Below are positions 1 to 64,000 of a stretch of 64,000 bases of DNA, piece after piece. How positions within the stretch are numbered: the stretch's first letter is position 1; the number at the start of each line of letters is the position of its first letter. Source of the stretch: Laspinema palackyanum D2c (GTDB taxonomy: Bacteria; Cyanobacteriota; Cyanobacteriia; Cyanobacteriales; Laspinemataceae). Location: positions 214,460 through 278,459 of the forward strand of contig NZ_JAMXFD010000006.1 in NCBI RefSeq assembly GCF_025370875.1. Reading direction: 5' to 3'. The notes beneath the pieces were generated by a model. The model was not told the DNA's origin. It did not search any database and worked only from the letters and a program-made list of their open reading frames with translations. The position numbers and the translations under genes were made by a program.

Positions 1-558
1 ATCCTCTGGGAGGGGAAGTCCCTACTCCAGCGGGTCTGTGAAGTGGCCTCTCACTGTACGGATCAAGTTTATTTAATCACGCCTTGGCCGGAACGCTATG
101 AGTCCATGCTGAGTCCGGAACCTCTCTCGGGAAGGACGGTACAGGCACTGCGAGAAACAGAACACAAACGGGGTCCTTTAGGGGCCGTCTGGGAAGGGCT
201 GAGTCAGATTGAGGCGGAGTGGGTGTTGTTGTTAGCCTGTGATTTACCGTTATTAGATCCGGCGATCGTCCAACAGTGGGCCTCCCAACTGCCCAATTTA
301 CCCCCGGAGAGTCTGGCTTTGGTTCCGCAACAGGGAACACTTTGGCATCCGATGTGTGGATTTTACCGGCGATGCGCCGTCGAACCGTTGCAGCAGTTTC
401 TGGAGGAAGGGGGGCGATCGTTTCAACGGTGGTTACCCCAGATTGGGGCTACTCCCCTGGAGGTAGGGACTCCAGAATTCCGAATGTTAAGAAATTTTAA
501 TACGCCTGGAGATTTACACGCCCCTAATTCAGAGCATCCTGGGGACTGTAGTCCTTGA
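1..558 (+). CDS. mobA: Molybdenum cofactor guanylyltransferase MobA, 5'-truncated by the window edge
   Basis: The enzyme attaches GMP from GTP to molybdopterin in the cytoplasm, the last step in making the guanine dinucleotide form of the Mo cofactor. The reading frame is open from base 1, so about 185 residues of the C-terminal part are visible and the N-terminal nucleotide-binding loop lies outside the window. Visible family marks are the segment GKSLLQRV near the edge, KRGPLGAVWEGL, the metal/nucleotide motif LLACDLPLLD, and the C-terminal NFNTPGDL, which is typical of MobA. The GTG at position 43 is an internal codon, not the start. The family assignment is firm from these motifs; substrate details are family knowledge. 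Confidence 0.85.
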   Translation: MLWEGKSLLQRVCEVASHCTDQVYLITPWPERYESMLSPEPLSGRTVQALRETEHKRGPLGAVWEGLSQIEAEWVLLLACDLPLLDPAIVQQWASQLPNLPPESLALVPQQGTLWHPMCGFYRRCAVEPLQQFLEEGGRSFQRWLPQIGATPLEVGTPEFRMLRNFNTPGDLHAPNSEHPGDCSP

Positions 559-659
559 GGGAGCAGCAGGAAGTTCTGGGGGAGAAGCGCCGGGACTCTT
601 GCTGCAGAAGGCCGGAGAAGGGGTTTATTCCGGTAAAGATTCTCAATGCCATGACCAAT

Positions 660-684
660 GATCCGCCGAATCGGAAGGCGGATC
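660..684. terminator. Hairpin downstream of mobA
   Basis: A perfect 8-bp stem (GATCCGCC/GGCGGATC) with a 9-base loop lies about 100 bases after the mobA stop. It is followed by C-rich rather than T-rich sequence, so it is at best a weak or factor-assisted terminator. Confidence 0.4.
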
Positions 685-749
685 CCCCCTCGGATATAGC
701 CCGTTAAAATCCAGGAATAATTCTTTGGAAAGATTTTAGAATCGTTGCT

Positions 750-755
750 TATAAT
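750..755 (+). promoter_or_regulatory. Candidate -10 box (TATAAT) for rpaA
   Basis: A perfect TATAAT lies 77 bases upstream of the rpaA ATG. The best -35-like match (TTGGAA, 725-730) is 19 bases away, so the promoter is only partly canonical. A short dyad GGTTC/GAACC (786-800) lies between it and the start codon and could affect the leader. Confidence 0.4.
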
Positions 756-832
756 TTGTAGAGGAATCTTTACGATTCTCTACATGGTTCTTTATGAACC
801 GGAATCAACCCAGTCTTTCACAATTTTGAACC

Positions 833-1567
833 ATGCCCCGGATACTCGTCATTGACGATGACCCTGCAATCTCAGAATTAGTCGCCGTCAATCTGGAGAT
901 GGCTGGCTATGAAGTCAGTCAAGCCGAAGATGGCATCAAAGGTCAAGCGCTTGCACTGCAACTGATCCCCGATTTAATCATGCTCGATCTGATGCTGCCT
1001 CGGGTGGATGGATTCACAGTATGTCAACGGCTTCGTCGTGATGAGCGTACTGCCGATATACCCGTCCTGATGCTAACAGCTTTAGGTCAAACCCATGATA
1101 AGGTCGAAGGTTTCAATGCAGGCGCTGATGATTACCTGACTAAACCCTTTGAAGTTGAAGAAATGCTTGCACGGGTGAGAGCCTTGTTGCGACGCACCGA
1201 TCGCATCCCCCAAGCGGCCAAACACGCGGAGATTCTCAACTATGGACCCCTAACCCTCGTCCCGGAACGGTTTGAAGCCATTTGGTTCGATCGCACGGTC
1301 AAGTTAACTCACCTGGAATTTGAACTGTTGCACTGTTTGTTACAACGTCACGGCCAAACGGTCTCTCCCAGTGAAATTCTCAAAGAAGTCTGGGGATATG
1401 ACCCCGATGATGATATCGAAACAATTCGGGTTCATGTTAGACATCTGAGGACGAAACTCGAACCCGACCCTCGACATCCTCGCTACATTAAAACGGTTTA
1501 TGGTGCCGGTTATTGCTTAGAATTACCAAGCACTGCACCGGCTAATGACAACCCACAAGCCGTATAG
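833..1567 (+). CDS. rpaA: OmpR-family response regulator RpaA
   Basis: A 244-residue DNA-binding response regulator. In cyanobacteria RpaA is the circadian output regulator, phosphorylated through SasA/CikA, and it also influences phycobilisome-photosystem coupling. Residues 1-120 are a receiver domain (acidic DDD near the N terminus, phospho-acceptor Asp in IMLDLMLP, Lys in YLTKPF). Residues about 140-232 are a winged helix ([28 protein letters not shown]). The near-continuous match to remembered RpaA sequences, including [12 protein letters not shown] after the receiver, separates it from RpaB. ATG 833 is chosen because [14 protein letters not shown] is the expected N terminus. It appears monocistronic. 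Confidence 0.9.
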
Positions 1568-1569
1568 TA

Positions 1570-1646
1570 TCACCCCACAAGGAAGGAAGAACCGGATGGG
1601 GAGTTTCGGCTGTTTAAACTCCCTGAAGTTCTACCCTGTGGGGTGA
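1570..1646. terminator. Nested inverted repeats just after rpaA
   Basis: An outer perfect 10-bp repeat (TCACCCCACA at 1570-1579, TGTGGGGTGA at 1637-1646) encloses an inner perfect 8-bp repeat (GGGAGTTT at 1599-1606, AAACTCCC at 1616-1623). It begins within a few bases of the rpaA stop. It may end rpaA transcription or stabilise the mRNA 3' end. Confidence 0.5.
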
Positions 1647-1698
1647 TGCTGCTCTGTGAGCCAGGTCGTTTCATGATTCCCTAGTAAAAACAGAAAAA

Positions 1699-1776
1699 CG
1701 CTCCCCCAAACTGCTTAATGTCGCGGGAGAGCGCTCTTTCTAACAAGTTCCCAAAAGACTGATCCCAAGGATCAGT
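1699..1776. terminator. Two hairpins between convergent rpaA and chlP
   Basis: The first is CGCTC.../...GAGCG with additional C:G pairs (1699-1733), followed by CTCTTTC. The second is a perfect 8-bp stem ACTGATCC/GGATCAGT with a 3-base loop (1758-1776). Their position between two converging genes fits bidirectional termination. Confidence 0.5.
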
Positions 1777-1848
1777 TTCCGGAAGACTCCAAACAGAATC
1801 CAACTTTCCCGATTCATCGGCTCTAGCTGGATCCTGTTCTGGGTGGTT

Positions 1849-3069
1849 CTAAGGGGCCAAGGCGTTACCCCGGAGCAAACTACCAATCGTTTTCGCGGTA
1901 ATCTTCATCTGCACGAAAGGATTGGCGGGAACGACGGTTTTATACAGATAGCTGTCAAACGTCATGCGCTGAACATCCATGTCAGCACACATTTCCACAA
2001 AGGCTTCCCGAGTGGCATCGGTGCGATAGAAGACTCGTTGCAGGATATCGAGGACCGCGTAGGTGATGCCGTATTTCTTATCCCAACGCTTCAGGTAAAT
2101 TTTCAGTTCTTCTTCAGTGGGAACGCGGGTCCCGCCTTCGGAAAACTCGACGATGGTTTCGGCGCACATCCGAGCGGATTTTGCTGCAAAGTAAATCCCT
2201 TCCCCAGATGATTTGGTGACGGTACCGGCAGCATCTCCGACGAGGGCGACACGACCGACGACTCGACGCGGACGGGGATGTTCCGGAATCGGGTGCGCTT
2301 CCACTTTGATGATTTCGCCCCCTTCTAGCCGTTTGGCGGCGCGGGTCCGAATCCCAGCTTGCAGCTTTTTGATTAAAGCTTGGTTGACTTTCATGGTGCC
2401 GGTTCCCACGGCGACATGATCATATTTGGGGAATACCCAGGCATAGAAGTCGGGGGAAACGTCGGTTCCCACATACATTTCTGCTAGGTCGTTGTAATAG
2501 GCCATTTTGTCTTCCGGGAGGCGAATGCGCTCTTGGAAGGCGATCGCGTAGTTATAGTCCCCGGCATCAATGGCTTTGGCGACGCGAGAGTTCGCACCGT
2601 CAGCCCCAATGACCATATCCACTTTTAGGGTTTTTTGGACCCCGGCCACGCTGCCGTCCGAATGGTCGGCATAGTGCAGGACATAAGGATCCGTATTGTT
2701 TGAGGGAATATCCAGTTTGTGAACAGTGCCATTAATCAGGTTTGCGCCTAATTTTTCAGCGCGATCGCGCAGGAATCCATCGAGGATTTCCCGGCGACAC
2801 ATCCCAATATATTCTTCTTGTTTTTCTAAATTGATATCGACTTCGATATTAGACGGGGAGATCATTTTCATTTTTCTCACCCGGCGATCAATGATGTGAT
2901 CGGGCAAATCAAACTCACTCACCATACATAGGGGTATGGCCCCGCCACAAGGCTTCGCATTATCCAGCTTGCGCTCAAACAGGTAGGTCTCAATCCCTGC
3001 TTTTGCAAGCGTTTCGGCAGCAGAGGAACCAGCCGGTCCCGATCCAACAACAGCAACCCGTAGTGCCAA
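1849..3069 (-). CDS. chlP: Geranylgeranyl diphosphate reductase ChlP
   Basis: This 406-residue flavoprotein reduces the geranylgeranyl chain to phytyl, supplying the chlorophyll tail and the precursor for tocopherol and phylloquinone; it acts at thylakoid membranes. The N terminus carries the FAD-binding dinucleotide motif VVGSGPAGSSAAETLAKAG. A second flavin contact, VALVGDAAGTVTKSSGEG, is near residues 270-290. KPCGGAIP near residue 40 is typical of the family. Length matches cyanobacterial ChlP. The ATG at 3069 places the Rossmann motif at residue 6, as expected. It diverges from the yidD-like gene and converges on rpaA. It is strong evidence for an oxygenic phototroph. Confidence 0.95.
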   Translation of the reverse strand: MALRVAVVGSGPAGSSAAETLAKAGIETYLFERKLDNAKPCGGAIPLCMVSEFDLPDHIIDRRVRKMKMISPSNIEVDINLEKQEEYIGMCRREILDGFLRDRAEKLGANLINGTVHKLDIPSNNTDPYVLHYADHSDGSVAGVQKTLKVDMVIGADGANSRVAKAIDAGDYNYAIAFQERIRLPEDKMAYYNDLAEMYVGTDVSPDFYAWVFPKYDHVAVGTGTMKVNQALIKKLQAGIRTRAAKRLEGGEIIKVEAHPIPEHPRPRRVVGRVALVGDAAGTVTKSSGEGIYFAAKSARMCAETIVEFSEGGTRVPTEEELKIYLKRWDKKYGITYAVLDILQRVFYRTDATREAFVEMCADMDVQRMTFDSYLYKTVVPANPFVQMKITAKTIGSLLRGNALAP

Positions 3070-3276
3070 AGAAGTTCTCCCTATCTGTCACGGTTACGGA
3101 AAGCAATCGTATCACGGACTATCCCCTTCTGGTCGGGTCACCCCCCTATATGTGAAGAAAATGAAACAGAGCTTAATATTTCTACACAATTAGCCCGCTT
3201 TGGCGGATGCTGGAATTTAGTCTGGGTAAAAGAATAAACTTGGACTTCAAATAGGGGCCATTTTCCCTGGGGCAAC

Positions 3277-3777
3277 ATGAACTCGAATGGACTGGATGCG
3301 CGGCTGTTACTGGATTCACAAGGGTTGAGGGCGATCGCGATCGCCTCGATTACCGGCTATCAAAAACACCTCTCCCCCCATAAAGGCTTTTCCTGCGCTC
3401 ATCGAATCCTCTACGGTGGGGACTCCTGTTCTCAATACATCAAAACCGCTATCGCTCAAAGGGGCTTATCCGGGGCGATCGCCTTATCACAACACCGATT
3501 TGCTGCCTGCAAGGAAGCTCATCACATTCTCCGGTCCCAAGTTGGTGCCCGGAGTCACCGGCAAAAAAAGCCCAACCGTTCCAGTCCCAACCGCGTCCGA
3601 GATTGTGCCTGTACGGAATCAACCCCAGGGGTCGGTTGTGATGCCTGTACGGACAGCCTAGAGTGCCTAAACCTGTTGGATTGTTGTGGTGGAATTACTT
3701 GCAGTGACTGTAGTCCCCTTGAAGATAGCGCCCTGGATTGTTCGAGTTGCGACTGCGACTTTGGCAGTTGTGGTTAA
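3277..3777 (+). CDS. yidD: YidD-like membrane insertion efficiency factor with a Cys-rich tail
   Basis: Residues about 22-80 match the YidD family: GYQKHLSPHKGF, then CSQYIKTAIAQRG and a terminal CKEA. YidD is a small peripheral membrane protein that helps YidC insert membrane proteins. This protein is 166 residues, about twice the usual length. The added C-terminal part first has a basic linker (RSHRQKKPNRSS), then about 55 residues with 13 cysteines in CxC, CxxC and CC patterns (CDAC, DCCGG, CSDC, CSSCDCD). The tail could bind metal or form disulfides, but its role is unknown. YidD's usual neighbours rnpA and yidC are not here. ATG 3277 gives the expected N terminus. Confidence 0.7.
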   Translation: MNSNGLDARLLLDSQGLRAIAIASITGYQKHLSPHKGFSCAHRILYGGDSCSQYIKTAIAQRGLSGAIALSQHRFAACKEAHHILRSQVGARSHRQKKPNRSSPNRVRDCACTESTPGVGCDACTDSLECLNLLDCCGGITCSDCSPLEDSALDCSSCDCDFGSCG

Positions 3778-3897
3778 TGTCGAACCCTTAAAGAAAACAG
3801 ACTTTTCCTACCCGGATTGGCTATGAGTACCGGATTGGGTAGCCTAGAAGATTTTATTTTTTGGAGTCCCCTCAACAGACTTTAAACATTAGAAAAA

Positions 3898-3955
3898 GTG
3901 CGTTAGTCCCTCCAGGGAAAGGATTAAAAGCCTTTCTCTGGAGGGACTAACGCAC
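3898..3955. terminator. Very long hairpin between convergent genes
   Basis: The arms 3898-3915 and 3938-3955 are perfectly complementary over 18 bases, and the inner seven pairs (3916-3922 with 3931-3937) continue with a single G-T pair, giving a 25-pair stem and an 8-base loop. It sits between the yidD-like gene and the convergent small secreted protein gene, consistent with a bidirectional terminator, though it lacks a long T run. A mobile palindromic element is an alternative. Confidence 0.6.
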
Positions 3956-4020
3956 CCTAATTTACCTTGTACTAACTTGGGATTTTTCGGAATATTTTAT
4001 ACCCAAATTCGGCTTAGAGA

Positions 4021-4377
4021 TTAATCCTTACCCGTGATGTTTTCAACTGAGTTCTTAACCTGCTCGATAAACGAGGTTGCACCGTCGGCCTTCGCATCTT
4101 GTGGGGAGATCATTTTATCTTGATCGGCAGCCCCTTGAACGCCATTCAAACCTGGATTCGTTTCATCAATCTCATCTTTTAGGGTATAAGGATCATCTCC
4201 GATCGCCTCTAGGGATTTCTTCTCGATCTTTAGCATCTGATCTTCACCTTTCGTCGGGCTGCTCGTCGTTGCATAAGCAGGGAAGGCACTTGTGAAAAAG
4301 AGTAGGGCAGACACACAGACAGCCAGCAAAAAGCGTAGCGGACGCAAAGTCGGTAATTTTAAGCTGATAGACGGCAT
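4021..4377 (-). CDS. Small secreted protein resembling cyanobacterial low-temperature-induced proteins
   Basis: This is a 118-residue precursor. The N terminus is a clear signal peptide: basic LRPLRF, a hydrophobic run, then FPAYA and a likely cleavage site. The mature part is about 85 residues, charged, with no membrane segment. The segment GLNGVQGAADQDKM resembles the conserved block of cyanobacterial proteins annotated as low-temperature-induced; that link is from memory and moderate. The ATG at 4377 is preferred over one ten codons upstream because an AGGAGA ribosome-binding site (4386-4391) sits nine bases before it. It is likely exported to the periplasm or thylakoid lumen. Function is unknown. 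Confidence 0.65.
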   Translation of the reverse strand: MPSISLKLPTLRPLRFLLAVCVSALLFFTSAFPAYATTSSPTKGEDQMLKIEKKSLEAIGDDPYTLKDEIDETNPGLNGVQGAADQDKMISPQDAKADGATSFIEQVKNSVENITGKD

Positions 4378-5348
4378 ATTATGGTTCTCCTGGTCTAAAA
4401 TTTCCATTGGATGGGAAGAATGGGGGGTTGCAGGTCTTGCACCCTCTCGGCCTCCCTTATCTGAGTTAAGGTTATCAAGGGATTGTGCCTACATACATCA
4501 GCCTTAAGATATAGATGGAGTAGTAAATTTAGAGGGCGATCGCTGCTTTTCTCCTCAGACGGGTGACCAGAGGAATTCATCCCACGGGTCCGGTTGAGAC
4601 TGGGGATTGGCAACTTCCAAGCTATCTCGTCCGGGCTACCCCCAGGTAGCATAATCTGCTCGATCCCGAGGCGATCGCATTAATCTTTCTGCTGGGCGTT
4701 GTCCCGTTCAATCTTATTACCCCTGAGATGATTGCCTATGAACAGAATCATCCCAAATAGGGCTTAAAACATCGGTTGATTGAGTTGAGGTTGCCCAATA
4801 AATTCGGATGATAATATCTGGAGATGAGCCATTGCTCGACAGGTTGAATAGAGGAATAAATGAATAAAACTCATCGCTACACCTGTGGTAATCTTAAAAT
4901 CGCAGATAGCGAATAGGTAATCCGTGATCCTTCGAGGGGTTGAGAGAGGTAATATCAAGGATTAAAAATTTTACAAATCATTAAAGCGCTCTATAGTAAA
5001 GTGATATGCAGATATCCTCTGGAAACCACCGACAGAACTTATGATCTTCAGAGGGATGTCAATCCGATACGATAGGAGCCTTTCATGCACTGCCCCTGGG
5101 AGCAAGGCAATGGGTAAGTCCGGCTGGAGTAGATTCGCCATGAGCCCTATTATCCTGGGAGAGTCGCTTCGGGTTTGCTCCTTTGGGGGGACCGTGGGGT
5201 TCCTAGGGTTAAACCGGCGATGTTCGAGAGTTTCAGGGTAATGGGTCAAGGGGTTGAACTGCCCAAAGTCAGGGGAATCTTTTTAAGATTTTAGCAGTCT
5301 GAAAAGCCGATTGAATGATTGAGACAACATCTTATTTCAGTAGATACT
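4378..5348. other. Long spacer with no convincing gene
   Basis: The stretch between the small secreted protein and the first adenylate cyclase gene contains the ribosome-binding site of the former and several short open frames with no recognisable protein. One frame on the plus strand, 4650-4760, lacks a start but reads like a protein end (AIALIFLLGVVPFNLITPE) before a TAG, and could be a gene remnant. No clear hairpin terminator or RNA gene was seen. Confidence 0.4.
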
Positions 5349-7271
5349 ATGGGCGAACAAGGTGCATCAGAAATTAACCGAATGAATTTTCAAGATAATT
5401 CAGGATGTAAAGCCGATATATTAATCGTAGATGATGTACCCAATAATTTAAAATTATTGGTAAATTTATTAAGAAGAAATAACTATAACGTTAGAGCCGT
5501 AACTAATGGTTCTTTAGCCTTACAGTTTGTCGAACTTAAACAGCCAGACCTAATTTTTCTGGACATCATGATGCCAGAAATGGATGGGTATGAAGTTTGC
5601 CAAAAATTGAAAGATAATCCTCAGACTAAGGATATTCCAATTATTTTTTTAAGTGCGCTAACGGAAGGATTTGATAAAGCCAAAGCCTTTAAATCCGGGG
5701 GGATTGATTACGTCAGCAAACCGTTCCAAATGGAAGAAATTCTGGCGCGGCTAGAAACCCATCTCTCTCAACGAGCGCTCCAAAAGCAACTTCAAGAAAA
5801 GACTCAACTCCTGGCTGATCAAAATCTGCAACTCCAAGGGGAAATTAATGAAAGAAAATTATTAGAGGGAAAACTGCGCTCCGCTGAGGAGAAAATGCGG
5901 GCAGTTTTTGAGGCTATGACTGATATTATCGCCTTAATTAGCATCTCTGAAGGGAATATTGGCAATCTAGATATTTTACCCAGTAATTGGATGCGTTTAT
6001 ATCAGCCGGATTCTGACATCGTGGGTCAAACGATTGAACAGTTGTTTGACCCAGATAGCGCAGAAACCTGGTTGAATATTATTGGTCAAGTGTTAGAGAC
6101 TAGAGAGACGCTGCATTTCGATTACTGCCTCAAGGATCGCGGTCAACCGATGTGGTTTTCTGCGGCGGTGTCGCCGGTGCGGGAAGATACGGTGATTGTG
6201 GTGGCCCGAGATATTAGCGATCGCAAGCAAGCAGAAGAAGCCTTAAAAATAGCAGAAGAACGGTATCATAGTATCGTAGAAAATGCCATAGCGGGGATTT
6301 TTCAATCCACGGTAGCGGGAGAGTATTTGAGTGTCAATCCGGCATTGGCGAAGATCTATGGGTATGCTTCTCGGGAAGAATTGCAACAGAGTCTAAAAGA
6401 TATCAACACGCAACTCTATGTCAATCCCGATCGCCGCCAAGAATTTATAGAGGCGATCGCTGCCAAAAATTCAGTCTCGGGATTTGAATCAATGGTCTAT
6501 TGTAAAGACCAAAGCATTATTTGGATTTCTGAAACAGCCCGTGCGGTGAGAGACTCCAATGGCAAGATTCTCTATTATGAAGGTATTGTTTCTGATATTA
6601 CAGAACGCAAGTTAGCCCAGGAAGCGCTCAAGTTTCAACAAGACCAAACCGAAGCGCTCCTGCTGAATATTTTACCCCAACCGATTGCGACTCGTCTGCA
6701 AAAAGGAGAAAATCCCATTGCGGATCACTTTGAAGAAGTGAGTGTAATCTTTGCTGATTTAGTCGGATTTACGGAGTTTGCTGCCAATAGGACGCCGAAA
6801 AAATTATTAGAACTGTTAAATAAGATTTTTTCGCGGTTTGACAAGTTAGCACAACAGCATAACTTAGAAAAAATTAAAACCATTGGCGATGCCTATATGG
6901 TCGTCGGGGGATTACCTGTTCCCTGCGCCGATGCTATCTTTGCCGTGGCTCAAATGGCCTTGGATATGCAACGGGAGTTAGCTCAATTAAATCAGCATAC
7001 TGGCCAAACTTTTGAGCTGAGAATAGGGATTCATATCGGTCCGGCTATTGCGGGAGTGATTGGCATGAGCAAATTCATCTATGACTTATGGGGGGATACG
7101 GTTAATACGGCTTCAAGAATGGAATCCAGCGGATTGCCGGGGAAAATTCAGGTAACTGAGGCGGTTTATGAACGGTTAAAAGACCGATTTGAATTTGAAC
7201 AACGGGGACTAATTTCTGTAAAAGGCAAAGGAGAAATGCTGACCTATTGGCTGAGGGGGAAACGGGGTTAA
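5349..7271 (+). CDS. Response-regulator adenylate cyclase (REC-PAS-PAS-cyclase)
   Basis: A 640-residue soluble class III nucleotide cyclase. Order: receiver domain at about residues 22-140 (phospho-Asp in LIFLDIMMPEMDGY, Lys in YVSKPF), a coiled coil, PAS at about 180-290, PAS at about 300-420, and the cyclase at about 440-635. The cyclase has the metal Asp in FADLVGF, the substrate-selecting Lys in KIKTIGDAYM and Asp in YDLWGDTVNTASRM; this Lys/Asp pair indicates ATP rather than GTP. It should make cAMP in response to a partner kinase and to signals read by the PAS domains. A TTG lies ten codons upstream, but ATG 5349 is preferred. No kinase gene is adjacent. Confidence 0.85.
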   Translation: MGEQGASEINRMNFQDNSGCKADILIVDDVPNNLKLLVNLLRRNNYNVRAVTNGSLALQFVELKQPDLIFLDIMMPEMDGYEVCQKLKDNPQTKDIPIIFLSALTEGFDKAKAFKSGGIDYVSKPFQMEEILARLETHLSQRALQKQLQEKTQLLADQNLQLQGEINERKLLEGKLRSAEEKMRAVFEAMTDIIALISISEGNIGNLDILPSNWMRLYQPDSDIVGQTIEQLFDPDSAETWLNIIGQVLETRETLHFDYCLKDRGQPMWFSAAVSPVREDTVIVVARDISDRKQAEEALKIAEERYHSIVENAIAGIFQSTVAGEYLSVNPALAKIYGYASREELQQSLKDINTQLYVNPDRRQEFIEAIAAKNSVSGFESMVYCKDQSIIWISETARAVRDSNGKILYYEGIVSDITERKLAQEALKFQQDQTEALLLNILPQPIATRLQKGENPIADHFEEVSVIFADLVGFTEFAANRTPKKLLELLNKIFSRFDKLAQQHNLEKIKTIGDAYMVVGGLPVPCADAIFAVAQMALDMQRELAQLNQHTGQTFELRIGIHIGPAIAGVIGMSKFIYDLWGDTVNTASRMESSGLPGKIQVTEAVYERLKDRFEFEQRGLISVKGKGEMLTYWLRGKRG

Positions 7272-7628
7272 TCGAGGGGCCACTATCTGCCGGGGAAACC
7301 CGGATATTTCCTCCCGAAGGCTGCCTGGATTTTCCGATGGGGGGGGTACTCGGGGGCCAAAAATTGTCCTGCCAGTTTATTGTAGAATCCATGCTAAACT
7401 TCAAGTCGATTCAGAGGTGAAAACACAAAGGGGAGGGGTTTGGCAACCCGGAACTTGTCCGGTGAACCCCTAAATCTGACCGAAAGCAAATAAACGAATG
7501 GGCGATCGCTTTTGTCACTTGAGAAACTTGCCAATTTAAGCTGATCAATTGTAGGGGAAAAAAAATTGAAGCCGAATCAGACAACTGGAGTAAACTATCG
7601 CGGTATTACCGGATCCATCCGTGGGGTG
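7272..7628. other. Spacer before the ABC transporter genes
   Basis: No gene or strong hairpin is visible. Near the end, AGGGG (7553-7557) followed by an A run precedes a TTG at 7566 by eight bases, which could start the next gene upstream of its first good ATG. Confidence 0.4.
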
Positions 7629-9245
7629 ATGGGAGGTCGCCACTGGCGCAAATTCGCTCAATTTGTGGGATTGTTTTCGATCTGCGCTCTTTTGGCGATT
7701 AGCTGTGGCGATCGCGCCGGGATGAACCAGAGTAACGACCCGAATCGGATCTCCATTGGCACCACTGCCAAAATTAGAACCATCGACCCTGCTGATGCCT
7801 ACGAAAATGCAGCAGGAATGTTGCTCTACAACCTAGGCGATCGCCTCTACACCTACGAAAGCGGCACCACCACCCTCAAACCTCAACTCGCCACTGCACT
7901 CCCCCAAATTAGTGCCGATGGAGTTACCTACACCATTCCTCTGCGTTCCGACGTGGTTTATCATGACGGTACTCCCTTCAATGCCGAAACCATGAAATTT
8001 TCCCTGCAACGATTCATGGAAAATGGGGGTGCGCCTTCATCCTTATTATCCAATATCGTTGAATCCATACAAGCCAGCGGCGAGTCTGAATTAACCATTC
8101 AGTTAAAACAGCCCTTTGCTGCCTTTACCGATTTGTTGACCTTTTCCGGTTTAGTCGCCATCTCTCCCACAGCCTATCAAATTGGGGCGGGTCAATTTAA
8201 ACCCGATACATTTGTGGGAACAGGTCCTTATAAATTAGTGAACTATGGAACCGATTCCATCAAATTAGATGTATTCGAGGATTACTGGGGAGAAAAGCCG
8301 GTCAATACCGGCATTGATATTCAACAGTTTTCCAGTCCTGCTAATGTTTATAACTCCTTCCGTCGGGGTGCCGTGGACCTCACCTACGGGACATTAGACC
8401 TGGATCAAATTACCAGTTTAGAAAAGCAAGCCGAATCCGAAGGGTGGCAAGTGATTTCTAATCGCAGTAATGGGATTTATGTCTTAACTTTGAATATGAA
8501 AGATGAGGCATTAAAGAAACCGGAAGTGCGAAAGGCGATCGCCTCCATCATCGACCGTCCCCAGTTACAACAGCGGATTTTCCAGGGGCAAATGGAACCG
8601 CTTTATAGCTTAATCCCGACCACCTTAGAACGGTATTATCAGCCCGTTTTTAAAGAAAAGTATGGGGATGGCAATTTTGCCCAAGCCAAACAACTCCTCA
8701 CTCAAGCCGGTTACACCCCCGAGAATCCTCTGCAACTTCAGCTTTGGTATCGGTCCAATCTCCGGACCAATGCTGATGCCGCCACCACCATCAAAGCCGT
8801 AGCCGAACAGGAATTAGGGGGGGCCCTTCAAATTGAACTGCAAAGTGTGGAAGCGGCCACCGCTTACAATAATTTGGATAAAGGGGTTTATTCCATGTTT
8901 ATCCTAGATTGGACGCCGGACTTTTTCGACCCGGATAACTATATTAACCCTTTCCTTTCTTGTGCGAAAGGGTCGGTCGAAACCGGATGTGAAGAAGGAG
9001 AAACCAAATTGTGGGGTTCGTTTTACTATAGCGATCGCGTCAATCAATTAATTGCTCGTGAACGCCAAGAACAAAACCCCGAAACTCGCCGCCAAATTTT
9101 TACCGAACTCCAACAGATTCTAGTCGAAGATGTGCCCTTTATTCCCCTGTGGCAAGGGAAAGAATATCTGTTTGCTCGTCAGGGAATCCAAGGTGTGACC
9201 CTGGAATCGACTCAAGCCGTGCCATTTTGGACCTTGAAAAAATAA
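7629..9245 (+). CDS. Peptide-type ABC transporter substrate-binding lipoprotein (family 5)
   Basis: The protein captures a peptide or similar solute outside the membrane and delivers it to a DppB-like permease, whose gene follows. From ATG 7629 it is 538 residues. The N terminus is basic (RHWRK), then hydrophobic, ending in a lipobox ALLAISC, so the mature protein is probably lipid-anchored. The body is typical of the SBP_bac_5 family: TIDPADAYENAAG, LATALPQISADG, YHDGTPFNAE, FVGTGPYKL, and the C-terminal FIPLWQGKEYLFA. An alternative TTG start at 7566 has a fair ribosome-binding site but would give an overlong signal peptide. Substrate is not deducible. Confidence 0.85.
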   Translation: MGGRHWRKFAQFVGLFSICALLAISCGDRAGMNQSNDPNRISIGTTAKIRTIDPADAYENAAGMLLYNLGDRLYTYESGTTTLKPQLATALPQISADGVTYTIPLRSDVVYHDGTPFNAETMKFSLQRFMENGGAPSSLLSNIVESIQASGESELTIQLKQPFAAFTDLLTFSGLVAISPTAYQIGAGQFKPDTFVGTGPYKLVNYGTDSIKLDVFEDYWGEKPVNTGIDIQQFSSPANVYNSFRRGAVDLTYGTLDLDQITSLEKQAESEGWQVISNRSNGIYVLTLNMKDEALKKPEVRKAIASIIDRPQLQQRIFQGQMEPLYSLIPTTLERYYQPVFKEKYGDGNFAQAKQLLTQAGYTPENPLQLQLWYRSNLRTNADAATTIKAVAEQELGGALQIELQSVEAATAYNNLDKGVYSMFILDWTPDFFDPDNYINPFLSCAKGSVETGCEEGETKLWGSFYYSDRVNQLIARERQEQNPETRRQIFTELQQILVEDVPFIPLWQGKEYLFARQGIQGVTLESTQAVPFWTLKK

Positions 9246-9335
9246 GGTTCATCCCCGGATGGAGGGATGCCGGAGGTTCCCAAAACCTCTCATCCCTCCA
9301 GACCCTCATCAACCCTAGCATCTCACATATCACCC

Positions 9336-10361
9336 ATGTCCCGTTCCAAAGCGCTTCAATCCTATATTCTCCTGCGCTTGCTCTTAGCACCCTTGATGCT
9401 ATGGACGATCGCCACCTTAGTCTTTTTGCTGTTGCGCGCCACCCCAGGCGACCCCATTGATGCAATTTTAGGCCCCAAAGCCCCAGAAATTGAAAAAATC
9501 CGGTTGCGCGAGCAACTGGGCTTAGGTGCACCTTTGTGGTTACAATACATCCGTTTCATGGGAGATTTGCTCCGGTTAGACTTAGGCACATCCCTCACCA
9601 CCCGAGGACAAACCGTCTGGGAAATCGTCGGTCAATATTTCCCCGCTACCTTAGAAATCGCCGTGGTGAGTATGGCTGTTGCCATCATTGTTGGCATTGG
9701 GGTGGGGGTGATTTCCGCCTCTAATCCCAATACCGGCTGGGATGTCGGAGGACGGATGTTTGGCATCATCACCTATTCCCTCCCCGCATTTTGGGTGGGG
9801 ATGATTATGCAGTTAATTTTTAGCGTACAACTGGGGTGGTTTCCCGTGGGGGCACGTTTTCCGAGTACCCAAACTCCACCCTCGGGACCAACAGGACTGT
9901 ACCTGATTGATAGTTTGTTCAGTGGAAATCTGGGGAATTTTTTCACCACCTTGCACTATTTGGCCCTACCCTCGTTGACCCTGGGAATTCTGATTAGTGG
10001 GATTTTTGAGCGCATTGTTCGGGTGAATTTGAAGCAAACGTTACAAGCGGATTATGTAGAAGCCGCCAGAGCAAGAGGGATACCGGAAACGCGAATTGCG
10101 ATCGCTCATGCTTTAAAAAATGCTATGATTCCCGTGATTACAGTGATGGGATTGACCTTAGCGGCACTTTTAGGGGGAGCAATTTTAACCGAAGTGACCT
10201 TTTCTTGGCCCGGATTAGCCAATCGACTCTATGAGGCGATTTCCTTACGCGATTATCCGACAGTTCAGGGAATTGTGGTCTTTTTTGCAGGGATTGTGGT
10301 GATTGCCAGCATTGGAATTGATTTGCTGAATGCTTATATCGACCCCCGAATTCGCTATTAG
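9336..10361 (+). CDS. Peptide-type ABC transporter permease (DppB/GsiC family)
   Basis: A 341-residue inner-membrane permease. The first helix (LLRLLLAPLMLWTIATLVFL) is followed by RATPGDPID, a hallmark of the DppB branch, and the inner-membrane segment holds the ATPase-contact (EAA) loop YVEAARARGIPETRIAIAHAL. Further helices follow, ending in IDLLNAYIDPRIRY, the usual family C terminus. It lies 90 bases after the binding-protein gene and is probably co-transcribed. No second permease (DppC) or ATPase gene follows, so these must be encoded elsewhere, as is common in cyanobacteria. ATG 9336 gives the normal N terminus; the frame is open further upstream. Confidence 0.9.
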   Translation: MSRSKALQSYILLRLLLAPLMLWTIATLVFLLLRATPGDPIDAILGPKAPEIEKIRLREQLGLGAPLWLQYIRFMGDLLRLDLGTSLTTRGQTVWEIVGQYFPATLEIAVVSMAVAIIVGIGVGVISASNPNTGWDVGGRMFGIITYSLPAFWVGMIMQLIFSVQLGWFPVGARFPSTQTPPSGPTGLYLIDSLFSGNLGNFFTTLHYLALPSLTLGILISGIFERIVRVNLKQTLQADYVEAARARGIPETRIAIAHALKNAMIPVITVMGLTLAALLGGAILTEVTFSWPGLANRLYEAISLRDYPTVQGIVVFFAGIVVIASIGIDLLNAYIDPRIRY

Positions 10362-10376
10362 ATACAAAGCAACTTC

Positions 10377-10441
10377 AGAAACGGGGTTTTTGCGACAAGT
10401 TTTGGAGATTAGCCCAGATTTAGGCAAAAAACCCGGTTTCT
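10377..10441. repeat. Palindromic 65-bp element, copy A
   Basis: The ends are imperfect inverted repeats: AGAAACGGGGTTTTTG at the left and a complementary CAAAAAACCCGGTTTCT at the right. It is about 70% similar to copy B (10461-10525) and shares the inner segment GATTAGCCCAG. It lies just after the permease stop and may work as a terminator. Confidence 0.7.
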
Positions 10442-10460
10442 TAAGCTTTACCCAGGACTA

Positions 10461-10525
10461 AGAAACCGGGTTTCTGTGACTAATTTTGTAGATTAGCCCA
10501 GGTTGAGGCAAGAAACCCAGTTTCT
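10461..10525. repeat. Palindromic 65-bp element, copy B
   Basis: Ends AGAAACCGGGTTTCT and AGAAACCCAGTTTCT form a near-perfect 15-bp terminal inverted repeat. It is in direct orientation to copy A, 19 bases away. A third member lies at 47785-47850. No coding capacity, so a non-autonomous mobile or hairpin repeat is likely. Confidence 0.75.
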
Positions 10526-10558
10526 GAGCCTACAGGCTGGAAATCCCAAACTATGAAA

Positions 10559-11302
10559 TTAATTAGAACGAGTTCCCGGTTGTTGTAACAAGCGATCAAT
10601 GCGACTCACTGCCGAAAAATTGCCCTGTCTCTGGAATAAATCTCGGGCGGTTTGTAAGGCTTGAGTCGCTTCCGTTTGAGCGCCTTGTTGCGATAAAACC
10701 ATGCCTAAATTGCCGTAGGCTTCTGCAAAATTAGGGTTGATGGCAATTGCTTCTTGATAGGCGGATATGGCTTCTGGAATTGCCCCGAGATTCACTAAAA
10801 TATTGCCCATATTATAGTAAGCTTTATCATAGTTAGGCTGGAGACGAATGGCTTCTCGATAGGCAGCGATCGCCTCATCGAAGTCCTGTTGTTGTGCCAA
10901 GGCATTGGCTAAATTATAATGAGCGGCAGCTAATTGGGAATTCGTAGCAATGGCATTTCGGTAGGCGGCGATCGCCTCAGAAATTCGCCCTAGATTCACT
11001 AAGGCAACTCCCATATTGATTTGCGCTTCGGTAAAATTAGGATTCAGTCGAATCGCTTGCTGATAAGAAGCGATTGCTCCCTCTAAATTCCCCTCATCCT
11101 GGAGTTTTGCGCCTTCGGTATAATACCGTTCCGCTTCCGGGAATTCCTCCATTCCCTGCGCCACCCAAACGACCCCTGGGATTTGAGAGGTTTCAAAATG
11201 CTCTCTCATGGATGGTGCGATCGCTTGCACTTTGGGGGTTACCCCGAGACATAGCAAGATTGCCACCCCTAATGTTTGCTTGTAATCCCTGTTAGTCCAC
11301 AT
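10559..11302 (-). CDS. Secreted or periplasmic TPR protein
   Basis: A 247-residue protein with an N-terminal signal-like segment (TLGVAILLCLGVTPKVQA) and then about five tetratricopeptide repeats between residues 55 and 225. Each has the pattern GNLxxAIxxYxxAIxLNPNF (for example YNLANALAQQQDFDEAIAAY). TPR arrays mediate protein-protein contacts; the partner is unknown. It stands alone between the palindromic repeats and the hps genes, with 126 bases before hpsP on the same strand, so it could be the last gene of that transcript. ATG 11302 is the only start that keeps the signal peptide. Confidence 0.75.
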   Translation of the reverse strand: MWTNRDYKQTLGVAILLCLGVTPKVQAIAPSMREHFETSQIPGVVWVAQGMEEFPEAERYYTEGAKLQDEGNLEGAIASYQQAIRLNPNFTEAQINMGVALVNLGRISEAIAAYRNAIATNSQLAAAHYNLANALAQQQDFDEAIAAYREAIRLQPNYDKAYYNMGNILVNLGAIPEAISAYQEAIAINPNFAEAYGNLGMVLSQQGAQTEATQALQTARDLFQRQGNFSAVSRIDRLLQQPGTRSN

Positions 11303-11428
11303 AAATCATTCCCCAAACCCTCAACTGTAGTAGATCAATCTGTTTGTTATCAAGTGTAGCGAATAAATTCAAGGGTTCTGAAGTTCGAGGGATTCAGGGT
11401 ATTTATCCCAGGGAATAGGGCGATCGCC

Positions 11429-12634
11429 TTATCCCTGCGCGAGAATCTCTCTATATGCTGCTAGGGTTTGCTGGGCGATCGCATCCCAATTGTAATGAAT
11501 CGCCGCATACTCCTGACCCTTCTCTCCCCGCTTCAAACACTCCTGGGGATTGGCGACTGCCTCCGAAAGCAACTGTGCGATTTCCTCGACAGTCCCATTC
11601 CCCACCCAACCTGCACCCGCTTCCAGCACATCTTCCCAGATATAAACCCCCCGAGAAACACAAACTGCCGTTCCTGCTGCCATTGCCTCCGCCACCGCAA
11701 TCCCAAAGTTCTCATAATAAGACGGCAGCACAAAAATATCTGCTGCCTGAAGCAACCCTACTTTAAACTCTCCGCGCACAAACCCAGGCAAACTCGTACA
11801 ATCCGCCAAGGGAGAAGCAGCAATTTGGGATCTAATTTTTTCCTCATACTCTGGATCTTGGGGGTTGCTTCCCGCTAACACAAAATGAAACTCTAACCCT
11901 TGATCCAGTAACTTTTCTAATGCAGGTAACAATAAATCTAATCCCTTTTTCGGTTCAATCCGCGACAGAAACAAAACTAGGGGGCAATTACTGGCAATTC
12001 CCAATTCCTCCCGAATTTTCTTCCCGCGTTGCTGCCGTTCCTCCGGCGTCAACTTTCCATCCATTCCCGGTAAACTCACCCCTAAAGGAATAATTAAATC
12101 CCGGGTTTTCACCCCAAACCGTTCCGAAATCTTCGCCTCTTCTGCACTCGTAAAATGAATCGCTGCCGCCCCCGATAAATTCCCCCGTTCCCACAATGCC
12201 GTGTAAACTTGCTTCATCGCGTTTTTCTTCCGCAAATCTGCCGGATCTAGAGTTCCTAACGGACGCAAAATATAAGGAATCTTCCGCAGTCTTGCCACGG
12301 TTGCCGCCCCAGAAATTACCGGAGAAAATAGGGCGTGTAAGTGGGCAATATCATACTCATTTCCCTTTATAGATAACCACCGTAATAAATCCACCGAAAA
12401 TTTATAACGACGAAAGGGAGAACAGGGAAAATAGCGGATTTGATATCCCTCCTGTTCTACTGGGGAGTCTAGGGGAACATCCAGAGGCGCTTGTCCCACA
12501 TCTCCATTAGAATTAGTCGTTAATATTGTCACTTGAGCACCTTGTCGTGCCAGGGCTGCCGATAACCCCAACACCATTTGACTCGGCCCTCCATAAACCA
12601 GGGAAATAGACGGAATAATTTGCAAAATTTTCAT
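11429..12634 (-). CDS. hpsP: GT4 glycosyltransferase, probable HpsP
   Basis: A 401-residue GT-B enzyme expected to add a sugar to a cytoplasmic, lipid-linked polysaccharide precursor. The N-terminal half begins MKILQIIPSISLVYGGPSQ and has HLHALFSPV. The C-terminal half has the donor-binding signature FVLPSYYENFGIAVAEAMAAG, whose E(x7)E pair is typical of GT4. LFLSRIEPKKGLDLLLPA marks the domain junction. It is the last gene of an array in the order L-N-O-P, the reason for the HpsP name; that order and the hormogonium polysaccharide role are recalled family knowledge. The GT4 call is firm; the symbol is moderate. Confidence 0.7.
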   Translation of the reverse strand: MKILQIIPSISLVYGGPSQMVLGLSAALARQGAQVTILTTNSNGDVGQAPLDVPLDSPVEQEGYQIRYFPCSPFRRYKFSVDLLRWLSIKGNEYDIAHLHALFSPVISGAATVARLRKIPYILRPLGTLDPADLRKKNAMKQVYTALWERGNLSGAAAIHFTSAEEAKISERFGVKTRDLIIPLGVSLPGMDGKLTPEERQQRGKKIREELGIASNCPLVLFLSRIEPKKGLDLLLPALEKLLDQGLEFHFVLAGSNPQDPEYEEKIRSQIAASPLADCTSLPGFVRGEFKVGLLQAADIFVLPSYYENFGIAVAEAMAAGTAVCVSRGVYIWEDVLEAGAGWVGNGTVEEIAQLLSEAVANPQECLKRGEKGQEYAAIHYNWDAIAQQTLAAYREILAQG

Positions 12635-12775
12635 AGATTAAAATAAGAATTTAACGGGTTTAGGGAGAACTTTGAGGGGAATAGCAAGCCAGATGCTACC
12701 CCTCCAAAAAAAGGCAAATCATAACGGTGGAAGAGGCTAAAATTATAAGAATATTTATCCCTTCCTACATCCTCG

Positions 12776-12820
12776 TTCCTAGGCTCTACCTAGGAAGGCT
12801 CAAATGGAGGCTTTCCCTCC
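12776..12820. repeat. Double-hairpin intergenic repeat
   Basis: TTCCTAGG-CTCTA-CCTAGGAA (12776-12796) is followed by GGAGG-CTTTC-CCTCC (12806-12820). This resembles a dispersed cyanobacterial repeat of the form GTTCCCAGGCTCTGCCTGGGAA. It lies just after the hpsO stop (minus strand) and may act as a terminator. Confidence 0.6.
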
Positions 12821-12826
12821 TAACCC

Positions 12827-13999
12827 CTACTGCTCCAAAATTGTCTGATAAAATTCAAACTGTTGTTGAGCAAGAGCCTGATTGGTATAATGTTCCATTG
12901 CCCTTTGATAACCGCGATGAGCCAATTCCTCCGCAAATACAGGGTTGTCCATGAGTTTAGAGAGGCAATCTTGCAACGCTTCCGCATTCCCTTCGGGAAA
13001 GACTAATCCCGCATCTTGAATCACATTGGGAATTTCCCCGGAATCCGACCCAATTACCGCAACTTGACAAGCCATTGCTTCAATTAAAACATGACCAAAT
13101 TGTTCTTTCCATCCCGCAGAGGTTAAGGTTTTAAACTTATCGGTGGTTTCCGAAGGGAGAACCAAAACATCCATTAAGTTAATATAGCGCTGGACCTCAT
13201 CATGGGGAACACTTTCAATCCAAATTAGCCGATTTTGCAAATTAAACTCTGTGGCTTTTTGCAACAGAATCTCTTTTAAAGGACCGCGACCTAATAGCAG
13301 CAATTTCCAAGGTTTTTCGGCTAAATGAGATAAAGACTGGAGTAAGGTGAGCAATCCTTTTTCTTCCACAAACCGCCCGACAAAACCAACGACGAATTCA
13401 TCGGTTTGAATGGCGAATTTAGTGCGGAGTTCCGGTTGAGGATGGGGACGAAAGAGGGTTTCATCAACGCCGAGTTGAGGCATGATTTTGAGGGGACCGG
13501 AATAGCCGCGATCGCGCAAAATTTCAGCCCCATCTTGATTGCCCACAATAATGCCATCGGTATGGCGCAAATTATAGGATTCTAAGACAGAAACCGGGAA
13601 TTTTAATTGATAAGGGAGATTCCACCAAGTAAAGAAGAGATTTTTGGCTTTTAATCCCAGCAAGCGGTTTAGAGTGATAAATTCCGAGTAGGCGATCGCC
13701 TTCGCACCCTGTTCTACTTGAATAATATCGGGACGCCACTGCCGCAACAGGGAAATCAAATCCGCGCCAAAGGTCAAAAGTCCTTGATTGTTCTGGCTAA
13801 AATTGGAAATCGGCATCACTCGAAACGAACCTTCTTCGAGGAATTGGGTTTCGATGAGTTGATTTTGAACGCCACCAGGACGCCATCGCCGGGGAACTAC
13901 CACGGTGACTTCAATACCGGGAGCAAGTTGGGCTAGTTTTCGTAACTTTTCCCGGTTTAAATCAACAATATAAGTATGGCTGGCAACTAGAATTTTCAC
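12827..13999 (-). CDS. hpsO: GT4 glycosyltransferase, probable HpsO
   Basis: A 390-residue GT-B glycosyltransferase. The N-terminal domain starts MKILVASHTYIVDLNREK and includes DIIQVEQGAKA. The linker VGFVGRFVEEKGLLTLLQSL is typical of GT4, and the C-terminal donor site reads FGHVLIEAMACQVAVIGSDSGEIPNVI. It would act in the cytoplasm on a lipid-linked glycan. It lies 23 bases after hpsN on the same strand, so the two are almost certainly in one operon. Assignment as HpsO rests on the gene order hpsL-N-O-P. Sugar donor and linkage cannot be told. Confidence 0.7.
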   Translation of the reverse strand: MKILVASHTYIVDLNREKLRKLAQLAPGIEVTVVVPRRWRPGGVQNQLIETQFLEEGSFRVMPISNFSQNNQGLLTFGADLISLLRQWRPDIIQVEQGAKAIAYSEFITLNRLLGLKAKNLFFTWWNLPYQLKFPVSVLESYNLRHTDGIIVGNQDGAEILRDRGYSGPLKIMPQLGVDETLFRPHPQPELRTKFAIQTDEFVVGFVGRFVEEKGLLTLLQSLSHLAEKPWKLLLLGRGPLKEILLQKATEFNLQNRLIWIESVPHDEVQRYINLMDVLVLPSETTDKFKTLTSAGWKEQFGHVLIEAMACQVAVIGSDSGEIPNVIQDAGLVFPEGNAEALQDCLSKLMDNPVFAEELAHRGYQRAMEHYTNQALAQQQFEFYQTILEQ

Positions 14000-14022
14000 A
14001 GCATCTACAATAAATTGATAGG

Positions 14023-15015
14023 TCAGGGTTTTTGAGAATGGGCGAGTTCATCTTGTTGGCTGTAAATTTGTCCATCCTGAAAGCTCGATTGGAACACGGT
14101 GCCAACGGCATTGAAAAATCCCAGGGTATAGAACCAAAACCGCACGAGGGTTTTAAGCGGCGACCCACTTTTATTGCAGGGGGGATGACCCAGAACATGG
14201 CAGTCGAATAAACGAGCGAAAAAGCGCAGACATTGGGAGAGGGTGAGATTTTTTAAACCCAGGAGAAAATGGTTGTGATAAAAGGTGATTTGGTAGCTAA
14301 TTGAGCGAGTGCTAATATCATGACAACCTCCGGTTTCTTCTCCTAAATGAATTAAGTGAGCGTCCGGTTCATACCAGATTTTGTATCCGGTTTGTCGCAA
14401 ACGCAAGCAAAAATCTGATTCTTCTCGGACGGCGCTACCTCGGAAGCGTTCGTCAAAGTGCAATCCGTACTTGTCGAAAATCTCGCGACGGAAGGACATA
14501 TTGCAACCGCGAACAGAGAGAACTTCCTGGGGTTTGACGGTATGCACCAGGTCGATATAATACCAGGCAATTCCCGGATCCATTGCTTCTGGGGGTAAAT
14601 CCTCGATGGTTAAACCGCCCCCGGAGTCAGCGAGTTTCATGCGATCAAAAACCCGACCGGCGATCGCCCCGATTTCGGGGTTATCCAGGTAATTGCGCGC
14701 ATGAGCGTGGAGAAAACCCGGGGGAAGTTGGACATCATCATCGAGAAATAGAATAATTGCCCCCTGCGATCGGCGCACGGCATAGTTGCGAGCCCCGGGT
14801 AAACTCGCCCAATCCAGGCGCAACCACTGAATGCGATCGGATTCGGCGAGGGATTGCAGATAGGCATCGGTTTCCGGTTCATGGGTGGCGGTTTGATCGA
14901 CCACCAAGACCTCAAAATCCGGGTAGTCTTGTTGGAGGACATCGGCGATCGTCTCTCGCAATACCTTTTCCCGGTTGTAGGTGGGAATAATCACAGAAAT
15001 CGAGGGCAAAGACAT
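14023..15015 (-). CDS. hpsN: GT2 glycosyltransferase, probable HpsN
   Basis: A 330-residue GT-A enzyme. The first residues SLPSISVIIPTYNREKVLRE are classic for GT2. The metal-binding DDD is in ILFLDDDVQLPPGF near residue 95, and the acceptor-side acidic motif is in REESDFCLRLRQTG. It probably transfers a sugar from a nucleotide donor to a lipid-linked glycan. The frame is open 75 codons upstream into the spacer after hpsL, but that part is low-complexity and the ATG at 15015 gives the normal GT2 N terminus. It lies between hpsL and hpsO; the HpsN name is inferred from order and resemblance. Confidence 0.7.
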   Translation of the reverse strand: MSLPSISVIIPTYNREKVLRETIADVLQQDYPDFEVLVVDQTATHEPETDAYLQSLAESDRIQWLRLDWASLPGARNYAVRRSQGAIILFLDDDVQLPPGFLHAHARNYLDNPEIGAIAGRVFDRMKLADSGGGLTIEDLPPEAMDPGIAWYYIDLVHTVKPQEVLSVRGCNMSFRREIFDKYGLHFDERFRGSAVREESDFCLRLRQTGYKIWYEPDAHLIHLGEETGGCHDISTRSISYQITFYHNHFLLGLKNLTLSQCLRFFARLFDCHVLGHPPCNKSGSPLKTLVRFWFYTLGFFNAVGTVFQSSFQDGQIYSQQDELAHSQKP

Positions 15016-15094
15016 GGAGTTAAGGGTTGAAAGTTTAGAGTTTAGAGGAGTTGAAGGCGATCGGCAAGGGAACCGGGCGGTTGGGGGGTCGGGT

Positions 15095-16747
15095 TTATTT
15101 CTTTTTCGGCTTCTTTTTAGAGGACCGTTTATTATCCAGTAAACCCAGTTCTTCCGCTTCAAGTTTTTCTTGGGCAACCTCTCGGTCAAGGTCAGGCAAC
15201 TTGAACAGCAACCCAGCAAAGACCCAGTAATAGACCGCAACCGGGTCTACATCCAGAGGATAATAGTAAGTGTTATAGCTGATAAACAAGATAAAAACCC
15301 AATAGGATGCGCCATAGCCTCGGAGATTTTTATCTTTGACAGAGCGATAGGTTTTAAAGGCGAGATAGGTCAGAGTCGTCACGAAAATCAGAAACCCCAT
15401 CACTCCGACCGGGCCAATTTCATAGAGTAATTTAGGATAGTAGGTTTCGATGAGCTTTGTGTCTCCGAACATTCGAGCGGAGTTGGTGGCTCTGCCTAAA
15501 CCATTCCCAAAAAATCCATCCTGTCCTTTTGAGGTAAATTCGGCTTGGTGGGCGATAAAATCCGTAGGTGGAGAGGCATTCCAGCGACCGACAAAACTAT
15601 CGATCCGTTCCGTAATCACATCTGGAAAGAGGGCCATCGCCCCAAATCCCAAAATTGAGAGTCCGACGGCGATCGGCACAAACCGTTTCAGATTGGTGAT
15701 TTGACCCGTGATGACCAGCAGAATAACCGTTAGGACAGGGACAAGCGCTAACGCAATTCGTTGACCGGAGATCACGGAATTGACAAATACTAAGGCCATT
15801 CCCAAAAAACTCAGAAGCTGCCAGACTAATGAGGGGTCGTTAAAGGCTGAGGCAAAGGTAAAAAAGAGGTTAGCAATCAGGAACCAAGCCCACTGCCAGG
15901 GGGCAACAAAGGTCCCGGGTAAGCGAATCATACTCTGCTCGGGACTAAAAACCAGGGAACCCCCGACGAGACATTTAGCATCAAGGGTGGCTTTAAATAG
16001 GGCCTCGCCGGAATAGCCGCGAGTGCCTGGACAGCGACCTGTCAGCAGCAACCAATACTGCACAACACCCAATCCACAGCAGATTAGGGCCAGAACGACA
16101 TGGGTGCGGGTCAGCCACAGAAATTCCTTTTTGTTACGGATCAGATAATAGCTGCATCCGATCAAGGGAAGATAGCCGAGGAAGACTTTCAGCCCCAGTA
16201 GTCCCATTGCGAAGGGCTTGCCATCGGGTCGGGGGGCAAACTCCTGAGCACCGTTGACAAAGACCAGGGTCATCAGACTGACCGAGAGCAGGATGTTCAA
16301 AGCAGGACCCAGTTGGGGGGGAATTAAAAAGGGGAGTTTTTTGGCCTTGATCTCCCGGTATAGGGCGATCGCCCCGGGAACATAAAACCCATCTTTAGCC
16401 AGTTGAAAGATGGCATTTCCCCCGCCAACCCAGTAGGTAATGGTCCCGGAGAACGGCATATAGATCATGAAGCCCCACATCGCTAAACGGGGATATTTGT
16501 AGGACAGTAATAAAACCGCAACCCCACCTCCACCGGCGATCGCTAACTTGTAGTCCGCCACAAAAAAAAGTACGAGCCCGATCGCCGCACCGAGACCTCC
16601 ATAGGTCTGAAACGCTCGAATCATCGCTTTGCGTTCGCGATCCACCTTCTTTTGTTGGGCAGCCAGTTCTTTTTTGCTCACAGAAGGCGCTTGTGCCTCC
16701 TGATTGGTTTGGGACTTTTTCTTAGATTTTTGCTTGCTTTTTAACAT
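15095..16747 (-). CDS. hpsL: Polytopic membrane protein, probable HpsL
   Basis: A 550-residue membrane protein of the O-antigen ligase/polymerase type. A very basic N-terminal tail of Lys and Ser (KSKQKSKKKSQ) precedes about ten to twelve hydrophobic segments from residue 48 (GLGAAIGLVLFFVADYKLAI). A large loop near residues 380-430 carries NGLGRATNSARMFGD, the place where Wzy/WaaL-type proteins have functional residues. The C terminus is again basic (KRSSKKKPKKK). It fits hormogonium polysaccharide protein HpsL as I recall it. Likely role: joining or exporting polysaccharide units. It is the first gene of the hps operon here. Confidence 0.7.
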   Translation of the reverse strand: MLKSKQKSKKKSQTNQEAQAPSVSKKELAAQQKKVDRERKAMIRAFQTYGGLGAAIGLVLFFVADYKLAIAGGGGVAVLLLSYKYPRLAMWGFMIYMPFSGTITYWVGGGNAIFQLAKDGFYVPGAIALYREIKAKKLPFLIPPQLGPALNILLSVSLMTLVFVNGAQEFAPRPDGKPFAMGLLGLKVFLGYLPLIGCSYYLIRNKKEFLWLTRTHVVLALICCGLGVVQYWLLLTGRCPGTRGYSGEALFKATLDAKCLVGGSLVFSPEQSMIRLPGTFVAPWQWAWFLIANLFFTFASAFNDPSLVWQLLSFLGMALVFVNSVISGQRIALALVPVLTVILLVITGQITNLKRFVPIAVGLSILGFGAMALFPDVITERIDSFVGRWNASPPTDFIAHQAEFTSKGQDGFFGNGLGRATNSARMFGDTKLIETYYPKLLYEIGPVGVMGFLIFVTTLTYLAFKTYRSVKDKNLRGYGASYWVFILFISYNTYYYPLDVDPVAVYYWVFAGLLFKLPDLDREVAQEKLEAEELGLLDNKRSSKKKPKKK

Positions 16748-17132
16748 ATTCCGATGGTGAATCTTCCCCAGGAATTAGACCCTCGAACCGACGGGCCTTT
16801 CTACGGACAGTCACACAAACCCGACTAATCACTTCTTAGTGATAACATCAAATCTCCAGGGACGGCTATATCCAACTCCGAGGGAGGGATGGCGATCGCC
16901 ATTACCACCGGGCAGATAGAGAATTACACCACCAGAAATTGCACCCCTGCTGAGCTACCCCTGTGCTCGGTCCTGAAGCCCATGCAGCCCTCCACAGCCC
17001 CTATTTTTAACGAATAGACTCCTGTCCTACTCTCCCCCAACAAAGAAAAAAGAAAAGAAGACCCGATCGCTCGCGCCTTCTTTTCTAAATTTATTCCGAT
17101 TTAAGACTGCAACTTAACGGGATAATTCAACT
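16748..17132. other. Spacer between glmM and hpsL
   Basis: It holds the upstream region of hpsL and, at its low-coordinate-facing side near 17051-17086, the glmM terminator. No gene is visible in the rest. Confidence 0.5.
17051..17086 (-). terminator. Intrinsic terminator of glmM
   Basis: A perfect 10-bp stem (AGAAAAGAAG/CTTCTTTTCT) with a 16-base GC-rich loop lies 47 bases past the glmM stop. Read on the minus strand it is followed by TTTTTTCTTTG, a good T tract. Confidence 0.8.
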
Positions 17133-18668
17133 CTAAGCGGCCAAATGTTGCTCAACAACTCGAACTAAATTATCTGTCCAATAATTTGCCAGTTCCGCAG
17201 TTGCTGCTTCTACCATCACCCGGATCAAGGGTTCCGTACCCGAGGCCCGAACTAAAATCCGGCCTTGATCACCCATTGCTGTTGTGGCGCGGTCGATCGC
17301 AATTTGCACAGGTTCGCAACTCTCCCAATCCATCCGGCGATCGCGGTCTTCTACTCGCACATTCCGTAACAATTGCGGATAGGTTTGGAAACTCTCATCC
17401 ACCATCTGCCCTAGGGAACCGCCCTGTTGTCTAACCACCGTTGCCAGATGAATCGCCGTCATCACCCCATCTCCGGTTACCCCATAGTGACGACAGAGGA
17501 TATGACCGGATTGTTCACCGCCTAACATCGACCCGGTACGCAGCATTTCTGCATGGACGTGCTGATCGCCGACGGGAGTTCTCAGGAGTTTACCCCCCAA
17601 TTTTTCCCAGGCCCGTTCAAAACCTAAATTCGACATCACCGTAGCCACAATCGTGGAGTCCGGGAGTTGACCGGACTGTTCCAGGGTCTGTCCCCACAAA
17701 TATAAAATATAATCCCCATCAATCGGGCGGCCTCTATCATCCACCCCTAAGACGCGATCGGCATCCCCATCAAAAGCAAACCCCATATCGGCATTGTAAG
17801 CCTTGACCGAGGATTGTAGCACATCCAGATGGGTGGAACCGCAGCCGACATTAATGCGATCGCCATCGGGGCGATCGTGCAAGCAGATAATTTCCGCCCC
17901 CAATGCCTGAAACACCTCCGGGGCCAACTTCGCCGCTGCACCCCAAGCCAAATCTAAAACAATCCGCATTCCCTGTAATGGCAATTCCTCAGTCCCATTA
18001 CCATAAATCAACGGGAGTTGCAACGCTTTCGCGTAATCTGCTACTAACTCGGGCCTATAATATTGATGGCCCCAGGCCCCAGTTCCATTCCCCGAGTCCA
18101 TCTGCCCTCGAATCCCGGCTTCAATCAACTTTTGCACCGCAGCCGGTAGCTTCGTCCCGTCGGCTCCAAAAAACTTAATTCCATTATCCCCCGGGGGATT
18201 GTGACTGGCTGAAATCATCACCCCGCCAATGGCTTCAGAAACGCTCGTCAAGTAGGCAACGCAGGGGGTCGGACATAATCCTAAATTCCAAACCTCTAAC
18301 CCGGCCGAAGTCAGCCCCGCAGTGAGGGCCATTGCTAACATATCGCTAGAATTGCGAGAATCTTGTCCTAAAATAATCGGACCCGTTGTCCCACTTTGGG
18401 CTTTCAGGACCTGACCTGCCCAAAATCCGACCTGCAAGGCGAGGGGTGCATTCAGAAAATCTCCCACTCGTCCGCGAATTCCATCGGTCCCAAATAAGGG
18501 AGTATTGGGCAGATAAATTCCGGTTTCTACCACGGAAAGGCGATTGATGACCTCTTTACCCGCAATGGGTTTGGGGTTTTGTACCGATTTAGACCCATTC
18601 ACCCCGGCGAGGGTTAAGGATGAGCCGTTTGATCCAGAGCCTTGCGTCCAGGCTGGAGTTGTTACCAT
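17133..18668 (-). CDS. glmM: Phosphoglucosamine mutase GlmM
   Basis: The enzyme converts glucosamine-6-phosphate to glucosamine-1-phosphate, feeding UDP-GlcNAc for peptidoglycan and surface glycans in the cytoplasm. It is 511 residues from ATG 18668. After a poorly conserved ~45-residue N-terminal extension it starts [13 protein letters not shown]. The phospho-Ser motif is [20 protein letters not shown], the metal site [12 protein letters not shown], the sugar loop GGEQSGHI and the phosphate site [14 protein letters not shown]. These separate it from phosphomannomutases, which have a different sugar loop. A GTG seven codons upstream is possible; GGAG lies 11 bases before the chosen ATG. Its location beside glycan genes is consistent with precursor supply. 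Confidence 0.9.
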
Positions 18669-18809
18669 AAATTTATTCACTCCACACACACACCAATATA
18701 TAGATTCACTGTGGAGAATAGCATTTCCACAGAAATATCCTACTAAACAAGAGTAAAAAGCTGAAATCCGGAGTTAAGCCGGTTAAGAGACTCAAGATAG
18801 AAGGATCAC

Positions 18810-18865
18810 GGATGAATGAACAAGGATGAATTGTGGGGATTTTGTTCATCCTTGTTCATTCATCC
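18810..18865 (-). terminator. Perfect 21-bp inverted repeat abutting a GT4 stop codon
   Basis: Arms 18810-18830 and 18845-18865 are exactly complementary, with a 14-base loop. The arm contains GGATGAA twice. It directly follows the stop of the minus-strand GT4 gene and probably ends its transcript. Confidence 0.7.
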
Positions 18866-19936
18866 TTAAAGGTAGTCTTTTAAAATTTCTCCTGTGGAGA
18901 TTCCGGTTTTAGACCAACTAAATTGACTGGCACGGGCGAGCCCCAGTTCCCGGAGGCGCGATCGCGTCGTGACACCCAGGGCCACCGCCAGCATGGCACT
19001 AGAAATTTCGCGAATATTGTAGGGATCAACTAGGATTGCGGCATCCCCGGTCACTTCCGGCAGGGAAGACCGATTTGAGGTGATTACCGGGGTCCCACAG
19101 GCCATTGCTTCTAAGGCAGGCAAACCAAATCCCTCCCACAGGGACGGAAAGACCAAGGCGATCGCCTGATTCATCAATACCGGCAATTTCTCGTAGGGGA
19201 CATATTCGAGGAATTTCACTCGTTCACCTAATCCCAACTCTTTGACCTGTTCCTGGAGGGCGGGACTGTAGCGGGGGTCAGCGGAACCGGCCAACCACAA
19301 TTCATACTCGGACCCTTGAGCTATATTCGCAAATGCTGCTATCACTCGATGCAGATTTTTATAGGGGTCACAGCGACCGACATAGAGAAAATAATTACTA
19401 ACGGGCAGGTTTAAATTTTTAAAATTATCCGCATCATATCCCAAGGGAATCGGGGTAATTTTATCGGCCGATATTTTACAAAAATTACTGATATCCCGGG
19501 CCGTAGAAATGGAGTTGCAGACAATATGAGTGGCTTGCTGCAAAACGAGGGGAATATAATAGCGATGATAATAGGTTAAGGGAGAGCGTTTATTGGGAAA
19601 TCGTAGGGGAATAAAATCATGAACCATCACCACAGACCGACAGTTTGAAAACAATGGGGCTTCCGGCACTGGAGAAAACAGCAGTTGCGATCGCAGGCTT
19701 TGATAAATTTTCGGCAGATGTTGTTGGGTCCACCACAAGCGCTTCAAATGACCTTTCTTGCCATAATCTGGGGTTAAATCTTCCGGAACTAAATAACAAT
19801 TATAAGGCGCTAATTCCCGCCCAATTAATAAAGTCGGCTCCAGAGGGTTCAGATAAGGAACAATTTGGTTAGCATAAGTGGTAATCCCCGTAGGTTTGGG
19901 AATCAAAAATGACAGATTAATGGACAGGGAAGACAA
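18866..19936 (-). CDS. GT4 glycosyltransferase
   Basis: A 356-residue GT-B enzyme, cytoplasmic or membrane-associated. The N-terminal region has KPTGITTYANQIVPYL and VVMVHDFIPLRFPNK, the latter typical of mannosyl/rhamnosyl transferases of the WbpZ/MtfB type. The linker is YFLYVGRCDPYKNLHRVI and the donor site FPSLWEGFGLPALEAMACGTPVI. It follows the GT2 gene (20000-20935) by 63 bases and the rfb genes on the same strand, so a rhamnose-containing glycan is a fair guess for its pathway. Exact sugar is unknown. Confidence 0.85.
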   Translation of the reverse strand: MSSLSINLSFLIPKPTGITTYANQIVPYLNPLEPTLLIGRELAPYNCYLVPEDLTPDYGKKGHLKRLWWTQQHLPKIYQSLRSQLLFSPVPEAPLFSNCRSVVMVHDFIPLRFPNKRSPLTYYHRYYIPLVLQQATHIVCNSISTARDISNFCKISADKITPIPLGYDADNFKNLNLPVSNYFLYVGRCDPYKNLHRVIAAFANIAQGSEYELWLAGSADPRYSPALQEQVKELGLGERVKFLEYVPYEKLPVLMNQAIALVFPSLWEGFGLPALEAMACGTPVITSNRSSLPEVTGDAAILVDPYNIREISSAMLAVALGVTTRSRLRELGLARASQFSWSKTGISTGEILKDYL

Positions 19937-19999
19937 GAGCGTACACCTCGGATTTTTTGCGTGACGTCCAACTACAGGTCAAGAGCGAACACGATTGTT

Positions 20000-20935
20000 T
20001 TATCCAAAGTAAACATCCGAACCTCTCCGTTTCAGGGGAGAGAGGAGGGCTTGGACTAGAGGCGATCGCTGACAATACTGAGCCAATCCCGCAAACTTTC
20101 CTCGGGCTATCTCCGGCTTAACAAAACTCAGAATTAGGGCATGAGCAATTAACCGCAAAAATAGAACCATTAAAACTCGTTTTGGACTGTATTTCTCCAT
20201 TGTTTTTAAATAACTGTAGGTGCTGTGTTTGAATTTATCTTTAACCTGGGTATCCGTAATCGAAGATGGAGCATGAATCAGGCTTAATTTGGGCGTCACC
20301 CCAATAATATGTCCTTGGGCGGCATAGCGTCGGCAAAAGTCAAAATCTTCATAATAGAGAAAGTAATCGGAGTCAAAGGTCGGACATTCGGAAAACTGTC
20401 CTAAATTAATTAATAAACTGCAACCCGTTACCCAGTCACAAGGGACATAATCGGCATCCGCCTCCAGACTCAACAGGTTTTTTTCCAGAATCGCACCCTG
20501 ACTCGGAATAAATACCCCACCGGCAAACCAAAGGGTCCCAGTGGGTTCATAAACAATTGTACCTAAAATAGACACTTCGGGATTCGCGGCAAATAAATTC
20601 GGGACTTGTTCCCATCCATGCGATCCCAGGAGGGTATCCGGATTGATTAACCAGACAATTCCTTGGGAGTCTTGCTGATACACCCAATCCAGTCCCAGAT
20701 TGCACCCTGCGCCAAATCCGACATTCTCCCCAGACTCCAAAATCACCGTAGACTCGCATTCCAACTGGTAAATTGAGACGTCCGTTGGTGAATTATTAAC
20801 AATAATCACCCGATATTCCAGGGTAGAACTGTCCTCAATGGATTGAATTAATTGCTCAATTAACTCGGTAGAATAATAATTAACCGTTACAAAATAAAGC
20901 ACCTGGATTGAGATTCCATCGAGTAATTGACCCAC
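20000..20935 (-). CDS. GT2 glycosyltransferase, rhamnosyltransferase-like
   Basis: A 311-residue GT-A enzyme. It has VTVNYYSTELIEQLIQSI at the start, GFGAGCNLGLDWVYQQ, then WLINPDTLL, whose N-P-D replaces the usual DxD as in many rhamnosyltransferases, and YFLYYEDFDFCRRYAAQG. This set is typical of the RfbF/WbbL branch of GT2. The C-terminal segment SPKRVLMVLFLRLIAHALIL suggests membrane contact. The start is a GTG at 20935; another GTG eleven codons later is possible. It lies between rfbA and a GT4 gene, supporting transfer of rhamnose from dTDP-rhamnose. Confidence 0.8.
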   Translation of the reverse strand: MGQLLDGISIQVLYFVTVNYYSTELIEQLIQSIEDSSTLEYRVIIVNNSPTDVSIYQLECESTVILESGENVGFGAGCNLGLDWVYQQDSQGIVWLINPDTLLGSHGWEQVPNLFAANPEVSILGTIVYEPTGTLWFAGGVFIPSQGAILEKNLLSLEADADYVPCDWVTGCSLLINLGQFSECPTFDSDYFLYYEDFDFCRRYAAQGHIIGVTPKLSLIHAPSSITDTQVKDKFKHSTYSYLKTMEKYSPKRVLMVLFLRLIAHALILSFVKPEIARGKFAGLAQYCQRSPLVQALLSPLKRRGSDVYFG

Positions 20936-20942
20936 TGAACTG

Positions 20943-20992
20943 GGATGAAGGATAACCTATCCCAATTTGGATTTATCTTTTATCCTTCATCC
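20943..20992 (-). terminator. Inverted repeat between rfbA and the GT2 gene
   Basis: A perfect 13-bp repeat, GGATGAAGGATAA and TTATCCTTCATCC, with a 24-base loop fills the 64-base gap. It shares GGATGAA with the hairpin at 18810-18865, so a repeat family is possible. It could attenuate transcription within the cluster. Confidence 0.55.
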
Positions 20993-20999
20993 GAACCGA

Positions 21000-22073
21000 T
21001 TAGGGTAATTCAATTTGAGAATCATCGCCAATCATAAACCGGAGTGCTTTGGGTCGTCGGGGGGCGATGGTCAATTGTGCGCGCCTGCCAATCACACTAT
21101 CCACCAATCGTTGATGAATGCCGATGATTTGAGCGCTATGCAACACCACACTATGTTCTAAATCGGCTTCGATTAACTTAACATGATCCGCAATACTGCT
21201 ATAAGGACCAATGAAGCAGTTTTCCAAATAGCAATTTTCGCCAATAATCACAGGACCGCGAATTGAACTATTAATTACTTTCGTTCCCGCCCCAATTTGA
21301 ACCCGCCCGATAATCTGACTTTTTTCATCAACTTCGGCGTGATTCTGTGCCACTAATTGAGTATCCAGAATGATGCGATTGGCTTCGAGGAGGTCATCTT
21401 TTTTTCCGGTATCTAACCACCACCCCTCTAGGGTGCAGGATTCCACCAAGGTTTCCCAGTCGATCAGACGTTGAATAGCATCGGTAATTTCCAACTCTCC
21501 TCGGGTGGAGGGTTGGATATTGGCGATCGCCTCGTGAATCTGGGGAGAAAAAAAGTAAATCCCGACTAAAGCTAAATTAGACGGCGGGTCTTTGGGTTTT
21601 TCCACTAATGCTAAAACCTTCCCCTTCTCATCCACTTTTGCTACCCCAAATGCGCTGGGATTCGAGACGGGACGCAGGAGAATTAACGCATCCAGTTGTT
21701 CGGCTTTAAACTTATCCAAAAAGGGATTCAGCGGCCTTTGGATCAGGTTATCTCCGAGATACATAATAAACGGAGCATCCCCTAAAAATGGCCGAGCAAT
21801 TTTCACCGCATGAGCTAAACCGGCGGGTTGTTCTTGTAAAATATAAGTAATCTTCGCACCGAAGCGATCGCCATTGCCGGTCAAGGATTTCACTTCTTCC
21901 CCGGTTTCTGGACTGATAATAATTCCAATATCCGTAATTCCGGCAGCCACAATTCCTTCAATGCCATACCAGAGAATCGGCTTATTCGCCACCGGCACGA
22001 GCTGTTTAGCACCGGAATAGGTGAGAGGTCGGAGGCGAGTGCCTTTTCCACCGGACAAAATCAGTGCTTTCAT
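21000..22073 (-). CDS. rfbA: Glucose-1-phosphate thymidylyltransferase, long form
   Basis: The enzyme makes dTDP-glucose from glucose-1-phosphate and dTTP, the first step to dTDP-rhamnose. It is 357 residues. The N terminus MKALILSGGKGTRLRPLTYSGAKQLVPV is the nucleotidyl-transferase motif, followed by YLGDNLIQ and EKPKDPPSNLALVGIYFF. Unlike the ~290-residue E. coli form, it has a C-terminal left-handed beta-helix (VEKSQIIGRVQIGAGTKVINS, VIIGENCYLENCFIGPYSSI), as in the StrD/long RmlA type. The gap to rfbD is only eight bases, so the genes are co-transcribed. Confidence 0.9.
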   Translation of the reverse strand: MKALILSGGKGTRLRPLTYSGAKQLVPVANKPILWYGIEGIVAAGITDIGIIISPETGEEVKSLTGNGDRFGAKITYILQEQPAGLAHAVKIARPFLGDAPFIMYLGDNLIQRPLNPFLDKFKAEQLDALILLRPVSNPSAFGVAKVDEKGKVLALVEKPKDPPSNLALVGIYFFSPQIHEAIANIQPSTRGELEITDAIQRLIDWETLVESCTLEGWWLDTGKKDDLLEANRIILDTQLVAQNHAEVDEKSQIIGRVQIGAGTKVINSSIRGPVIIGENCYLENCFIGPYSSIADHVKLIEADLEHSVVLHSAQIIGIHQRLVDSVIGRRAQLTIAPRRPKALRFMIGDDSQIELP

Positions 22074-22081
22074 ATCAATAA

Positions 22082-22951
22082 TTAACCGCTAAAATTCCGG
22101 AGCATTTGTCGGAGTCCCTGTCGCCAGTGGGGGGGATAAGTTCCCAAAGTTGCGGCGATTTTCGCCAAGGAGAGGACCGAATAGGCGGGACGACGGGCGG
22201 GAGTAGGATACTCTTCGGTAGAAATCGGCTTAACCCGTTGGATTTGCAGGGGAAAATTTAGGGCCTGGGCTTCTTCAAAAATGGCGATCGCAAAATCGTA
22301 CCAACTGGCAACCCCGCTATTGGTGTAATGGTAAGTCCCCGAGGGAATCGACAACTGAATCATCGAGGCGATCGCCGCAGCTAAATCCCCCGTCCAAGTG
22401 GGACTGCCGATTTGATCCGTCACCACCCCTAATTCCTCCCGTTGGGCCCCCAAGCGCAGCATCGTCTTCACAAAATTACCCGAACCCCCGGTCCCATAAA
22501 CCCAAGCGGTTCTGAGGATAATTGCATCCCCTCCCACCTGGCGAATCGCTTCCTCCCCAGCGAGTTTGGATGCACCATATTGTCCTAATGGATGGGTGGT
22601 ATCGGTTTCCTGATAGGGATGAGACTGCGTGCCATCAAAGACATAATCCGTGGAAACATGAATCAATCGCGCCCCTAATTTATGGCATTCCTGGGCCAGA
22701 ATTCCCACCCCAGTGCCATTAATCGCCATTGCCAGGTCCGGTTCCGTTTCCGCTTTGTCCACCGCCGTATAGGCAGCACAATTGACGACAACTTGAGGTT
22801 TAACCGTTGCCATGATGTGACGGATTGAGTCCGGGTTAGCTAAATCTAGGGTGTGGCGATCGCACCGAGTCACCTCTCCCACCGCTTGCAGAATCGGAGA
22901 CAATTCCTGTCCCAATTGACCCGTAATCCCGGTTAATAAAATTTGGGTCAT
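22082..22951 (-). CDS. rfbD: dTDP-4-dehydrorhamnose reductase
   Basis: The enzyme reduces dTDP-4-keto-L-rhamnose to dTDP-L-rhamnose with NAD(P)H. It is 289 residues, the usual length. The Rossmann motif ILLTGITGQLGQELSP is at the N terminus; the catalytic set is Thr/Ser in LIHVSTDYVFDG and YGASKLAGEEAI (Tyr-x3-Lys). GTYHYTNSGVASWYDFA is conserved in the C-terminal part. ATG 22951 overlaps the rfbC stop by four bases (ATGA), so the start is secure and translation may be coupled. Confidence 0.92.
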   Translation of the reverse strand: MTQILLTGITGQLGQELSPILQAVGEVTRCDRHTLDLANPDSIRHIMATVKPQVVVNCAAYTAVDKAETEPDLAMAINGTGVGILAQECHKLGARLIHVSTDYVFDGTQSHPYQETDTTHPLGQYGASKLAGEEAIRQVGGDAIILRTAWVYGTGGSGNFVKTMLRLGAQREELGVVTDQIGSPTWTGDLAAAIASMIQLSIPSGTYHYTNSGVASWYDFAIAIFEEAQALNFPLQIQRVKPISTEEYPTPARRPAYSVLSLAKIAATLGTYPPHWRQGLRQMLRNFSG

Positions 22952-23496
22952 GCAAACACTTCCGCATCTTTCAAAGGCAGACCCGCTTGGTCTTTTTCCG
23001 ATAAAATCGGCGTAGCCCCATTCAAGGGCCAATCGATGTCCAATTCCGGATCATTCCACAGGATACAGCGTTCATGGTGTGGGGCGTAATATTCCGTGGT
23101 TTTGTACAGCACTTCAGCCATGTCCGACACCACCAAAAAACCATGAGCGAATCCGGGTGGAATCCAGAACTGACGGTGGTTTTCGGCACTGAGGAGACAA
23201 CCGGCCCACTGTCCGAAGGTGGGAGAGTCTTTGCGAATGTCCACCGCCACATCAAACACGGCACCGACGACAACGCGGAGTAATTTTCCTTGAGGCTGTT
23301 GAATCTGGTAATGTAGACCGCGCAGGACATTTTGGCGCGATCGCGAGTGGTTATCTTGGACAAACTCGGCGGTGATGCCGGTTTTTTCCGCCAAGGTGCG
23401 TTGGTTATAACTTTCCAAGAAAAAACCGCGATCGTCGCCGAAAACTTTCGGTTCGATAATCACGACATCAGGAATATCAGTGGGAATTATGTTCAT
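22948..23496 (-). CDS. rfbC: dTDP-4-dehydrorhamnose 3,5-epimerase
   Basis: The enzyme epimerises C3 and C5 of dTDP-4-keto-6-deoxyglucose. It is 182 residues in a cupin fold. Visible family marks: FFLESYNQRTLAEKTG, the catalytic His in VLRGLHYQIQQPQGKLLRV, WIPPGFAHGFLV, and the Tyr-containing KTTEYYAPHHERCILWND. It is first in the order rfbC-rfbD-rfbA; rfbB (the 4,6-dehydratase) is not in the window and must be elsewhere. Upstream is a 340-base spacer shared with the divergent cyclase gene, so the operon promoter probably lies there. Confidence 0.92.
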   Translation of the reverse strand: MNIIPTDIPDVVIIEPKVFGDDRGFFLESYNQRTLAEKTGITAEFVQDNHSRSRQNVLRGLHYQIQQPQGKLLRVVVGAVFDVAVDIRKDSPTFGQWAGCLLSAENHRQFWIPPGFAHGFLVVSDMAEVLYKTTEYYAPHHERCILWNDPELDIDWPLNGATPILSEKDQAGLPLKDAEVFA

Positions 23497-23835
23497 TAAA
23501 AACTGTCAGGGATAGCAACCGGGAGTTTTTGGGTTTAAACTCAGCTCGCTCATCAATTTATCAGAATTGCTTACCGTTAAACCGAGAGGTTTAAAATTTA
23601 TGACTCATTTTCCAGTCCGTTAAACTCAGGGGTACAGTGGCTTAAGAAGACCTATCCAGAAACTGTGGCCACCCCAACGGGTGCCAGGACACAAAGGGGC
23701 CTGGATGGAGGGTGCTATCAAATTTAAGGTTCAGGGTAGCCACTCGCATTCTTGATCCCCAGGACTCAAGAATTCAGATCCTGTACGTTCCTTATAGCGC
23801 GGTAGTTTCCCTAAACGCCTTTGCGTTTATCCTCT
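23497..23835. other. Divergent spacer between rfbC and an adenylate cyclase gene
   Basis: It must hold promoters for both directions. A perfect 7-bp hairpin TTAAACC-GAGA-GGTTTAA lies at 23577-23594. No gene is visible. Confidence 0.5.
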
Positions 23836-26800
23836 ATGGTGATGCAATTGTTTGATAAATATTTCCCAAACACCGTTTTAACCCGATCTGTAAATTGGGC
23901 GCTGAAAGTGCGTCTGCTTCCCTATCTCGCCGCATCTGTCACCGTGGGATTGCTGTTAACTGGAGTAGCAATCCTCAACTATTCTGAACAACAGCGCTGG
24001 AAACAGCAGCATCGCGCCAATGTCCTGAATGAAGTCAGCGCCATCCGGGCCCGGTTAGAACAGGGGTTAAACCAGCGGCTGTTTTTGGAACGGGGGTTAG
24101 TCGCTTATATTAGCGCCCTCAATTCCAACATTGACCCCGAGCAGTTTGATAACCTAGCGCGGGTGATTGTCGCCAAACAAGAGGGGATTCGCAGTATTGC
24201 TCTGTATGAAAATACCATTGTTAGTCATATGTATCCCCTCGCGGGGAATGAGGCGGCGATCGGGTTTGAACCGATGACGATTCCTGCTGAACGGGAAGCA
24301 ATTCTGCGGGCCATTAATACCCGCAGCACGGTTTTGGCTGGACCTGTGGACCTGGTTCCCGAAGGACTGGCGTTTATTAGTCGCACCCCGATCTTTTTGA
24401 CACCTCCCGGTGGAGAACCCGGAAGCGGGTCTTACTGGGGGATGGTGGGGATTATTATCGATCGCAATATTCTGTTTACCGAGGCGGGTTTGCTGGGGAG
24501 GGATTCCCAACTGAAATATGCCATCCGAGGGAACGATGGATTGGGGGCTGCCGGAGGGGTCTTTTTTGGGGACCCCCAAATTTTCAAGCAAAGTCCGGTG
24601 TTATTATCGGTGATTCTGCCCAATGGATCCTGGCAGTTAGCGGCAATCCCGGCTGAAGGATGGCCGGCGATCGCCCCCTTTTCCCGCTGGTTATGGACCG
24701 GAGGCTCTATATTAGCCCTATTAGCCGGGGGTTTGGTGTTTATTTTGGTGAGTGCACCGGCAAGACTCCAGGATGCGGTCAATCGCGCCACCACTGCCCT
24801 GAGAAATAGTGAAGAAGCCCTCAAACAGGCGAATTTGGACTTAAAACACCTCGATCGCCTCAAAGATGAGTTTTTAGCCAATACCTCTCATGAATTACGA
24901 ACGCCGCTCAATGGCATTATTGGTTTAGCTGAGTCGCTAATTGATGGGGCCGCAGGCACCGTGACTTCCCTCCAACAGAAAAATTTAGGGATGATTGTTT
25001 ACTGTGGATATCGCCTCGTCCATCTGGTGAATGACCTGCTGGATTTTTCCAAGTTAAAACATAAAACCATTGAACTGCAACTCAAGCCGATTGGCATGAG
25101 AGAAATTGCAGAAATTACCGTCTCTATTTGTCAGCCTTTAATTGGCTCTAAGAATTTACAATTAATCAATGGGATTCCTGCGGAGGTTCCGTTAGTGCTT
25201 GCCGATGAAAATCGGGTGCAGCAAATTTTACAAAATTTAATTGCCAATGGGATTAAATTTACCTCCGAAGGTGTCATTGAAGTATCGGCGCAGTTACGCG
25301 AATTGGTCGCGGATACTCCAGATCATTCTGACTATTTAGCGATTACAGTTTCGGATACAGGAATTGGGATTCCCGAGGACAAGTTAGAGCGAATTTTTGA
25401 GTCGTTTGAACAAGCGGATGGTTCTACGGCACGGGAATATGGGGGCACGGGATTGGGGTTATCGATTACGAAGCAGCTTGTGGAGTTACATGGGGGGGAA
25501 ATCACGGTTGAATCTACGGTGGGAGTGGGGTCTCGATTTACCTTTACTTTACCGATCGCATCTGTTGAGTTAACCAATGGGGAACCGTTGAGTTACCCAT
25601 CGGTTACGACGCAAATTATCAAGGAAGAACCGCAGGCGATCGCCTTTGATTCCTCCGGTAAAGCGCCCATATCCCCCGAGGAGTCCATCGGAACCTTGAC
25701 TCTCTTAAATGCCAATGAAAATTCGGAACAATTTAAGATTTTAATTGTGGATGATGAGCCGATTAATTTGCAAGTGTTGGTGAATCATCTGTCTCTACAC
25801 AATTATGCCATTACTCAAGCCTCTAATGGAATGGATGCCTTAGAGGTGATTGAGCGCGGGTTTAAGCCAGATTTAATCTTACTGGATGTGATGATGCCCA
25901 AAATGACGGGGTTAGAAGTCTGTCAAAAATTGCGGGATGTGTTTCCAGCGACGGAAGTCCCGATTTTGATGTTAACGGCTAAAACTCAAATTGATGTCCT
26001 GGTGGAAGGGTTTGGTTCTGGGGCGAATGATTATTTGACCAAACCCATTTCCAAAAATGAATTATTGGCCCGGATTAAAACGCATTTACGACTTTCGCAT
26101 ATTAACCTAGCTTACAGTCGATTTGTTCCCCGAGAATTTTTACAAATGCTGAATAAAGAAAGCATTATTGATGTTAAATTGAGCGATAGTGTCAATCAGT
26201 CGATGTCAATTTTATTTTCAGATATTCGGGATTTTACAAGTTTAAGTGAACGGATGACGCCGGAAGATACGTTTAAGTTTATTAATGCTTATTTGTCACG
26301 AATGGAACCTGCGATCGCTGCGAATAAGGGGTTTATTGATAAATATATTGGCGATGCAATTATGGCTTTATTTAATGGAGAAGCCGATGATGCCGTACAA
26401 GCGGGAATAGAGATGTTAAGAAGTCTCCGGGAATATAATCGCGATCGCCTCTCCAGGGGAGAACAGCCGATTAAAATTGGCATTGGCATCAATACCGGGG
26501 ATTTGATGTTAGGAACCGTTGGCGGAAAAACTCGTATGGATGGGACGGCGATCGGAGATGCCGTCAACTTAGCATCCCGGATTGAAGGACTCACTAAACA
26601 ATATGATGTTTCCTTATTAATTTCTGATCGGACCTTTTCCCAGTTAAAAAATCCCGCTCAGTATGGAATTCGCCAAATCGATACGGTGAAAGTCAAAGGT
26701 AAATCAGAATTAGTCACCGTCTATGAAGTTTTTGATGCCGATCCACCGGATTTAAAAGTTTCCAAGCTAGAGACAAAACAGGACTTTGAAACTGCCTTAT

Positions 26801-26922
26801 TTTACTACAACCAGAACTCACCGGAGGAAGCTCAGGAACTCTTTGAACGGTGTTTATGCAAAAATCCCCAGGATAAAGTCGCCCAGATTTATCGCGATCG
26901 CACCCAAGAACAGTTGTCCTAA
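23836..26922 (+). CDS. Hybrid sensor kinase-adenylate cyclase (CHASE-HisKA-HATPase-REC-cyclase), CyaC-like
   Basis: A 1028-residue membrane sensor that should make cAMP. A hydrophobic helix (LPYLAASVTVGLLLTGVAIL, ~30-48) and another near 285-305 flank an extracytoplasmic CHASE domain. The kinase has the phospho-His in NTSHELRTPLNGIIG (~352), ADENRVQQILQNL, VSDTGIGIPEDK and GGTGLGLSI. The receiver (~635-755) has LILLDVMMPKM. The cyclase (~795-970) has the metal Asp in FSDIRDF, the ATP-selecting Lys in FIDKYIGDAIM and a Thr in GTAIGDAVNLASRIE; this Lys/Thr pair is that of cyanobacterial CyaB1-type adenylate cyclases. A short TPR-like tail follows. It converges on the secretion operon. Confidence 0.88.
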   Translation: MVMQLFDKYFPNTVLTRSVNWALKVRLLPYLAASVTVGLLLTGVAILNYSEQQRWKQQHRANVLNEVSAIRARLEQGLNQRLFLERGLVAYISALNSNIDPEQFDNLARVIVAKQEGIRSIALYENTIVSHMYPLAGNEAAIGFEPMTIPAEREAILRAINTRSTVLAGPVDLVPEGLAFISRTPIFLTPPGGEPGSGSYWGMVGIIIDRNILFTEAGLLGRDSQLKYAIRGNDGLGAAGGVFFGDPQIFKQSPVLLSVILPNGSWQLAAIPAEGWPAIAPFSRWLWTGGSILALLAGGLVFILVSAPARLQDAVNRATTALRNSEEALKQANLDLKHLDRLKDEFLANTSHELRTPLNGIIGLAESLIDGAAGTVTSLQQKNLGMIVYCGYRLVHLVNDLLDFSKLKHKTIELQLKPIGMREIAEITVSICQPLIGSKNLQLINGIPAEVPLVLADENRVQQILQNLIANGIKFTSEGVIEVSAQLRELVADTPDHSDYLAITVSDTGIGIPEDKLERIFESFEQADGSTAREYGGTGLGLSITKQLVELHGGEITVESTVGVGSRFTFTLPIASVELTNGEPLSYPSVTTQIIKEEPQAIAFDSSGKAPISPEESIGTLTLLNANENSEQFKILIVDDEPINLQVLVNHLSLHNYAITQASNGMDALEVIERGFKPDLILLDVMMPKMTGLEVCQKLRDVFPATEVPILMLTAKTQIDVLVEGFGSGANDYLTKPISKNELLARIKTHLRLSHINLAYSRFVPREFLQMLNKESIIDVKLSDSVNQSMSILFSDIRDFTSLSERMTPEDTFKFINAYLSRMEPAIAANKGFIDKYIGDAIMALFNGEADDAVQAGIEMLRSLREYNRDRLSRGEQPIKIGIGINTGDLMLGTVGGKTRMDGTAIGDAVNLASRIEGLTKQYDVSLLISDRTFSQLKNPAQYGIRQIDTVKVKGKSELVTVYEVFDADPPDLKVSKLETKQDFETALFYYNQNSPEEAQELFERCLCKNPQDKVAQIYRDRTQEQLS

Positions 26923-26935
26923 GCGCACCCGAATA

Positions 26936-26978
26936 GAAGTGTCAAGCCTCAACCCTATCCCTTTCGGCTTGACACTTC
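26936..26978. terminator. Bidirectional hairpin between the cyclase and hlyD genes
   Basis: GAAGTGTCAAGCC and GGCTTGACACTTC form a perfect 13-bp stem with a 17-base loop. It lies midway in the 73-base gap between the convergent genes; no long T run is present. Confidence 0.65.
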
Positions 26979-26995
26979 CTCCAATAGACGGAACA

Positions 26996-29020
26996 TTATT
27001 TAACCGTCTCAATACTGCGGGTTTTATTCGTCATCCGGCTCAAGAAAATCTGGAGCACACTGCGTTTGCCAATTTTAATATTACCCTGCACTGCCATACC
27101 GGACTGGAGACTAACTTGCAGTCCATTATCCAACAAGAACTTTTCACTATCTAAAACAATCGTTGCCGGGAAGGCATAAAAGCGTCGGGTTTCATCGGGA
27201 GGCAACACATCAGAACCAATCGAGGTTAGCACACCGCGCACCGTACCATATTCCGTAGCGGGGAAAGCTTCGATACTAATCTCAACTGGGACCCCAGGCT
27301 GTCCGTCCTCTTGACTCTTCCGCAGAGCATCTAACACCATCGCAATATCTTGGTTCTGGATGTAAACCGAGGCTTCGAGTTCATTATTCGGAACGATTTT
27401 TAAGAGCGGATCCGGGGATTGGGCTAGGGTGACATATCCGGGAGAATTGGGTTTCAAATCAAACACATACCCATCCACCGGAGCCTTGAGTTCTTGATAC
27501 TGGAGTTCCAAATTGGCCTTAGCTAACTGTCCATCAATTTGGGAAATGCGCTTGTCATTTTCCAGCTTTAAGCGGCTGAGTTGTCCATTAATATCCGCGA
27601 TGCGTTTTTGATTTTCGGCAATGCGGGCTAAAACATCGCGCTGAGAAATAGCGCGGGTATTTTGGACCTCTTGACGCGATCGCGTCATCGCCACATTCAG
27701 CCGTTCTTGTTCACTCCCGAGGCGATCGACTTCAGCCGAGCGCGAGAGCACTTCATTTTGGAGGCGCAAAATTTCGCCTTCCCGTGCCGCAATCTCATTT
27801 TCAGCGCGTAAAATTTCTGATTCCCGAGCCGAAATTTCACTCCGAAAACGCAACAGTTCCTCTTCCCGTCGGGCAATCTCATCTTCACTTCGCAGCACCT
27901 CAGCTTCCCGAGAGGAAATTTCATTTTGCTGGGTCAGAATTTGTGCTTCCTGGGCGGCGAGTTGTTGCTGACGACTCAACAATTCCGCTTCCCGATTAGA
28001 CACTTCCGCTTGAGAGCGCAAAATTTCTTGTTCCTGGCGCTCTTCTTGCAGTTCAGACAATGCCCCTTCTGCTACCACAGGTTGAATCCGCCCCATAATG
28101 CTTTGATTCACCGCGAGGCCCTGTTTTGCCGTTTCCAGTTGCGCCTGAGCTGTGGGGATTTGGCGACGGGCGGTTTCCAGTTGTTCCAGCGCTCTAGGTA
28201 GCTGCCGACGGGCATTTTCTAACCGTTCCCGAGCCTTGGGGAGGTCTTGTTTGGCATTTTCTAGCCGTTGTTGCGAGGCCACATATTGCCGTCTAGCATT
28301 CTCCAGTTGGTCGATCACATTAGGCAATTGCCGCTGGGCGCTTTCTAATTGTCTGCGGGCGGTTTCTAATTGTCCCTGGGAGATGGCAATTTGACCTTGA
28401 GCCGTGGGAATTTGGTTGTTCACCTGGTTGAGTTGTTTTTCCAACTCATCTACCCTTAATGACACCGCTTGTTCCCGCGACTGAGATTCGTTTCGAGAGG
28501 CAATTAACAATTGCTGCTGGTTGAGGTCGAAGTCTCCTCCATTGCTGGCGACAGCGGCCCCATTGAGCTGTGCCTGTAAAAATTGTGTTTCAGAAATTAA
28601 ATTCGCTCGGAGTTTGGTCAGGTTTTCCAGTTCTGAACCCGCTTCTCCCACGGTATTCCCACTGAGTGCTGCTGTAAAAAACTGATTTTCTCGCATCAGG
28701 GCGTCTCGTTGTTGCTTGAGAGACTCCACATCAGCTTCCGGACTGGTCGGGTCCAAGGTCACTAAGAGTTGGCCTTTTTTCACCAACTCGCCGCCTTTAA
28801 CGTGAATTTCCCGCACCACACCACTGGTTGGGGGCTTCACTTCAACTACAGCACCCTGGGGTTCTAATTTACCCGTGGTGGCAACGGATTGATCGATTTG
28901 CGCCCAAGCTGCCCAGGCGACGCCGGAAGCGGTCATCCCCATAATTAACCAGATGAAGACACTAGACCAAATCGGGGGGCGTTCTAAGATAACGGGTTGG
29001 TCGAAAACTGCTGATTTCAT
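26996..29020 (-). CDS. HlyD-family periplasmic adaptor of a type I secretion system
   Basis: A 674-residue membrane fusion protein that links the inner-membrane exporter to an outer-membrane channel. One transmembrane helix lies at ~17-40 (SSVFIWLIMGMTASGVAWAA), then the biotinyl-lipoyl half PPTSGVVREIHVKGGELVKKG and LLVTLDPTSPE. Residues ~95-540 are a very long coiled coil, with repeats such as RRQLEN/SAQRQLPN and then SREAEILRxENEIAxREGEIL units; ordinary HlyD is about 480 residues. The second lipoyl half is LKAPVDGYVFDLKPNSPGYV, then a beta-barrel end. It is last in the operon, 112 bases after the exporter gene. Confidence 0.88.
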   Translation of the reverse strand: MKSAVFDQPVILERPPIWSSVFIWLIMGMTASGVAWAAWAQIDQSVATTGKLEPQGAVVEVKPPTSGVVREIHVKGGELVKKGQLLVTLDPTSPEADVESLKQQRDALMRENQFFTAALSGNTVGEAGSELENLTKLRANLISETQFLQAQLNGAAVASNGGDFDLNQQQLLIASRNESQSREQAVSLRVDELEKQLNQVNNQIPTAQGQIAISQGQLETARRQLESAQRQLPNVIDQLENARRQYVASQQRLENAKQDLPKARERLENARRQLPRALEQLETARRQIPTAQAQLETAKQGLAVNQSIMGRIQPVVAEGALSELQEERQEQEILRSQAEVSNREAELLSRQQQLAAQEAQILTQQNEISSREAEVLRSEDEIARREEELLRFRSEISARESEILRAENEIAAREGEILRLQNEVLSRSAEVDRLGSEQERLNVAMTRSRQEVQNTRAISQRDVLARIAENQKRIADINGQLSRLKLENDKRISQIDGQLAKANLELQYQELKAPVDGYVFDLKPNSPGYVTLAQSPDPLLKIVPNNELEASVYIQNQDIAMVLDALRKSQEDGQPGVPVEISIEAFPATEYGTVRGVLTSIGSDVLPPDETRRFYAFPATIVLDSEKFLLDNGLQVSLQSGMAVQGNIKIGKRSVLQIFLSRMTNKTRSIETVK

Positions 29021-29042
29021 GGGTTTTAGGACTAGGTTTTAT

Positions 29043-29101
29043 GAAGGATGGGGGGATGGGGGATGGGGGAGATAAGGGAGATGGGGGAGATGGGGGATTT
29101 T
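29043..29101 (-). repeat. G-tract low-complexity repeat
   Basis: Repeated GATGGGGG/GGGAGAT units on the plus strand give five or more runs of three to six G, enough for a G-quadruplex. It lies in the gap between the exporter and hlyD genes of the same operon. The same motif, on the other strand, is at 40978-41014 and inside a gene at about 46262-46310. Confidence 0.6.
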
Positions 29102-29132
29102 GCCCTCATCTCTCATTCTGCCCATTTCATTC

Positions 29133-32100
29133 CTAGACTTGAGATTCCTGTTGTTGATACAGACAGTAGTAGAGACCTTTGAGAGCCATTAATTCATCGT
29201 GAGTGCCTTGTTCCACCACTGCGCCTTGGTCCATCATGAGGATGACATCGGCTTTTTTAACTGTCGTCAGACGGTGGGTGATGAAAAAGACCGTGCGACC
29301 CTTAAAGGCTTCGGCGAGGTTTTCACAAACGAGGCGCTCGGAATTGTAGTCTAGGGCGCTGGTGGCTTCGTCCAAAATTAGCAGATGGGGATTTTGGAGG
29401 ACCGTCCGGGCGATCGCAATCCGTTGGCGCTGACCCCCAGATAAGGAAGAACCCCGTTCTCCCACAATAGAGTTATATCCATTGGGAAGGGTCATAATAA
29501 ACTCGTGGGCGACACCAATTTTGGCCGCTTCAATGATGTCATCGGTGGCGGCATCAGGATTGGTCAAGGCAATATTGTCCTGAACTGTTCCATTGAAGAG
29601 CAGGGTATCCTGAAGGACCACACCGATTTGACTCCGCAGGGAATACAGTTCCACCTTAGATACATCATAACCATCGAGTAAAATCCGACCGCCCGTGGGT
29701 TCATAAAGCCGCTGCAACAGCTTCATCAAGGTACTCTTACCCGAACCACTTTGACCGACAATGCCGACAAACTGACCCGGTTGAAACTCCAGATTGATGT
29801 TCGCCAATTGCAGAGATTTACTCTGGGGAAAGTGGAAAGAAACGTTTTCAAATCGGACGGCCCCCTGTACCGCAGGCATGGGGATATTGCTGCGGTCCTG
29901 GTCATCTGCCTCGGGATGCGCTTCTAAGATATCCCGCAGACGTTCAACAGACATGGCGGTTTCTTGGAAGGTTTGCCAGACTTGGACAAAGCGCAGTAGG
30001 GACCCGGTGACGTTGGAGGCGATGATTCGGAAGGCGATCAACTGACCCAAGGACATTTGGGGAGGGTCACTCAGAACTAAATGAGCACCGACCCACAGGA
30101 GGGCGAGTCCAGATCCTTTATTCAGTAAGGTACTGATAGAACTGGCGGTGGTGGAGGTGACGACGGTTTTAAACCCAGCGCTGATATAGCGAGCATAGCG
30201 ATCGTACCAACTCCATCGGGAGGTGAGTTCGATGTTTTGGGCCTTGACGGTTTGAATCCCGGAGAGGACCTCGACGAGATAGGACTGGGTATCCGCGTAT
30301 CGCTCGGCCCGTTTGCGTAACAGCCGTTGGACAATGGGCGACACCCCGGCGATTAACAGGGCCATCAGGGGGACGACTGCCAAGGCGACGGCGGTCATCA
30401 GGAGGCTGTAGGAGAGCATGACGGCGATATAAATCACCGAAAATAAGGCATCGAGAACGACGGTGAGGGCGGTCCCAGTGAGGAATTGGCGAATTTTTTC
30501 CAGTTCGCTCACCCGTCCGGCGAGTTCACCGACACGCCTTTGATCGAAGTAGCCGAGGGGGAGTCGCAGTAGGTGGTCGATGACCTGGGACCCGAGACTC
30601 AAGTCGATGCGGTTGGTGGTGTCTACGAATAAATAGGTCCGTAACCAGGTGAGCGCCCCTTCAAAGACGGCTACTAAAACCATTAATAAGCCCAGGATAT
30701 CCAGGGTTTCTAGGCTTCTTTGACCGATGACTTTATCGATAATCACCTGGGTGATTAGGGGGTTGGCTAACCCAAAGAGTTGAACGAAGAAGGAGGCGAG
30801 GAAGACTTGGACTAGGACACTTTTATATTTGCCGAGTTCGGGGAGGAACCACCAGAAGTTAAAGGTGTCTTGTTTGTCTTCGGCGGGAGGAACGAGGAGG
30901 AGGACCTGTTCGGCGCCTTCTTTTCCTTCTTCGGTGGGGGTGACGAGTTGCCACTCCTGGATGAATTTTTGGGGTTTACGGCGAATGATGCCTTTGGAGG
31001 GGATGGCGGCAACGACTTCGCGATCGCTGACGCTGAATAAGAGGGCAAAGCTATTTTCCCAGCGAATCATCGCCGGTGCTTTGAGTCGGGGAAGGACTTC
31101 CATCGGGACGGTGACTAACTGTCCGTTAAATCCCATCATGGCGGCTACGGACCCACAGGATTGTAGGGTCAGTTTGCCGTGGGAGTTATATTGATTTTCC
31201 AAGACGCGCTGCACGACGTCACGGCGCACCCGAATCTGGTATTGTTTCCCCAACATTTGAAAACAGGCTAAAGACCCTTGAATCGGGCCTCTTCCCCGGA
31301 TGAAGGGATATTTAACTTTGCCCCTTGGGGTGCTCTCTTCGGCTTCAATCTCTGGGGGCCGATCGGGGGCGTAGGGGATGGGGTCCACCACCGTGGGGGT
31401 GATGGTCGGCGTGGGGGCGATCGCGCTATGGGAATCGGCGATCGCACCCCCATTCTCCTGGGGAGTCACCGGAGTTCCCGCCATATCAAACAGGGGTAAG
31501 CCCACAACTCTGGCCCCGTCCGGACAAGGAAGCTTGCCAATGGTGTTGGCATCCACCATCAGGCGGCTGCCTCTGTTAAATTCGCCGATGGTTCCGGTAC
31601 TGAGAAACCAGAGATGCTCGCGATCGAGTTCAGTTAGATTGGCTTTCCCTTTGGGGATGTTGATGACGACTGCCCGGGGTTGGAATTGCAGGGTCAAGTC
31701 TTTGGCATTGGTAGTCGCATCGGCTCGGCGCTGAAGTTCCCCGGAGAGTAGCTCAAATACCTCATTCAAGGCGGCCTGTTGCTCAAAGGCTTCTCGGAAG
31801 ATTTTTTCCGATTTCACCTGTTCTAAGAACGTACTGGCCCGGATGCAGACACAGATCACTTCCCGAGAGGCGATCGCACTCTCTACAGGCACTCCTCGCA
31901 CCAAGCTACCCCACCCGAGAATTTCTCCCGGACCGGCTAACCGCAAACTGACCATAGTTTGGCTACGTTGGTCATGGGCCAATTCCCGCACCTGGCCCTC
32001 ATAAATCACCGCCACTTGCGTCGGCATTTTGCCCAGCTCAAAAATCGGTTGACCCGTCCGATACCGCAACAATTCACAATGGGTGGCCAGATTTTCCAAG

Positions 32101-32180
32101 GCCCGATCGCTGAGGCGATTAAAGGGGGCCGTTTTCCCTAAAAATTCTGAAATTTGAGAGAGATCGATTGTTGATGTCAT
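29133..32180 (-). CDS. Type I secretion ABC exporter with cNMP-type and inactive C39-type domains
   Basis: A 1015-residue exporter of the HlyB type. Order: a cyclic-nucleotide-binding-fold domain at ~10-135 (SGxGE-like core AGPGEILGWGSLVRG), a linker with Pro/Thr, a C39-peptidase-like domain at ~295-425, transmembrane domain ~455-740, ATPase ~770-1010. ATPase motifs: GIVGQSGSGKSTLMKLLQ, LSGGQRQRIAIARTVL, LLILDEATSALD. In the C39-like region the usual catalytic Cys position reads QGSLACF and the expected His lies in WENSFALL, so both catalytic residues seem lost; it is probably a substrate-docking domain as in HlyB. The cNMP domain lacks an obvious phosphate-binding Arg. ATG 32180 avoids overlap with the upstream gene. 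Confidence 0.88.
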   Translation of the reverse strand: MTSTIDLSQISEFLGKTAPFNRLSDRALENLATHCELLRYRTGQPIFELGKMPTQVAVIYEGQVRELAHDQRSQTMVSLRLAGPGEILGWGSLVRGVPVESAIASREVICVCIRASTFLEQVKSEKIFREAFEQQAALNEVFELLSGELQRRADATTNAKDLTLQFQPRAVVINIPKGKANLTELDREHLWFLSTGTIGEFNRGSRLMVDANTIGKLPCPDGARVVGLPLFDMAGTPVTPQENGGAIADSHSAIAPTPTITPTVVDPIPYAPDRPPEIEAEESTPRGKVKYPFIRGRGPIQGSLACFQMLGKQYQIRVRRDVVQRVLENQYNSHGKLTLQSCGSVAAMMGFNGQLVTVPMEVLPRLKAPAMIRWENSFALLFSVSDREVVAAIPSKGIIRRKPQKFIQEWQLVTPTEEGKEGAEQVLLLVPPAEDKQDTFNFWWFLPELGKYKSVLVQVFLASFFVQLFGLANPLITQVIIDKVIGQRSLETLDILGLLMVLVAVFEGALTWLRTYLFVDTTNRIDLSLGSQVIDHLLRLPLGYFDQRRVGELAGRVSELEKIRQFLTGTALTVVLDALFSVIYIAVMLSYSLLMTAVALAVVPLMALLIAGVSPIVQRLLRKRAERYADTQSYLVEVLSGIQTVKAQNIELTSRWSWYDRYARYISAGFKTVVTSTTASSISTLLNKGSGLALLWVGAHLVLSDPPQMSLGQLIAFRIIASNVTGSLLRFVQVWQTFQETAMSVERLRDILEAHPEADDQDRSNIPMPAVQGAVRFENVSFHFPQSKSLQLANINLEFQPGQFVGIVGQSGSGKSTLMKLLQRLYEPTGGRILLDGYDVSKVELYSLRSQIGVVLQDTLLFNGTVQDNIALTNPDAATDDIIEAAKIGVAHEFIMTLPNGYNSIVGERGSSLSGGQRQRIAIARTVLQNPHLLILDEATSALDYNSERLVCENLAEAFKGRTVFFITHRLTTVKKADVILMMDQGAVVEQGTHDELMALKGLYYCLYQQQESQV

Positions 32181-32200
32181 GATGAAACGTTCCGAAGCGC

Positions 32201-32941
32201 CTAACCCGCGATAGACTGCAATGACCCGACTTTTTGCACCTGTTCTCGCCACCAATTTTCAAACATCTCGTCGATTAATTGCCGACGCATACTGTCGTCC
32301 AGTTGGGCTGGAATAAATTTTTCCAATCGAATAATCACAAACCATACATCCAATTGTCGAGGCGGCCAAAGTTGCCCCGGTTGACTAATCGACAACAGTT
32401 TACCAATCAGGGGATGGGGTTGAGAGACCGCAACAGGTCCCAGTAATCCCCCAGTTCGGCTTTCTGGACCTTTTGAGTATTCGGCAGCCGCATCTGCAAA
32501 GCTTTGTTCCCCTTCAGAAATCCGAAAATAGATTTCTTGGGCTAGACCCGCATCCTGAGTGCGAATTAAGGAGTAAACCACTTTATCCAAGTCGCTTTTG
32601 CGGGTCATAAAATAACTTTGAACTTTTGGCCCCCAGGTTGTTGTCTTGAATTTTTCTATCAATATCTGTCGCACCACAGACTCCTGCATCTGTTCTTCCG
32701 TCATGCCTTGGCTTTTGAGCCACGCCTCCCGGATTTCAGGGGAGGTGAGCTTTTGCTGCACCGCAAAGTCTTCAAGCGCTCTTAAGCGTTCTTCATCGCT
32801 TGCCGTGATCTTCGCCTCGGCTATTCCTTGATCTAGGACGACACCCCGACAAAATTGCAGATCTAACTGATACCGCTTTAATAAGGCCGGTATGTCTTCG
32901 GCTTTAATCGTTATGTCGCCAACTTGGAAAAGGTCACTCAT
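32201..32941 (-). CDS. Parvulin-type peptidyl-prolyl isomerase in the secretion operon
   Basis: A 246-residue protein. The N-terminal ~110 residues are helical and SurA-like (a chaperone part), and residues ~120-225 match the PpiC/parvulin rotamase: VVYSLIRTQDAGLAQEIYFR, FADAAAEYSKGPESRTGGLLG, LWPPRQLDVWFVIIRLE. No signal peptide is seen, so it is probably cytoplasmic. It lies 20 bases upstream of the exporter gene, and such isomerases commonly sit with cyanobacterial type I exporters; a role in keeping the substrate export-competent is an inference. ATG 32941 has GAGG five bases upstream and is preferred to the TTG two codons earlier. Confidence 0.8.
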   Translation of the reverse strand: MSDLFQVGDITIKAEDIPALLKRYQLDLQFCRGVVLDQGIAEAKITASDEERLRALEDFAVQQKLTSPEIREAWLKSQGMTEEQMQESVVRQILIEKFKTTTWGPKVQSYFMTRKSDLDKVVYSLIRTQDAGLAQEIYFRISEGEQSFADAAAEYSKGPESRTGGLLGPVAVSQPHPLIGKLLSISQPGQLWPPRQLDVWFVIIRLEKFIPAQLDDSMRRQLIDEMFENWWREQVQKVGSLQSIAG

Positions 32942-33420
32942 GTTCAACCTCTACAAGACCACAAATATAACCAATCCTAGTTGGCATTGCCAGCACTTTT
33001 TGTTTCCTGAATTGAGTTTTGGTTTGGGTTTCGGGCAATTGGGTGATGCTCTCCCATCATAAACAGCGGGTCAAACTCTCGCTTGATGGCACTCTTGGAA
33101 CGGTCGATATCAACTTACCCCTTCGGGCAAGATGAAGGAAGCTAGTTAGGATGAAGGATTAACTGCACCCAGAACATTCCGTCCATAGCTCATCCTCTGG
33201 CTGATCGTTGATCCTGTTGTTGTCTGACCCTTCCCCATTGCCGTTGCTGCCCTGAAAAAAAATTTTACAGCTATTTACTATCTTAGTAGATACGCCGTTG
33301 AGTTCTCTCTACTACCGGGGACGCTAGTCAACCGGGATTGGTTTCTTTAAACAGGTTGCCCAACTCACCCCTGTCATCCTAACTTTATGTCCCCCTGAGC
33401 TATTTTTCCTTGAACTGGGT
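32942..33420. other. Spacer upstream of the secretion operon
   Basis: It separates the secretion operon from the end of the 1578-residue gene, both on the minus strand. An imperfect hairpin CTTACCC-CTTC-GGGCAAG lies at 33112-33129, and GGATGAAGGATT near 33148 resembles the arms of the hairpins at 18810 and 20943. No gene was recognised. Confidence 0.45.
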
Positions 33421-36400
33421 TCAAATTTGGTTTTGAACCAGTTTTTCTAAGAGTGCTCCGATTTTGGCGGAATAAGCTCGGGTATCCAGGCAGGGAACTG
33501 TATTTTGGAAACTCCGGTGAAGTTGCTCCCGATACTGTTCCCGTTGCTTCGGATTGGTCGCTAGGGACACCGCTAAATCAATGTAGGCAGATTCACTCTG
33601 GGCAATCCATTGTCCAAGCTGCAACTCTCGCAATAGGGCCGACGATCGCCGGGTTTGAGGGGCTTCCCCCTCCCGCACCACCATCGGCAGTTCCACTTCT
33701 AAGGGATCCACTAAGGACAAATCCCCGGTATCCGGGTAAGCATCTAAATACAGGTCCGCTTGGTGCAAACTGTCTTTTAGCTCCTGTACAGAATTCAACT
33801 GCTCCATTACTACGAACCGCGTCGGGTCAATTCCATATCGCTGGAATACTATCTGGGTCTGATTGTCGTAGGGACTGGTGCGATAAAACTTGGCCCCCAT
33901 TGCTCCAAAGGGATATAACACCAATATCGAATTAGGCACTGCCGCCAGAATTTTGGCCCAGGTTTCCCGAATCTGAGGACCGATTTTGTTGGTACTGGCC
34001 CCGGAAATAAAGATGATGGTTTCCTCGGGAACCCCCCAACGGTGGCGCGTCGGTTGGATTCGCGCTCGTTCCCCGGGTTGGGGTCGCTTAAAACAGAGTC
34101 CGGACCCTTCCACTGTCACGACTCGTTCCTGATAGTAGTCTTGGAACCGGGGTCCTACCATCAAATCCCCGGTAATGTAGTAATCCATCTGGCGCAGTCC
34201 CGTGGTAGTTGTCACCCAGGCCCCGGTACATTGCACCCTCGCTAAGCGGTGGCAAGCTAATAAGCCGATCGCATTGGTATTGCTGGAAATGTCGCTACCA
34301 ATCAGCAGAATATCCAAATCATCCCCGCGAATTTTCTCCACTTGGTCCCTCAATTTCTGAGGCAGATTCACGAAGCTATCCGCACAATTTTGGCAGGTTT
34401 GTTGCAAGGGGGTCTCTTGCCATGCGATCGCATACAACCGGACCTCAAATTTCTGTCGGTCTAAATGCTCAAAGGCGGCCAAAGTGACCACCGTTTCCTT
34501 CGCCGCAAAAAAGTTATGTTGCAGAATTCCCAGGCGAATTTTACCCCGATAAGGAGGACGAGGGGGAAAGTCATAATCCAGGGTTTGCCCCAAAGTTTTG
34601 AGGGTCAATTCCAGAATTTCCCCCCGTTTCTGGGTAATTTTCAACCCATTCCCTTCCCAAGCGCATAGGGCTTTAAAATTATGGGATTGGATAAAACATA
34701 AGGCAATATACCGCCATAGGTCTGAATGGGGATTTTTCACTAGATGGGAATGGAGATAATTGACCAATCCCTGAATGTAGTGAAAGTATTGTTCTGGTTC
34801 TCCGGGTTCGGAAAAGGTACTGGGTGCGGCAAATAAAAATTGCCAAAAATCCGCGAAAAACCACTTGGGAATTGCTGCGCCGTTATAGGGGAAAGGGAGT
34901 TGATAGGCATCCCGGTACAACATCGCCACGAGAAAAGATTGCATCGCTTTGGGCTGATCCAATCGGGGGGTAATTTCTGACTTTAACTGTTGGACTAACT
35001 CTCTTTCACTGTCCGTCAAGGGTTCATTTTTTACCCCTTTATCGAGCAGGATTTTCGCGTCGATACCCACGCCACTCAAATAGCTGAGTTTAAGTTGATC
35101 GCCGGTTAAACTCAACCAGCGATCGGCGATTTGCTCTCGCAAGGGTCGCAAACAGGCGGGTTCATATTTCCTCGGCACTTTGGCATCATGCAAAATCGGT
35201 TCACTATTCCAAGGGTCGTAAGGAATAAGAGATTGAGCGGACAATTTGGGCCGCATGAAGCAGGTTCCCCGCCGATTGAGCATGGAGGCAACAAAGGAAA
35301 AGGTACTGTTAGAAATCGCCAGAATATTGCAGTGACTTAATAAGTAAAAATCTGGATAAAAGTCGGCTTTCGGTAAGTTGGCCCCCAGGGATTTGGCGGT
35401 AACAGGTTGATATTCGGCAAAATAAGGTAGGACTTTTTCCGGTTCGTCACTGGCAATCAATAAGACAGGTTGATCCAGGGTATTCCAGATTTGGGCTAAC
35501 CAGGTTTTATACCAGATAAGGGGGGCGATGAAAAAGTAGGAAAAGCCATAATCTTTGAGTCGGATATGCAATCCAATAATAGTTTTGCCTTGAGCAAGCA
35601 GGCGATCGCGTACCGGGTCGAGTTGTTGTTTTACCTCGGGGACAGGTTGAAACAGGCGACAAAATTCATCTTTATATTGAGAATAATACTGAGTATTAAA
35701 CTGGAAATAGCCCCAAATATCGACATTTTTTAAAGGAGTTTGCCGTTGCAAAATCGGCGAGTCATCGGCTTGGGTACTGATATCTTTAACTTCAGGTAAA
35801 TTTTTAGATAAGGGGGGGTCTTGATGTCCAAACAAATACTGTCCAATCCATTCCGGAGTTTCTATTCGCAGATCGTGGGTTTGAGCGTAAAGTTTCAAAA
35901 ACCCATACTGAAACAGTTGATTGGCAAACCGTCCATTAGTACCCAGGGTGGAGAGGGTGATTAAAGGTTTTTTGACATAAAACGCATCCCCCCAGGACGG
36001 ATGATAGGGGGTCACTGTTGCCACGCGCTCAAAGTCAAATTGGGCTAATAATTCATCGATTTGGTCAATTAATTGTGTCCCTTCATACAGTTCCTCGTAA
36101 TTGACTTCGGTATTAATTGCTTCGATATGTTGCAGCAGATTTTTTGCCCCTTGAAGGGCTAAAAATTCTGCACCTTGGATATCTAAATTCAATAGATTAA
36201 AATCCGCTGGATTTAACCCTAATTCTGCCAAAAGGGTATCTAGGGTTTTACATTGGACTTGAATTTGATGGGTTTCTCGAATCTCAGGATAATACTCTTT
36301 AACCCGTTTCAGGGGTAAAATAGAACTGGCTGCATCCATTGAGGTGACGTGCAAGATTGCAGTTCCATTAAAATTGGAGATTGCACAATTTACGCCGATC

Positions 36401-38157
36401 AGGTTAGGAACGTCACTCAATTGGCCTTTTAATACCTGAAAAACGGCAGGGTTGGCTTCAATAAATAAGACTTTTTTGATGCCAAGTTCGTGATAAGTTT
36501 TGAGTTCTTCGCCTTCATTCGCTCCCACATGAATGACTCCCCGAGGGGTGATAGAATGCTCCTCTAAGAGTTGGGATAAATCCAACATTTTTGGGTCAGG
36601 AGGGGAACTCTTCCGACTAGAGGGAATCTCCGTTTTTACAGAGTCTTGGGGAAGAGTCTGGGGAGAGAGACTAGAAATAAACCCTTCCAATTCATCCAAA
36701 TTCAGGGAATTAGATAAAATAGTTGTGCAAACTTTCGGGAAACTTTTAACCCCGGAAAATGTTTGGAGGGGTTCGACTAAGGACCGATTCATTGTAGGAA
36801 AAGAACCGGCTAGATCATGGAGAACCACCACTCCCTGATCCGCTAAGAGGGTATGGGCCAATTCTAAACAGAGATGGCGAACGGGACAACCGGGATAAGT
36901 GGGATCTTTAATGGTTACTTCGTCCTGGCGATCGCCTGCATCGACAAAGATAATATCAAAATAGCCTGGGCCATATTTCAAGGGATATTTGCAATACTCT
37001 AAAATCTCGGATTCAGTCCAGCAAGGTCCCCCTAAATAGGCTTTTCCTTCTTGACTTTTAACCTCTATTAATCGATAGTCAATATCTATGCCTTGAGCCG
37101 ATTTGACGATGGGCGTAAATTTTTCATACCAGTCGGCATTGTGTTCGACAGAGACGATTTGCTGACAGACTAATGATTTGATAAACTGCGAGGTGTTACA
37201 TCCCGGCCCATACTCTAGGACTCGTAAAGGACGACGTTTGATTTTATACTGATGAATGATGACATAAGGCAGAATATATTTAAAGGAATGGACAATGTTA
37301 GAAGACTCTACATTGACCAAACTTTGGCCTAATTTGTTAGAATAATTGAGATAAGGCTGACAGAGAGAGTCTAGGTTGATTTGGGAGGTGATGTGGTGAG
37401 TTTTACAGGCGATCGCATTGCCAACATGGGACAAAGGATGAAATATCTCTTCAAAGTTAGTAATCTCTTGAAGTGCAAAGGAGCAGGGACGCGGCAAATC
37501 CCGATCAATCAGCACTAACCATTCATATCCTAGGGCTTTTAGTACCTCTAAACAATCCAGGGTACTCTGAAAATATTTAGGGTTCCATCCCCCTTCCTGA
37601 CTCTCGCGATCGCCTCCCCCGCCATATTCAAATTGCACCAAACTCGGTAACGTTTGGACAGGAATCTCCCGCAGTCCATTAATAATTCCAAATTCGCTGC
37701 CTTCTGTATCCACTTTTAAAATAGAAAGCCGTTCAATTCCGCGATTTTGTAGTAAAGTTTTTAAGGTGAAAGCAGGCACATTCAGGCTGGCCGGGGTTCT
37801 ATTCTGACTGGGAGAATCCGACTGTTGAGGGTTTGCCACTCCCCACCAATCTGGATTTAAGGAGTTCAAATTGACATTAATCTGACCTTGGTATTCCCCC
37901 AAATACAGGGTGACTTCCCCATTTTTGTCAGCGATCGCCGCTTGTTCCAGGGGGACATTCAACCGCTGACAAGTGACCTGTAGTTCCTCTGCTGGGGCGG
38001 GTTCCACCGCCAAGGTGGGAAACCCCGCTTTGACAAAATCTACAAAATAATAATCTTGGGTTCCTACCCCAATTTCGATCGCCGTCCCCTGACGTTCTGG
38101 ATCTAAAATTGTGGCAAAGGTCGTCATTAACTGTCTTGAACAAGCCTCAAACTTCAT
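33421..38157 (-). CDS. Five-domain glycan-modifying megaprotein (FkbM-MT-FkbM-GT11-like-GT41-like)
   Basis: A 1578-residue cytoplasmic protein with no membrane segment. Domains: FkbM methyltransferase ~20-220 (TAIEIGVG, LKVDTEGSEF); a second SAM-fold domain ~300-455 (LRVLEYGPGCNTSQFI, DIIFVDAGDR); FkbM again ~525-730 (GVIHVGANEGEELKTY, LLNLDIQGAEF); a fucosyltransferase-like (GT11) domain ~732-990 (GTNGRFANQLFQYGFLKLYA, IIGLHIRLKD, ISNSTFSFVASM); then a helical module and GT41-like catalytic part ~1010-1578 (KIRLGILQHNF, HRLARVQCTGAW, LYLDAYPDTGDLSLVDPL). The last part is paralogous to the 47875-51663 gene. It probably builds and O-methylates a glycan, perhaps on protein. Domain borders are approximate; no such fusion is known to me. 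Confidence 0.75.
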   Translation of the reverse strand: MKFEACSRQLMTTFATILDPERQGTAIEIGVGTQDYYFVDFVKAGFPTLAVEPAPAEELQVTCQRLNVPLEQAAIADKNGEVTLYLGEYQGQINVNLNSLNPDWWGVANPQQSDSPSQNRTPASLNVPAFTLKTLLQNRGIERLSILKVDTEGSEFGIINGLREIPVQTLPSLVQFEYGGGGDRESQEGGWNPKYFQSTLDCLEVLKALGYEWLVLIDRDLPRPCSFALQEITNFEEIFHPLSHVGNAIACKTHHITSQINLDSLCQPYLNYSNKLGQSLVNVESSNIVHSFKYILPYVIIHQYKIKRRPLRVLEYGPGCNTSQFIKSLVCQQIVSVEHNADWYEKFTPIVKSAQGIDIDYRLIEVKSQEGKAYLGGPCWTESEILEYCKYPLKYGPGYFDIIFVDAGDRQDEVTIKDPTYPGCPVRHLCLELAHTLLADQGVVVLHDLAGSFPTMNRSLVEPLQTFSGVKSFPKVCTTILSNSLNLDELEGFISSLSPQTLPQDSVKTEIPSSRKSSPPDPKMLDLSQLLEEHSITPRGVIHVGANEGEELKTYHELGIKKVLFIEANPAVFQVLKGQLSDVPNLIGVNCAISNFNGTAILHVTSMDAASSILPLKRVKEYYPEIRETHQIQVQCKTLDTLLAELGLNPADFNLLNLDIQGAEFLALQGAKNLLQHIEAINTEVNYEELYEGTQLIDQIDELLAQFDFERVATVTPYHPSWGDAFYVKKPLITLSTLGTNGRFANQLFQYGFLKLYAQTHDLRIETPEWIGQYLFGHQDPPLSKNLPEVKDISTQADDSPILQRQTPLKNVDIWGYFQFNTQYYSQYKDEFCRLFQPVPEVKQQLDPVRDRLLAQGKTIIGLHIRLKDYGFSYFFIAPLIWYKTWLAQIWNTLDQPVLLIASDEPEKVLPYFAEYQPVTAKSLGANLPKADFYPDFYLLSHCNILAISNSTFSFVASMLNRRGTCFMRPKLSAQSLIPYDPWNSEPILHDAKVPRKYEPACLRPLREQIADRWLSLTGDQLKLSYLSGVGIDAKILLDKGVKNEPLTDSERELVQQLKSEITPRLDQPKAMQSFLVAMLYRDAYQLPFPYNGAAIPKWFFADFWQFLFAAPSTFSEPGEPEQYFHYIQGLVNYLHSHLVKNPHSDLWRYIALCFIQSHNFKALCAWEGNGLKITQKRGEILELTLKTLGQTLDYDFPPRPPYRGKIRLGILQHNFFAAKETVVTLAAFEHLDRQKFEVRLYAIAWQETPLQQTCQNCADSFVNLPQKLRDQVEKIRGDDLDILLIGSDISSNTNAIGLLACHRLARVQCTGAWVTTTTGLRQMDYYITGDLMVGPRFQDYYQERVVTVEGSGLCFKRPQPGERARIQPTRHRWGVPEETIIFISGASTNKIGPQIRETWAKILAAVPNSILVLYPFGAMGAKFYRTSPYDNQTQIVFQRYGIDPTRFVVMEQLNSVQELKDSLHQADLYLDAYPDTGDLSLVDPLEVELPMVVREGEAPQTRRSSALLRELQLGQWIAQSESAYIDLAVSLATNPKQREQYREQLHRSFQNTVPCLDTRAYSAKIGALLEKLVQNQI

Positions 38158-38179
38158 CGGATTAAAGCCTAAAATTTCT

Positions 38180-39049
38180 ATGCGGATCCTATTTACCCTG
38201 GCTCACTTTTTCAACCCGGATGGGATTGGCAAGTATGGTGCTCAACGCGACGATTCCACACCGCGCATTCAAGCACTCACCCAAAACCTCACTGCATTGC
38301 ACCAGTTATTTGGAAACTCCCAGTATGCCACGGATTATGCCAACCGGGTTGCGATCAGCGCCAATCAATCCCTACAGACTGACATTGAGATTGTGATTTG
38401 CACGACCCAAGGCTACCATATTCTCGATCGCCTGCCCCTCCCCTCCCATTTATGGACCCATCACCCCACAAATGCCGAACCCCTGCTGCTGGGATTTGAA
38501 TGTCAGGCCCTTTTGAGAGAACGCTTAGGCGGGTATGATTATTACTGTTTTCTGGAAGATGACCTGATTTTGCAGGACCCCTGGTTTTTTATCAAGCTGA
38601 ATTGGTTTACCCAACAAGCAGGCGATCGCCATCTCCTCCAACCCAACCGCTATGAACAATCCACCCACCCCGGCATCGGCAAAACCTACATCGATGGGGA
38701 ACTCCACCCCAAAATTACCGCATCCTATCAAAATGTTCACGAACACCCTCAACTCACCGGCATGATTATGGGGACAGCAGTCACCTTTCATCGCACTTGC
38801 AATCCCCATTCTGGCTGTTATTTCTTAAATGCTCGCCAGATGGAATACTGGGTGCAGCAACCCTATTTTTTAGACCGAGATACCCGGTTTGTGGGTCCGT
38901 TGGAAAGTGCGGCGACTCTGGGAATTATGCGGACATTTAAGGTTTATAAACCTGCACCTCCGATGGCTAATTTTTTGGAGGTGCAGCATTTTGGGAGGGT
39001 TTGGAGTGAAAAAATTAGTCAGTTGGTGAGGTGGCAGGGGGATATTTGA
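38180..39049 (+). CDS. Putative GT-A-type glycosyltransferase, paralogue 1
   Basis: A 289-residue protein I do not recognise by name. It opens MRILFTLAHFFNPDGIGKYG and has the conserved core LLGFECQALLRERLGGYDYYCFLEDDLIL, where EDD after a hydrophobic strand looks like a DxD metal site. DPWFFIKLNWF, LLQPNRYE, NPHSGCYFLNARQMEYW and FVGPLESAATLGIMRTFKVYK follow. The same order occurs in the gene at 41026-41892 (roughly 65% alike by eye). No signal peptide or membrane helix. It diverges from the megaprotein gene with only 22 bases between start codons. A glycosyltransferase role is inferred from fold-like motifs and context. Confidence 0.65.
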   Translation: MRILFTLAHFFNPDGIGKYGAQRDDSTPRIQALTQNLTALHQLFGNSQYATDYANRVAISANQSLQTDIEIVICTTQGYHILDRLPLPSHLWTHHPTNAEPLLLGFECQALLRERLGGYDYYCFLEDDLILQDPWFFIKLNWFTQQAGDRHLLQPNRYEQSTHPGIGKTYIDGELHPKITASYQNVHEHPQLTGMIMGTAVTFHRTCNPHSGCYFLNARQMEYWVQQPYFLDRDTRFVGPLESAATLGIMRTFKVYKPAPPMANFLEVQHFGRVWSEKISQLVRWQGDI

Positions 39050-39109
39050 AACACTGATTTCACGAATTTTCACGGAAGAGATTTATAGAAAGAAGGGATT
39101 GATGATTTT

Positions 39110-40831
39110 ATGACGGATTTTGATTATTATGACCGGGTGAATCCAGATTTGTTGAAAGTTTTACCGGCAGATGCGGCGGTGATTATTGAGGTGGGTTGTG
39201 GTGCAGGGGCGATGGGGGCGCAATATAAGCGGATTAATCCTCATGGGCGTTATATTGGGGTAGAAATTAATCAGGAAGCGGCAGCGGTGGCGGGGCAACG
39301 TTTGGATGAGGTAATTGTTGCGAATGTGGAGGATTTTGAGGATGGGCGGCTCAAGTTTGAAGAAGGGTCAGTTGATTGTTTGGTATATGGGGATGTGTTG
39401 GAACATTTGCGTGATCCTTGGCGGGTTCTCCAGCATCATGTGAAATGGTTGAAGGATGAGGGTCAAGTTTTGGCTTGTATTCCAAATATTCAACATTGGA
39501 CGGCGATTGTTAATTTGTTGCGAGGGAGTTGGGAGTATCAGGACCAAGGGTTGCTCGATCGCACTCATTTACGGTTTTTTACGTTAGATGAGGTGAAAAA
39601 GTTATTCCTTCAGGCGGGGTTACAAAGTTATGAAATCCAAACTCGCGGACGAAAACCTCCGGCGTTTCAGCAGTTCCAGCAGTTAATGGCCCCGGTGGTT
39701 CAAGGGTTAGGAATTGACCCGAAAACGTTTGAAACTCAAACGGGGGCGATTCAATATGTGGTGAGAGGGATTAAGTCGGAAGTGCCGCCGAGACGGTTAT
39801 TAATTCAGACGATTATTATGGCCCCAACGGGGTGCGATCGCCCCCGGGTGTTGGAACCCGATCGCCTCAGTGCGACGATTCCAGGGGTGCGAACAATCTC
39901 CGAGGTGCGATCGGCTAATTTGAATGCAGCACTCCCTCAAGAGGAAAAAGTCTTTATCTGGCAGCGGACCATTATGGACTATCCCGAAGATGTGGTCAAA
40001 CTCAAACAATTGTTGCAACTCGGCTATTTAATTATAGCCGAAATTGATGATGATCCCCTGCGTCGTCCGGAATATGAAAAGAATCTGTTTCTAAGTTATC
40101 GAGGTTGTCACGGCGTGCAAACTTCTACGGAGCCCTTGGCGGATTTTTTACGCCAATATAATCCCAATGTGGCAGTCTTTAAAAATCAATTGGGCTATTT
40201 ACCCCCGAAACGAACTTATTCTGATGAGCAGACTTGTACTATCTTTTTTGGGGCGCTCAATCGTGAGGCGGATTGGCAACCGATTATGCCGGAGTTGAAT
40301 CGGGTTCTGCAAAAATATAAGAAACAAGTCCGGGTAAAAGTGCTGCACGATCGCCAGTTTTTTGAGCAACTACAGGTCAAGAATAAGGAGTTTTTACCCT
40401 TCTCTCCTTATGAAACTTATCAGGAGGTGTTGCATAGCTGTGATGTGGCATTGCTGCCTTTGACGCCGACTCGGATTAATAGTATGAAGTCGGATTTAAA
40501 GTTTCTGGAATGTGCCGGTCATGGGGTGGCAGTGGTTGCAAGTCCGACGGTCTATGAGAAAACGATTATTGAGGGAGAAACGGGGTTAATTTATCGCTCA
40601 GAAGCGGAGTTTGGTAAAACGTTGGAATCTTTAATCCGAGAAGTGGATTTGCGGAGGGGTTTAGGGCAGAATGCTTATCAGTGGGTGGCTGAAAATCGCT
40701 TGCTTTCTCAGCATTATCGGGAACGTCACCAGTGGTATTTGTCCCTGCGCGATCGCCTCCCCCAGTTGAATCAAGAATTGCGCGATCGGCTACCGGAGTT
40801 GTTTGAGGTAACACCAACCGGCGGGGGTTAA
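39110..40831 (+). CDS. Fused SAM methyltransferase and GT4-like glycosyltransferase
   Basis: A 573-residue cytoplasmic fusion. Residues ~1-220 are a class I methyltransferase ([48 protein letters not shown]). Residues ~230-560 are a GT-B-like domain: [38 protein letters not shown] and [24 protein letters not shown], the last being the donor-site region of GT4. It may methylate a glycan and extend it, or methylate its own product; which is not deducible. It lies 60 bases after paralogue 1 and before paralogue 2, all on the plus strand, so one transcript is likely. Confidence 0.75.
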
Positions 40832-40835
40832 AACC

Positions 40836-40916
40836 TAATAGCTAAAGTCGGTTAAAACCGACTGAAAACACCACGGGATAACACTTTTAGTCGGTTTTAA
40901 CCGACTTTAGCTATTA
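40836..40916. repeat. 81-bp near-perfect palindrome
   Basis: Arms 40836-40863 and 40889-40916 are exactly complementary over 28 bases, with a 25-base centre that is partly paired. Each arm itself contains an inner palindrome (GTCGGTTAAAACCGAC). It lies five bases after a stop codon. A terminator or a small mobile palindromic element are both possible. Confidence 0.7.
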
Positions 40917-40966
40917 GCTGGGGGTTAAAACCCCCAGCGGGTGGGGGATAAATCCCCCAGCGGGTG
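40917..40966. repeat. Hairpins and direct repeat CCCCCAGCGGGTG
   Basis: GCTGGGGG-TTAAAA-CCCCCAGC is followed by GGGGG-ATAAAT-CCCCC. CCCCCAGCGGGTG occurs at 40931-40943 and 40954-40966, so the unit is duplicated. It abuts the 81-bp palindrome. Confidence 0.6.
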
Positions 40967-40977
40967 TTGCCACTTGC

Positions 40978-41014
40978 TCCCCCATCTCCCCCATCTCCCC
41001 ATCACCCCCATCTC
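40978..41014. repeat. C-tract low-complexity repeat
   Basis: CCCCCATCT units repeat about four times immediately before the paralogue 2 start. It is the same motif as 29043-29101 on the opposite strand. Confidence 0.5.
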
Positions 41015-41025
41015 AACTGATATCT

Positions 41026-41892
41026 ATGAAAATACTGGTCACGATCGCGCATTATTTCAATCCCGATGGCGGAGGGAAACATGGATCTCTGAGCAAAGAC
41101 CCGCGATCGCGGATTGTGGCATTGAGTCAGTCTTTAACCCACTTGGGCGCAATTTTAGGGAAATATCAAGGTCTGCTGGATATCGCTAAATCTGTAGCAA
41201 TCCCCGCGAATCAGGGTCAAGGCTTAGATATTGACATCGTGATTTGTACCACTCAAAACCGCCATGTTTTAGACAAGTTGCCCGTTCCCCATCAGATTTA
41301 CCACCATCACGCCACCCAAGCAGAACCCTTGATGCTGGGGTTTGAATGTCACGCCCTGTTGCGGGATAGTTTGGGTCGCTATGATTATTATTGCTATTTG
41401 GAAGATGACCTCATCCTCCATGACCCCTGGTTTTTTATTAAATTAAACTGGTTTTCCTCCCAAGCGGGAGATTTGAATCTGTTGCAACCCAATCGCTATG
41501 AAATTTCGCCTCCCGGTCGGGTAGGTAAGGTCTATATTGATGGGGATTTATTACCTAGGGCAACGGCCCAGTTTCAGAAGGTGGAGGACCGCCCAGAGTT
41601 GAAGGGCAATATCATGGAGCAACCTGTAGTCTTCCAACGAGCGCTCAATCCTCATTCGGGATGCTTTTTTCTGAATGCCAAACAGATGGCCTATTGGGCG
41701 TCTCAGCCTTATTTTTTAGACCGCGATACCAGTTTTATCGGCCCCTTGGAAAGCGTAGCCACTCTCGGCATCATGCGAACTTTTAGAATCTATAAACCCG
41801 GTCCCGCTTATGCCAGTTTCCTGGAGATTCAGCATTTTGGCACCGCATTTCTCAACCTAATCGGTCGAGGCATTAATATCTCTCCCGGATAG
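41026..41892 (+). CDS. Putative GT-A-type glycosyltransferase, paralogue 2
   Basis: A 288-residue paralogue of the protein at 38180-39049. It keeps the N terminus (AHYFNPDGGGKHG), the acidic core CHALLRDSLGRYDYYCYLEDDLIL, DPWFFIKLNWF, LLQPNRYE, NPHSGCFFLNAKQMAYW and FIGPLESVATLGIMRTFRIYKPG. The spacing of these blocks is unchanged, so the two come from a duplication with the methyltransferase-GT4 fusion between them. Differences are concentrated in the loops between blocks, which could change acceptor choice. Function is inferred, not known. Confidence 0.65.
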   Translation: MKILVTIAHYFNPDGGGKHGSLSKDPRSRIVALSQSLTHLGAILGKYQGLLDIAKSVAIPANQGQGLDIDIVICTTQNRHVLDKLPVPHQIYHHHATQAEPLMLGFECHALLRDSLGRYDYYCYLEDDLILHDPWFFIKLNWFSSQAGDLNLLQPNRYEISPPGRVGKVYIDGDLLPRATAQFQKVEDRPELKGNIMEQPVVFQRALNPHSGCFFLNAKQMAYWASQPYFLDRDTSFIGPLESVATLGIMRTFRIYKPGPAYASFLEIQHFGTAFLNLIGRGINISPG

Positions 41893-41959
41893 AATGAACA
41901 GTTCCTACGGAATCCGGATTTAGTATCAATTTATCCCCGAGCAAAGTCTATCCCCTAAC

Positions 41960-41995
41960 AAAAAGAGCTAGAGATCAAAATCTCTAGCTCTTTTT
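41960..41995. terminator. Strong bidirectional intrinsic terminator
   Basis: A perfect 16-bp stem (arms 41960-41975 and 41980-41995) with a 4-base loop carries A5 at one end and T5 at the other. It serves both the plus-strand glycosyltransferase gene and the convergent RTX gene. Confidence 0.9.
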
Positions 41996-42017
41996 ATTGG
42001 ATTCAGTTAACTGAAAT

Positions 42018-44087
42018 TTAGAAAATCACGATATCGTCACGGGTGATTGTTCCGGTTGCCACAACGGCAAGGGTAACAATATCAAGGGTGGCACCAGCGG
42101 GCGCAGGTGCAGCGCCAGACAAATCCCAGAGCAAGAAGCCACCTTGATTCTGAGCATCAAAGATGATCGCAGGAGTCTGCTGACCGCTGGCAATGGTCGT
42201 GAATGTACCACCGTAAGCCGCATCGGTTCCGACGGAGAAGAAGTCAATACCCGTCCGCAGTCCGGAAGCAGCTTCCGGGACAAACGCGAAGCCGGAACGA
42301 CTCAGGTACAGCTTATCGGTACCTTTCTCGAAGGTAGTAATCGTGTCTCCGGTAGCACCAATACCACCACCATCTTCAAAGCTGGCATAGAGGAAGCCAT
42401 CGGTTGCTCCTACAGTTCCAATCAGGCTGTCAGCCCCTTTGAACCCTTCCAGGGTATCAATCCCGGGACTATCTCCCCGGAGGGTATCTCCAATTACATC
42501 TGCACTCCCCACGAGGAAGTCATTCCCGCTACCGCCCATCAGGGTGTCATCAGCCTTACCAGCAACCAGCACGTTATCGCCGGAGACGGCCATGAGCAGA
42601 TTTTTACCGCCACCGTTCCGGGCATAGAGGGAGTCATTGCCTTCGCCACCGATTAAGGTGCTGTTTGTGCCAGTCAATCCCAGGACCAGGGTATCAAGCC
42701 CTTTGTCCCCGGACAGATAGGAATTGGCTCCCGATGCGGTGATGAAATCGTTATCTTGACCACCGTACAGAGACACGAAGCCTGCTGCACCAATCAGGGT
42801 GTCGTTACCTTGGTTACCAAAGCCAATGCTGGAAGCTCCACCTAGGGATATGCGGTCCAGATTGTTTCCGGCGATCGTGTCGTTGTCTTCGATGTTGCCA
42901 CCATATAAGGTATCGCGGACACCTGTACTGAGCATCGTATCGTTGCCTTTATCTCCATACAGGAGGTTGGTGCCGCCACCCAGGGTTGTGATACCCGTGA
43001 CCAGGGAGAGACCGGAAACCACGGTGTCATTATCTTGTCCACCATATAAGGTACTCCGACTGAACCCCTGGGTTTCTAAGTAGTCTACGCCTGTATTACC
43101 GAATACCAGGACCTGACTGCCTCGGTTGAACAGGGAATCATCTCCCTCCGCCCCCATCATGGTCTGGCGTCCGCGATCGCCGCCGTAGGAGTAGATGTAA
43201 TCGTTCCCGGTCCCGCCATCTAACAAGTTGTTGCGAGGGAAGCCTGCGAGTGCGCTTCGCGCACCGACTACGGTGTTCTGCCCCTCGGTAGATAACCCGA
43301 GTTCTGTAGTAGCTTTGGCACTGAGCATGAACAGGGAGTCGTTTCCTTCACCCCCAATCAGGCTATCGCGATCGCCAATCCCAAAGATGACGTCGTTGCC
43401 TTTGTCACCGCTGAGATAGTTGCGTCCGGGGTTTCTGGGAACAGGTACGCCTGCTTCGAGAACGACGCCCACTCCTGCACCCGATCCACCGCCAGATGTG
43501 GACGGAGGAATGAAGCCAATGCCCGCAACGGTATCGGGGACGAAGGCCGCGCCACCACCTGAGGCACCCGCGCCCTCTCCAGCGATTTCAATCACCTGGA
43601 TGGTATCGTCGCCTATACCACCGTAGAGGGTATCTCCACCGAAGCCGGAGCCACTGATGAAGTCATCGCCGCCATTTCCAAAGGCGAAGTTGCCCCCCCG
43701 ACCGTTACCAAAGTTGAAAATATCGTCGCCATCTTGTTCTCGGTTCTCGGATTGGCTGTCGGTGCCACCGTAAACTGTGTCGGCCCCTCTGTGAGTATTT
43801 CCGCGAGATTCAAACCGGTCTTGGCCTAAGTCGCCAAAGAAGACGCTTCCTCCGGCTTTGCTCACCAAAAAGTCATCGTCTTTACCCCCATAAAGGGTAT
43901 CTCCCGGGCCGCTAGAGGTCAGGGAATCATTTTCGGTATTCCCAAAAATTAAACTCCCACCGAGGGTATCGGTGGTAATAAAATCGGTTCCCGTTCTGCC
44001 CAGAACCGTATCTGCGCCTAGGGCAAACGAAAGTAGATCTAGGGTATCGTTCGGGTTTATCGGGTTTGTATCGAGTATTCTAACCAT
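42018..44087 (-). CDS. RTX (hemolysin-type) calcium-binding repeat protein
   Basis: A 689-residue secreted-type protein with no Sec signal peptide. Glycine- and Asp-rich nonapeptides occur along nearly all of it (GGEGNDSLF, GDKGNDTML, GGIGDDTIQ, GNQGNDTLI), each able to bind Ca2+ in a parallel beta-roll. A Gly/Ala-rich linker lies at ~165-215. The C-terminal ~120 residues (DTITTFEKGTDKLYL...) resemble the end domain of RTX proteins that carries the type I export signal. It is a likely substrate for the exporter at 26996-32941, about 10 kb away. Oscillin-like surface fibre or adhesin are possible roles. At least nine N-x-S/T sequons fall mostly in the repeats. Confidence 0.85.
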   Translation of the reverse strand: MVRILDTNPINPNDTLDLLSFALGADTVLGRTGTDFITTDTLGGSLIFGNTENDSLTSSGPGDTLYGGKDDDFLVSKAGGSVFFGDLGQDRFESRGNTHRGADTVYGGTDSQSENREQDGDDIFNFGNGRGGNFAFGNGGDDFISGSGFGGDTLYGGIGDDTIQVIEIAGEGAGASGGGAAFVPDTVAGIGFIPPSTSGGGSGAGVGVVLEAGVPVPRNPGRNYLSGDKGNDVIFGIGDRDSLIGGEGNDSLFMLSAKATTELGLSTEGQNTVVGARSALAGFPRNNLLDGGTGNDYIYSYGGDRGRQTMMGAEGDDSLFNRGSQVLVFGNTGVDYLETQGFSRSTLYGGQDNDTVVSGLSLVTGITTLGGGTNLLYGDKGNDTMLSTGVRDTLYGGNIEDNDTIAGNNLDRISLGGASSIGFGNQGNDTLIGAAGFVSLYGGQDNDFITASGANSYLSGDKGLDTLVLGLTGTNSTLIGGEGNDSLYARNGGGKNLLMAVSGDNVLVAGKADDTLMGGSGNDFLVGSADVIGDTLRGDSPGIDTLEGFKGADSLIGTVGATDGFLYASFEDGGGIGATGDTITTFEKGTDKLYLSRSGFAFVPEAASGLRTGIDFFSVGTDAAYGGTFTTIASGQQTPAIIFDAQNQGGFLLWDLSGAAPAPAGATLDIVTLAVVATGTITRDDIVIF

Positions 44088-44444
44088 TCAGTTTCTCACT
44101 CCTCATCTGTTTCGTGTCGTCCTTGTCAAGTCTGCTCAGGCAGCTAACCTAGGAAACCCTTGACTTTGGTTGAGTCGTCTGGACTTTCTGTCAGCAGCAA
44201 GTCTAGCCCAATTGGGTGCTAATGTCTAGTCTGGCAAGATGGCAAAATTTTAGCTGTTCCAACTGTGACCGATTAGCATGGCTCATTGATTTTAGCTTGA
44301 CAATGCTGGGGTGCACGACTATGATACCAATCCGAGAGTTCCCTTTCCTTAAAATGGCTCAAAATGCTTACCCAGGCAGCTCTTATTCCTCTATTCTGCG
44401 TTTTCTTTTTCGGACCCGGCAGATCCGAGGAAAGTTTATCAAAT

Positions 44445-44572
44445 AGGGGGCCAGTCGGCCAAGCCTAGATGGGGGGAACCCAGTGAAAATCATCGCTGTG
44501 ACCTGCAATCCTCCGGTTAACGGAGGTAGGAAGGATTCAGGGACGGGTGGGTGAGGGAACCCGGGGTCCCAG
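44445..44572 (+). ncRNA. Structured RNA candidate resembling part of a cobalamin riboswitch
   Basis: The run GGGGAACCCAGTGAAAATC (44473-44491) followed by GCTGTG and CTGCAATC resembles the conserved core GGGAA...GGTG..AATC...GCTG..CCGCAACTGT of cobalamin riboswitches. CTCCG-GTTAA-CGGAG and AATCC.../GGATT stems follow. However, the pairing usual for the first stem is weak, the later conserved box is not clear, and the next gene 450 bases on is not a cobalamin gene. It may be a decayed or unrelated structured RNA. Confidence 0.3.
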
Positions 44573-44686
44573 AAGCGATCGCCTCTTTTCTCCCAACACC
44601 ATCAAAGCTGGACAGCTCGGCTCCTAGGGGCCATTCCCTGCGCTTGATTTAGAAAACCCAAATCTCTCGTCTCTACATTATTGATT

Positions 44687-44707
44687 AAACAGACCCGAAA
44701 TCTGTTT
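44687..44707 (+). terminator. Small hairpin with T-rich tail
   Basis: AAACAGA-CCCGAAA-TCTGTTT is followed by TCTCTCTATT. It lies 115 bases after the riboswitch-like stretch and would fit an end of that transcript. Confidence 0.4.
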
Positions 44708-44729
44708 TCTCTCTATTAATTGTTTCAAC

Positions 44730-44750
44730 TGGAGCGGTTTAACCGCTCCA
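44730..44750. promoter_or_regulatory. Perfect 21-base palindrome, possible operator
   Basis: TGGAGCGGTT-T-AACCGCTCCA has two exact 10-base arms and a single central base, the form expected for a dimeric repressor or activator site rather than an RNA hairpin. No cognate regulator is next to it. Confidence 0.45.
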
Positions 44751-44818
44751 CCCTTTGTGATCTCTACTCCGATTCTAAAAGAGCGCAAAGCCTACGGAAG
44801 GGGATTTTATTGTAATCT

Positions 44819-44846
44819 TCTATACGATCCCCGAAGGGGTTCTATA
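44819..44846. repeat. Imperfect hairpin CTATA...TATAG
   Basis: CTATA and CCCC on the left pair with GGGG and TATAG on the right around a GAA loop, with a small internal loop. Role unknown. Confidence 0.4.
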
Positions 44847-45014
44847 GGGAATTGCTATCAATAGGATAAATTTCGGCTAATTATTACGAAGTTGTAATTG
44901 TTGCTTTAGACCCAGACGATGCTATCCCTTGCATTGCATAAGGCAAAGTAGAGGTAGGGAGCAGTTTTGATTTAGGATTGCTATGGGAGTCAAGACCGAA
45001 AATCGGTGGGGATC

Positions 45015-45020
45015 AAGGAG
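45015..45020 (+). promoter_or_regulatory. Ribosome-binding site AAGGAG fixing a GTG start
   Basis: AAGGAG touches the ATG at 45021 directly but lies six bases before the GTG at 45027, the usual spacing. This favours GTG 45027 as the start of the TPR-GT41 gene. Confidence 0.5.
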
Positions 45021-45026
45021 ATGTCA

Positions 45027-47423
45027 GTGAGTGATCTGGAAAAATCGGGGGTTTGGATCCAGCGGGGCCATCAGTTGAGAGCAAAGGGGCAGTGGTCCGA
45101 AGCGATCGCCCTTTATCAAGAAGCCCTAAACTTTAACCCGGATGCGGTGGAGGCTTATTGTCAACTGGGAGACATCTATTGGCGGCAGGGCCAACTAACT
45201 GAGGCGATCGCCCACTGTCAAGGGGCGCTCAAACTGGCCCCTCAATCCGCCGAGGCTTACAAGACCCTGGGTAATATCCTCCAATCCCAACAAAAATGGG
45301 CAGCGGCGGAACGCGCTTATCAACAGGCGGTGCTGATTCTGCCCGAGTTTGTTGCAGCTCATGCTAATCTGGGCAGCCTCTACTATCACCGGGGGGAGTC
45401 GGAACGAGCGATCGCCTGCTATCAAAAAGCCCTCTCCCTGGAACCCTCCCAAGCGGGTATTCACTGGAACCTGGGGAGGCTCTATCAGGATCTAGGCCGG
45501 TTCGGGGAGGCCCTAGAGTCCTGGCAAGATGCCTTACGCCTGGAACCGTCTATGGGAACCGCAGAACGGCATTTAACCATCGGAAATACTCTCTTAACCC
45601 AGGCCCGAGTTGAGGAGGCGATTCACCACTACCAACAGGCGATCGCCCTCGAACCCAATTTCTCCCAAGCGCATTCTAATCTCGGCAACGCCCTAATCCA
45701 ACAGGGAGCCTTAGAGGGTGGGATTGCGGCCCTGAAAACTGCCCAATCCCTCAGCCCCCAGTTAGCAGGGATTCATTACAATTTAGGTCAAGCCCTTCTA
45801 CAACAAGGGCATCAGCATAAAAATCTCAGTGGATCAGCATGGCAAGAGGTCGTGGACTGCTTTCTTCAGGCGATCGGCCTCGATGCCAACTTAATCTCAG
45901 CACACCATGCCTTGTTCTATCTGATTCGCTCCCGAGACCCCTTCGGCATCGATTTTGACTCCCTGCGACAAGCGGCTGAAGACTATTTAAGCCGGGCCCA
46001 AGGCCCCACCAGACTGTTAGCGGCCCTCCCCTATCTCTCCTTATGTTTACATGGGGGATACAGCAATTTAGCCCTGGAAACCTTTCTTACCCTAGAAACA
46101 CAGATTCAGTCTGACCTGGATCGCCTAGACCTCGACTCGATCGCCTTGCTTTATTCTCGCCTGATGTTTTCTCAACCCCATCTACGCGATGATGCTAGGG
46201 CTAATCTAACCTTGGCGAAACGCCTCGCATCTAAAAATCAAGCCCGCCTCAACCAACAACCAATCTCCTCCCCGCATCCCCCCCATCCCCCCACTCTCCC
46301 CCATCTAAAAATCGGCTTCCTCTCTCCTCATTTCCGCCGCCATTCTATCGGATGGTGTAGTGCAGATATTCTGCGCGAGTTAGCGGCCCTATCGGCTGAA
46401 CTCTATCTGTATGTGACTCAATATCAAGGGACGGATGATAAAACTCAAGAGTTTAAAAACCTAGCCACCCAATTTTATCAACCGCAAAGTGCTAATTTTG
46501 AATCTGCCAAATTAGAGATTTTTGAGCAAATTCGCCAGGACAAAATTGATATTTTAATAGACTTAGATTCAGTCACCTGTTATGAGCAGTTAGAAATTTT
46601 GTACCGTCAACCTGCCCCGATTTGCCTCTCTTGGCTGGGATTTGACGCGCCTTTTTTATCTTCAGCCCATTACTTTTTAGGCGATCGGCACACCCATCCC
46701 CCAGGCATTGAAGCCGAGTACATCGAGCAGTTACTCCGAATGCCCGATTCCTTTGTGGCGGTTTCTGGATTTAAGCGTCAATCCGTCGAGCGAGAAGTGG
46801 TGCGCTTGAGCCTAGGAATCAGTTGGAAACAGATTGCTTACCTCTGTGTCGCCCCGGGTAAAAAACTGAATTGGGAGTTGGTTTTAGCCCAAATTACAAT
46901 CCTTAAACAGGTCCCCAATAGTGTGTTAATCCATAAAGGCGAAGGAGAGCGATCGGCGATTTTGGAGCTCTATCAACAAGCCTGTACTCAGTTGGGAGTA
47001 CCCAGCAGTCGGGTTATCCTAATATCCCGAAGTAAAACCGAGGAACAGCACCGGACTATCTACGAATGTGCGGATATTTTATTAGATTCCTATCCTTACA
47101 ATGGCGGCACCCATACCCTAGAAGCCTTGTGGTTTAACCTGCCCCTTGTCACCCGAGTGGGAGAACTCTGTTTGGCTCGGATGGGATATTCTTTTCTTAA
47201 CACCCTAGGCATTGAGAGTGGAATTGCCTGGAGTTGGGACGAGTATATCCAGTGGGGAGTTCGCTTGGGTCAGGAGTTGAAAGTTCGCCAAGACATTCGC
47301 CATCAATTAATCCGGTCTAAGCAACCCAAACACCTATCTCCCTTGTGGAATCCCGCTAAATTTGCTCAAGATATGTATGAAATTTTTGAAGCCCTAAAAA
47401 AACAGCAAGTTCGTATCCATTAA
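45027..47423 (+). CDS. TPR-GT41 O-linked GlcNAc transferase-type glycosyltransferase
   Basis: A 798-residue cytoplasmic protein. About seven TPRs fill residues ~10-275 (for example AIACYQKALSLEPSQAGIHW). The C-terminal GT41 catalytic region begins KIGFLSPHFRRHSIGW, with the His that OGT uses, then ICLSWLGFDAPFLSSAHYFLG and LLDSYPYNGGTHTLEALWFNLPLVTRVG, matching the UDP-sugar site of OGT/SPINDLY. It should transfer a sugar to Ser/Thr of partner proteins bound by the TPRs. The linker SPHPPHPPTLPH is encoded by the C-tract repeat found elsewhere. It precedes a DUF3288 gene by 27 bases. Confidence 0.85.
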   Translation: MSDLEKSGVWIQRGHQLRAKGQWSEAIALYQEALNFNPDAVEAYCQLGDIYWRQGQLTEAIAHCQGALKLAPQSAEAYKTLGNILQSQQKWAAAERAYQQAVLILPEFVAAHANLGSLYYHRGESERAIACYQKALSLEPSQAGIHWNLGRLYQDLGRFGEALESWQDALRLEPSMGTAERHLTIGNTLLTQARVEEAIHHYQQAIALEPNFSQAHSNLGNALIQQGALEGGIAALKTAQSLSPQLAGIHYNLGQALLQQGHQHKNLSGSAWQEVVDCFLQAIGLDANLISAHHALFYLIRSRDPFGIDFDSLRQAAEDYLSRAQGPTRLLAALPYLSLCLHGGYSNLALETFLTLETQIQSDLDRLDLDSIALLYSRLMFSQPHLRDDARANLTLAKRLASKNQARLNQQPISSPHPPHPPTLPHLKIGFLSPHFRRHSIGWCSADILRELAALSAELYLYVTQYQGTDDKTQEFKNLATQFYQPQSANFESAKLEIFEQIRQDKIDILIDLDSVTCYEQLEILYRQPAPICLSWLGFDAPFLSSAHYFLGDRHTHPPGIEAEYIEQLLRMPDSFVAVSGFKRQSVEREVVRLSLGISWKQIAYLCVAPGKKLNWELVLAQITILKQVPNSVLIHKGEGERSAILELYQQACTQLGVPSSRVILISRSKTEEQHRTIYECADILLDSYPYNGGTHTLEALWFNLPLVTRVGELCLARMGYSFLNTLGIESGIAWSWDEYIQWGVRLGQELKVRQDIRHQLIRSKQPKHLSPLWNPAKFAQDMYEIFEALKKQQVRIH

Positions 47424-47449
47424 ATTAATAAAGGAGGATCTCCAGAATT

Positions 47450-47737
47450 ATGTCTGAAATCAAACAGGAACAACAACATCCTCAAGCTCGTAAGGATCGC
47501 GAGACTCTGGACAAAATTTTAGCCGGAGATATGACGGAATATAATCTGGCAGAATTAGCTCGATTGCGAATTCGCTATCGAGGATTTCCAGGGTCGCGGG
47601 ATGTCTGGAGTGACATTGACAAAGTGTTATTCCGTTGGAATATGACTGAAGAGGATTTGTTTGAAAAAACCCGCGAGATTCACCGGAAAGGGCGAGTCTA
47701 TCGAGCGCAAGATAGTGATAGCGAAGATTGGATGTAA
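47450..47737 (+). CDS. DUF3288-family small cyanobacterial protein
   Basis: A 95-residue cytoplasmic protein rich in charged residues. The segment YNLAELARLRIRYRGFPGSRDVWSDIDKVL and the tail GRVYRAQDSDSEDW match the DUF3288 family as I recall it; it is found mainly in cyanobacteria and has no known function. A strong ribosome-binding site (GGAGG, 12 bases before ATG) precedes it. It follows the TPR-GT41 gene closely and may be co-transcribed, but a shared role is not shown. Confidence 0.75.
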   Translation: MSEIKQEQQHPQARKDRETLDKILAGDMTEYNLAELARLRIRYRGFPGSRDVWSDIDKVLFRWNMTEEDLFEKTREIHRKGRVYRAQDSDSEDWM

Positions 47738-47784
47738 TCTGAGGACATCGGTAGAGTATTCAATGAGGTCAATCATCGGGGACA

Positions 47785-47850
47785 AGAACCCGAGTTTCTA
47801 GCGGAATTTGTTGCTAATGAGCAGAGTTTTTGTCAAGAAACCCGGGTTCT
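47785..47850. repeat. Palindromic 66-bp element, copy C
   Basis: Ends AGAACCCGAGTTTCT and AGAAACCCGGGTTCT are inverted repeats of the family at 10377-10525. It fills the gap between the DUF3288 stop and the stop of the convergent gene, 24 bases from the latter. Confidence 0.7.
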
Positions 47851-47874
47851 ATAGTGGGGGACGATTAATTCCGA

Positions 47875-50800
47875 TTAACCATTCACCCAATCCGGTAAAG
47901 GTTGGTTGGAGAGAGGGAGGCGATCGCGATGTTGATATAACAGAACCGCGAGGAGTGCATTCATTCCTAATGGCGCATCTAGTCCCCGGGTCAATTTAGC
48001 CATTAACTCTTGCACAAAGGGCTGTTCTGTCTCTAGTAAGGGATGATTTTGAATGCCACTGTTGAGGACACTTTGATGAGCTTTACCCAAGTCACTGCTA
48101 TAGCATTCGCGCAGGCGATCGCTAGGTATCTGCAACCACAACTCAGCAAATTCTCGCCGCAGTTGGAGCAATTCACGTTGAATGGATTCATCAGACGGAT
48201 CAATATAATACAGATTGGCACAACCAACCAGGCGATTGAGAAATTCCTGAGAAACAGAGACCCGTGTAGCGGGAGTGGGAGTGGAGGTAGCACTCGCCAT
48301 TGTCCCCGAATTCTCTCTCCCTTGAAACAATTGCTCAAACAAATTCGCCATTTTTTGGCCGTAAGCAGCACTATCTAAAAAGGGAGGATTCTGCTGCATT
48401 TGTCCCTGGATTTGCTGGCAATAATATTGGCGCAGTTGAGGATTGGTTGCCAGATTAATCGCTAATTGGATATAACCCCGTTCGTCCTGGGCAATTAAAT
48501 CACCCAGGGAGATTTCCCGCAGGAGTGCAGAAGCTTGGCGGGACCTTAAGGTACTGTCTTCCCAGGCGATCGCCGGAATTCCCAGTTGTAACGGATCCAG
48601 CAAAGAAGTTGCCCCACTATAGGGATAGGAGTCTAAATAAACATCGGCGAGTTTGACGCATTCTTTAATATCCGCTGGACTCGGTAAAGTATTAATCAGA
48701 ACTAACCGCCGTTTATCAATGCCATGTTGGGCAAAAATTCGGTGGAGTCGTTCCAAAAACGGCATCGCCGGATAAGCGGAATTCCAGGCCGGACCAAAGG
48801 GATATAACACCAAAATAGAATGGGGAACGGCGGCGAGAATTTTGGCCCAAGTTTCGGTGAGTTCGGGAATAATTTTGTAGAAGTTGGCACCGGACATAAA
48901 CACCACGGTTTGCTCCGTTGCACCCCAGCTTGCCCGAGTCGGATTGACGGTGGAGGCGGGTTCAGGTAAAGGGAACCGGAAACATAATCCAGACCCTTCT
49001 ATATTGACCAGTTTCTCGCGGTACTGTTCACTGCTGGTGTTAGTAGGTGCGGTTAAATTCCCGGCAATATAGTAGTCGATATTGCGGATGCCCGTGGTAA
49101 CCGGAGAGGCAATGGAGGTGACTTGGACTCGGGCGAGTCGGTGTTGGGCGAGGGCGGTTAAGGGTTTATTGAGTTCGGTAATATTGGTGCCGATGAATAG
49201 GATATCTAGGTCATCGTTGCGGAGGGCTTGGACTTGTTCTAAGAGGGGTTCTGGTAGTTTCACGAGGCGATCGGCCCGACTTTGACAATACGATTCTAGT
49301 TGGCTGCCATTGACCCAAGCCGCATAGAGAACAATCTCAAACCGATCGCGAGCCAAATGTTCAAAAACTGGCAAGGTTGCCAAAGTTTCCGTTGCTGGAT
49401 TGAAATGGTCTCTCAAAATTCCCAGCCGAATTTTGGGGCGATTTTCCGAACGGGGGGGAAAGACGTAATCCACTTGAAATCCCCGATTCTTGAGGGCAAA
49501 TTTAATAATCTCTGCTCTGTGAATATACAGAGATTTCAGGTTAGCATGGCTAAAGTAAAGCGGCGCAAAGTTGGCATTTTCCTGGGTGAAAAACTCCGCG
49601 ACGCTTTGCCAGAGAGGTGAGTCGGGATTGGTGAATATTTTCTCATGGACATATTCTATCCAACCTTGGAAATAGCGATAGTATTGTTCGACTTCTCCAG
49701 GTTCATGGAACAGGGTAGGACTGGCAAACATAAATTTGAGATAGTCCTGGGCGAACCATTTGGGAATCGGTGCATTGGTGTAGGGAATCTGGAGTTGATG
49801 GGGATAGCAATAGAGGGTAGCGGTAATGAAGGATTGCAAAGCCTTGGGGGCATCAAATCCCTGGGCAATTTGGGTGGAAAGTTGACGGATGAATGCTTGT
49901 TCAGTGGGAGTGAGCGGGTGATGTTTGATGTCAGTCTCTAGGAGGGCTTTATGGGCGGTTCCCAGTTCCCCTAAATAGGCGGATTGTAATTCTTCTTCGG
50001 GGGTATTTAACCATTGCTGGGCCAGTTGCTGGCGGGTTTGCTGGAGGGTATCGCGCGGGTGGGAACTGGCTGGAATCGCAGGTTTTTGGGAGGGGGTAGA
50101 TCTGAGGCGATCGCACAGTTGTTGGGCTTCAGAAAAATCGGGCGCGTTCTGCAAAACTGTGGTTAAGGCTTGTTCCGTTAAAGGAATATTATTGACTTGA
50201 GCAGCCGATTGTGCAATGTACCAAAAAATCCGCCAATGGTTGCATCCGAGGGCTGTCGCCTTTTGAAATTCGGCGATTGCTTCAGCGTGTTGTTGCTGTT
50301 GTTGCAGAATCAATCCGGACCAAAATCTCAAATAGCCATCATCGGGGTAGGCATTTTTATAATGTAAAATCCCTCCGGAACCATAACTATAGAGTAAGAT
50401 AGATGAGTCAGCAATTTTGCGATCGCTTTCCCATAATTCCTCTAATTCTTGTCCCATCATGCTTTGGGCAAATTGTGGAGCGGTATCCCCCAAGGATTCA
50501 ATAAATAAATCCGCGCCGGAAAGGCGTTGACTGGCTCCGATGATATCTCGGAGAGAAACGGTTTGTTGCAGCAGATTAGAAGTTCTATCAACGCCCCATT
50601 GTCGGTCTTGTTTCGGACCTTGCATCAGAGTGTCATAAATCTGATTAAGCTGTTTTGCCGCAATTTCTACATCAAAAATTTGGGAGGCATATTCTTTAGC
50701 ATTTCGCCCTAATCGGTACCGTTCTTCGGGATGGTGATAGAGATATTCGATCGCCTGTTTGTACTCTAATTCACTGCGAACGATTAATCCCGTATAGTTA

Positions 50801-51663
50801 TCCACCACAAGCTGTTTAACTCCTCCATAAGGGAAAACCACCGGCGGCACCCCGGCATACATTACTTCTTGTAAGTTTAATTCGGCAGCAGCATAAGTAT
50901 CTTCGCAAAGGGGATATCCATAAACGTCTAGGGTTTCAATGACGGATTTTATATCTTCCACATAATCGCGAATTTCAAAGCGATCGCCTACACCGAGTTG
51001 TTGGGCTTGCTGTTGTAAGTATTGTCCCATCCCCGGACCACAAATAATAAACCGGATATTGGGAATGGCGATCGCCGCGCTCATGGGGACATAATTGCGA
51101 TGCATTTTACAAAAATGGACAGTCCCAATGTAACCAACATTAAACGTGCTATGGGGTTGCGGTTGCAAGTTTGACAAGCGAGCGAAATCCGCTGTGTCAT
51201 AAACCATGCGGGTTTTTTTCAACTTCACTTCAGGAGCCAAACTCTGAAAGACTGAATTTTCGTAAGTGTACGGACTACAAGCGATTGCAAAATCTGCATA
51301 ATCAATTAAGGGTTTCGTCACCACTTGCGGAGGTTTATCCCCAGCAATATGAAACCAGATTACCAATCGCATCGGCGGTAGTTTCGACTGCAAAAACTCA
51401 TACAGTTCGGGAACATTCCAAAAATGCACCTGCACAATATCAGCCCTTTGCAGTTCCGCTGTTAATCGGGCGCGATCGGGCGCATTAATCACAGAAATTC
51501 CAGCCGCTTGAGCGATTTCTAATGCCCGAGTATCCAGAGGCAGCAGCGAAATGACCTGATGCTGAACCTGACTCTGTTGTGAAGAGTATTTTGCCGTCGC
51601 AATCAGAGCACGCGCCGCGCCGCCTAAAGACAGTTGTTGAATAATATGAATAATTTTAGTCAT
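47875..51663 (-). CDS. GT4-TPR-GT41-like megaprotein with a truncated C-terminal duplication
   Basis: A 1262-residue cytoplasmic protein. Residues 1-345 are a GT4-like glycosyltransferase (IIQQLSLGGAARALIATA, NVGYIGTVHF, LNLQEVMYAGVPPVVFPYGG). Residues ~425-515 are TPR-like. A helical module (~540-700, APIPKWFAQDYLKFMFASP) precedes the GT41-like region ~744-1115 (KIRLGILRDHF, HRLARVQVTSIASP, VYLDSYPYSGATSLLDPLQLG). Residues ~1155-1262 repeat the first 100 residues of the helical module, then stop at LPDWVNG where the first copy goes on. It lies eight bases after the 977-residue gene, so both are one operon. The GT41 part resembles that of the 1578-residue protein. Confidence 0.75.
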   Translation of the reverse strand: MTKIIHIIQQLSLGGAARALIATAKYSSQQSQVQHQVISLLPLDTRALEIAQAAGISVINAPDRARLTAELQRADIVQVHFWNVPELYEFLQSKLPPMRLVIWFHIAGDKPPQVVTKPLIDYADFAIACSPYTYENSVFQSLAPEVKLKKTRMVYDTADFARLSNLQPQPHSTFNVGYIGTVHFCKMHRNYVPMSAAIAIPNIRFIICGPGMGQYLQQQAQQLGVGDRFEIRDYVEDIKSVIETLDVYGYPLCEDTYAAAELNLQEVMYAGVPPVVFPYGGVKQLVVDNYTGLIVRSELEYKQAIEYLYHHPEERYRLGRNAKEYASQIFDVEIAAKQLNQIYDTLMQGPKQDRQWGVDRTSNLLQQTVSLRDIIGASQRLSGADLFIESLGDTAPQFAQSMMGQELEELWESDRKIADSSILLYSYGSGGILHYKNAYPDDGYLRFWSGLILQQQQQHAEAIAEFQKATALGCNHWRIFWYIAQSAAQVNNIPLTEQALTTVLQNAPDFSEAQQLCDRLRSTPSQKPAIPASSHPRDTLQQTRQQLAQQWLNTPEEELQSAYLGELGTAHKALLETDIKHHPLTPTEQAFIRQLSTQIAQGFDAPKALQSFITATLYCYPHQLQIPYTNAPIPKWFAQDYLKFMFASPTLFHEPGEVEQYYRYFQGWIEYVHEKIFTNPDSPLWQSVAEFFTQENANFAPLYFSHANLKSLYIHRAEIIKFALKNRGFQVDYVFPPRSENRPKIRLGILRDHFNPATETLATLPVFEHLARDRFEIVLYAAWVNGSQLESYCQSRADRLVKLPEPLLEQVQALRNDDLDILFIGTNITELNKPLTALAQHRLARVQVTSIASPVTTGIRNIDYYIAGNLTAPTNTSSEQYREKLVNIEGSGLCFRFPLPEPASTVNPTRASWGATEQTVVFMSGANFYKIIPELTETWAKILAAVPHSILVLYPFGPAWNSAYPAMPFLERLHRIFAQHGIDKRRLVLINTLPSPADIKECVKLADVYLDSYPYSGATSLLDPLQLGIPAIAWEDSTLRSRQASALLREISLGDLIAQDERGYIQLAINLATNPQLRQYYCQQIQGQMQQNPPFLDSAAYGQKMANLFEQLFQGRENSGTMASATSTPTPATRVSVSQEFLNRLVGCANLYYIDPSDESIQRELLQLRREFAELWLQIPSDRLRECYSSDLGKAHQSVLNSGIQNHPLLETEQPFVQELMAKLTRGLDAPLGMNALLAVLLYQHRDRLPLSNQPLPDWVNG

Positions 51664-51671
51664 GATTTTTT

Positions 51672-54605
51672 TTACTGGGCAGGTTTGCGATAGGCTCGAA
51701 TCGTTGAATAGACCCCGGGAATAATCGGTAAATGGGCTTGAGTTTGCGTCGGATCTGTGGGATAGAGTAAGGGAATATCCAGAATTTCACAACCATAAGT
51801 ATTTTCCATCAACTCCTGACAGGCTTGGCGAATCCCCGGTTCCTGATTCCCATGATGGAAGAAAATCGCATCTCGATTCTGGTCGTTCAGGACGGGTAGA
51901 TAATCATGGAACATCATAATCCCCTCCGGTGCTAAGAGGGGAAAATAATTGAGAATATCCTGCTTTACTCCGGGATAAGTATGATCTCCATCTACAAAAA
52001 TAAACCCGGGTTGATTTCCATCCTTTTCCCAGATTTGGGGAAATTTTCCCGCAGCTTGATGGGAAAATAACCGCCAATGACTGACCTCCGGTTGCACCTG
52101 TTTTAACACTTCATAAAATTGCGGTTGTCCCCCGGGTTCTACGGCAAATCCAGCCATCGCCCGATCCATCCGTTTTAAGATTTTCCAGGTTAAAAATAAC
52201 GAGGCCCCAGCATAAGAGCCAATTTCTATAAATCGCAGGGGGTTGGATGTTTTAGAGACGAGGTGACGCAGGGTGTAGTAAAGTTGAAATCTTTCATTCG
52301 CTGACATTTGACTTTCAATCCCATAAGCGACCGGATCATCCTGGGCAAATTCAGCAATTATCTGCGCTTCTAATTCCGGATTAACTGGGAATTTATCAGG
52401 TTTTACAAACCAAACTCCGGTGTTGTCAATGGGTTTAATTTCCAATTTTATCTGACGCTGGGTTTCAAATTCATGAACCGCTTGGCGACATCCGTCCCAG
52501 TACCCATAGTCATCAACTTGAATCACCCCTTCATTGACTACTCGATCATATAAGTTCTGTAAAATCGTTTGGGTTGATTCGTACCAATCTCCATCAATAT
52601 GCAGCAATGCAATCATCCCCATCGGATTTTGCATTTTCGGTAAGGTGTCTTGGAAATAGCCTTTGATCAGTTTGACCCCGTTGATTACACCCAGTTGAGT
52701 ACAAATTTCTCGAACACTGGTTTCCGGCGCAGCACAGGTCCCTGTTCCCCACCCCGTTGCTTCTGCGGGGATGCCGTTATGTTTGTCCTCTGCTGTGGGG
52801 GTTGGCATTCCTTCAAACGAATCACAGGCATATAACCACCGGGGTTGTTTGCTGTAGCGTTTCATGACAGCAGCCATTAATGCCGTTGATCCGCCACCGG
52901 CGACGCCACATTCGACAATATTGCCGGGAATATTTTGTAAACAGAGGGTTTTGGTGAGGGAAAATAGGGAATAGAGGCGGAGTTCGCTTAACATGGTGTA
53001 AGGGCGAATGATCCGGAGCAGTTCCTGAAATTCCGGGTCATCAATTGGGGCGGAATTGTGAGAAGAAAGTTGCGACAAAATGCGATGGCGCAGGGTTCGG
53101 GCTTCAGTATTGTTGGGGAAATATCGCAATTCTTCGTTTAAGGCTTCTTTGGCTCCCTCAAGTTGATTCAGATTGATAAAGCAGATGGCTCGCAAATAAT
53201 CTAATCCCGGAGTCGGTTGCCGGAATGATTTGGCTTTTGCTAATTCATGAAAAGCGGCATGAATTTGGTTACTTTCTAAACTCATTTGGGCGGCTTTCAT
53301 TAAATCTAAAGCCGAATGAGGGGGCTGAAGTTCAGTCACTAATTGCCGCGCTTTGGGATGGGAAGGAAAGACAGATAACAAGTGATTGAGGCTGGCGATC
53401 GCGTCAGACTGCCGGTCCAGTCTAGCTAAAGCAACGGCTTTGCCATAATGTAACCCCGGGAGATCCGGTGAAGTGGTGATCGCCTGTTCCCATAGTTTTA
53501 ATGCCTCTTGATTGTTGTTAGCGTTGAGCTCTCGTAAGGCGTTCTGGATTAAAACATCTCGATTCAACATACCCTGAGCAGAAGGTTGAGGATGACTCGA
53601 TTCCTCAGTCCGTTCTAGTCGTTTCCTAGAGATAAATCCAGCTTTCCTGGAAGCGGGTTTTTCAAATTGCTGTTTCCAGTTTTTAAGCCCCTCCCAATCT
53701 AAGCGAATTTTTGTTGCCCAGCTTTGATGAATTAAGGCTTTTAAATGAGTTGGAAGAGTCGGGCGTTCTATAATCGGTAAATTAAAATTCCGGCCCATTT
53801 CCACTGCCCGGTTATCAATGCCGACAATAATTGATCGCCGCTGGTGTTGTAAGGAGCGAATCCCAGCAGAGAGACGATTTCCAACATAATCCAAGGCTTG
53901 GTTAGAGCTTAACAGTTCATCAAGAGCTTCTAACGAAGGTTCGATGAAAACCAGGCGACTGCCCCCAATTTTGTGGGCATACTCATAGTCTCCATACATT
54001 TGGGCCCAAAAATAAATCCTAGAATAGTTTTCAGATAAAATTTCAAATAAAATTCGGTCAAAATGAGGATTTTGGTTATATTCTGTAAAGGTTAAAAGTA
54101 CCTGATCTGCTTTTTGAGTGGGAATACCAGCGCAATGGTCTGGGGTTAACCACCAGAGGGTGGGACAGCCCGTATTGATGACATTAAATCCTAAAGAACT
54201 CAACTTTTGAGCGGTGTAATCATCCCGGACTGAATGAGCCGCTTGTTGATGCAGCACGGAATTTAACAGAGAACGGGTATAATCATTGATTTCCTGGCTT
54301 TGATATTGCCCCCAGCCCAGTCCCATTAAAATAACTTTATTTTGCCAAAATCTTTCTTGAGGTTTGATGCACCATTGACTGGTCGCTTCCATATTGGAAC
54401 TGAGGAGATTAGTGCCAGCCAAAAAAACATAATCTGCCTGATGAATTTTAGAACGTCCAGATTGAAGATATTCGAGGGCGGGAACTCGATAAAAAAAATC
54501 TTGAGGAAAAATTTCTTGGAGGCGCTGTTCGACTGCTTCTACAATAATTTTAGTACCTAAATTACTATTGTTAGTCCAAGTATCTAAAATGACAATTCGT
54601 TTCAT
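51672..54605 (-). CDS. Pyruvyl transferase-like, TPR and two methyltransferase domains in one protein
   Basis: A 977-residue cytoplasmic protein. Residues ~1-295 match the polysaccharide pyruvyl transferase family (VILMGLGWGQYQSQEINDYT, NVINTGCPTLWWLTP). Residues ~350-510 are TPR-like. Residues ~525-735 are a TylF/MycF-type O-methyltransferase (NIVECGVAGGGSTALMA, the metal site LLHIDGDWYEST with VDDYGYWDGCRQAV). Residues ~740-977 are a second SAM-dependent methyltransferase (FIEIGSYAGASLFLTW, FIFVDGDHTYPGVKQDIL, MMFHDYLPVL). It would ketalise and methylate a sugar chain. It lies directly upstream of the GT4-TPR-GT41 gene. Domain calls are firm except for the activity of the first. Confidence 0.75.
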   Translation of the reverse strand: MKRIVILDTWTNNSNLGTKIIVEAVEQRLQEIFPQDFFYRVPALEYLQSGRSKIHQADYVFLAGTNLLSSNMEATSQWCIKPQERFWQNKVILMGLGWGQYQSQEINDYTRSLLNSVLHQQAAHSVRDDYTAQKLSSLGFNVINTGCPTLWWLTPDHCAGIPTQKADQVLLTFTEYNQNPHFDRILFEILSENYSRIYFWAQMYGDYEYAHKIGGSRLVFIEPSLEALDELLSSNQALDYVGNRLSAGIRSLQHQRRSIIVGIDNRAVEMGRNFNLPIIERPTLPTHLKALIHQSWATKIRLDWEGLKNWKQQFEKPASRKAGFISRKRLERTEESSHPQPSAQGMLNRDVLIQNALRELNANNNQEALKLWEQAITTSPDLPGLHYGKAVALARLDRQSDAIASLNHLLSVFPSHPKARQLVTELQPPHSALDLMKAAQMSLESNQIHAAFHELAKAKSFRQPTPGLDYLRAICFINLNQLEGAKEALNEELRYFPNNTEARTLRHRILSQLSSHNSAPIDDPEFQELLRIIRPYTMLSELRLYSLFSLTKTLCLQNIPGNIVECGVAGGGSTALMAAVMKRYSKQPRWLYACDSFEGMPTPTAEDKHNGIPAEATGWGTGTCAAPETSVREICTQLGVINGVKLIKGYFQDTLPKMQNPMGMIALLHIDGDWYESTQTILQNLYDRVVNEGVIQVDDYGYWDGCRQAVHEFETQRQIKLEIKPIDNTGVWFVKPDKFPVNPELEAQIIAEFAQDDPVAYGIESQMSANERFQLYYTLRHLVSKTSNPLRFIEIGSYAGASLFLTWKILKRMDRAMAGFAVEPGGQPQFYEVLKQVQPEVSHWRLFSHQAAGKFPQIWEKDGNQPGFIFVDGDHTYPGVKQDILNYFPLLAPEGIMMFHDYLPVLNDQNRDAIFFHHGNQEPGIRQACQELMENTYGCEILDIPLLYPTDPTQTQAHLPIIPGVYSTIRAYRKPAQ

Positions 54606-54798
54606 GTTACCCGTTAGTATAAAACTCGTGGATAAAAAATCTTGAAGGGTTTGAACAACCGCTAATGACTGAGATCAATGTGGGGATTTAAACCCAAGAT
54701 ATAAGGGCAGTTGCTTGACTGCCCCTACTGTCCCCTGTCTATGAGTGTAATCCCTTGTGGCTATCCTCAAAACAAGTGACTCAGCGTTAGGATCGCCC

Positions 54799-55158
54799 TT
54801 AACCCACCTGTTCTAAATACAGATTGAGGTCCTCGATTAACCGGGTGAGTTCGGCTTCGGTACTTAGGCGAATGCGATCGTCGCGCAGGGTAATCAGTAC
54901 CTTGGCGGCAAAGGGGGTGGGGTAAATATTGGGATTGCAGAAAATTTCTAAAAACACATCCCCAGTAGAACGATATTCCATCGGTTTCTGGGGGGAGGGT
55001 TTGCCTGCACCGGCACCGGGGGTGGCTTTCGATGCCACGGCTTTAAGCTGCTGCATGAGGTCGTTTATGGCCGTCTGCAAGTCCCGCGCTGCTTCGGGAG
55101 AGAATCGAAACGAGACGGAACCCTCGACTAAATTTAGGGTGAGTTGAGAACCAGACAT
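54799..55158 (-). CDS. Conserved cyanobacterial protein of unknown function
   Basis: A 119-residue soluble protein from ATG 55158. The N-terminal part SQLTLNLVEGSVSFRFSPEAARDL is beta/alpha-like and the C-terminal part VLITLRDDRIRLSTEAELTRLIEDLNLYLEQV ends in a helix. A low-complexity Gly/Ala/Pro linker lies between. No signal peptide. The frame is open 18 codons upstream, but the extension (SPFTLTIKKPNIKSRSL) looks non-coding. It diverges from the CDF transporter gene. I do not recognise a family name. Confidence 0.6.
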   Translation of the reverse strand: MSGSQLTLNLVEGSVSFRFSPEAARDLQTAINDLMQQLKAVASKATPGAGAGKPSPQKPMEYRSTGDVFLEIFCNPNIYPTPFAAKVLITLRDDRIRLSTEAELTRLIEDLNLYLEQVG

Positions 55159-55280
55159 GAGGGATCTACTTTTAATATTCGGTTTCTTTATGGTAAGGGT
55201 GAAGGGGGACATTGGGATCTGTGAACTTCCACAGAAACCGAATGGCCTACAATTTTTGTAGGTTGTAGAAGGAAAGATCC

Positions 55281-56213
55281 GTGGCTACAGATAATCGGGT
55301 TGAAGTTCGCCGGGTACTCCTGATTACCCTGGGCTTAAATTTGGTCGTGTTGGGAATTAAAGCGGTGGTGGGGACCTTGACGGGTTCCCTGAGTTTGTTG
55401 GCGGATGCGTTGCATAGTGTGACCGATAGTGCCAATAATATTTTGGGATTGGTGACGAATCATTTCGCCTCTCCCCATCCCGATCGCGAACATCCTTATG
55501 GCCATCAAAAGTTTGATGCAGTAGGGGCCTTGGGGATTGCGGCCTTTTTGGGGGTAGCCTGTTTTGAAATTCTCAGCAGTGCGATCGCGCGGATTTTCTT
55601 CGGGGATGGAACCCCAGTGGAAGTTTCCCCCAGAGAACTATGGATTTTGCTGGTGGTATTGGGAATCAATATCTTTGTCGCCTTTTATGAACGGACCGTT
55701 GGTCGGCGAATTGGGAGCAGTATTCTAATTGCTGATGCCAAACATACCATGAGCGATGTTTGGGTGACGATTGTCGTGATGGCGGGGTTAATTGCAATTA
55801 CCTTTGCCAGTCGCTGGCCTTGGTTGCAATCGGTGGATGTGATTTTGGCCTTTCCCGTGGCCTTGTTGGTGTTTAGAAGTGGGTGGGAAGTGTTGGCGGA
55901 TAATTTGCCCTGGTTGGTGGATCAAATGGCGATCGCCCCAGAAGCAATTCACTCCATTACCCTGCAAGTTCCCGGGGTACTCAACTGCCATGATATTGCC
56001 TCTCGCGGTGTGGTCGGACGTCAGGTTTTTATTGAAATGCATCTGATTGTTGATGCCAAGGATGTGGAAACGGCTCATGCCATTACCGAGGAAGTGGAAG
56101 CGCGTTTACAGGCCAGATTCTCTCCAGCCCGGATTTTAATTCATATCGAACCGCCTAGCTATCAATCCCCGGAGATTAGCTATGCGCCGGACTCTCCTGA
56201 ATCCCGAAAATAA
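55281..56213 (+). CDS. Cation diffusion facilitator (CDF) metal exporter
   Basis: A 310-residue membrane protein that exchanges Zn2+, Fe2+ or a similar ion for H+. Metal sites are the paired motifs LLADALHSVTDSANN in helix 2 and LIADAKHTMSDVWV in helix 5 (each DAxHxxxD). Six membrane helices lie in ~15-210 and a cytoplasmic C-terminal domain follows (GVLNCHDIASRGVVGRQVFIEMHLIVD). The start is GTG 55281, with GGAAA eight bases upstream. Metal specificity cannot be told with confidence; DH/HD sites are usual for Zn. Confidence 0.88.
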   Translation: MATDNRVEVRRVLLITLGLNLVVLGIKAVVGTLTGSLSLLADALHSVTDSANNILGLVTNHFASPHPDREHPYGHQKFDAVGALGIAAFLGVACFEILSSAIARIFFGDGTPVEVSPRELWILLVVLGINIFVAFYERTVGRRIGSSILIADAKHTMSDVWVTIVVMAGLIAITFASRWPWLQSVDVILAFPVALLVFRSGWEVLADNLPWLVDQMAIAPEAIHSITLQVPGVLNCHDIASRGVVGRQVFIEMHLIVDAKDVETAHAITEEVEARLQARFSPARILIHIEPPSYQSPEISYAPDSPESRK

Positions 56214-56274
56214 TGCCTAGACTGGGCGATCAACGGGAAAACCTCCCTTGGAAATCTCGGTTAAAACATCGGTC

Positions 56275-56337
56275 GTTTTCCACAGATTGATGTCAGTTTT
56301 CCACAGATTTTTGCCAGTTTTCCCCAACAATTAAAGC
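56275..56337 (+). repeat. 21-bp iterons carrying DnaA-box-like TTTTCCACA
   Basis: Three direct repeats start at 56275, 56296 and 56317: GTTTTCCACAGATTGATGTCA, then GTTTTCCACAGATTTTTGCCA, then a decayed GTTTTCCCCA unit. TTTTCCACA is the form of the cyanobacterial DnaA box. The exact 21-base period places the sites on one face of the helix. No dnaA or dnaN is near, so an origin is not claimed. Confidence 0.55.
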
Positions 56338-56349
56338 GCTTCCAGGTTT

Positions 56350-56556
56350 CTAAGTTTCTAAAAAAGTGGGTTGTTTCTGTCCGAAATATTGCGCCAGAAA
56401 CCTGCTGTCTGGATTGAGTTCCCTCAGTTTGGGTAGATTGACTCTGGGGCTTTCCGCTACAGGTAGAAATTCTCCTTGAGGGCGCAGACCTCCAGGGCCA
56501 TAGTTTGGGCCAATGCCGGGAAAGAACTGCCAGGGCGAGCCCCGCTGATGCTTCAT
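56350..56556 (-). CDS. Small open frame, possible conserved protein
   Basis: A 68-residue frame, rich in Pro and Gly (FFPGIGPNYGPGGLRPQG) with a basic C-terminal half. It has no recognised domain, no clear ribosome-binding site and no signal peptide. Its length in an otherwise sparse spacer and even codon use make it plausible but unproven. Confidence 0.35.
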   Translation of the reverse strand: MKHQRGSPWQFFPGIGPNYGPGGLRPQGEFLPVAESPRVNLPKLRELNPDSRFLAQYFGQKQPTFLET

Positions 56557-56613
56557 ATTTCTTAATTTTTTTTTAGAATAAGAATAAAGTCAAGTTAACT
56601 GTCCCCTGTTTTT

Positions 56614-57264
56614 ATGTTGTTACAACCGACCCAACGCACGAAACTCGATGAGTCCGACGATCGCCTGTTCTATTCCTACCCCCGATTCGTCACCCATGTG
56701 GATGATGGATTCATTGACCAACTAACCCATCTCTATCGCGATCGCCTCAAACCCAACAGCCGCATCTTCGATATGATGAGTTCCTGGGTCTCCCATCTCC
56801 CCCCAGACATGACCTTTGCTCATGTGGAAGGTCATGGTCTCAATGAAGAGGAACTGGGGAAAAATCGCCGTCTTAACCATTATTTTGTCCAAGATCTCAA
56901 TGACAATCCCCACCTCCCCCTAGAGGACCAAAGTTTTGATGCGGTTCTGAATGCGGTTTCGGTCCAATATATCCAACATCCCGAAGTGGTGTTTAGCGAA
57001 ATTCACCGCATCCTGAAACCTGGTGGCATCGCGATTATTAGTTTTTCCAATCGAATGTTTTATCAGAAAGCGATTCAAGCATGGCGCGAGGGGAATGAAG
57101 GGTCTCGCGTTGCTCTGGTGAAAAGTTACTTTCAGGCAGTGGAAGGGTTTTCTAATCCGGAAGCGATCGCCCGCAAGTCCGATCTACCTTCTATCTTGCA
57201 GTTTATGGGGATGGGCGGTGGTGACCCCTTTTATGCGATTATTGCCCATCGTTTACCTGAATAA
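56614..57264 (+). CDS. Class I SAM-dependent methyltransferase
   Basis: A 216-residue cytoplasmic protein. The C-terminal half has LEDQSFDAVLNAVSVQYIQ (motif II) and FSEIHRILKPGGIAIISFSNRMFYQ, a UbiE/Methyltransf_11 pattern. The N-terminal SAM loop is atypical: RIFDMMSSWVSHLPP replaces the usual GxGxG, as seen in a cyanobacterial/plant subgroup where the motif is DLMSSW. Substrate is unknown. ATG 56614 gives a full-length protein. Confidence 0.8.
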   Translation: MLLQPTQRTKLDESDDRLFYSYPRFVTHVDDGFIDQLTHLYRDRLKPNSRIFDMMSSWVSHLPPDMTFAHVEGHGLNEEELGKNRRLNHYFVQDLNDNPHLPLEDQSFDAVLNAVSVQYIQHPEVVFSEIHRILKPGGIAIISFSNRMFYQKAIQAWREGNEGSRVALVKSYFQAVEGFSNPEAIARKSDLPSILQFMGMGGGDPFYAIIAHRLPE

Positions 57265-57342
57265 CTCAATCGGTTAGATTTGCCAAATCACCGGATTCTA
57301 CTTCGGCAGCAGTCGGTGAGCTCACCCTCGGCACACAGGAGT

Positions 57343-58236
57343 TTAGAGGGTGGCCAAAATCTTCTCGACTTCATGACATAATGCTTCGTGACAATGAGCA
57401 TTGCTCGCGATCGCGCACCCCCACTGATTCACATCTTTTTGGTTGTAGCGCAACGGCGTCCCATCGACAAAGGTTAACTGGCCCCCGGCTTCCGTCAAAA
57501 TTAACTCTGGGGCCGCAAAGTCCCAATCTTTGGGCGCACCTCTGCCGGAGAGGGAAATAAACCCATCCACCTGCTGTTCCACAATGGCGGCAATTTTGCA
57601 CCCGATACTCCCCATATATTGTTGGGTTTGGCAGGGTAAGCGTTGCAACAGTTCGTCCAATTTCTCCCCTTTGCGGGTCCGTCGGGTCAGCAGGCATAAG
57701 TCCTGGAGGCGATCGCGGGAGGAGACTCGGACTGGGGTGCGATCGCCAGAACGGGTTTCCACAAAGGCCCCCCCTCCACGTTGGGCATAATATAATTTCT
57801 GGGCGGAAGGGACTGCCACCACTGCCACTACGGGTTGCCCCTGATAGACTAAGGCAATATGTACCGCATAGTTAGGGTTTTGCTGAATGTAAGCGCGAGT
57901 GCCATCGATCGGGTCAATAATCCAAACCCACTGATGATCCCGGCGATCGCCATTGGTATGGGATTGATAACTTTCCTCACTCAGATAGCCAAACTCCAGA
58001 CTGCCAAAGGCAATCCGTAATTTTTGCAAGATATACTCGTTCGCCGCTACATCGGCATTGGTGACGGGACCTTCTTTTTTTTCCCTCACCTTCAGTTTCC
58101 CAGCAGCATCGCTATGATAGTAAGTCAGAATATCCGCACTCCCCCAACCAATCATCCGGGCGATCGCTCCGATCTCCTCCAATTTCTCTAAGCGATTGTC
58201 CGTCATTGTTGCTCTCAACTGTTTGCTTTTGCTCAT
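57343..58236 (-). CDS. Inositol monophosphatase-family phosphatase, CysQ-like
   Basis: A 297-residue cytoplasmic Mg2+-dependent phosphatase. The family metal motifs are present: VTNADVAANEYIL, YLSEES, WIIDPIDGTRAYIQ (DPIDGT) and DWDFAAPELILTEAGG. The second resembles 3'(2'),5'-bisphosphate nucleotidase CysQ, which removes the PAP by-product of sulfate assimilation; inositol-phosphate hydrolysis is the alternative. AGAGGA four bases before ATG 58236 supports that start rather than the internal ATG at codon 11. Confidence 0.8.
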   Translation of the reverse strand: MSKSKQLRATMTDNRLEKLEEIGAIARMIGWGSADILTYYHSDAAGKLKVREKKEGPVTNADVAANEYILQKLRIAFGSLEFGYLSEESYQSHTNGDRRDHQWVWIIDPIDGTRAYIQQNPNYAVHIALVYQGQPVVAVVAVPSAQKLYYAQRGGGAFVETRSGDRTPVRVSSRDRLQDLCLLTRRTRKGEKLDELLQRLPCQTQQYMGSIGCKIAAIVEQQVDGFISLSGRGAPKDWDFAAPELILTEAGGQLTFVDGTPLRYNQKDVNQWGCAIASNAHCHEALCHEVEKILATL

Positions 58237-58834
58237 TTTCCTCTTGAGTTATTGGCCTAATTTTAAAACCCTCTCTCGGTGATTTATCCGGGTTTTTTAT
58301 ACTTTTGAGAAGGTCAGCTTATCTTAGGTGTTACATTTAATCTGACCTCTCTATCTTAACTTAACCCCTGTTTTCTTGATTCAAGACTTGCTAACATTCG
58401 CTCTGATTTCTAACAATTTCTCAGTAATTTCACCGATTCTCTATATTAATGAACTACCTTGTTCCTTGAAGTGACTGGAAGAATCTGTTGAACACCTCTA
58501 TAGAGAAAACGCGAATAATTAGACTCGAACCCCACTTCCCCATAAGCGGGAGACAAGAGATATATAGGTGGATCTAAATCATTGTGACCCTTCATTTAGA
58601 TACTATATAAACCGATAAATAGCGGCACCGCATTCAACTTCCCCAACTCTCTATCGAAGTGATGGGTAACTCCTGTCGGCGTCTATTATTTATAAAGCAG
58701 GCTTTTTCAGGAGGATTATCTCCAAAATTAGGATGCTTTAATAGACTTCTGGCCCAATTCTAAAAAGACCCCCGGAATAAGGGGGTTTGGGGGGAGCAAT
58801 CCTTTTTTTTGCAAGCGTTCTAATATTCATCCCT
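58237..58834. other. Long spacer with a terminator
   Basis: Apart from the minus-strand terminator at 58768-58786, no gene or RNA was recognised. The sequence is AT-rich and without long open frames. Confidence 0.5.
58768..58786 (-). terminator. Terminator of the PH-like membrane protein gene
   Basis: Read on the minus strand, ACCCCC-TTATTCC-GGGGGT is followed by CTTTTTAG. It lies about 50 bases past the stop of the gene at 58835-59314. Confidence 0.75.
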
Positions 58835-59314
58835 TCAATTTTCTAAGTAAGCCCATTGTTTCCAATCTCGACGCCGGGACAATCCTTTAATTTCAATATC
58901 CATCCGATTGGCTTCGGCAATTTCAAAAATTAGACGCAATCCATCTCTAAATTTTTTTTGCTTACTGTTAAAACAAATCGAATATTGTAAGGGTTCTCGC
59001 GCTTGAATATACACTAACCGATTGTTTTTCCGATTAGATACTAAAATAGCTCGTTTTACATTAACCCAAGGGATAATCAGCCTCGGACTGAGAGGACTGC
59101 GCCGCACGATGTGACTAGGACTAATTTCTATAGCGGCACATAATTCATCGGCAATAATCAGTAAGGGACTGGTCATCGCAATCCAAATCATCGCCGTCCC
59201 AACCGGAATCAAGAGCAGGGATAGACAGGCACAAATTAAGTAAAAGACTCCTAATCCCCAACCAATCCACGGATTACGAGGAGAGAGCCGCAGGAATTGT
59301 TCTCGGGTTTGCAT
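58835..59314 (-). CDS. Small membrane protein of unknown function
   Basis: A 159-residue protein with two hydrophobic segments near the N terminus (GWGLGVFYLICACLSLLLIP and TAMIWIAMTSPLLIIA), then a soluble part of mixed strands and helices (ISPSHIVRRSPLSPRLIIPW, RLVYIQAREPLQYSI). The pattern resembles bacterial PH-like membrane proteins, but no specific family is recognised. A gap of 78 bases separates it from the PfkB kinase gene upstream on the same strand. Confidence 0.6.
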   Translation of the reverse strand: MQTREQFLRLSPRNPWIGWGLGVFYLICACLSLLLIPVGTAMIWIAMTSPLLIIADELCAAIEISPSHIVRRSPLSPRLIIPWVNVKRAILVSNRKNNRLVYIQAREPLQYSICFNSKQKKFRDGLRLIFEIAEANRMDIEIKGLSRRRDWKQWAYLEN

Positions 59315-59392
59315 CGTTTACCTTCCTTTACAGGCTTTTTGGGTTAATTCTAATTCATTCAAATCACCGTCCAATCCTTCTAAAGAGATAGG

Positions 59393-60304
59393 TTAGGACC
59401 GGCTTGAGGTGAGGTTCATCCACTGGCGTGTCCCAAAGACTTCACAAGCGCTGGAGGCAATTTTTGCCGCAGAAGCTAAAGCCCGGGGGAATGTTTCTTG
59501 TAAAATATAATGACAAAATGCCCCATGAAAAATATCACCTGCACCTAATGTATCAACGGCTTTTACTTTAGGAACTTCTACCCAACCGGGGATACCCTGG
59601 CTGAGGTATTGAATGGGGTTTTCTCCGTTAGTAATGGCAATATGGGGAATTCCCAATTGGGCAAGATAGGTGAAAACTTCCGAGGCATTGTGGCAGTTTG
59701 GAGGATAAAAATTGCTGGAACATAAGGCATAATCTATAAAGGGGAGAAGGGTTTCAAATCCGGGTTTCCAGCTTCCTCCATCTAAGACGACGGGAATGGT
59801 TTGGGCGTGACTGATTGGGGCGATCCGTTGACTGATGGACATTTGATGTCCATCGATCAGGACTATGTTAAACTTGGACCAGGAATCGAGGGGTAGACGA
59901 TCGCCCAGGATTTGAGATTGGGTGGCATTGATGGAAATAACAGCCCGATCGCCGGTTGCTTGGGTGACTATAATCGAAGACAGGGGTGGGGGTTCGGTGC
60001 GGTGAGGGTCTAAATCAGCGATCGCCACCCCATACTGCTCTAATTCCTCATAAACAATGGCGGTGAGGGGATGTTGTCCCACTGCCCCGAGGAGGGTCGA
60101 GTGATTGCTGAGATAACTAAAGGCGATCGCCGCATTGGTTGCCGGTCCTCCCGCATTGATCATCGAGTCACTCGCCACAATTTTCTGATTGTTCTGCGGC
60201 ACTCCTGCGGTTAAATAGATCATATCCAGGGTGACTAACCCCACAAACAATCCTTGTTTTTTCAGGGTTTCATCATCTCGTTTCAGGGCAGCCGATTCTT
60301 CCAT
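59393..60304 (-). CDS. PfkB-family carbohydrate kinase
   Basis: A 303-residue ribokinase-like enzyme that phosphorylates a sugar or nucleoside with ATP in the cytoplasm. Signature 1 is INAGGPATNAAIAFSYL near residue 50, and signature 2 is VDTLGAGDIFHGAF with the catalytic Asp and anion hole. The start at 60304 is preferred because AAGAGG lies six bases before it; the frame opens at a further ATG seven codons upstream. Substrate is unknown. Confidence 0.85.
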   Translation of the reverse strand: MEESAALKRDDETLKKQGLFVGLVTLDMIYLTAGVPQNNQKIVASDSMINAGGPATNAAIAFSYLSNHSTLLGAVGQHPLTAIVYEELEQYGVAIADLDPHRTEPPPLSSIIVTQATGDRAVISINATQSQILGDRLPLDSWSKFNIVLIDGHQMSISQRIAPISHAQTIPVVLDGGSWKPGFETLLPFIDYALCSSNFYPPNCHNASEVFTYLAQLGIPHIAITNGENPIQYLSQGIPGWVEVPKVKAVDTLGAGDIFHGAFCHYILQETFPRALASAAKIASSACEVFGTRQWMNLTSSRS

Positions 60305-60437
60305 TCCAAACCTCTTGGGGTTCATACTTTATCATGAATTGGGATGCGGATGAGCCAGGAATCCGCTTCAGGAGTCTACTCTCATCCCTTGCGTACATCG
60401 TCCAGATTAAGATTGGGAAAATTTTAGCCCGTTATTC

Positions 60438-61307
60438 ATGGAAATTGATTCAAAATTAGGCACACTTTATATTGTGGGAACGCCCATCGGGAATCTGGAA
60501 GATATGACATTCCGGGCGGTCCGAATTTTGCAGGAAGTTGATGCGATCGCCGCTGAGGATACCCGTCACACGGGGAAATTGTTGCATCATTTTCAAATTA
60601 AAACCCCACAAATTAGCTATCACGAACATAACCGGCAACAGCGAATTCCAGAATTAGTTAAGCGGTTAACAGAGGGTGAGGCGATCGCCCTCGTCACCGA
60701 TGCCGGAATGCCCGGAATCTCGGATCCCGGATATGAACTTGTCCAAGCTTGTCTGGAAAAAGGAATTCTGGTAGTGCCAATTCCCGGACCCAGTGCCTGC
60801 ATTACGGCGATTAGTGCAGCGGGTTTACCCGCCTCTCGATTTACCTTTGAGGGGTTTTTGCCGGTGAAGGGAAAAGACCGACAGCAGCAGTTGCAGGAGT
60901 TAAAGGCACAGACGAGGGCGATGGTGCTTTATGAAGCGCCTCATCGGTTGCTCAAAACATTACGAGATTTAGAGAAAATCTTGGGGGGCGATCGCACCTT
61001 GGTGTTAGGGCGAGAGTTAACGAAGCTCCATGAAGAGTTTTGGCGGGGAACCATTGCCGAGGCCATAGCACATTATGGAGACAATTGTCAACCTAAAGGA
61101 GAATTTACCTTAGTTATTGAGGGGGGCGATCGCTCAACCCCCGATTTTTCCGAAGAGTCCCTCAAAGCTGCATTACAAAAGGCGATCGCCCAGGGACTCA
61201 CCCGGTCCGAAGCAACCAGACAGTTGGCGCAGGAAACCGACCTTCCCCGTCGCCAGATTTATCAACTGGCGATCGCCCTAGATCAGCCCAATGCCGAGGA
61301 CCTGTAA
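60438..61307 (+). CDS. rsmI: 16S rRNA (cytidine-1402-2'-O)-methyltransferase RsmI
   Basis: The enzyme methylates the ribose of C1402 in the decoding centre of 16S rRNA, with SAM as donor. It is 289 residues, normal length. It has LYIVGTPIGNLEDMTFRA, AAEDTRHTGKLL, LVTDAGMPGISDPGYE and IPGPSACITAISAAGLP, the full set of motifs of the tetrapyrrole-methylase fold in this family, with C-terminal PRRQIYQLAIAL. ATG 60438 is 133 bases from the divergent PfkB gene. Confidence 0.95.
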   Translation: MEIDSKLGTLYIVGTPIGNLEDMTFRAVRILQEVDAIAAEDTRHTGKLLHHFQIKTPQISYHEHNRQQRIPELVKRLTEGEAIALVTDAGMPGISDPGYELVQACLEKGILVVPIPGPSACITAISAAGLPASRFTFEGFLPVKGKDRQQQLQELKAQTRAMVLYEAPHRLLKTLRDLEKILGGDRTLVLGRELTKLHEEFWRGTIAEAIAHYGDNCQPKGEFTLVIEGGDRSTPDFSEESLKAALQKAIAQGLTRSEATRQLAQETDLPRRQIYQLAIALDQPNAEDL

Positions 61308-61483
61308 ACCCGAGGGCCTCGGTACAGGGGAAATGAGAGACTCAGAAACTGGGTATTCCGGAAGGACCCGGAGGCTGCCCTCTGGTTCCATGCAGAACCG
61401 AGCTTTAGAGCAGAAGGCTATTTGTCCATCAACAGGGCTTGGGGGTTAAAGGGGCCATGCCTATTTCCTCTCCTGATTTACCC

Positions 61484-62296
61484 TTACAGAGAGTAAACTT
61501 GACCATCAATCAGTAAACGGGTGATCCCCTTAGATTGCAAATAAACGCTAGTTTTTTGCAGCATCCTGCCATCGGGAACCTTAATCACCCGTTGATTTCG
61601 GGCCGAAAAGCGCCGAGCGACTCGGTGATTATCAAAAACCGGCAGAGTTCGTTCATAAGACTCTTGCGCGGGAATTTGTCCCAGTTCGGCAAACTCTTTG
61701 AGAGGGCGAGTAATTAACTCCCCCCCTTTGTCTACAACCACATAACAGATTTTTGGAAGTTCCGCTTCCGCCAGAGGTAACACTTCCACAACGATAGAGG
61801 TGGGAAGCGGACGTCGTGGCAAGAGAGGTTCATCATCCCCCCACTCATCCTCATCATCCTCATCGTCCTCATCGTCCTCATCCTCATCATCCTCATCCAG
61901 GATGTCTTCTCCCAACATTTCCTGGAGGGCGCTAGTTTCGATGCCCGGATAGCGATCGTTAAAGCCTGACACTGGGAGTTCAAGCTCGTTGTTATCTTCT
62001 TCCTCAGAAGCGCCGGAAGCGGAACGGAGGCGAATGCGTCGTTGACGCGGAGCCGCTAAGGGCTGATCGTCTTCGATATCCAGGGACTCTGGCTCGCTCG
62101 GAAGGAAGCGACCAGAGCGCTTTTGCTGGATGAGGGATTCATATTCCTCATCGGATAACGAGCTTTTGAGGATGCGGCTAATGGTCGAGCTACTGACACC
62201 GTAACGACTCGCCAGGGTTAAAGTCGTTTCTCCGGGCTGTCGATACAGATCAATAATGTCGCTTTTGTCAGATTCAGATAGTTTTCGAGAACTCAT
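61484..62296 (-). CDS. Helix-turn-helix protein with a long acidic tract
   Basis: A 270-residue protein. Residues ~5-45 are a transposase-like HTH (DIIDLYRQPGETTLTLASRY, GVSSSTISRILKS), and a proline-poor middle follows. Residues ~130-152 are almost entirely Asp and Glu (LDEDDEDEDDEDDEDDE). A conserved C-terminal domain follows (LPKICYVVVDKGGELITRPL, RVIKVPDGRMLQKTSVYLQ). It is probably a conserved cyanobacterial DNA-binding protein rather than a transposase, since no catalytic domain is present. The acidic tract is coded by a short DNA repeat. Confidence 0.65.
   Translation of the reverse strand: MSSRKLSESDKSDIIDLYRQPGETTLTLASRYGVSSSTISRILKSSLSDEEYESLIQQKRSGRFLPSEPESLDIEDDQPLAAPRQRRIRLRSASGASEEEDNNELELPVSGFNDRYPGIETSALQEMLGEDILDEDDEDEDDEDDEDDEDEWGDDEPLLPRRPLPTSIVVEVLPLAEAELPKICYVVVDKGGELITRPLKEFAELGQIPAQESYERTLPVFDNHRVARRFSARNQRVIKVPDGRMLQKTSVYLQSKGITRLLIDGQVYSL
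61844..61898. repeat. Simple repeat (CTCATC)n coding the acidic tract
   Basis: About nine CTCATC/CTCGTC-type units in tandem, read as Asp/Glu on the minus strand. Slippage could change tract length without a frameshift because units are six or three bases. Confidence 0.6.
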
Positions 62297-62503
62297 GCCG
62301 CATCATCGGGGGTAAACATTTGGACGAGAGTCGGAGGCATTGAACGCGCGCTCGGGGGATGAGGGCCATCTTAGCGCGGCCAGTGTCTGAATGGGGGAGG
62401 ACTAGAATATCATGCCATTGTTGGATTAAGGGTGAGTTAAAAAGCGGCCCGGTTCCGGACAAGGGATTGTAGCCGAGTCGGAGCGGGGATCACAGGGGTT
62501 GAA

Positions 62504-63493
62504 TCAATCGGAGGACCCGCCTCTTCTGCGTCCACGAGAACGAGACCGAGTAGAGATATCGTATTCCAAGACTGCACCAATGCCGAAGAGAACGGCACTG
62601 AAAACCCAGAAGACTTCCAAAAGACTGCCACTTTCGTAGTTAGCGACGCGGACATCGGCGTACTTAAACCACATATCGGCAATATAGAGGGAAAAAGTAG
62701 CCGCCGCAATCATCCGCCAAGACTGAGAGAAACGTCCTCCCCAGAAGGCTAACAACAGTGCAGTTGCCAGGATCAGGAGCAAGACGTCCATGATCACATA
62801 GAACAAATTCACATAGAAAGCCACAGGAGTCAGGGCTTGGTCAATGGCCAAAATGAAGTCCGGAGCCGTTTGCGGGGTGCTGGAGGTTGGAGCAGGAGCC
62901 GAGGTCCCGGATCCGGTAGGTGGCGGCGCAACCTGCTCGATCGCCTGGGGTGAAGCGGCCTCCGGTAAATCAATCGGTTCAGCCACAGCCAGCCAGTAGG
63001 CTAAGGCAATCCCAGCCAAGGCGATCGCCCCGAGGACGGCCCACTGCCAAACTTCTAAATTCAGCTTGCGCCCTGAAACCGCCAAAACCATCCCCACGGT
63101 CAGAGCAATATAGGTAATGGCGTAAAAGAAATCCCCCAAAGACACATCCGGGGCCAGATTCCAATACAGCTCCCATAAGCCAAACAACACGCCGCCTAAA
63201 AAATAGCACAACATTCCCACCCCGATCGCCAGCCAGACATTCCGTCCACTGACAATTTGGGGAGCACGCCAATTTCTAAAACAGAGAATGGCAGCGCCCA
63301 AGAAAGCGGCTAATTCAAATATTAACGTACCGATCGAGTACCACAAGGGTCTCCCCTCTCCAGGCGCTTCCGGTACGCTAAATAACAAAAAAAACAACAA
63401 CGCTAAAACAGCCCAGGTGATTCCGGCAACCACCAGGGTCTGAGCTGCAAACAAGGGTTGAGAACTGGTTAATTTTTCTGAAGTCGTTCGCAT
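62504..63493 (-). CDS. Conserved multi-pass membrane protein
   Basis: A 329-residue protein with about eight hydrophobic segments in two groups (for example AVLALLFFLLFSV, WLAIGVGMLCYFLGGVLFGLW, VLLLILATALLLAFW). The groups are separated by a Pro/Ser/Thr-rich loop (ASPQAIEQVAPPPTGSGTSA...). The C terminus is basic and Arg-rich (TRSRSRGRRRGG). No family name is recognised. ATG 63493 is preferred over the upstream non-ATG start. Confidence 0.6.
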   Translation of the reverse strand: MRTTSEKLTSSQPLFAAQTLVVAGITWAVLALLFFLLFSVPEAPGEGRPLWYSIGTLIFELAAFLGAAILCFRNWRAPQIVSGRNVWLAIGVGMLCYFLGGVLFGLWELYWNLAPDVSLGDFFYAITYIALTVGMVLAVSGRKLNLEVWQWAVLGAIALAGIALAYWLAVAEPIDLPEAASPQAIEQVAPPPTGSGTSAPAPTSSTPQTAPDFILAIDQALTPVAFYVNLFYVIMDVLLLILATALLLAFWGGRFSQSWRMIAAATFSLYIADMWFKYADVRVANYESGSLLEVFWVFSAVLFGIGAVLEYDISTRSRSRGRRRGGSSD

Positions 63494-63554
63494 AGAAATT
63501 CCCAAATTGCTAACGGGGCATCGGTCTTGGGGTCTAGGACTTTCTTAAACGTAA

Positions 63555-63586
63555 AAACGGCCAAGGGCTTGCCTAGAGAGCCGTTT
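63555..63586 (-). terminator. Terminator of the last gene in the window
   Basis: AAACGGC and GCCGTTT form a 7-bp stem around an 18-base loop. On the minus strand it is followed by TTTTTACG, so it ends the gene at 63629-63991. Confidence 0.65.
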
Positions 63587-63628
63587 ATTAACGACAAGAA
63601 CACAAAACCCACTTGAAAGAACCCTCTT

Positions 63629-63991
63629 TCAAGATAGGGACCACATCTCACCGAGGGGAGATTGTCCAAGCCAATCTCTAAACTGCTTGCGTTCGGCCGC
63701 GGGCATATCTTCCAAGATATCTAAGGCTCGTTCTACAAAGCTGGTATTCCCAAAATAGGCTTTGCCCAAGCGATAGAGCTCTTGTAACAAGGTATTCAAA
63801 TGATGCTCTTGCCAAGACGGGACTTGAGCGCCGCCCAAGGGGTCCATATTGAGCAACTGGTTAACTGCATCCGGTGATTCCGCTTGAGGGAATCGCCATT
63901 TTTTAAAGGTCTCAGCAATGTCCTTTTCAAATGAACCCGCTTGCCGATTGCCCAGCAAGTCTTCTATGTCAAAGAAAACCGCTTGTAACAT
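63629..63991 (-). CDS. Small conserved protein of unknown function
   Basis: A 120-residue soluble, largely helical protein. It starts MLQAVFFDIEDLLGNRQAGSF and has KKWRFPQAESPDAVNQLLNM, LNTLLQELYRLGKAYFGNT and LDILEDMPAAERKQFRDWLG. The N-terminal FFDIEDLL is slightly reminiscent of a HAD start, but no other HAD motif is seen. No signal peptide or membrane helix. The start lies nine bases from the window end, and the promoter is outside. Confidence 0.6.
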   Translation of the reverse strand: MLQAVFFDIEDLLGNRQAGSFEKDIAETFKKWRFPQAESPDAVNQLLNMDPLGGAQVPSWQEHHLNTLLQELYRLGKAYFGNTSFVERALDILEDMPAAERKQFRDWLGQSPLGEMWSLS

Positions 63992-64000
63992 TAAAATACA

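Follow-up and report, generated by a model that had tools for sequence, protein, structure and literature searches.

Oscillin of Phormidium uncinatum, an RTX protein of 646 residues, is highly glycosylated; SwmA, the RTX protein of the S-layer in swimming marine Synechococcus, is glycosylated too, and both have been linked to cyanobacterial motility (PMC3034196). Swimming of such Synechococcus stops upon disruption of three glycosyltransferases (cited in PMC4293000), and swmA lies on a common genomic island with a glycosyltransferase (PMC7522525). The locus reported here has a presumed substrate of the same kind, but the available portions of these three papers do not describe the oscillin or SwmA glycan enzymes as giant modular proteins.

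SPINDLY, OGT and HMW1C/NGT have their fold and the sequence of their catalytic half in common with the GT41 modules of this locus; here, in contrast, GT41 is fused behind GT4, GT2, FkbM or other methyltransferase modules, with a helical N-domain replacing the TPRs. GT41 enzymes act on proteins. The serine-rich repeat glycoprotein (SRRP) pathway is Gram-positive, uses accessory Sec export and modifies a serine-rich substrate, all of which differ from our locus; to our knowledge it includes neither type I secretion nor an RTX substrate, and none of its enzymes is a giant that combines methyltransferases with a terminal GT41. Neither do we know of a GT41 enzyme in the WsaE system of Geobacillus. 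As described in the available part of its literature, the SRRP pathway (Fap1/SRRP with Gtf1/2, Gtf3, dGT1, GalT2, Gly and accessory Sec) resembles our proposal in its sequential intracellular O-glycosylation of a single surface protein by enzymes of one cluster, a bifunctional transferase included, and in its dedicated export (PMC5207161). WsaE, which serves the synthesis of an S-layer glycan, combines a methyltransferase and two rhamnosyltransferases in one protein and has its methyl-cap enzyme at the N-terminus; the same source, as far as available, describes lipid-linked assembly and a predicted oligosaccharyltransferase, unlike what is proposed here (PMC2943079). No system with the present layout was found in the open-licence PMC literature, which leaves most subscription papers outside, in agreement with the original prediction made from the DNA sequence.

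Gene content and conservation of the locus

The window (the whole 64,000-nucleotide stretch of Laspinema palackyanum D2c that was analysed) had been predicted to hold a block of giant modular proteins. This block is real but incomplete, as it constitutes half of a larger locus. Within the block lies the gene for an RTX protein of 689 aa, and next to it are the genes of a type I secretion set, PPIase, ABC exporter and HlyD (Pfam); the prediction had included neither. The features are as follows.

23821..26922, plus strand: CHASE - histidine kinase - receiver - nucleotide cyclase protein, 1033 aa (Pfam)
26996..29020, minus strand: HlyD-type adaptor of type I secretion, 674 aa (Pfam HlyD_3)
29133..32255, minus strand: ABC exporter, 1040 aa (Pfam)
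32201..32947, minus strand: PPIC/SurA-like peptidyl-prolyl isomerase, 248 aa (Pfam Rotamase)
33421..38157, minus strand: giant 1, 1578 aa (Pfam)
38180..39049, plus strand (likely start; listed ORF start 38111): GT-A-like glycosyltransferase copy 1, 289 aa, Pfam-orphan family
39110..40831, plus strand: methyltransferase - GT4-like fusion (MT-GT4), 573 aa (Pfam)
41026..41892, plus strand: GT-A-fold glycosyltransferase copy 2, 288 aa, Pfam-orphan family (model, Foldseek)
42018..44087, minus strand: RTX repeat protein, 689 aa (Pfam HemolysinCabind)
45006..47423, plus strand: TPR - GT41 protein, SPINDLY-like, 805 aa (Pfam)
47875..51663, minus strand: giant 2, 1262 aa (Pfam, junction alignment, model and Foldseek)
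51672..54605, minus strand: giant 3, 977 aa, part of a swapped cassette (Pfam)
54799..55212, minus strand: small conserved protein, 137 aa, without Pfam match

The window (G000) was compared with seven relatives from the same genus (G001-G007). The backbone order, HlyD-ABC-PPIC-giant1-GTA-MT/GT4-GTA-RTX-TPR/GT41-giant2-flank, is complete in five of the seven. The backbone of G001 and that of G003 are each divided between contigs, and the partial view of them in the fetched stretches is wholly consistent with this order; conservation of the backbone in 7/7 holds as far as the fetched stretches show. Identities across all seven relatives were 95-99% for the HlyD adaptor, 95-98% for the ABC exporter, 96-98% for the isomerase and 94-98% for the 137-aa protein, which marks the conserved flank of the swapped cassette. 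The exporter has an N-terminal cyclic-nucleotide-binding domain and a C39-like domain, which by alignment seems to be without the catalytic cysteine, read here against what we take to be the C39 motif. The gene for the CHASE kinase-cyclase protein, a possible regulator of the adjoining exporter, lies beside HlyD in five of the seven relatives (G003, G004, G005, G006 and G007); at this position in G001 and G002 it was not observed. Elsewhere in the window, an rml/PGM/GT cluster occupies 11.4-23.5 kb. No Rfam family and no tRNA was detected in the window, and promoter and terminator patterns around the RTX gene were not more frequent than in shuffled sequence.

The RTX protein

The RTX protein matched PF00353 in three stretches (E 1.7e-25) and is cysteine-free and RTX-like over its entire length, with six strict nonapeptide repeats only and many degenerate ones. 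Both the repeats and the nearby ABC exporter and HlyD adaptor, kept in 7/7 relatives, are as expected for an RTX substrate of type I secretion. The protein was found at 73-92% identity in five of the seven relatives (G002, G004, G005, G006 and G007), and its gene was not visible in the fetched stretches of G001 and G003. Nineteen RTX sequences, that of the window included, span 531-723 aa, a range that contains the 646 residues of oscillin (one sequence has exactly this length), the comparison being one of length. At 16.5% serine plus threonine, the window protein is not serine-rich in the manner of SRRP-type substrates.

N-x-S/T sequons were considered as a sign of HMW1C-like N-glycosylation. 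The window protein has nine where 6.2 are expected (p 0.15), and several relatives have a clear excess; since NDS/NDT fits the RTX consensus itself, the argument was dropped. RTX repeats are abundant in this genome (156 repeat matches), which weakens arguments from neighbourhood. The RTX protein is presumed to be the glycoprotein substrate of the locus.

Glycosyltransferase modules

The predicted methyltransferase-GT4 and TPR-GT41 proteins were both recovered by Pfam. PF13844 scored above its cut-off in giant 1, giant 2 and the TPR-GT41 protein, giving all three the GT-B core, and among solved structures the three modules are closest to two protein glycosyltransferases, SPINDLY and OGT: the TPR-GT41 protein matched SPINDLY at E 4.2e-70, and the model of the giant 2 module matched SPY and TtOGT by Foldseek (E 2.0e-24 and 2.2e-24). 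An assignment to HMW1C/NGT was rejected, as sequence matches to NGT structures were weak (8p0q, E 6e-4; 3q3e, E 0.06) and AaNGT ranked only 50th by fold, with SPINDLY and OGT closer. TPRs precede the GT41 core in the 805-aa protein (Pfam); in giants 1 and 2 this place is taken by a helical N-domain without TPR match (Pfam; model for giant 2). A lysine of giant 2 aligns with the SPINDLY lysine in the sugar-nucleotide site, at what we take to be the conserved position. Giants 1 and 2 both have this residue; across an alignment of 27 GT41 modules, 19 have it and eight lack it, so that some GT41 modules may be non-catalytic.

Neither of the two predicted GT-A-like proteins has a Pfam match. One claim to the fold comes from the model of copy 2 (pLDDT 93), whose best Foldseek match is the GT-A enzyme GalNAc-T1 (E 1.3e-6), and an EDD motif (E126, D127, D128) is invariant across 44 sequences. 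The GTG start at 38111 listed for copy 1 is probably wrong, as relatives align from about residue 24 and one of them begins there. The gene likely starts at 38180, which leaves it without overlap with the 1578-aa gene.

Architecture of the giant proteins

The three minus-strand ORFs of 1578, 1262 and 977 aa carry FkbM (twice), GT41, GT4, pyruvyl-transferase, TPR and TylF domains, as predicted and now confirmed by Pfam. Giant 1 reads FkbM - unassigned (SAM-like?) - FkbM - GT11-like - helical domain - GT41; PF05050 matches it twice (118 bits), and PF13844 scores 72.5 bits. Its predicted GT11 domain falls just short of the cut-off (20.4 against 23.9 bits), whereas a 2292-aa relative (L063) with 60% identity to this part scores 34.3. 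The predicted SAM-fold domain fared less well: residues 276-500 have no Pfam match and only a chance-level PDB match (E 0.3), and their SAM-like look comes from sequence only. The giant 1 fusion is found end to end in 7/7 same-genus relatives at 87-93% identity and is therefore not a product of chance.

Giant 2 consists of GT4 (61.9 bits), a TPR-like linker, a helical domain, GT41 (92.5 bits) and a second helical domain, and shares a helical-GT41 unit with giant 1 (44% identity). Several giant-2-type relatives have one to three further copies of the helical N-domain behind GT41. Giant 3 comprises a pyruvyl-transferase-like domain (PS_pyruv_trans, 66.9 bits), TPR, TylF (166.7 bits) and Methyltransf_24 in two stretches. 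It occurs in three of the eight genus genomes (the window, G003 and G006), which makes "possibly pyruvylated" a weak general statement about the glycan, and in its relatives from other genera (L062, L071 and L073) the N-terminus has no BLAST match to the pyruvyl-transferase domain. No carrier or tethering domain was seen among the Pfam matches of the three giants and 13 giant relatives, in which sizeable stretches are without match. The description "assembly-line-like" fits the fused modules but lacks such a carrier.

Exchange of N-terminal modules in giant 2

The GT41 C-terminus of giant 2 is retained in all eight genomes at 84-96% identity. The first ~510-550 residues are swapped, and these N-terminal modules, together with the neighbouring sugar genes, occur in five versions that are incongruent with the backbone tree. 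The giant 2 versions show a nested-suffix pattern. The 1262-aa giant is of type A, and L. palackyanum D2a, a close relative, has a type B giant of 2093 aa. As read from the alignments, a constant GT41 C-terminus combined with exchanged N-terminal modules is new and resembles serotype switching. Giant 2 of the window is 89% identical over its whole length to those of G003 and G006, whose backbones are 93.0-93.1% identical to that of the window, and G004 and G005 share 90% in giant 2 and 93.3% in the backbone. These values, below those of the backbones, speak against the idea that the swapped part was transferred very recently, and the alleles look old rather than freshly moved.

Recurrence in other cyanobacteria

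Parts of the backbone recur together in other filamentous cyanobacteria. One locus (L065) combines RTX, GT-A, MT-GT4, a giant GT41 protein and PPIC-ABC-HlyD; another (L075) has RTX, TPR-GT41, a giant, GT-A, PPIC and ABC; L073 has RTX, TPR-GT41 and giants 2/3; and G009:C1:4.09-4.12 Mb has RTX, TPR-GT41, MT-GT4, GT-A and the exporter. Relatives of giant 2 adjoin TPR-GT41 and RTX in L060, L073 and L075. Relatives of giant 1 lie in 20 stretches of other genera, 13 of which have neither RTX nor PPIC-ABC, including those with the giant-2-type proteins of Microcoleus-like genomes (L064, L067, L069 and L074, and also L072, L076 and L077). Microcoleus-like genomes keep GT-A, MT-GT4 and a PPIC-adjacent giant with the exporter, and giant-2-type proteins elsewhere.

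A search with the GT-A family gave 189 loci, and neighbourhoods were counted in the best 80 of them. An RTX ORF was present in 40 of these 80 (37 by a stricter rule), at a median gap of 170 bases and within 1.5 kb in 33 of the 40; a short PPIase plus ABC exporter was present in 25 and an MT-GT4 protein in 33. No partner at all was found in 21, 11 of them with full flanks of more than 20 kb. As a control, 20 arbitrary 20-kb stretches contained RTX once, in a stretch that is the G009 copy of the locus. Seventeen loci have a long PPIase ORF (465-713 aa), in every case a fusion of the PPIase with a GT4 glycosyltransferase, and RTX accompanies the fusion in all 17 (16 by the stricter rule); in Nostocales, a glycosyltransferase fused to PPIase lies near RTX genes. 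In a phylum sample of 386 genomes, GT-A (E <= 1e-3; 45 hits) and MT-GT4 (E <= 1e-40; 28 hits) co-occur in 19, against 3.3 expected if independent. The two are adjacent in 11 of the 19 and far apart in seven.

Discussion

The observed domains, conserved neighbourhood and allele swaps, and the GT41 and GT-A folds as models, are probably those of a dedicated export-and-glycosylation system for an RTX surface protein in a gliding filamentous cyanobacterium. Our inferences concern the substrate (the RTX protein), the sequence of the steps, the sugars and a role in motility. In the cytoplasm, the unfolded RTX chain would be primed on side chains by SPINDLY/OGT-type GT41 activity of the TPR-GT41 protein and the giants' GT41 modules. 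Extension and capping of the sugar by the GT-A, GT4, GT11-like and pyruvyl-transferase modules would follow, and its methylation would fall to the methyltransferase modules (FkbM, TylF and others), with fusion into giants holding successive enzymes beside one acceptor. The finished glycoprotein would exit through the PPIase-ABC-HlyD type I system and, once outside, fold with calcium into oscillin-like fibrils or into an S-layer. The glycan would change when giant 2 exchanges its N-terminal modules, along with the sugar genes next to it, while the secreted protein, its exporter and the GT41 closest to the protein would stay constant. A more specific version, unlikely in our estimate, is that on a secreted protein the giants work as colinear assembly lines for a glycan, where the constant C-terminal GT41 would set the protein-linked sugar and modules successively N-terminal to it would add the next sugar or methyl group, so that exchange or addition at the N-terminus would rewrite the outer glycan in a serotype-like manner.

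Alternatively, the product of the giants could be a surface polysaccharide (O-antigen, capsule, sheath or slime), made on a free acceptor or a lipid, with RTX and exporter as neighbours by chance or shared regulation. GT4, GT2, pyruvyl-transferase, TylF/CmcI and C-methyltransferase modules are typical of polysaccharide loci, the window's rml/PGM/GT cluster would fit, and giant-2 relatives lie away from RTX genes in several genomes. This is nonetheless unlikely, as one block holds three GT41 modules of a protein-modifying family, and the GT4-PPIase fusion and 170-base median gap to RTX (in the best 80 of 189 loci) tie glycosyltransferases to an exported protein. Moreover, no Wzx/Wzy, Wzm/Wzt or lipid-carrier primer family was detected among 28 scanned ORFs at 11.4-60.3 kb, a subset of the window's ORFs of which five had no Pfam match or a chance match only. 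A division into two systems, with TPR-GT41, GT-A and MT-GT4 glycosylating the RTX protein and giants 2 and 3 with the cassettes making an unrelated, merely co-located glycan, would account for the separate placement of giant-2-type proteins in Microcoleus-like genomes. We consider it quite improbable, given the helical-GT41 unit common to giants 1 and 2 and the position of giant 2 beside TPR-GT41 and RTX, both in the window's genus and among relatives outside it. The predicted modular, methylating glycan-building system acting on protein is well supported by three GT41 modules around an RTX protein and its exporter.

On our reading of a glycosylated, exported RTX protein, the locus names a candidate enzyme set for the sugars of RTX motility proteins, beside the protein and its exporter, and its parts recur in genera that range from Laspinema to Trichodesmium, Microcoleus and Nostoc. 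Glycoengineering, too, would benefit from an enzyme for protein glycosylation that is modular and swappable. The five exchangeable versions of giant 2 in eight close genomes constitute a natural experiment linking modules to glycan structure, and if the glycan is a target of phages or grazers, which is a guess, the locus would be a serotype-like escape system.

A type I exporter and an RTX protein accompany the modular giants

The block of giant glycosyltransferase-methyltransferase proteins was found to hold a gene for an RTX protein and to lie near a type I secretion set, both of which were absent from the original prediction. The features, with Pfam domains, are as follows.

26996-29020, minus strand, HlyD
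29133-32255, minus strand, ABC exporter with cyclic-nucleotide-binding and C39-like domains
32201-32947, minus strand, PPIC isomerase
33421-38157, minus strand, giant 1 (1578 aa), FkbM twice and GT41
38180-39049 (listed ORF from 38111), plus strand, GT-A gene
39110-40831, plus strand, MT-GT4 (573 aa), methyltransferase and GT4
41026-41892, plus strand, GT-A gene
42018-44087, minus strand, RTX protein (689 aa; PF00353, E 1.7e-25)
45006-47423, plus strand, TPR-GT41 (805 aa), TPR and GT41
47875-51663, minus strand, giant 2 (1262 aa), GT4 and GT41
51672-54605, minus strand, giant 3 (977 aa), pyruvyl-transferase, TPR, TylF and Methyltransf_24
54799-55212, minus strand, small flank protein (137 aa)

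The ORF coordinates bore out the positions first proposed for the three giants and their neighbours, and Pfam recovered most of the domains named for them, adding Methyltransf_24 in giant 3. A GT11 module proposed in giant 1 scored 20.4 bits against a cut-off of 23.9, but a 2292-aa relative, 60% identical over the module, passed. No match was found for the SAM-fold stretch proposed in the same protein. The two genes described as GT-A-like had no Pfam match, but the fold model of one (pLDDT 93) matched GT-A enzymes, best GalNAc-T1 (E 1.3e-6), with modest TM-scores of 0.32-0.48 by query length among the 50 matches listed. An EDD motif and 16 further residues were invariant in 44 aligned GT-A sequences. 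Giant 2 ends in a second copy of a helical domain (residues 1150-1262; 47878-48216), and up to three copies follow GT41 in related giants. This domain, which in the giants stands both before and after GT41, is matched by a ~305-aa protein of small-genome cyanobacteria that has no Pfam family (L179:16144-17064 and L181:13528-14439, loci of other genomes).

The C39-like domain appears to be without its cysteine in the exporter and in 10 aligned relatives, judged by alignment against the C39 motif. Exporters of unprocessed RTX proteins are expected to carry a C39-like domain without this cysteine. The RTX proteins are 531-723 aa long with at most one cysteine each (19 sequences, including that of the window). 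RTX genes are frequent in the 7.03-Mb genome holding the window, which weakens arguments from gene neighborhood. A CHASE-kinase-receiver-nucleotide cyclase gene (23821-26922) adjoins the exporter with its cyclic-nucleotide-binding domain, which hints at a gating of export by cAMP or cGMP. The cyclase gene sits beside HlyD in five of seven same-genus relatives. A separate cluster at 11429-23496, with GT4, GT2, phosphomannomutase-like and dTDP-rhamnose (RmlA-, RmlC- and RmlD-like) genes, could supply rhamnose.

The neighborhood is conserved within the genus and in part beyond it

Giant 1 was present end to end in all seven same-genus genomes (G001-G007; 87-93% identity). Five of these (G002, G004, G005, G006, G007) showed the full order of HlyD, ABC, PPIC, giant 1, GT-A, MT-GT4, GT-A, RTX, TPR-GT41, giant 2, small flank protein and cation efflux. 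The order was split over two contigs in G001 and G003, where the fetched stretches showed some of the genes, the RTX gene not among them, and all visible genes agreed.

Twenty stretches from other genera were picked for holding a giant-1 relative. An RTX ORF was seen in four (L060, L065, L073, L075) and PPIC with ABC in five (L059, L061, L065, L070, L075), with neither in 13. L065 held, in a row, RTX, GT-A, MT-GT4, a 1318-aa GT4-GT2-GT41 giant, PPIC, ABC and HlyD; L073 held flank genes, giant-3 and giant-2 relatives, TPR-GT41 and RTX; and L075 held ABC, GT-A, PPIC, GT-A, RTX, TPR-GT41 and a giant. Giant-2 relatives also occurred away from RTX genes in several genomes. In another genome with a copy of the locus (G009), the GT-A gene and the RTX gene are separated by a gene for a 2579-aa protein (L198:7425-15164) that has a TPS secretion domain and ends in a CHAT domain.

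RTX genes recur beside the GT-A family

As an independent test, GT-A relatives were collected by scanning one genome per species. The best 80 of 189, which included filamentous Oscillatoria, Laspinema, Microcoleus, Okeania, Trichodesmium, Lyngbya, Nostoc and Calothrix as well as some MAGs, were read to up to 10 kb around, many ending at contig ends. An RTX ORF was present in 40 of these 80 loci (37 by a stricter rule) and in 28 of the 49 full-length ones, at a median gap of 170 bases and within 1.5 kb in 33 of the 40. MT-GT4 was present in 33 of the 80, a short PPIase with ABC exporter in 25 and a GT41 module in 25; no partner at all was seen in 21, 11 of them full-length. Only one of 20 arbitrary 20-kb control stretches (five genomes) had an RTX ORF, and this was the G009 copy of the same locus, with TPR-GT41, HlyD, ABC, PPIC and MT-GT4.

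Among 386 genomes sampled across the phylum, 45 had the GT-A family (E <= 1e-3) and 28 had MT-GT4 (E <= 1e-40). Both occurred together in 19, against 3.3 expected if independent, in counts that ignore relatedness; the two were adjacent in 11, both at contig ends in one and apart in seven. GT-A relatives also occurred in 11 small genomes (about 2-3 Mb) of another family, and in five of these an RTX gene and a ~305-aa helical-domain relative were nearby in two, PPIC-ABC-HlyD in one and none of these in two.

Seventeen of the best 80 GT-A loci carried a long PPIase ORF (465-713 aa), and all 17 had both a GT4 and a PPIC half. For example, the 703-aa relative at L194:177-2288 has GT4 in its first 400 residues (PF12000, E 6.9e-73) and ends in a PPIC isomerase domain. 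The set, whose hosts we take from their names to be Nostocales, includes one N-terminally shorter protein (L107) and two loci from one strain (L109 and L112). An RTX ORF was present in all 17 (16 by the stricter rule). The fusion joins a glycosyltransferase to an isomerase found alongside the exporter in other loci, which is direct, if circumstantial, evidence that RTX glycosylation would be coupled to folding or export.

GT41 modules point to protein as the acceptor

SPINDLY was the closest solved sequence to the GT41 parts of giant 2 (E 9.2e-31) and giant 1 (E 4.1e-18) and to the catalytic half of TPR-GT41 (E 4.2e-70), the TPR half of which matched TPR proteins and OGT. A model of giant 2 residues 545-1262 (pLDDT 88.9) matched the structures of SPY and OGT at E values near 2e-24, with AaNGT ranking 50. 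To our knowledge, the acceptors of all characterized GT41 enzymes are proteins, and mainly for this reason the block is read as a protein glycosylation system; part of it may serve polysaccharide synthesis. GDP-fucose is the donor of both SPINDLY and GT11 enzymes, so an O-fucose link to protein is a reasonable guess, no more.

Giants 1 and 2 have the sugar-nucleotide-site lysine that aligns with that of SPINDLY. In eight of 27 GT41 modules (L070, L075, L098, L124, L129, L144, L146 and L150), seven of them in PPIC-adjacent giants, T, Q or A stands in its place. Some GT41 modules may thus be inactive, and the lysine-replaced ones are possibly acceptor-binding pseudo-enzymes.

Giant 2 exchanges its N-terminal modules

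Giant 2 occurred in five versions among eight genomes.

Versions of giant 2 (length, genomes, Pfam modules)
1262 aa (type A); window, G003, G006; GT4, GT41
2093 aa (type B); G004, G005; GT2, Methyltransf_24, GT4, GT41
1811 aa; G007; GT2, two GT4 stretches, GT41
1834 aa; G001; GT2, two GT4 stretches, GT41
2674 aa; G002; GT4, Methyltransf_24, TylF, Methyltransf_11, further GT4 (three GT4 stretches in all), GT41

The C-terminal ~710 residues were common to all (84-96%), and pairwise matches to the window protein started between residues 511 and 551, where the unit formed by the helical domain and GT41 begins or slightly ahead of it. Sharing shrank toward the N-terminus: the last GT4 module was common to G001, G002, G004, G005 and G007, a longer part was shared by G001 and G002 (76% over 1533 columns), and the remaining N-terminal parts differed. 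An N-terminal GT2 common to G001 and G007 (60%) was an exception to strict nesting.

The adjoining genes varied with the allele. The window allele has giant 3, while the G004 allele has nucleotidyl transferase, sugar dehydratase-like, C-methyltransferase, 3,5-epimerase, epimerase and rhamnosyl O-methyltransferase-like genes, a putative pathway to a C-methylated deoxy-sugar. Neither giant 3 nor this gene set was seen with the G002 allele. In a tree of five backbone proteins, the window (type A) and G004 (type B) were sisters with support 1.0, and G006 and G003 (type A) grouped with G005 (type B; support 0.93). The giant-2 alleles and the backbone therefore disagree. The small flank protein was 94-98% identical across the swap. 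In Microcoleus sp. FACHB-DQ6 (L144), a 1606-aa ORF near the left part corresponds to the 1273-aa giant of M. vaginatus (92%) with ~340 residues, which include a GT2-like match, added at the N-terminus, a habit like that of giant 2 in the Laspinema group.

Proposed mechanism and known systems

Each part of the locus is of an already known kind. The original prediction that no system with such a layout had been described held in our searches of open-licence literature, which did not return a system that combines an RTX substrate and type I export with modular giants that end in GT41 and exchange their N-terminal modules from species to species.

Related systems have been described. Gliding Phormidium bears surface fibrils of oscillin, a 646-residue RTX glycoprotein, and a known protein of the same sort in swimming Synechococcus is SwmA (PMC3034196). 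Disruption of three glycosyltransferases abolished Synechococcus swimming (as cited in PMC4293000). WsaE joins a methyltransferase and two transferases in one enzyme (PMC2943079), and SRRP surface proteins are glycosylated stepwise inside the cell before dedicated export (PMC5207161), as proposed here. The nested sharing among giant-2 versions is the sole basis for reading the giants as colinear, with the C-terminus corresponding to the inner sugar and the N-terminus to the outer. On the best reading of the locus, the RTX protein would be glycosylated and methylated stepwise in the cytoplasm and then exported by the type I system.
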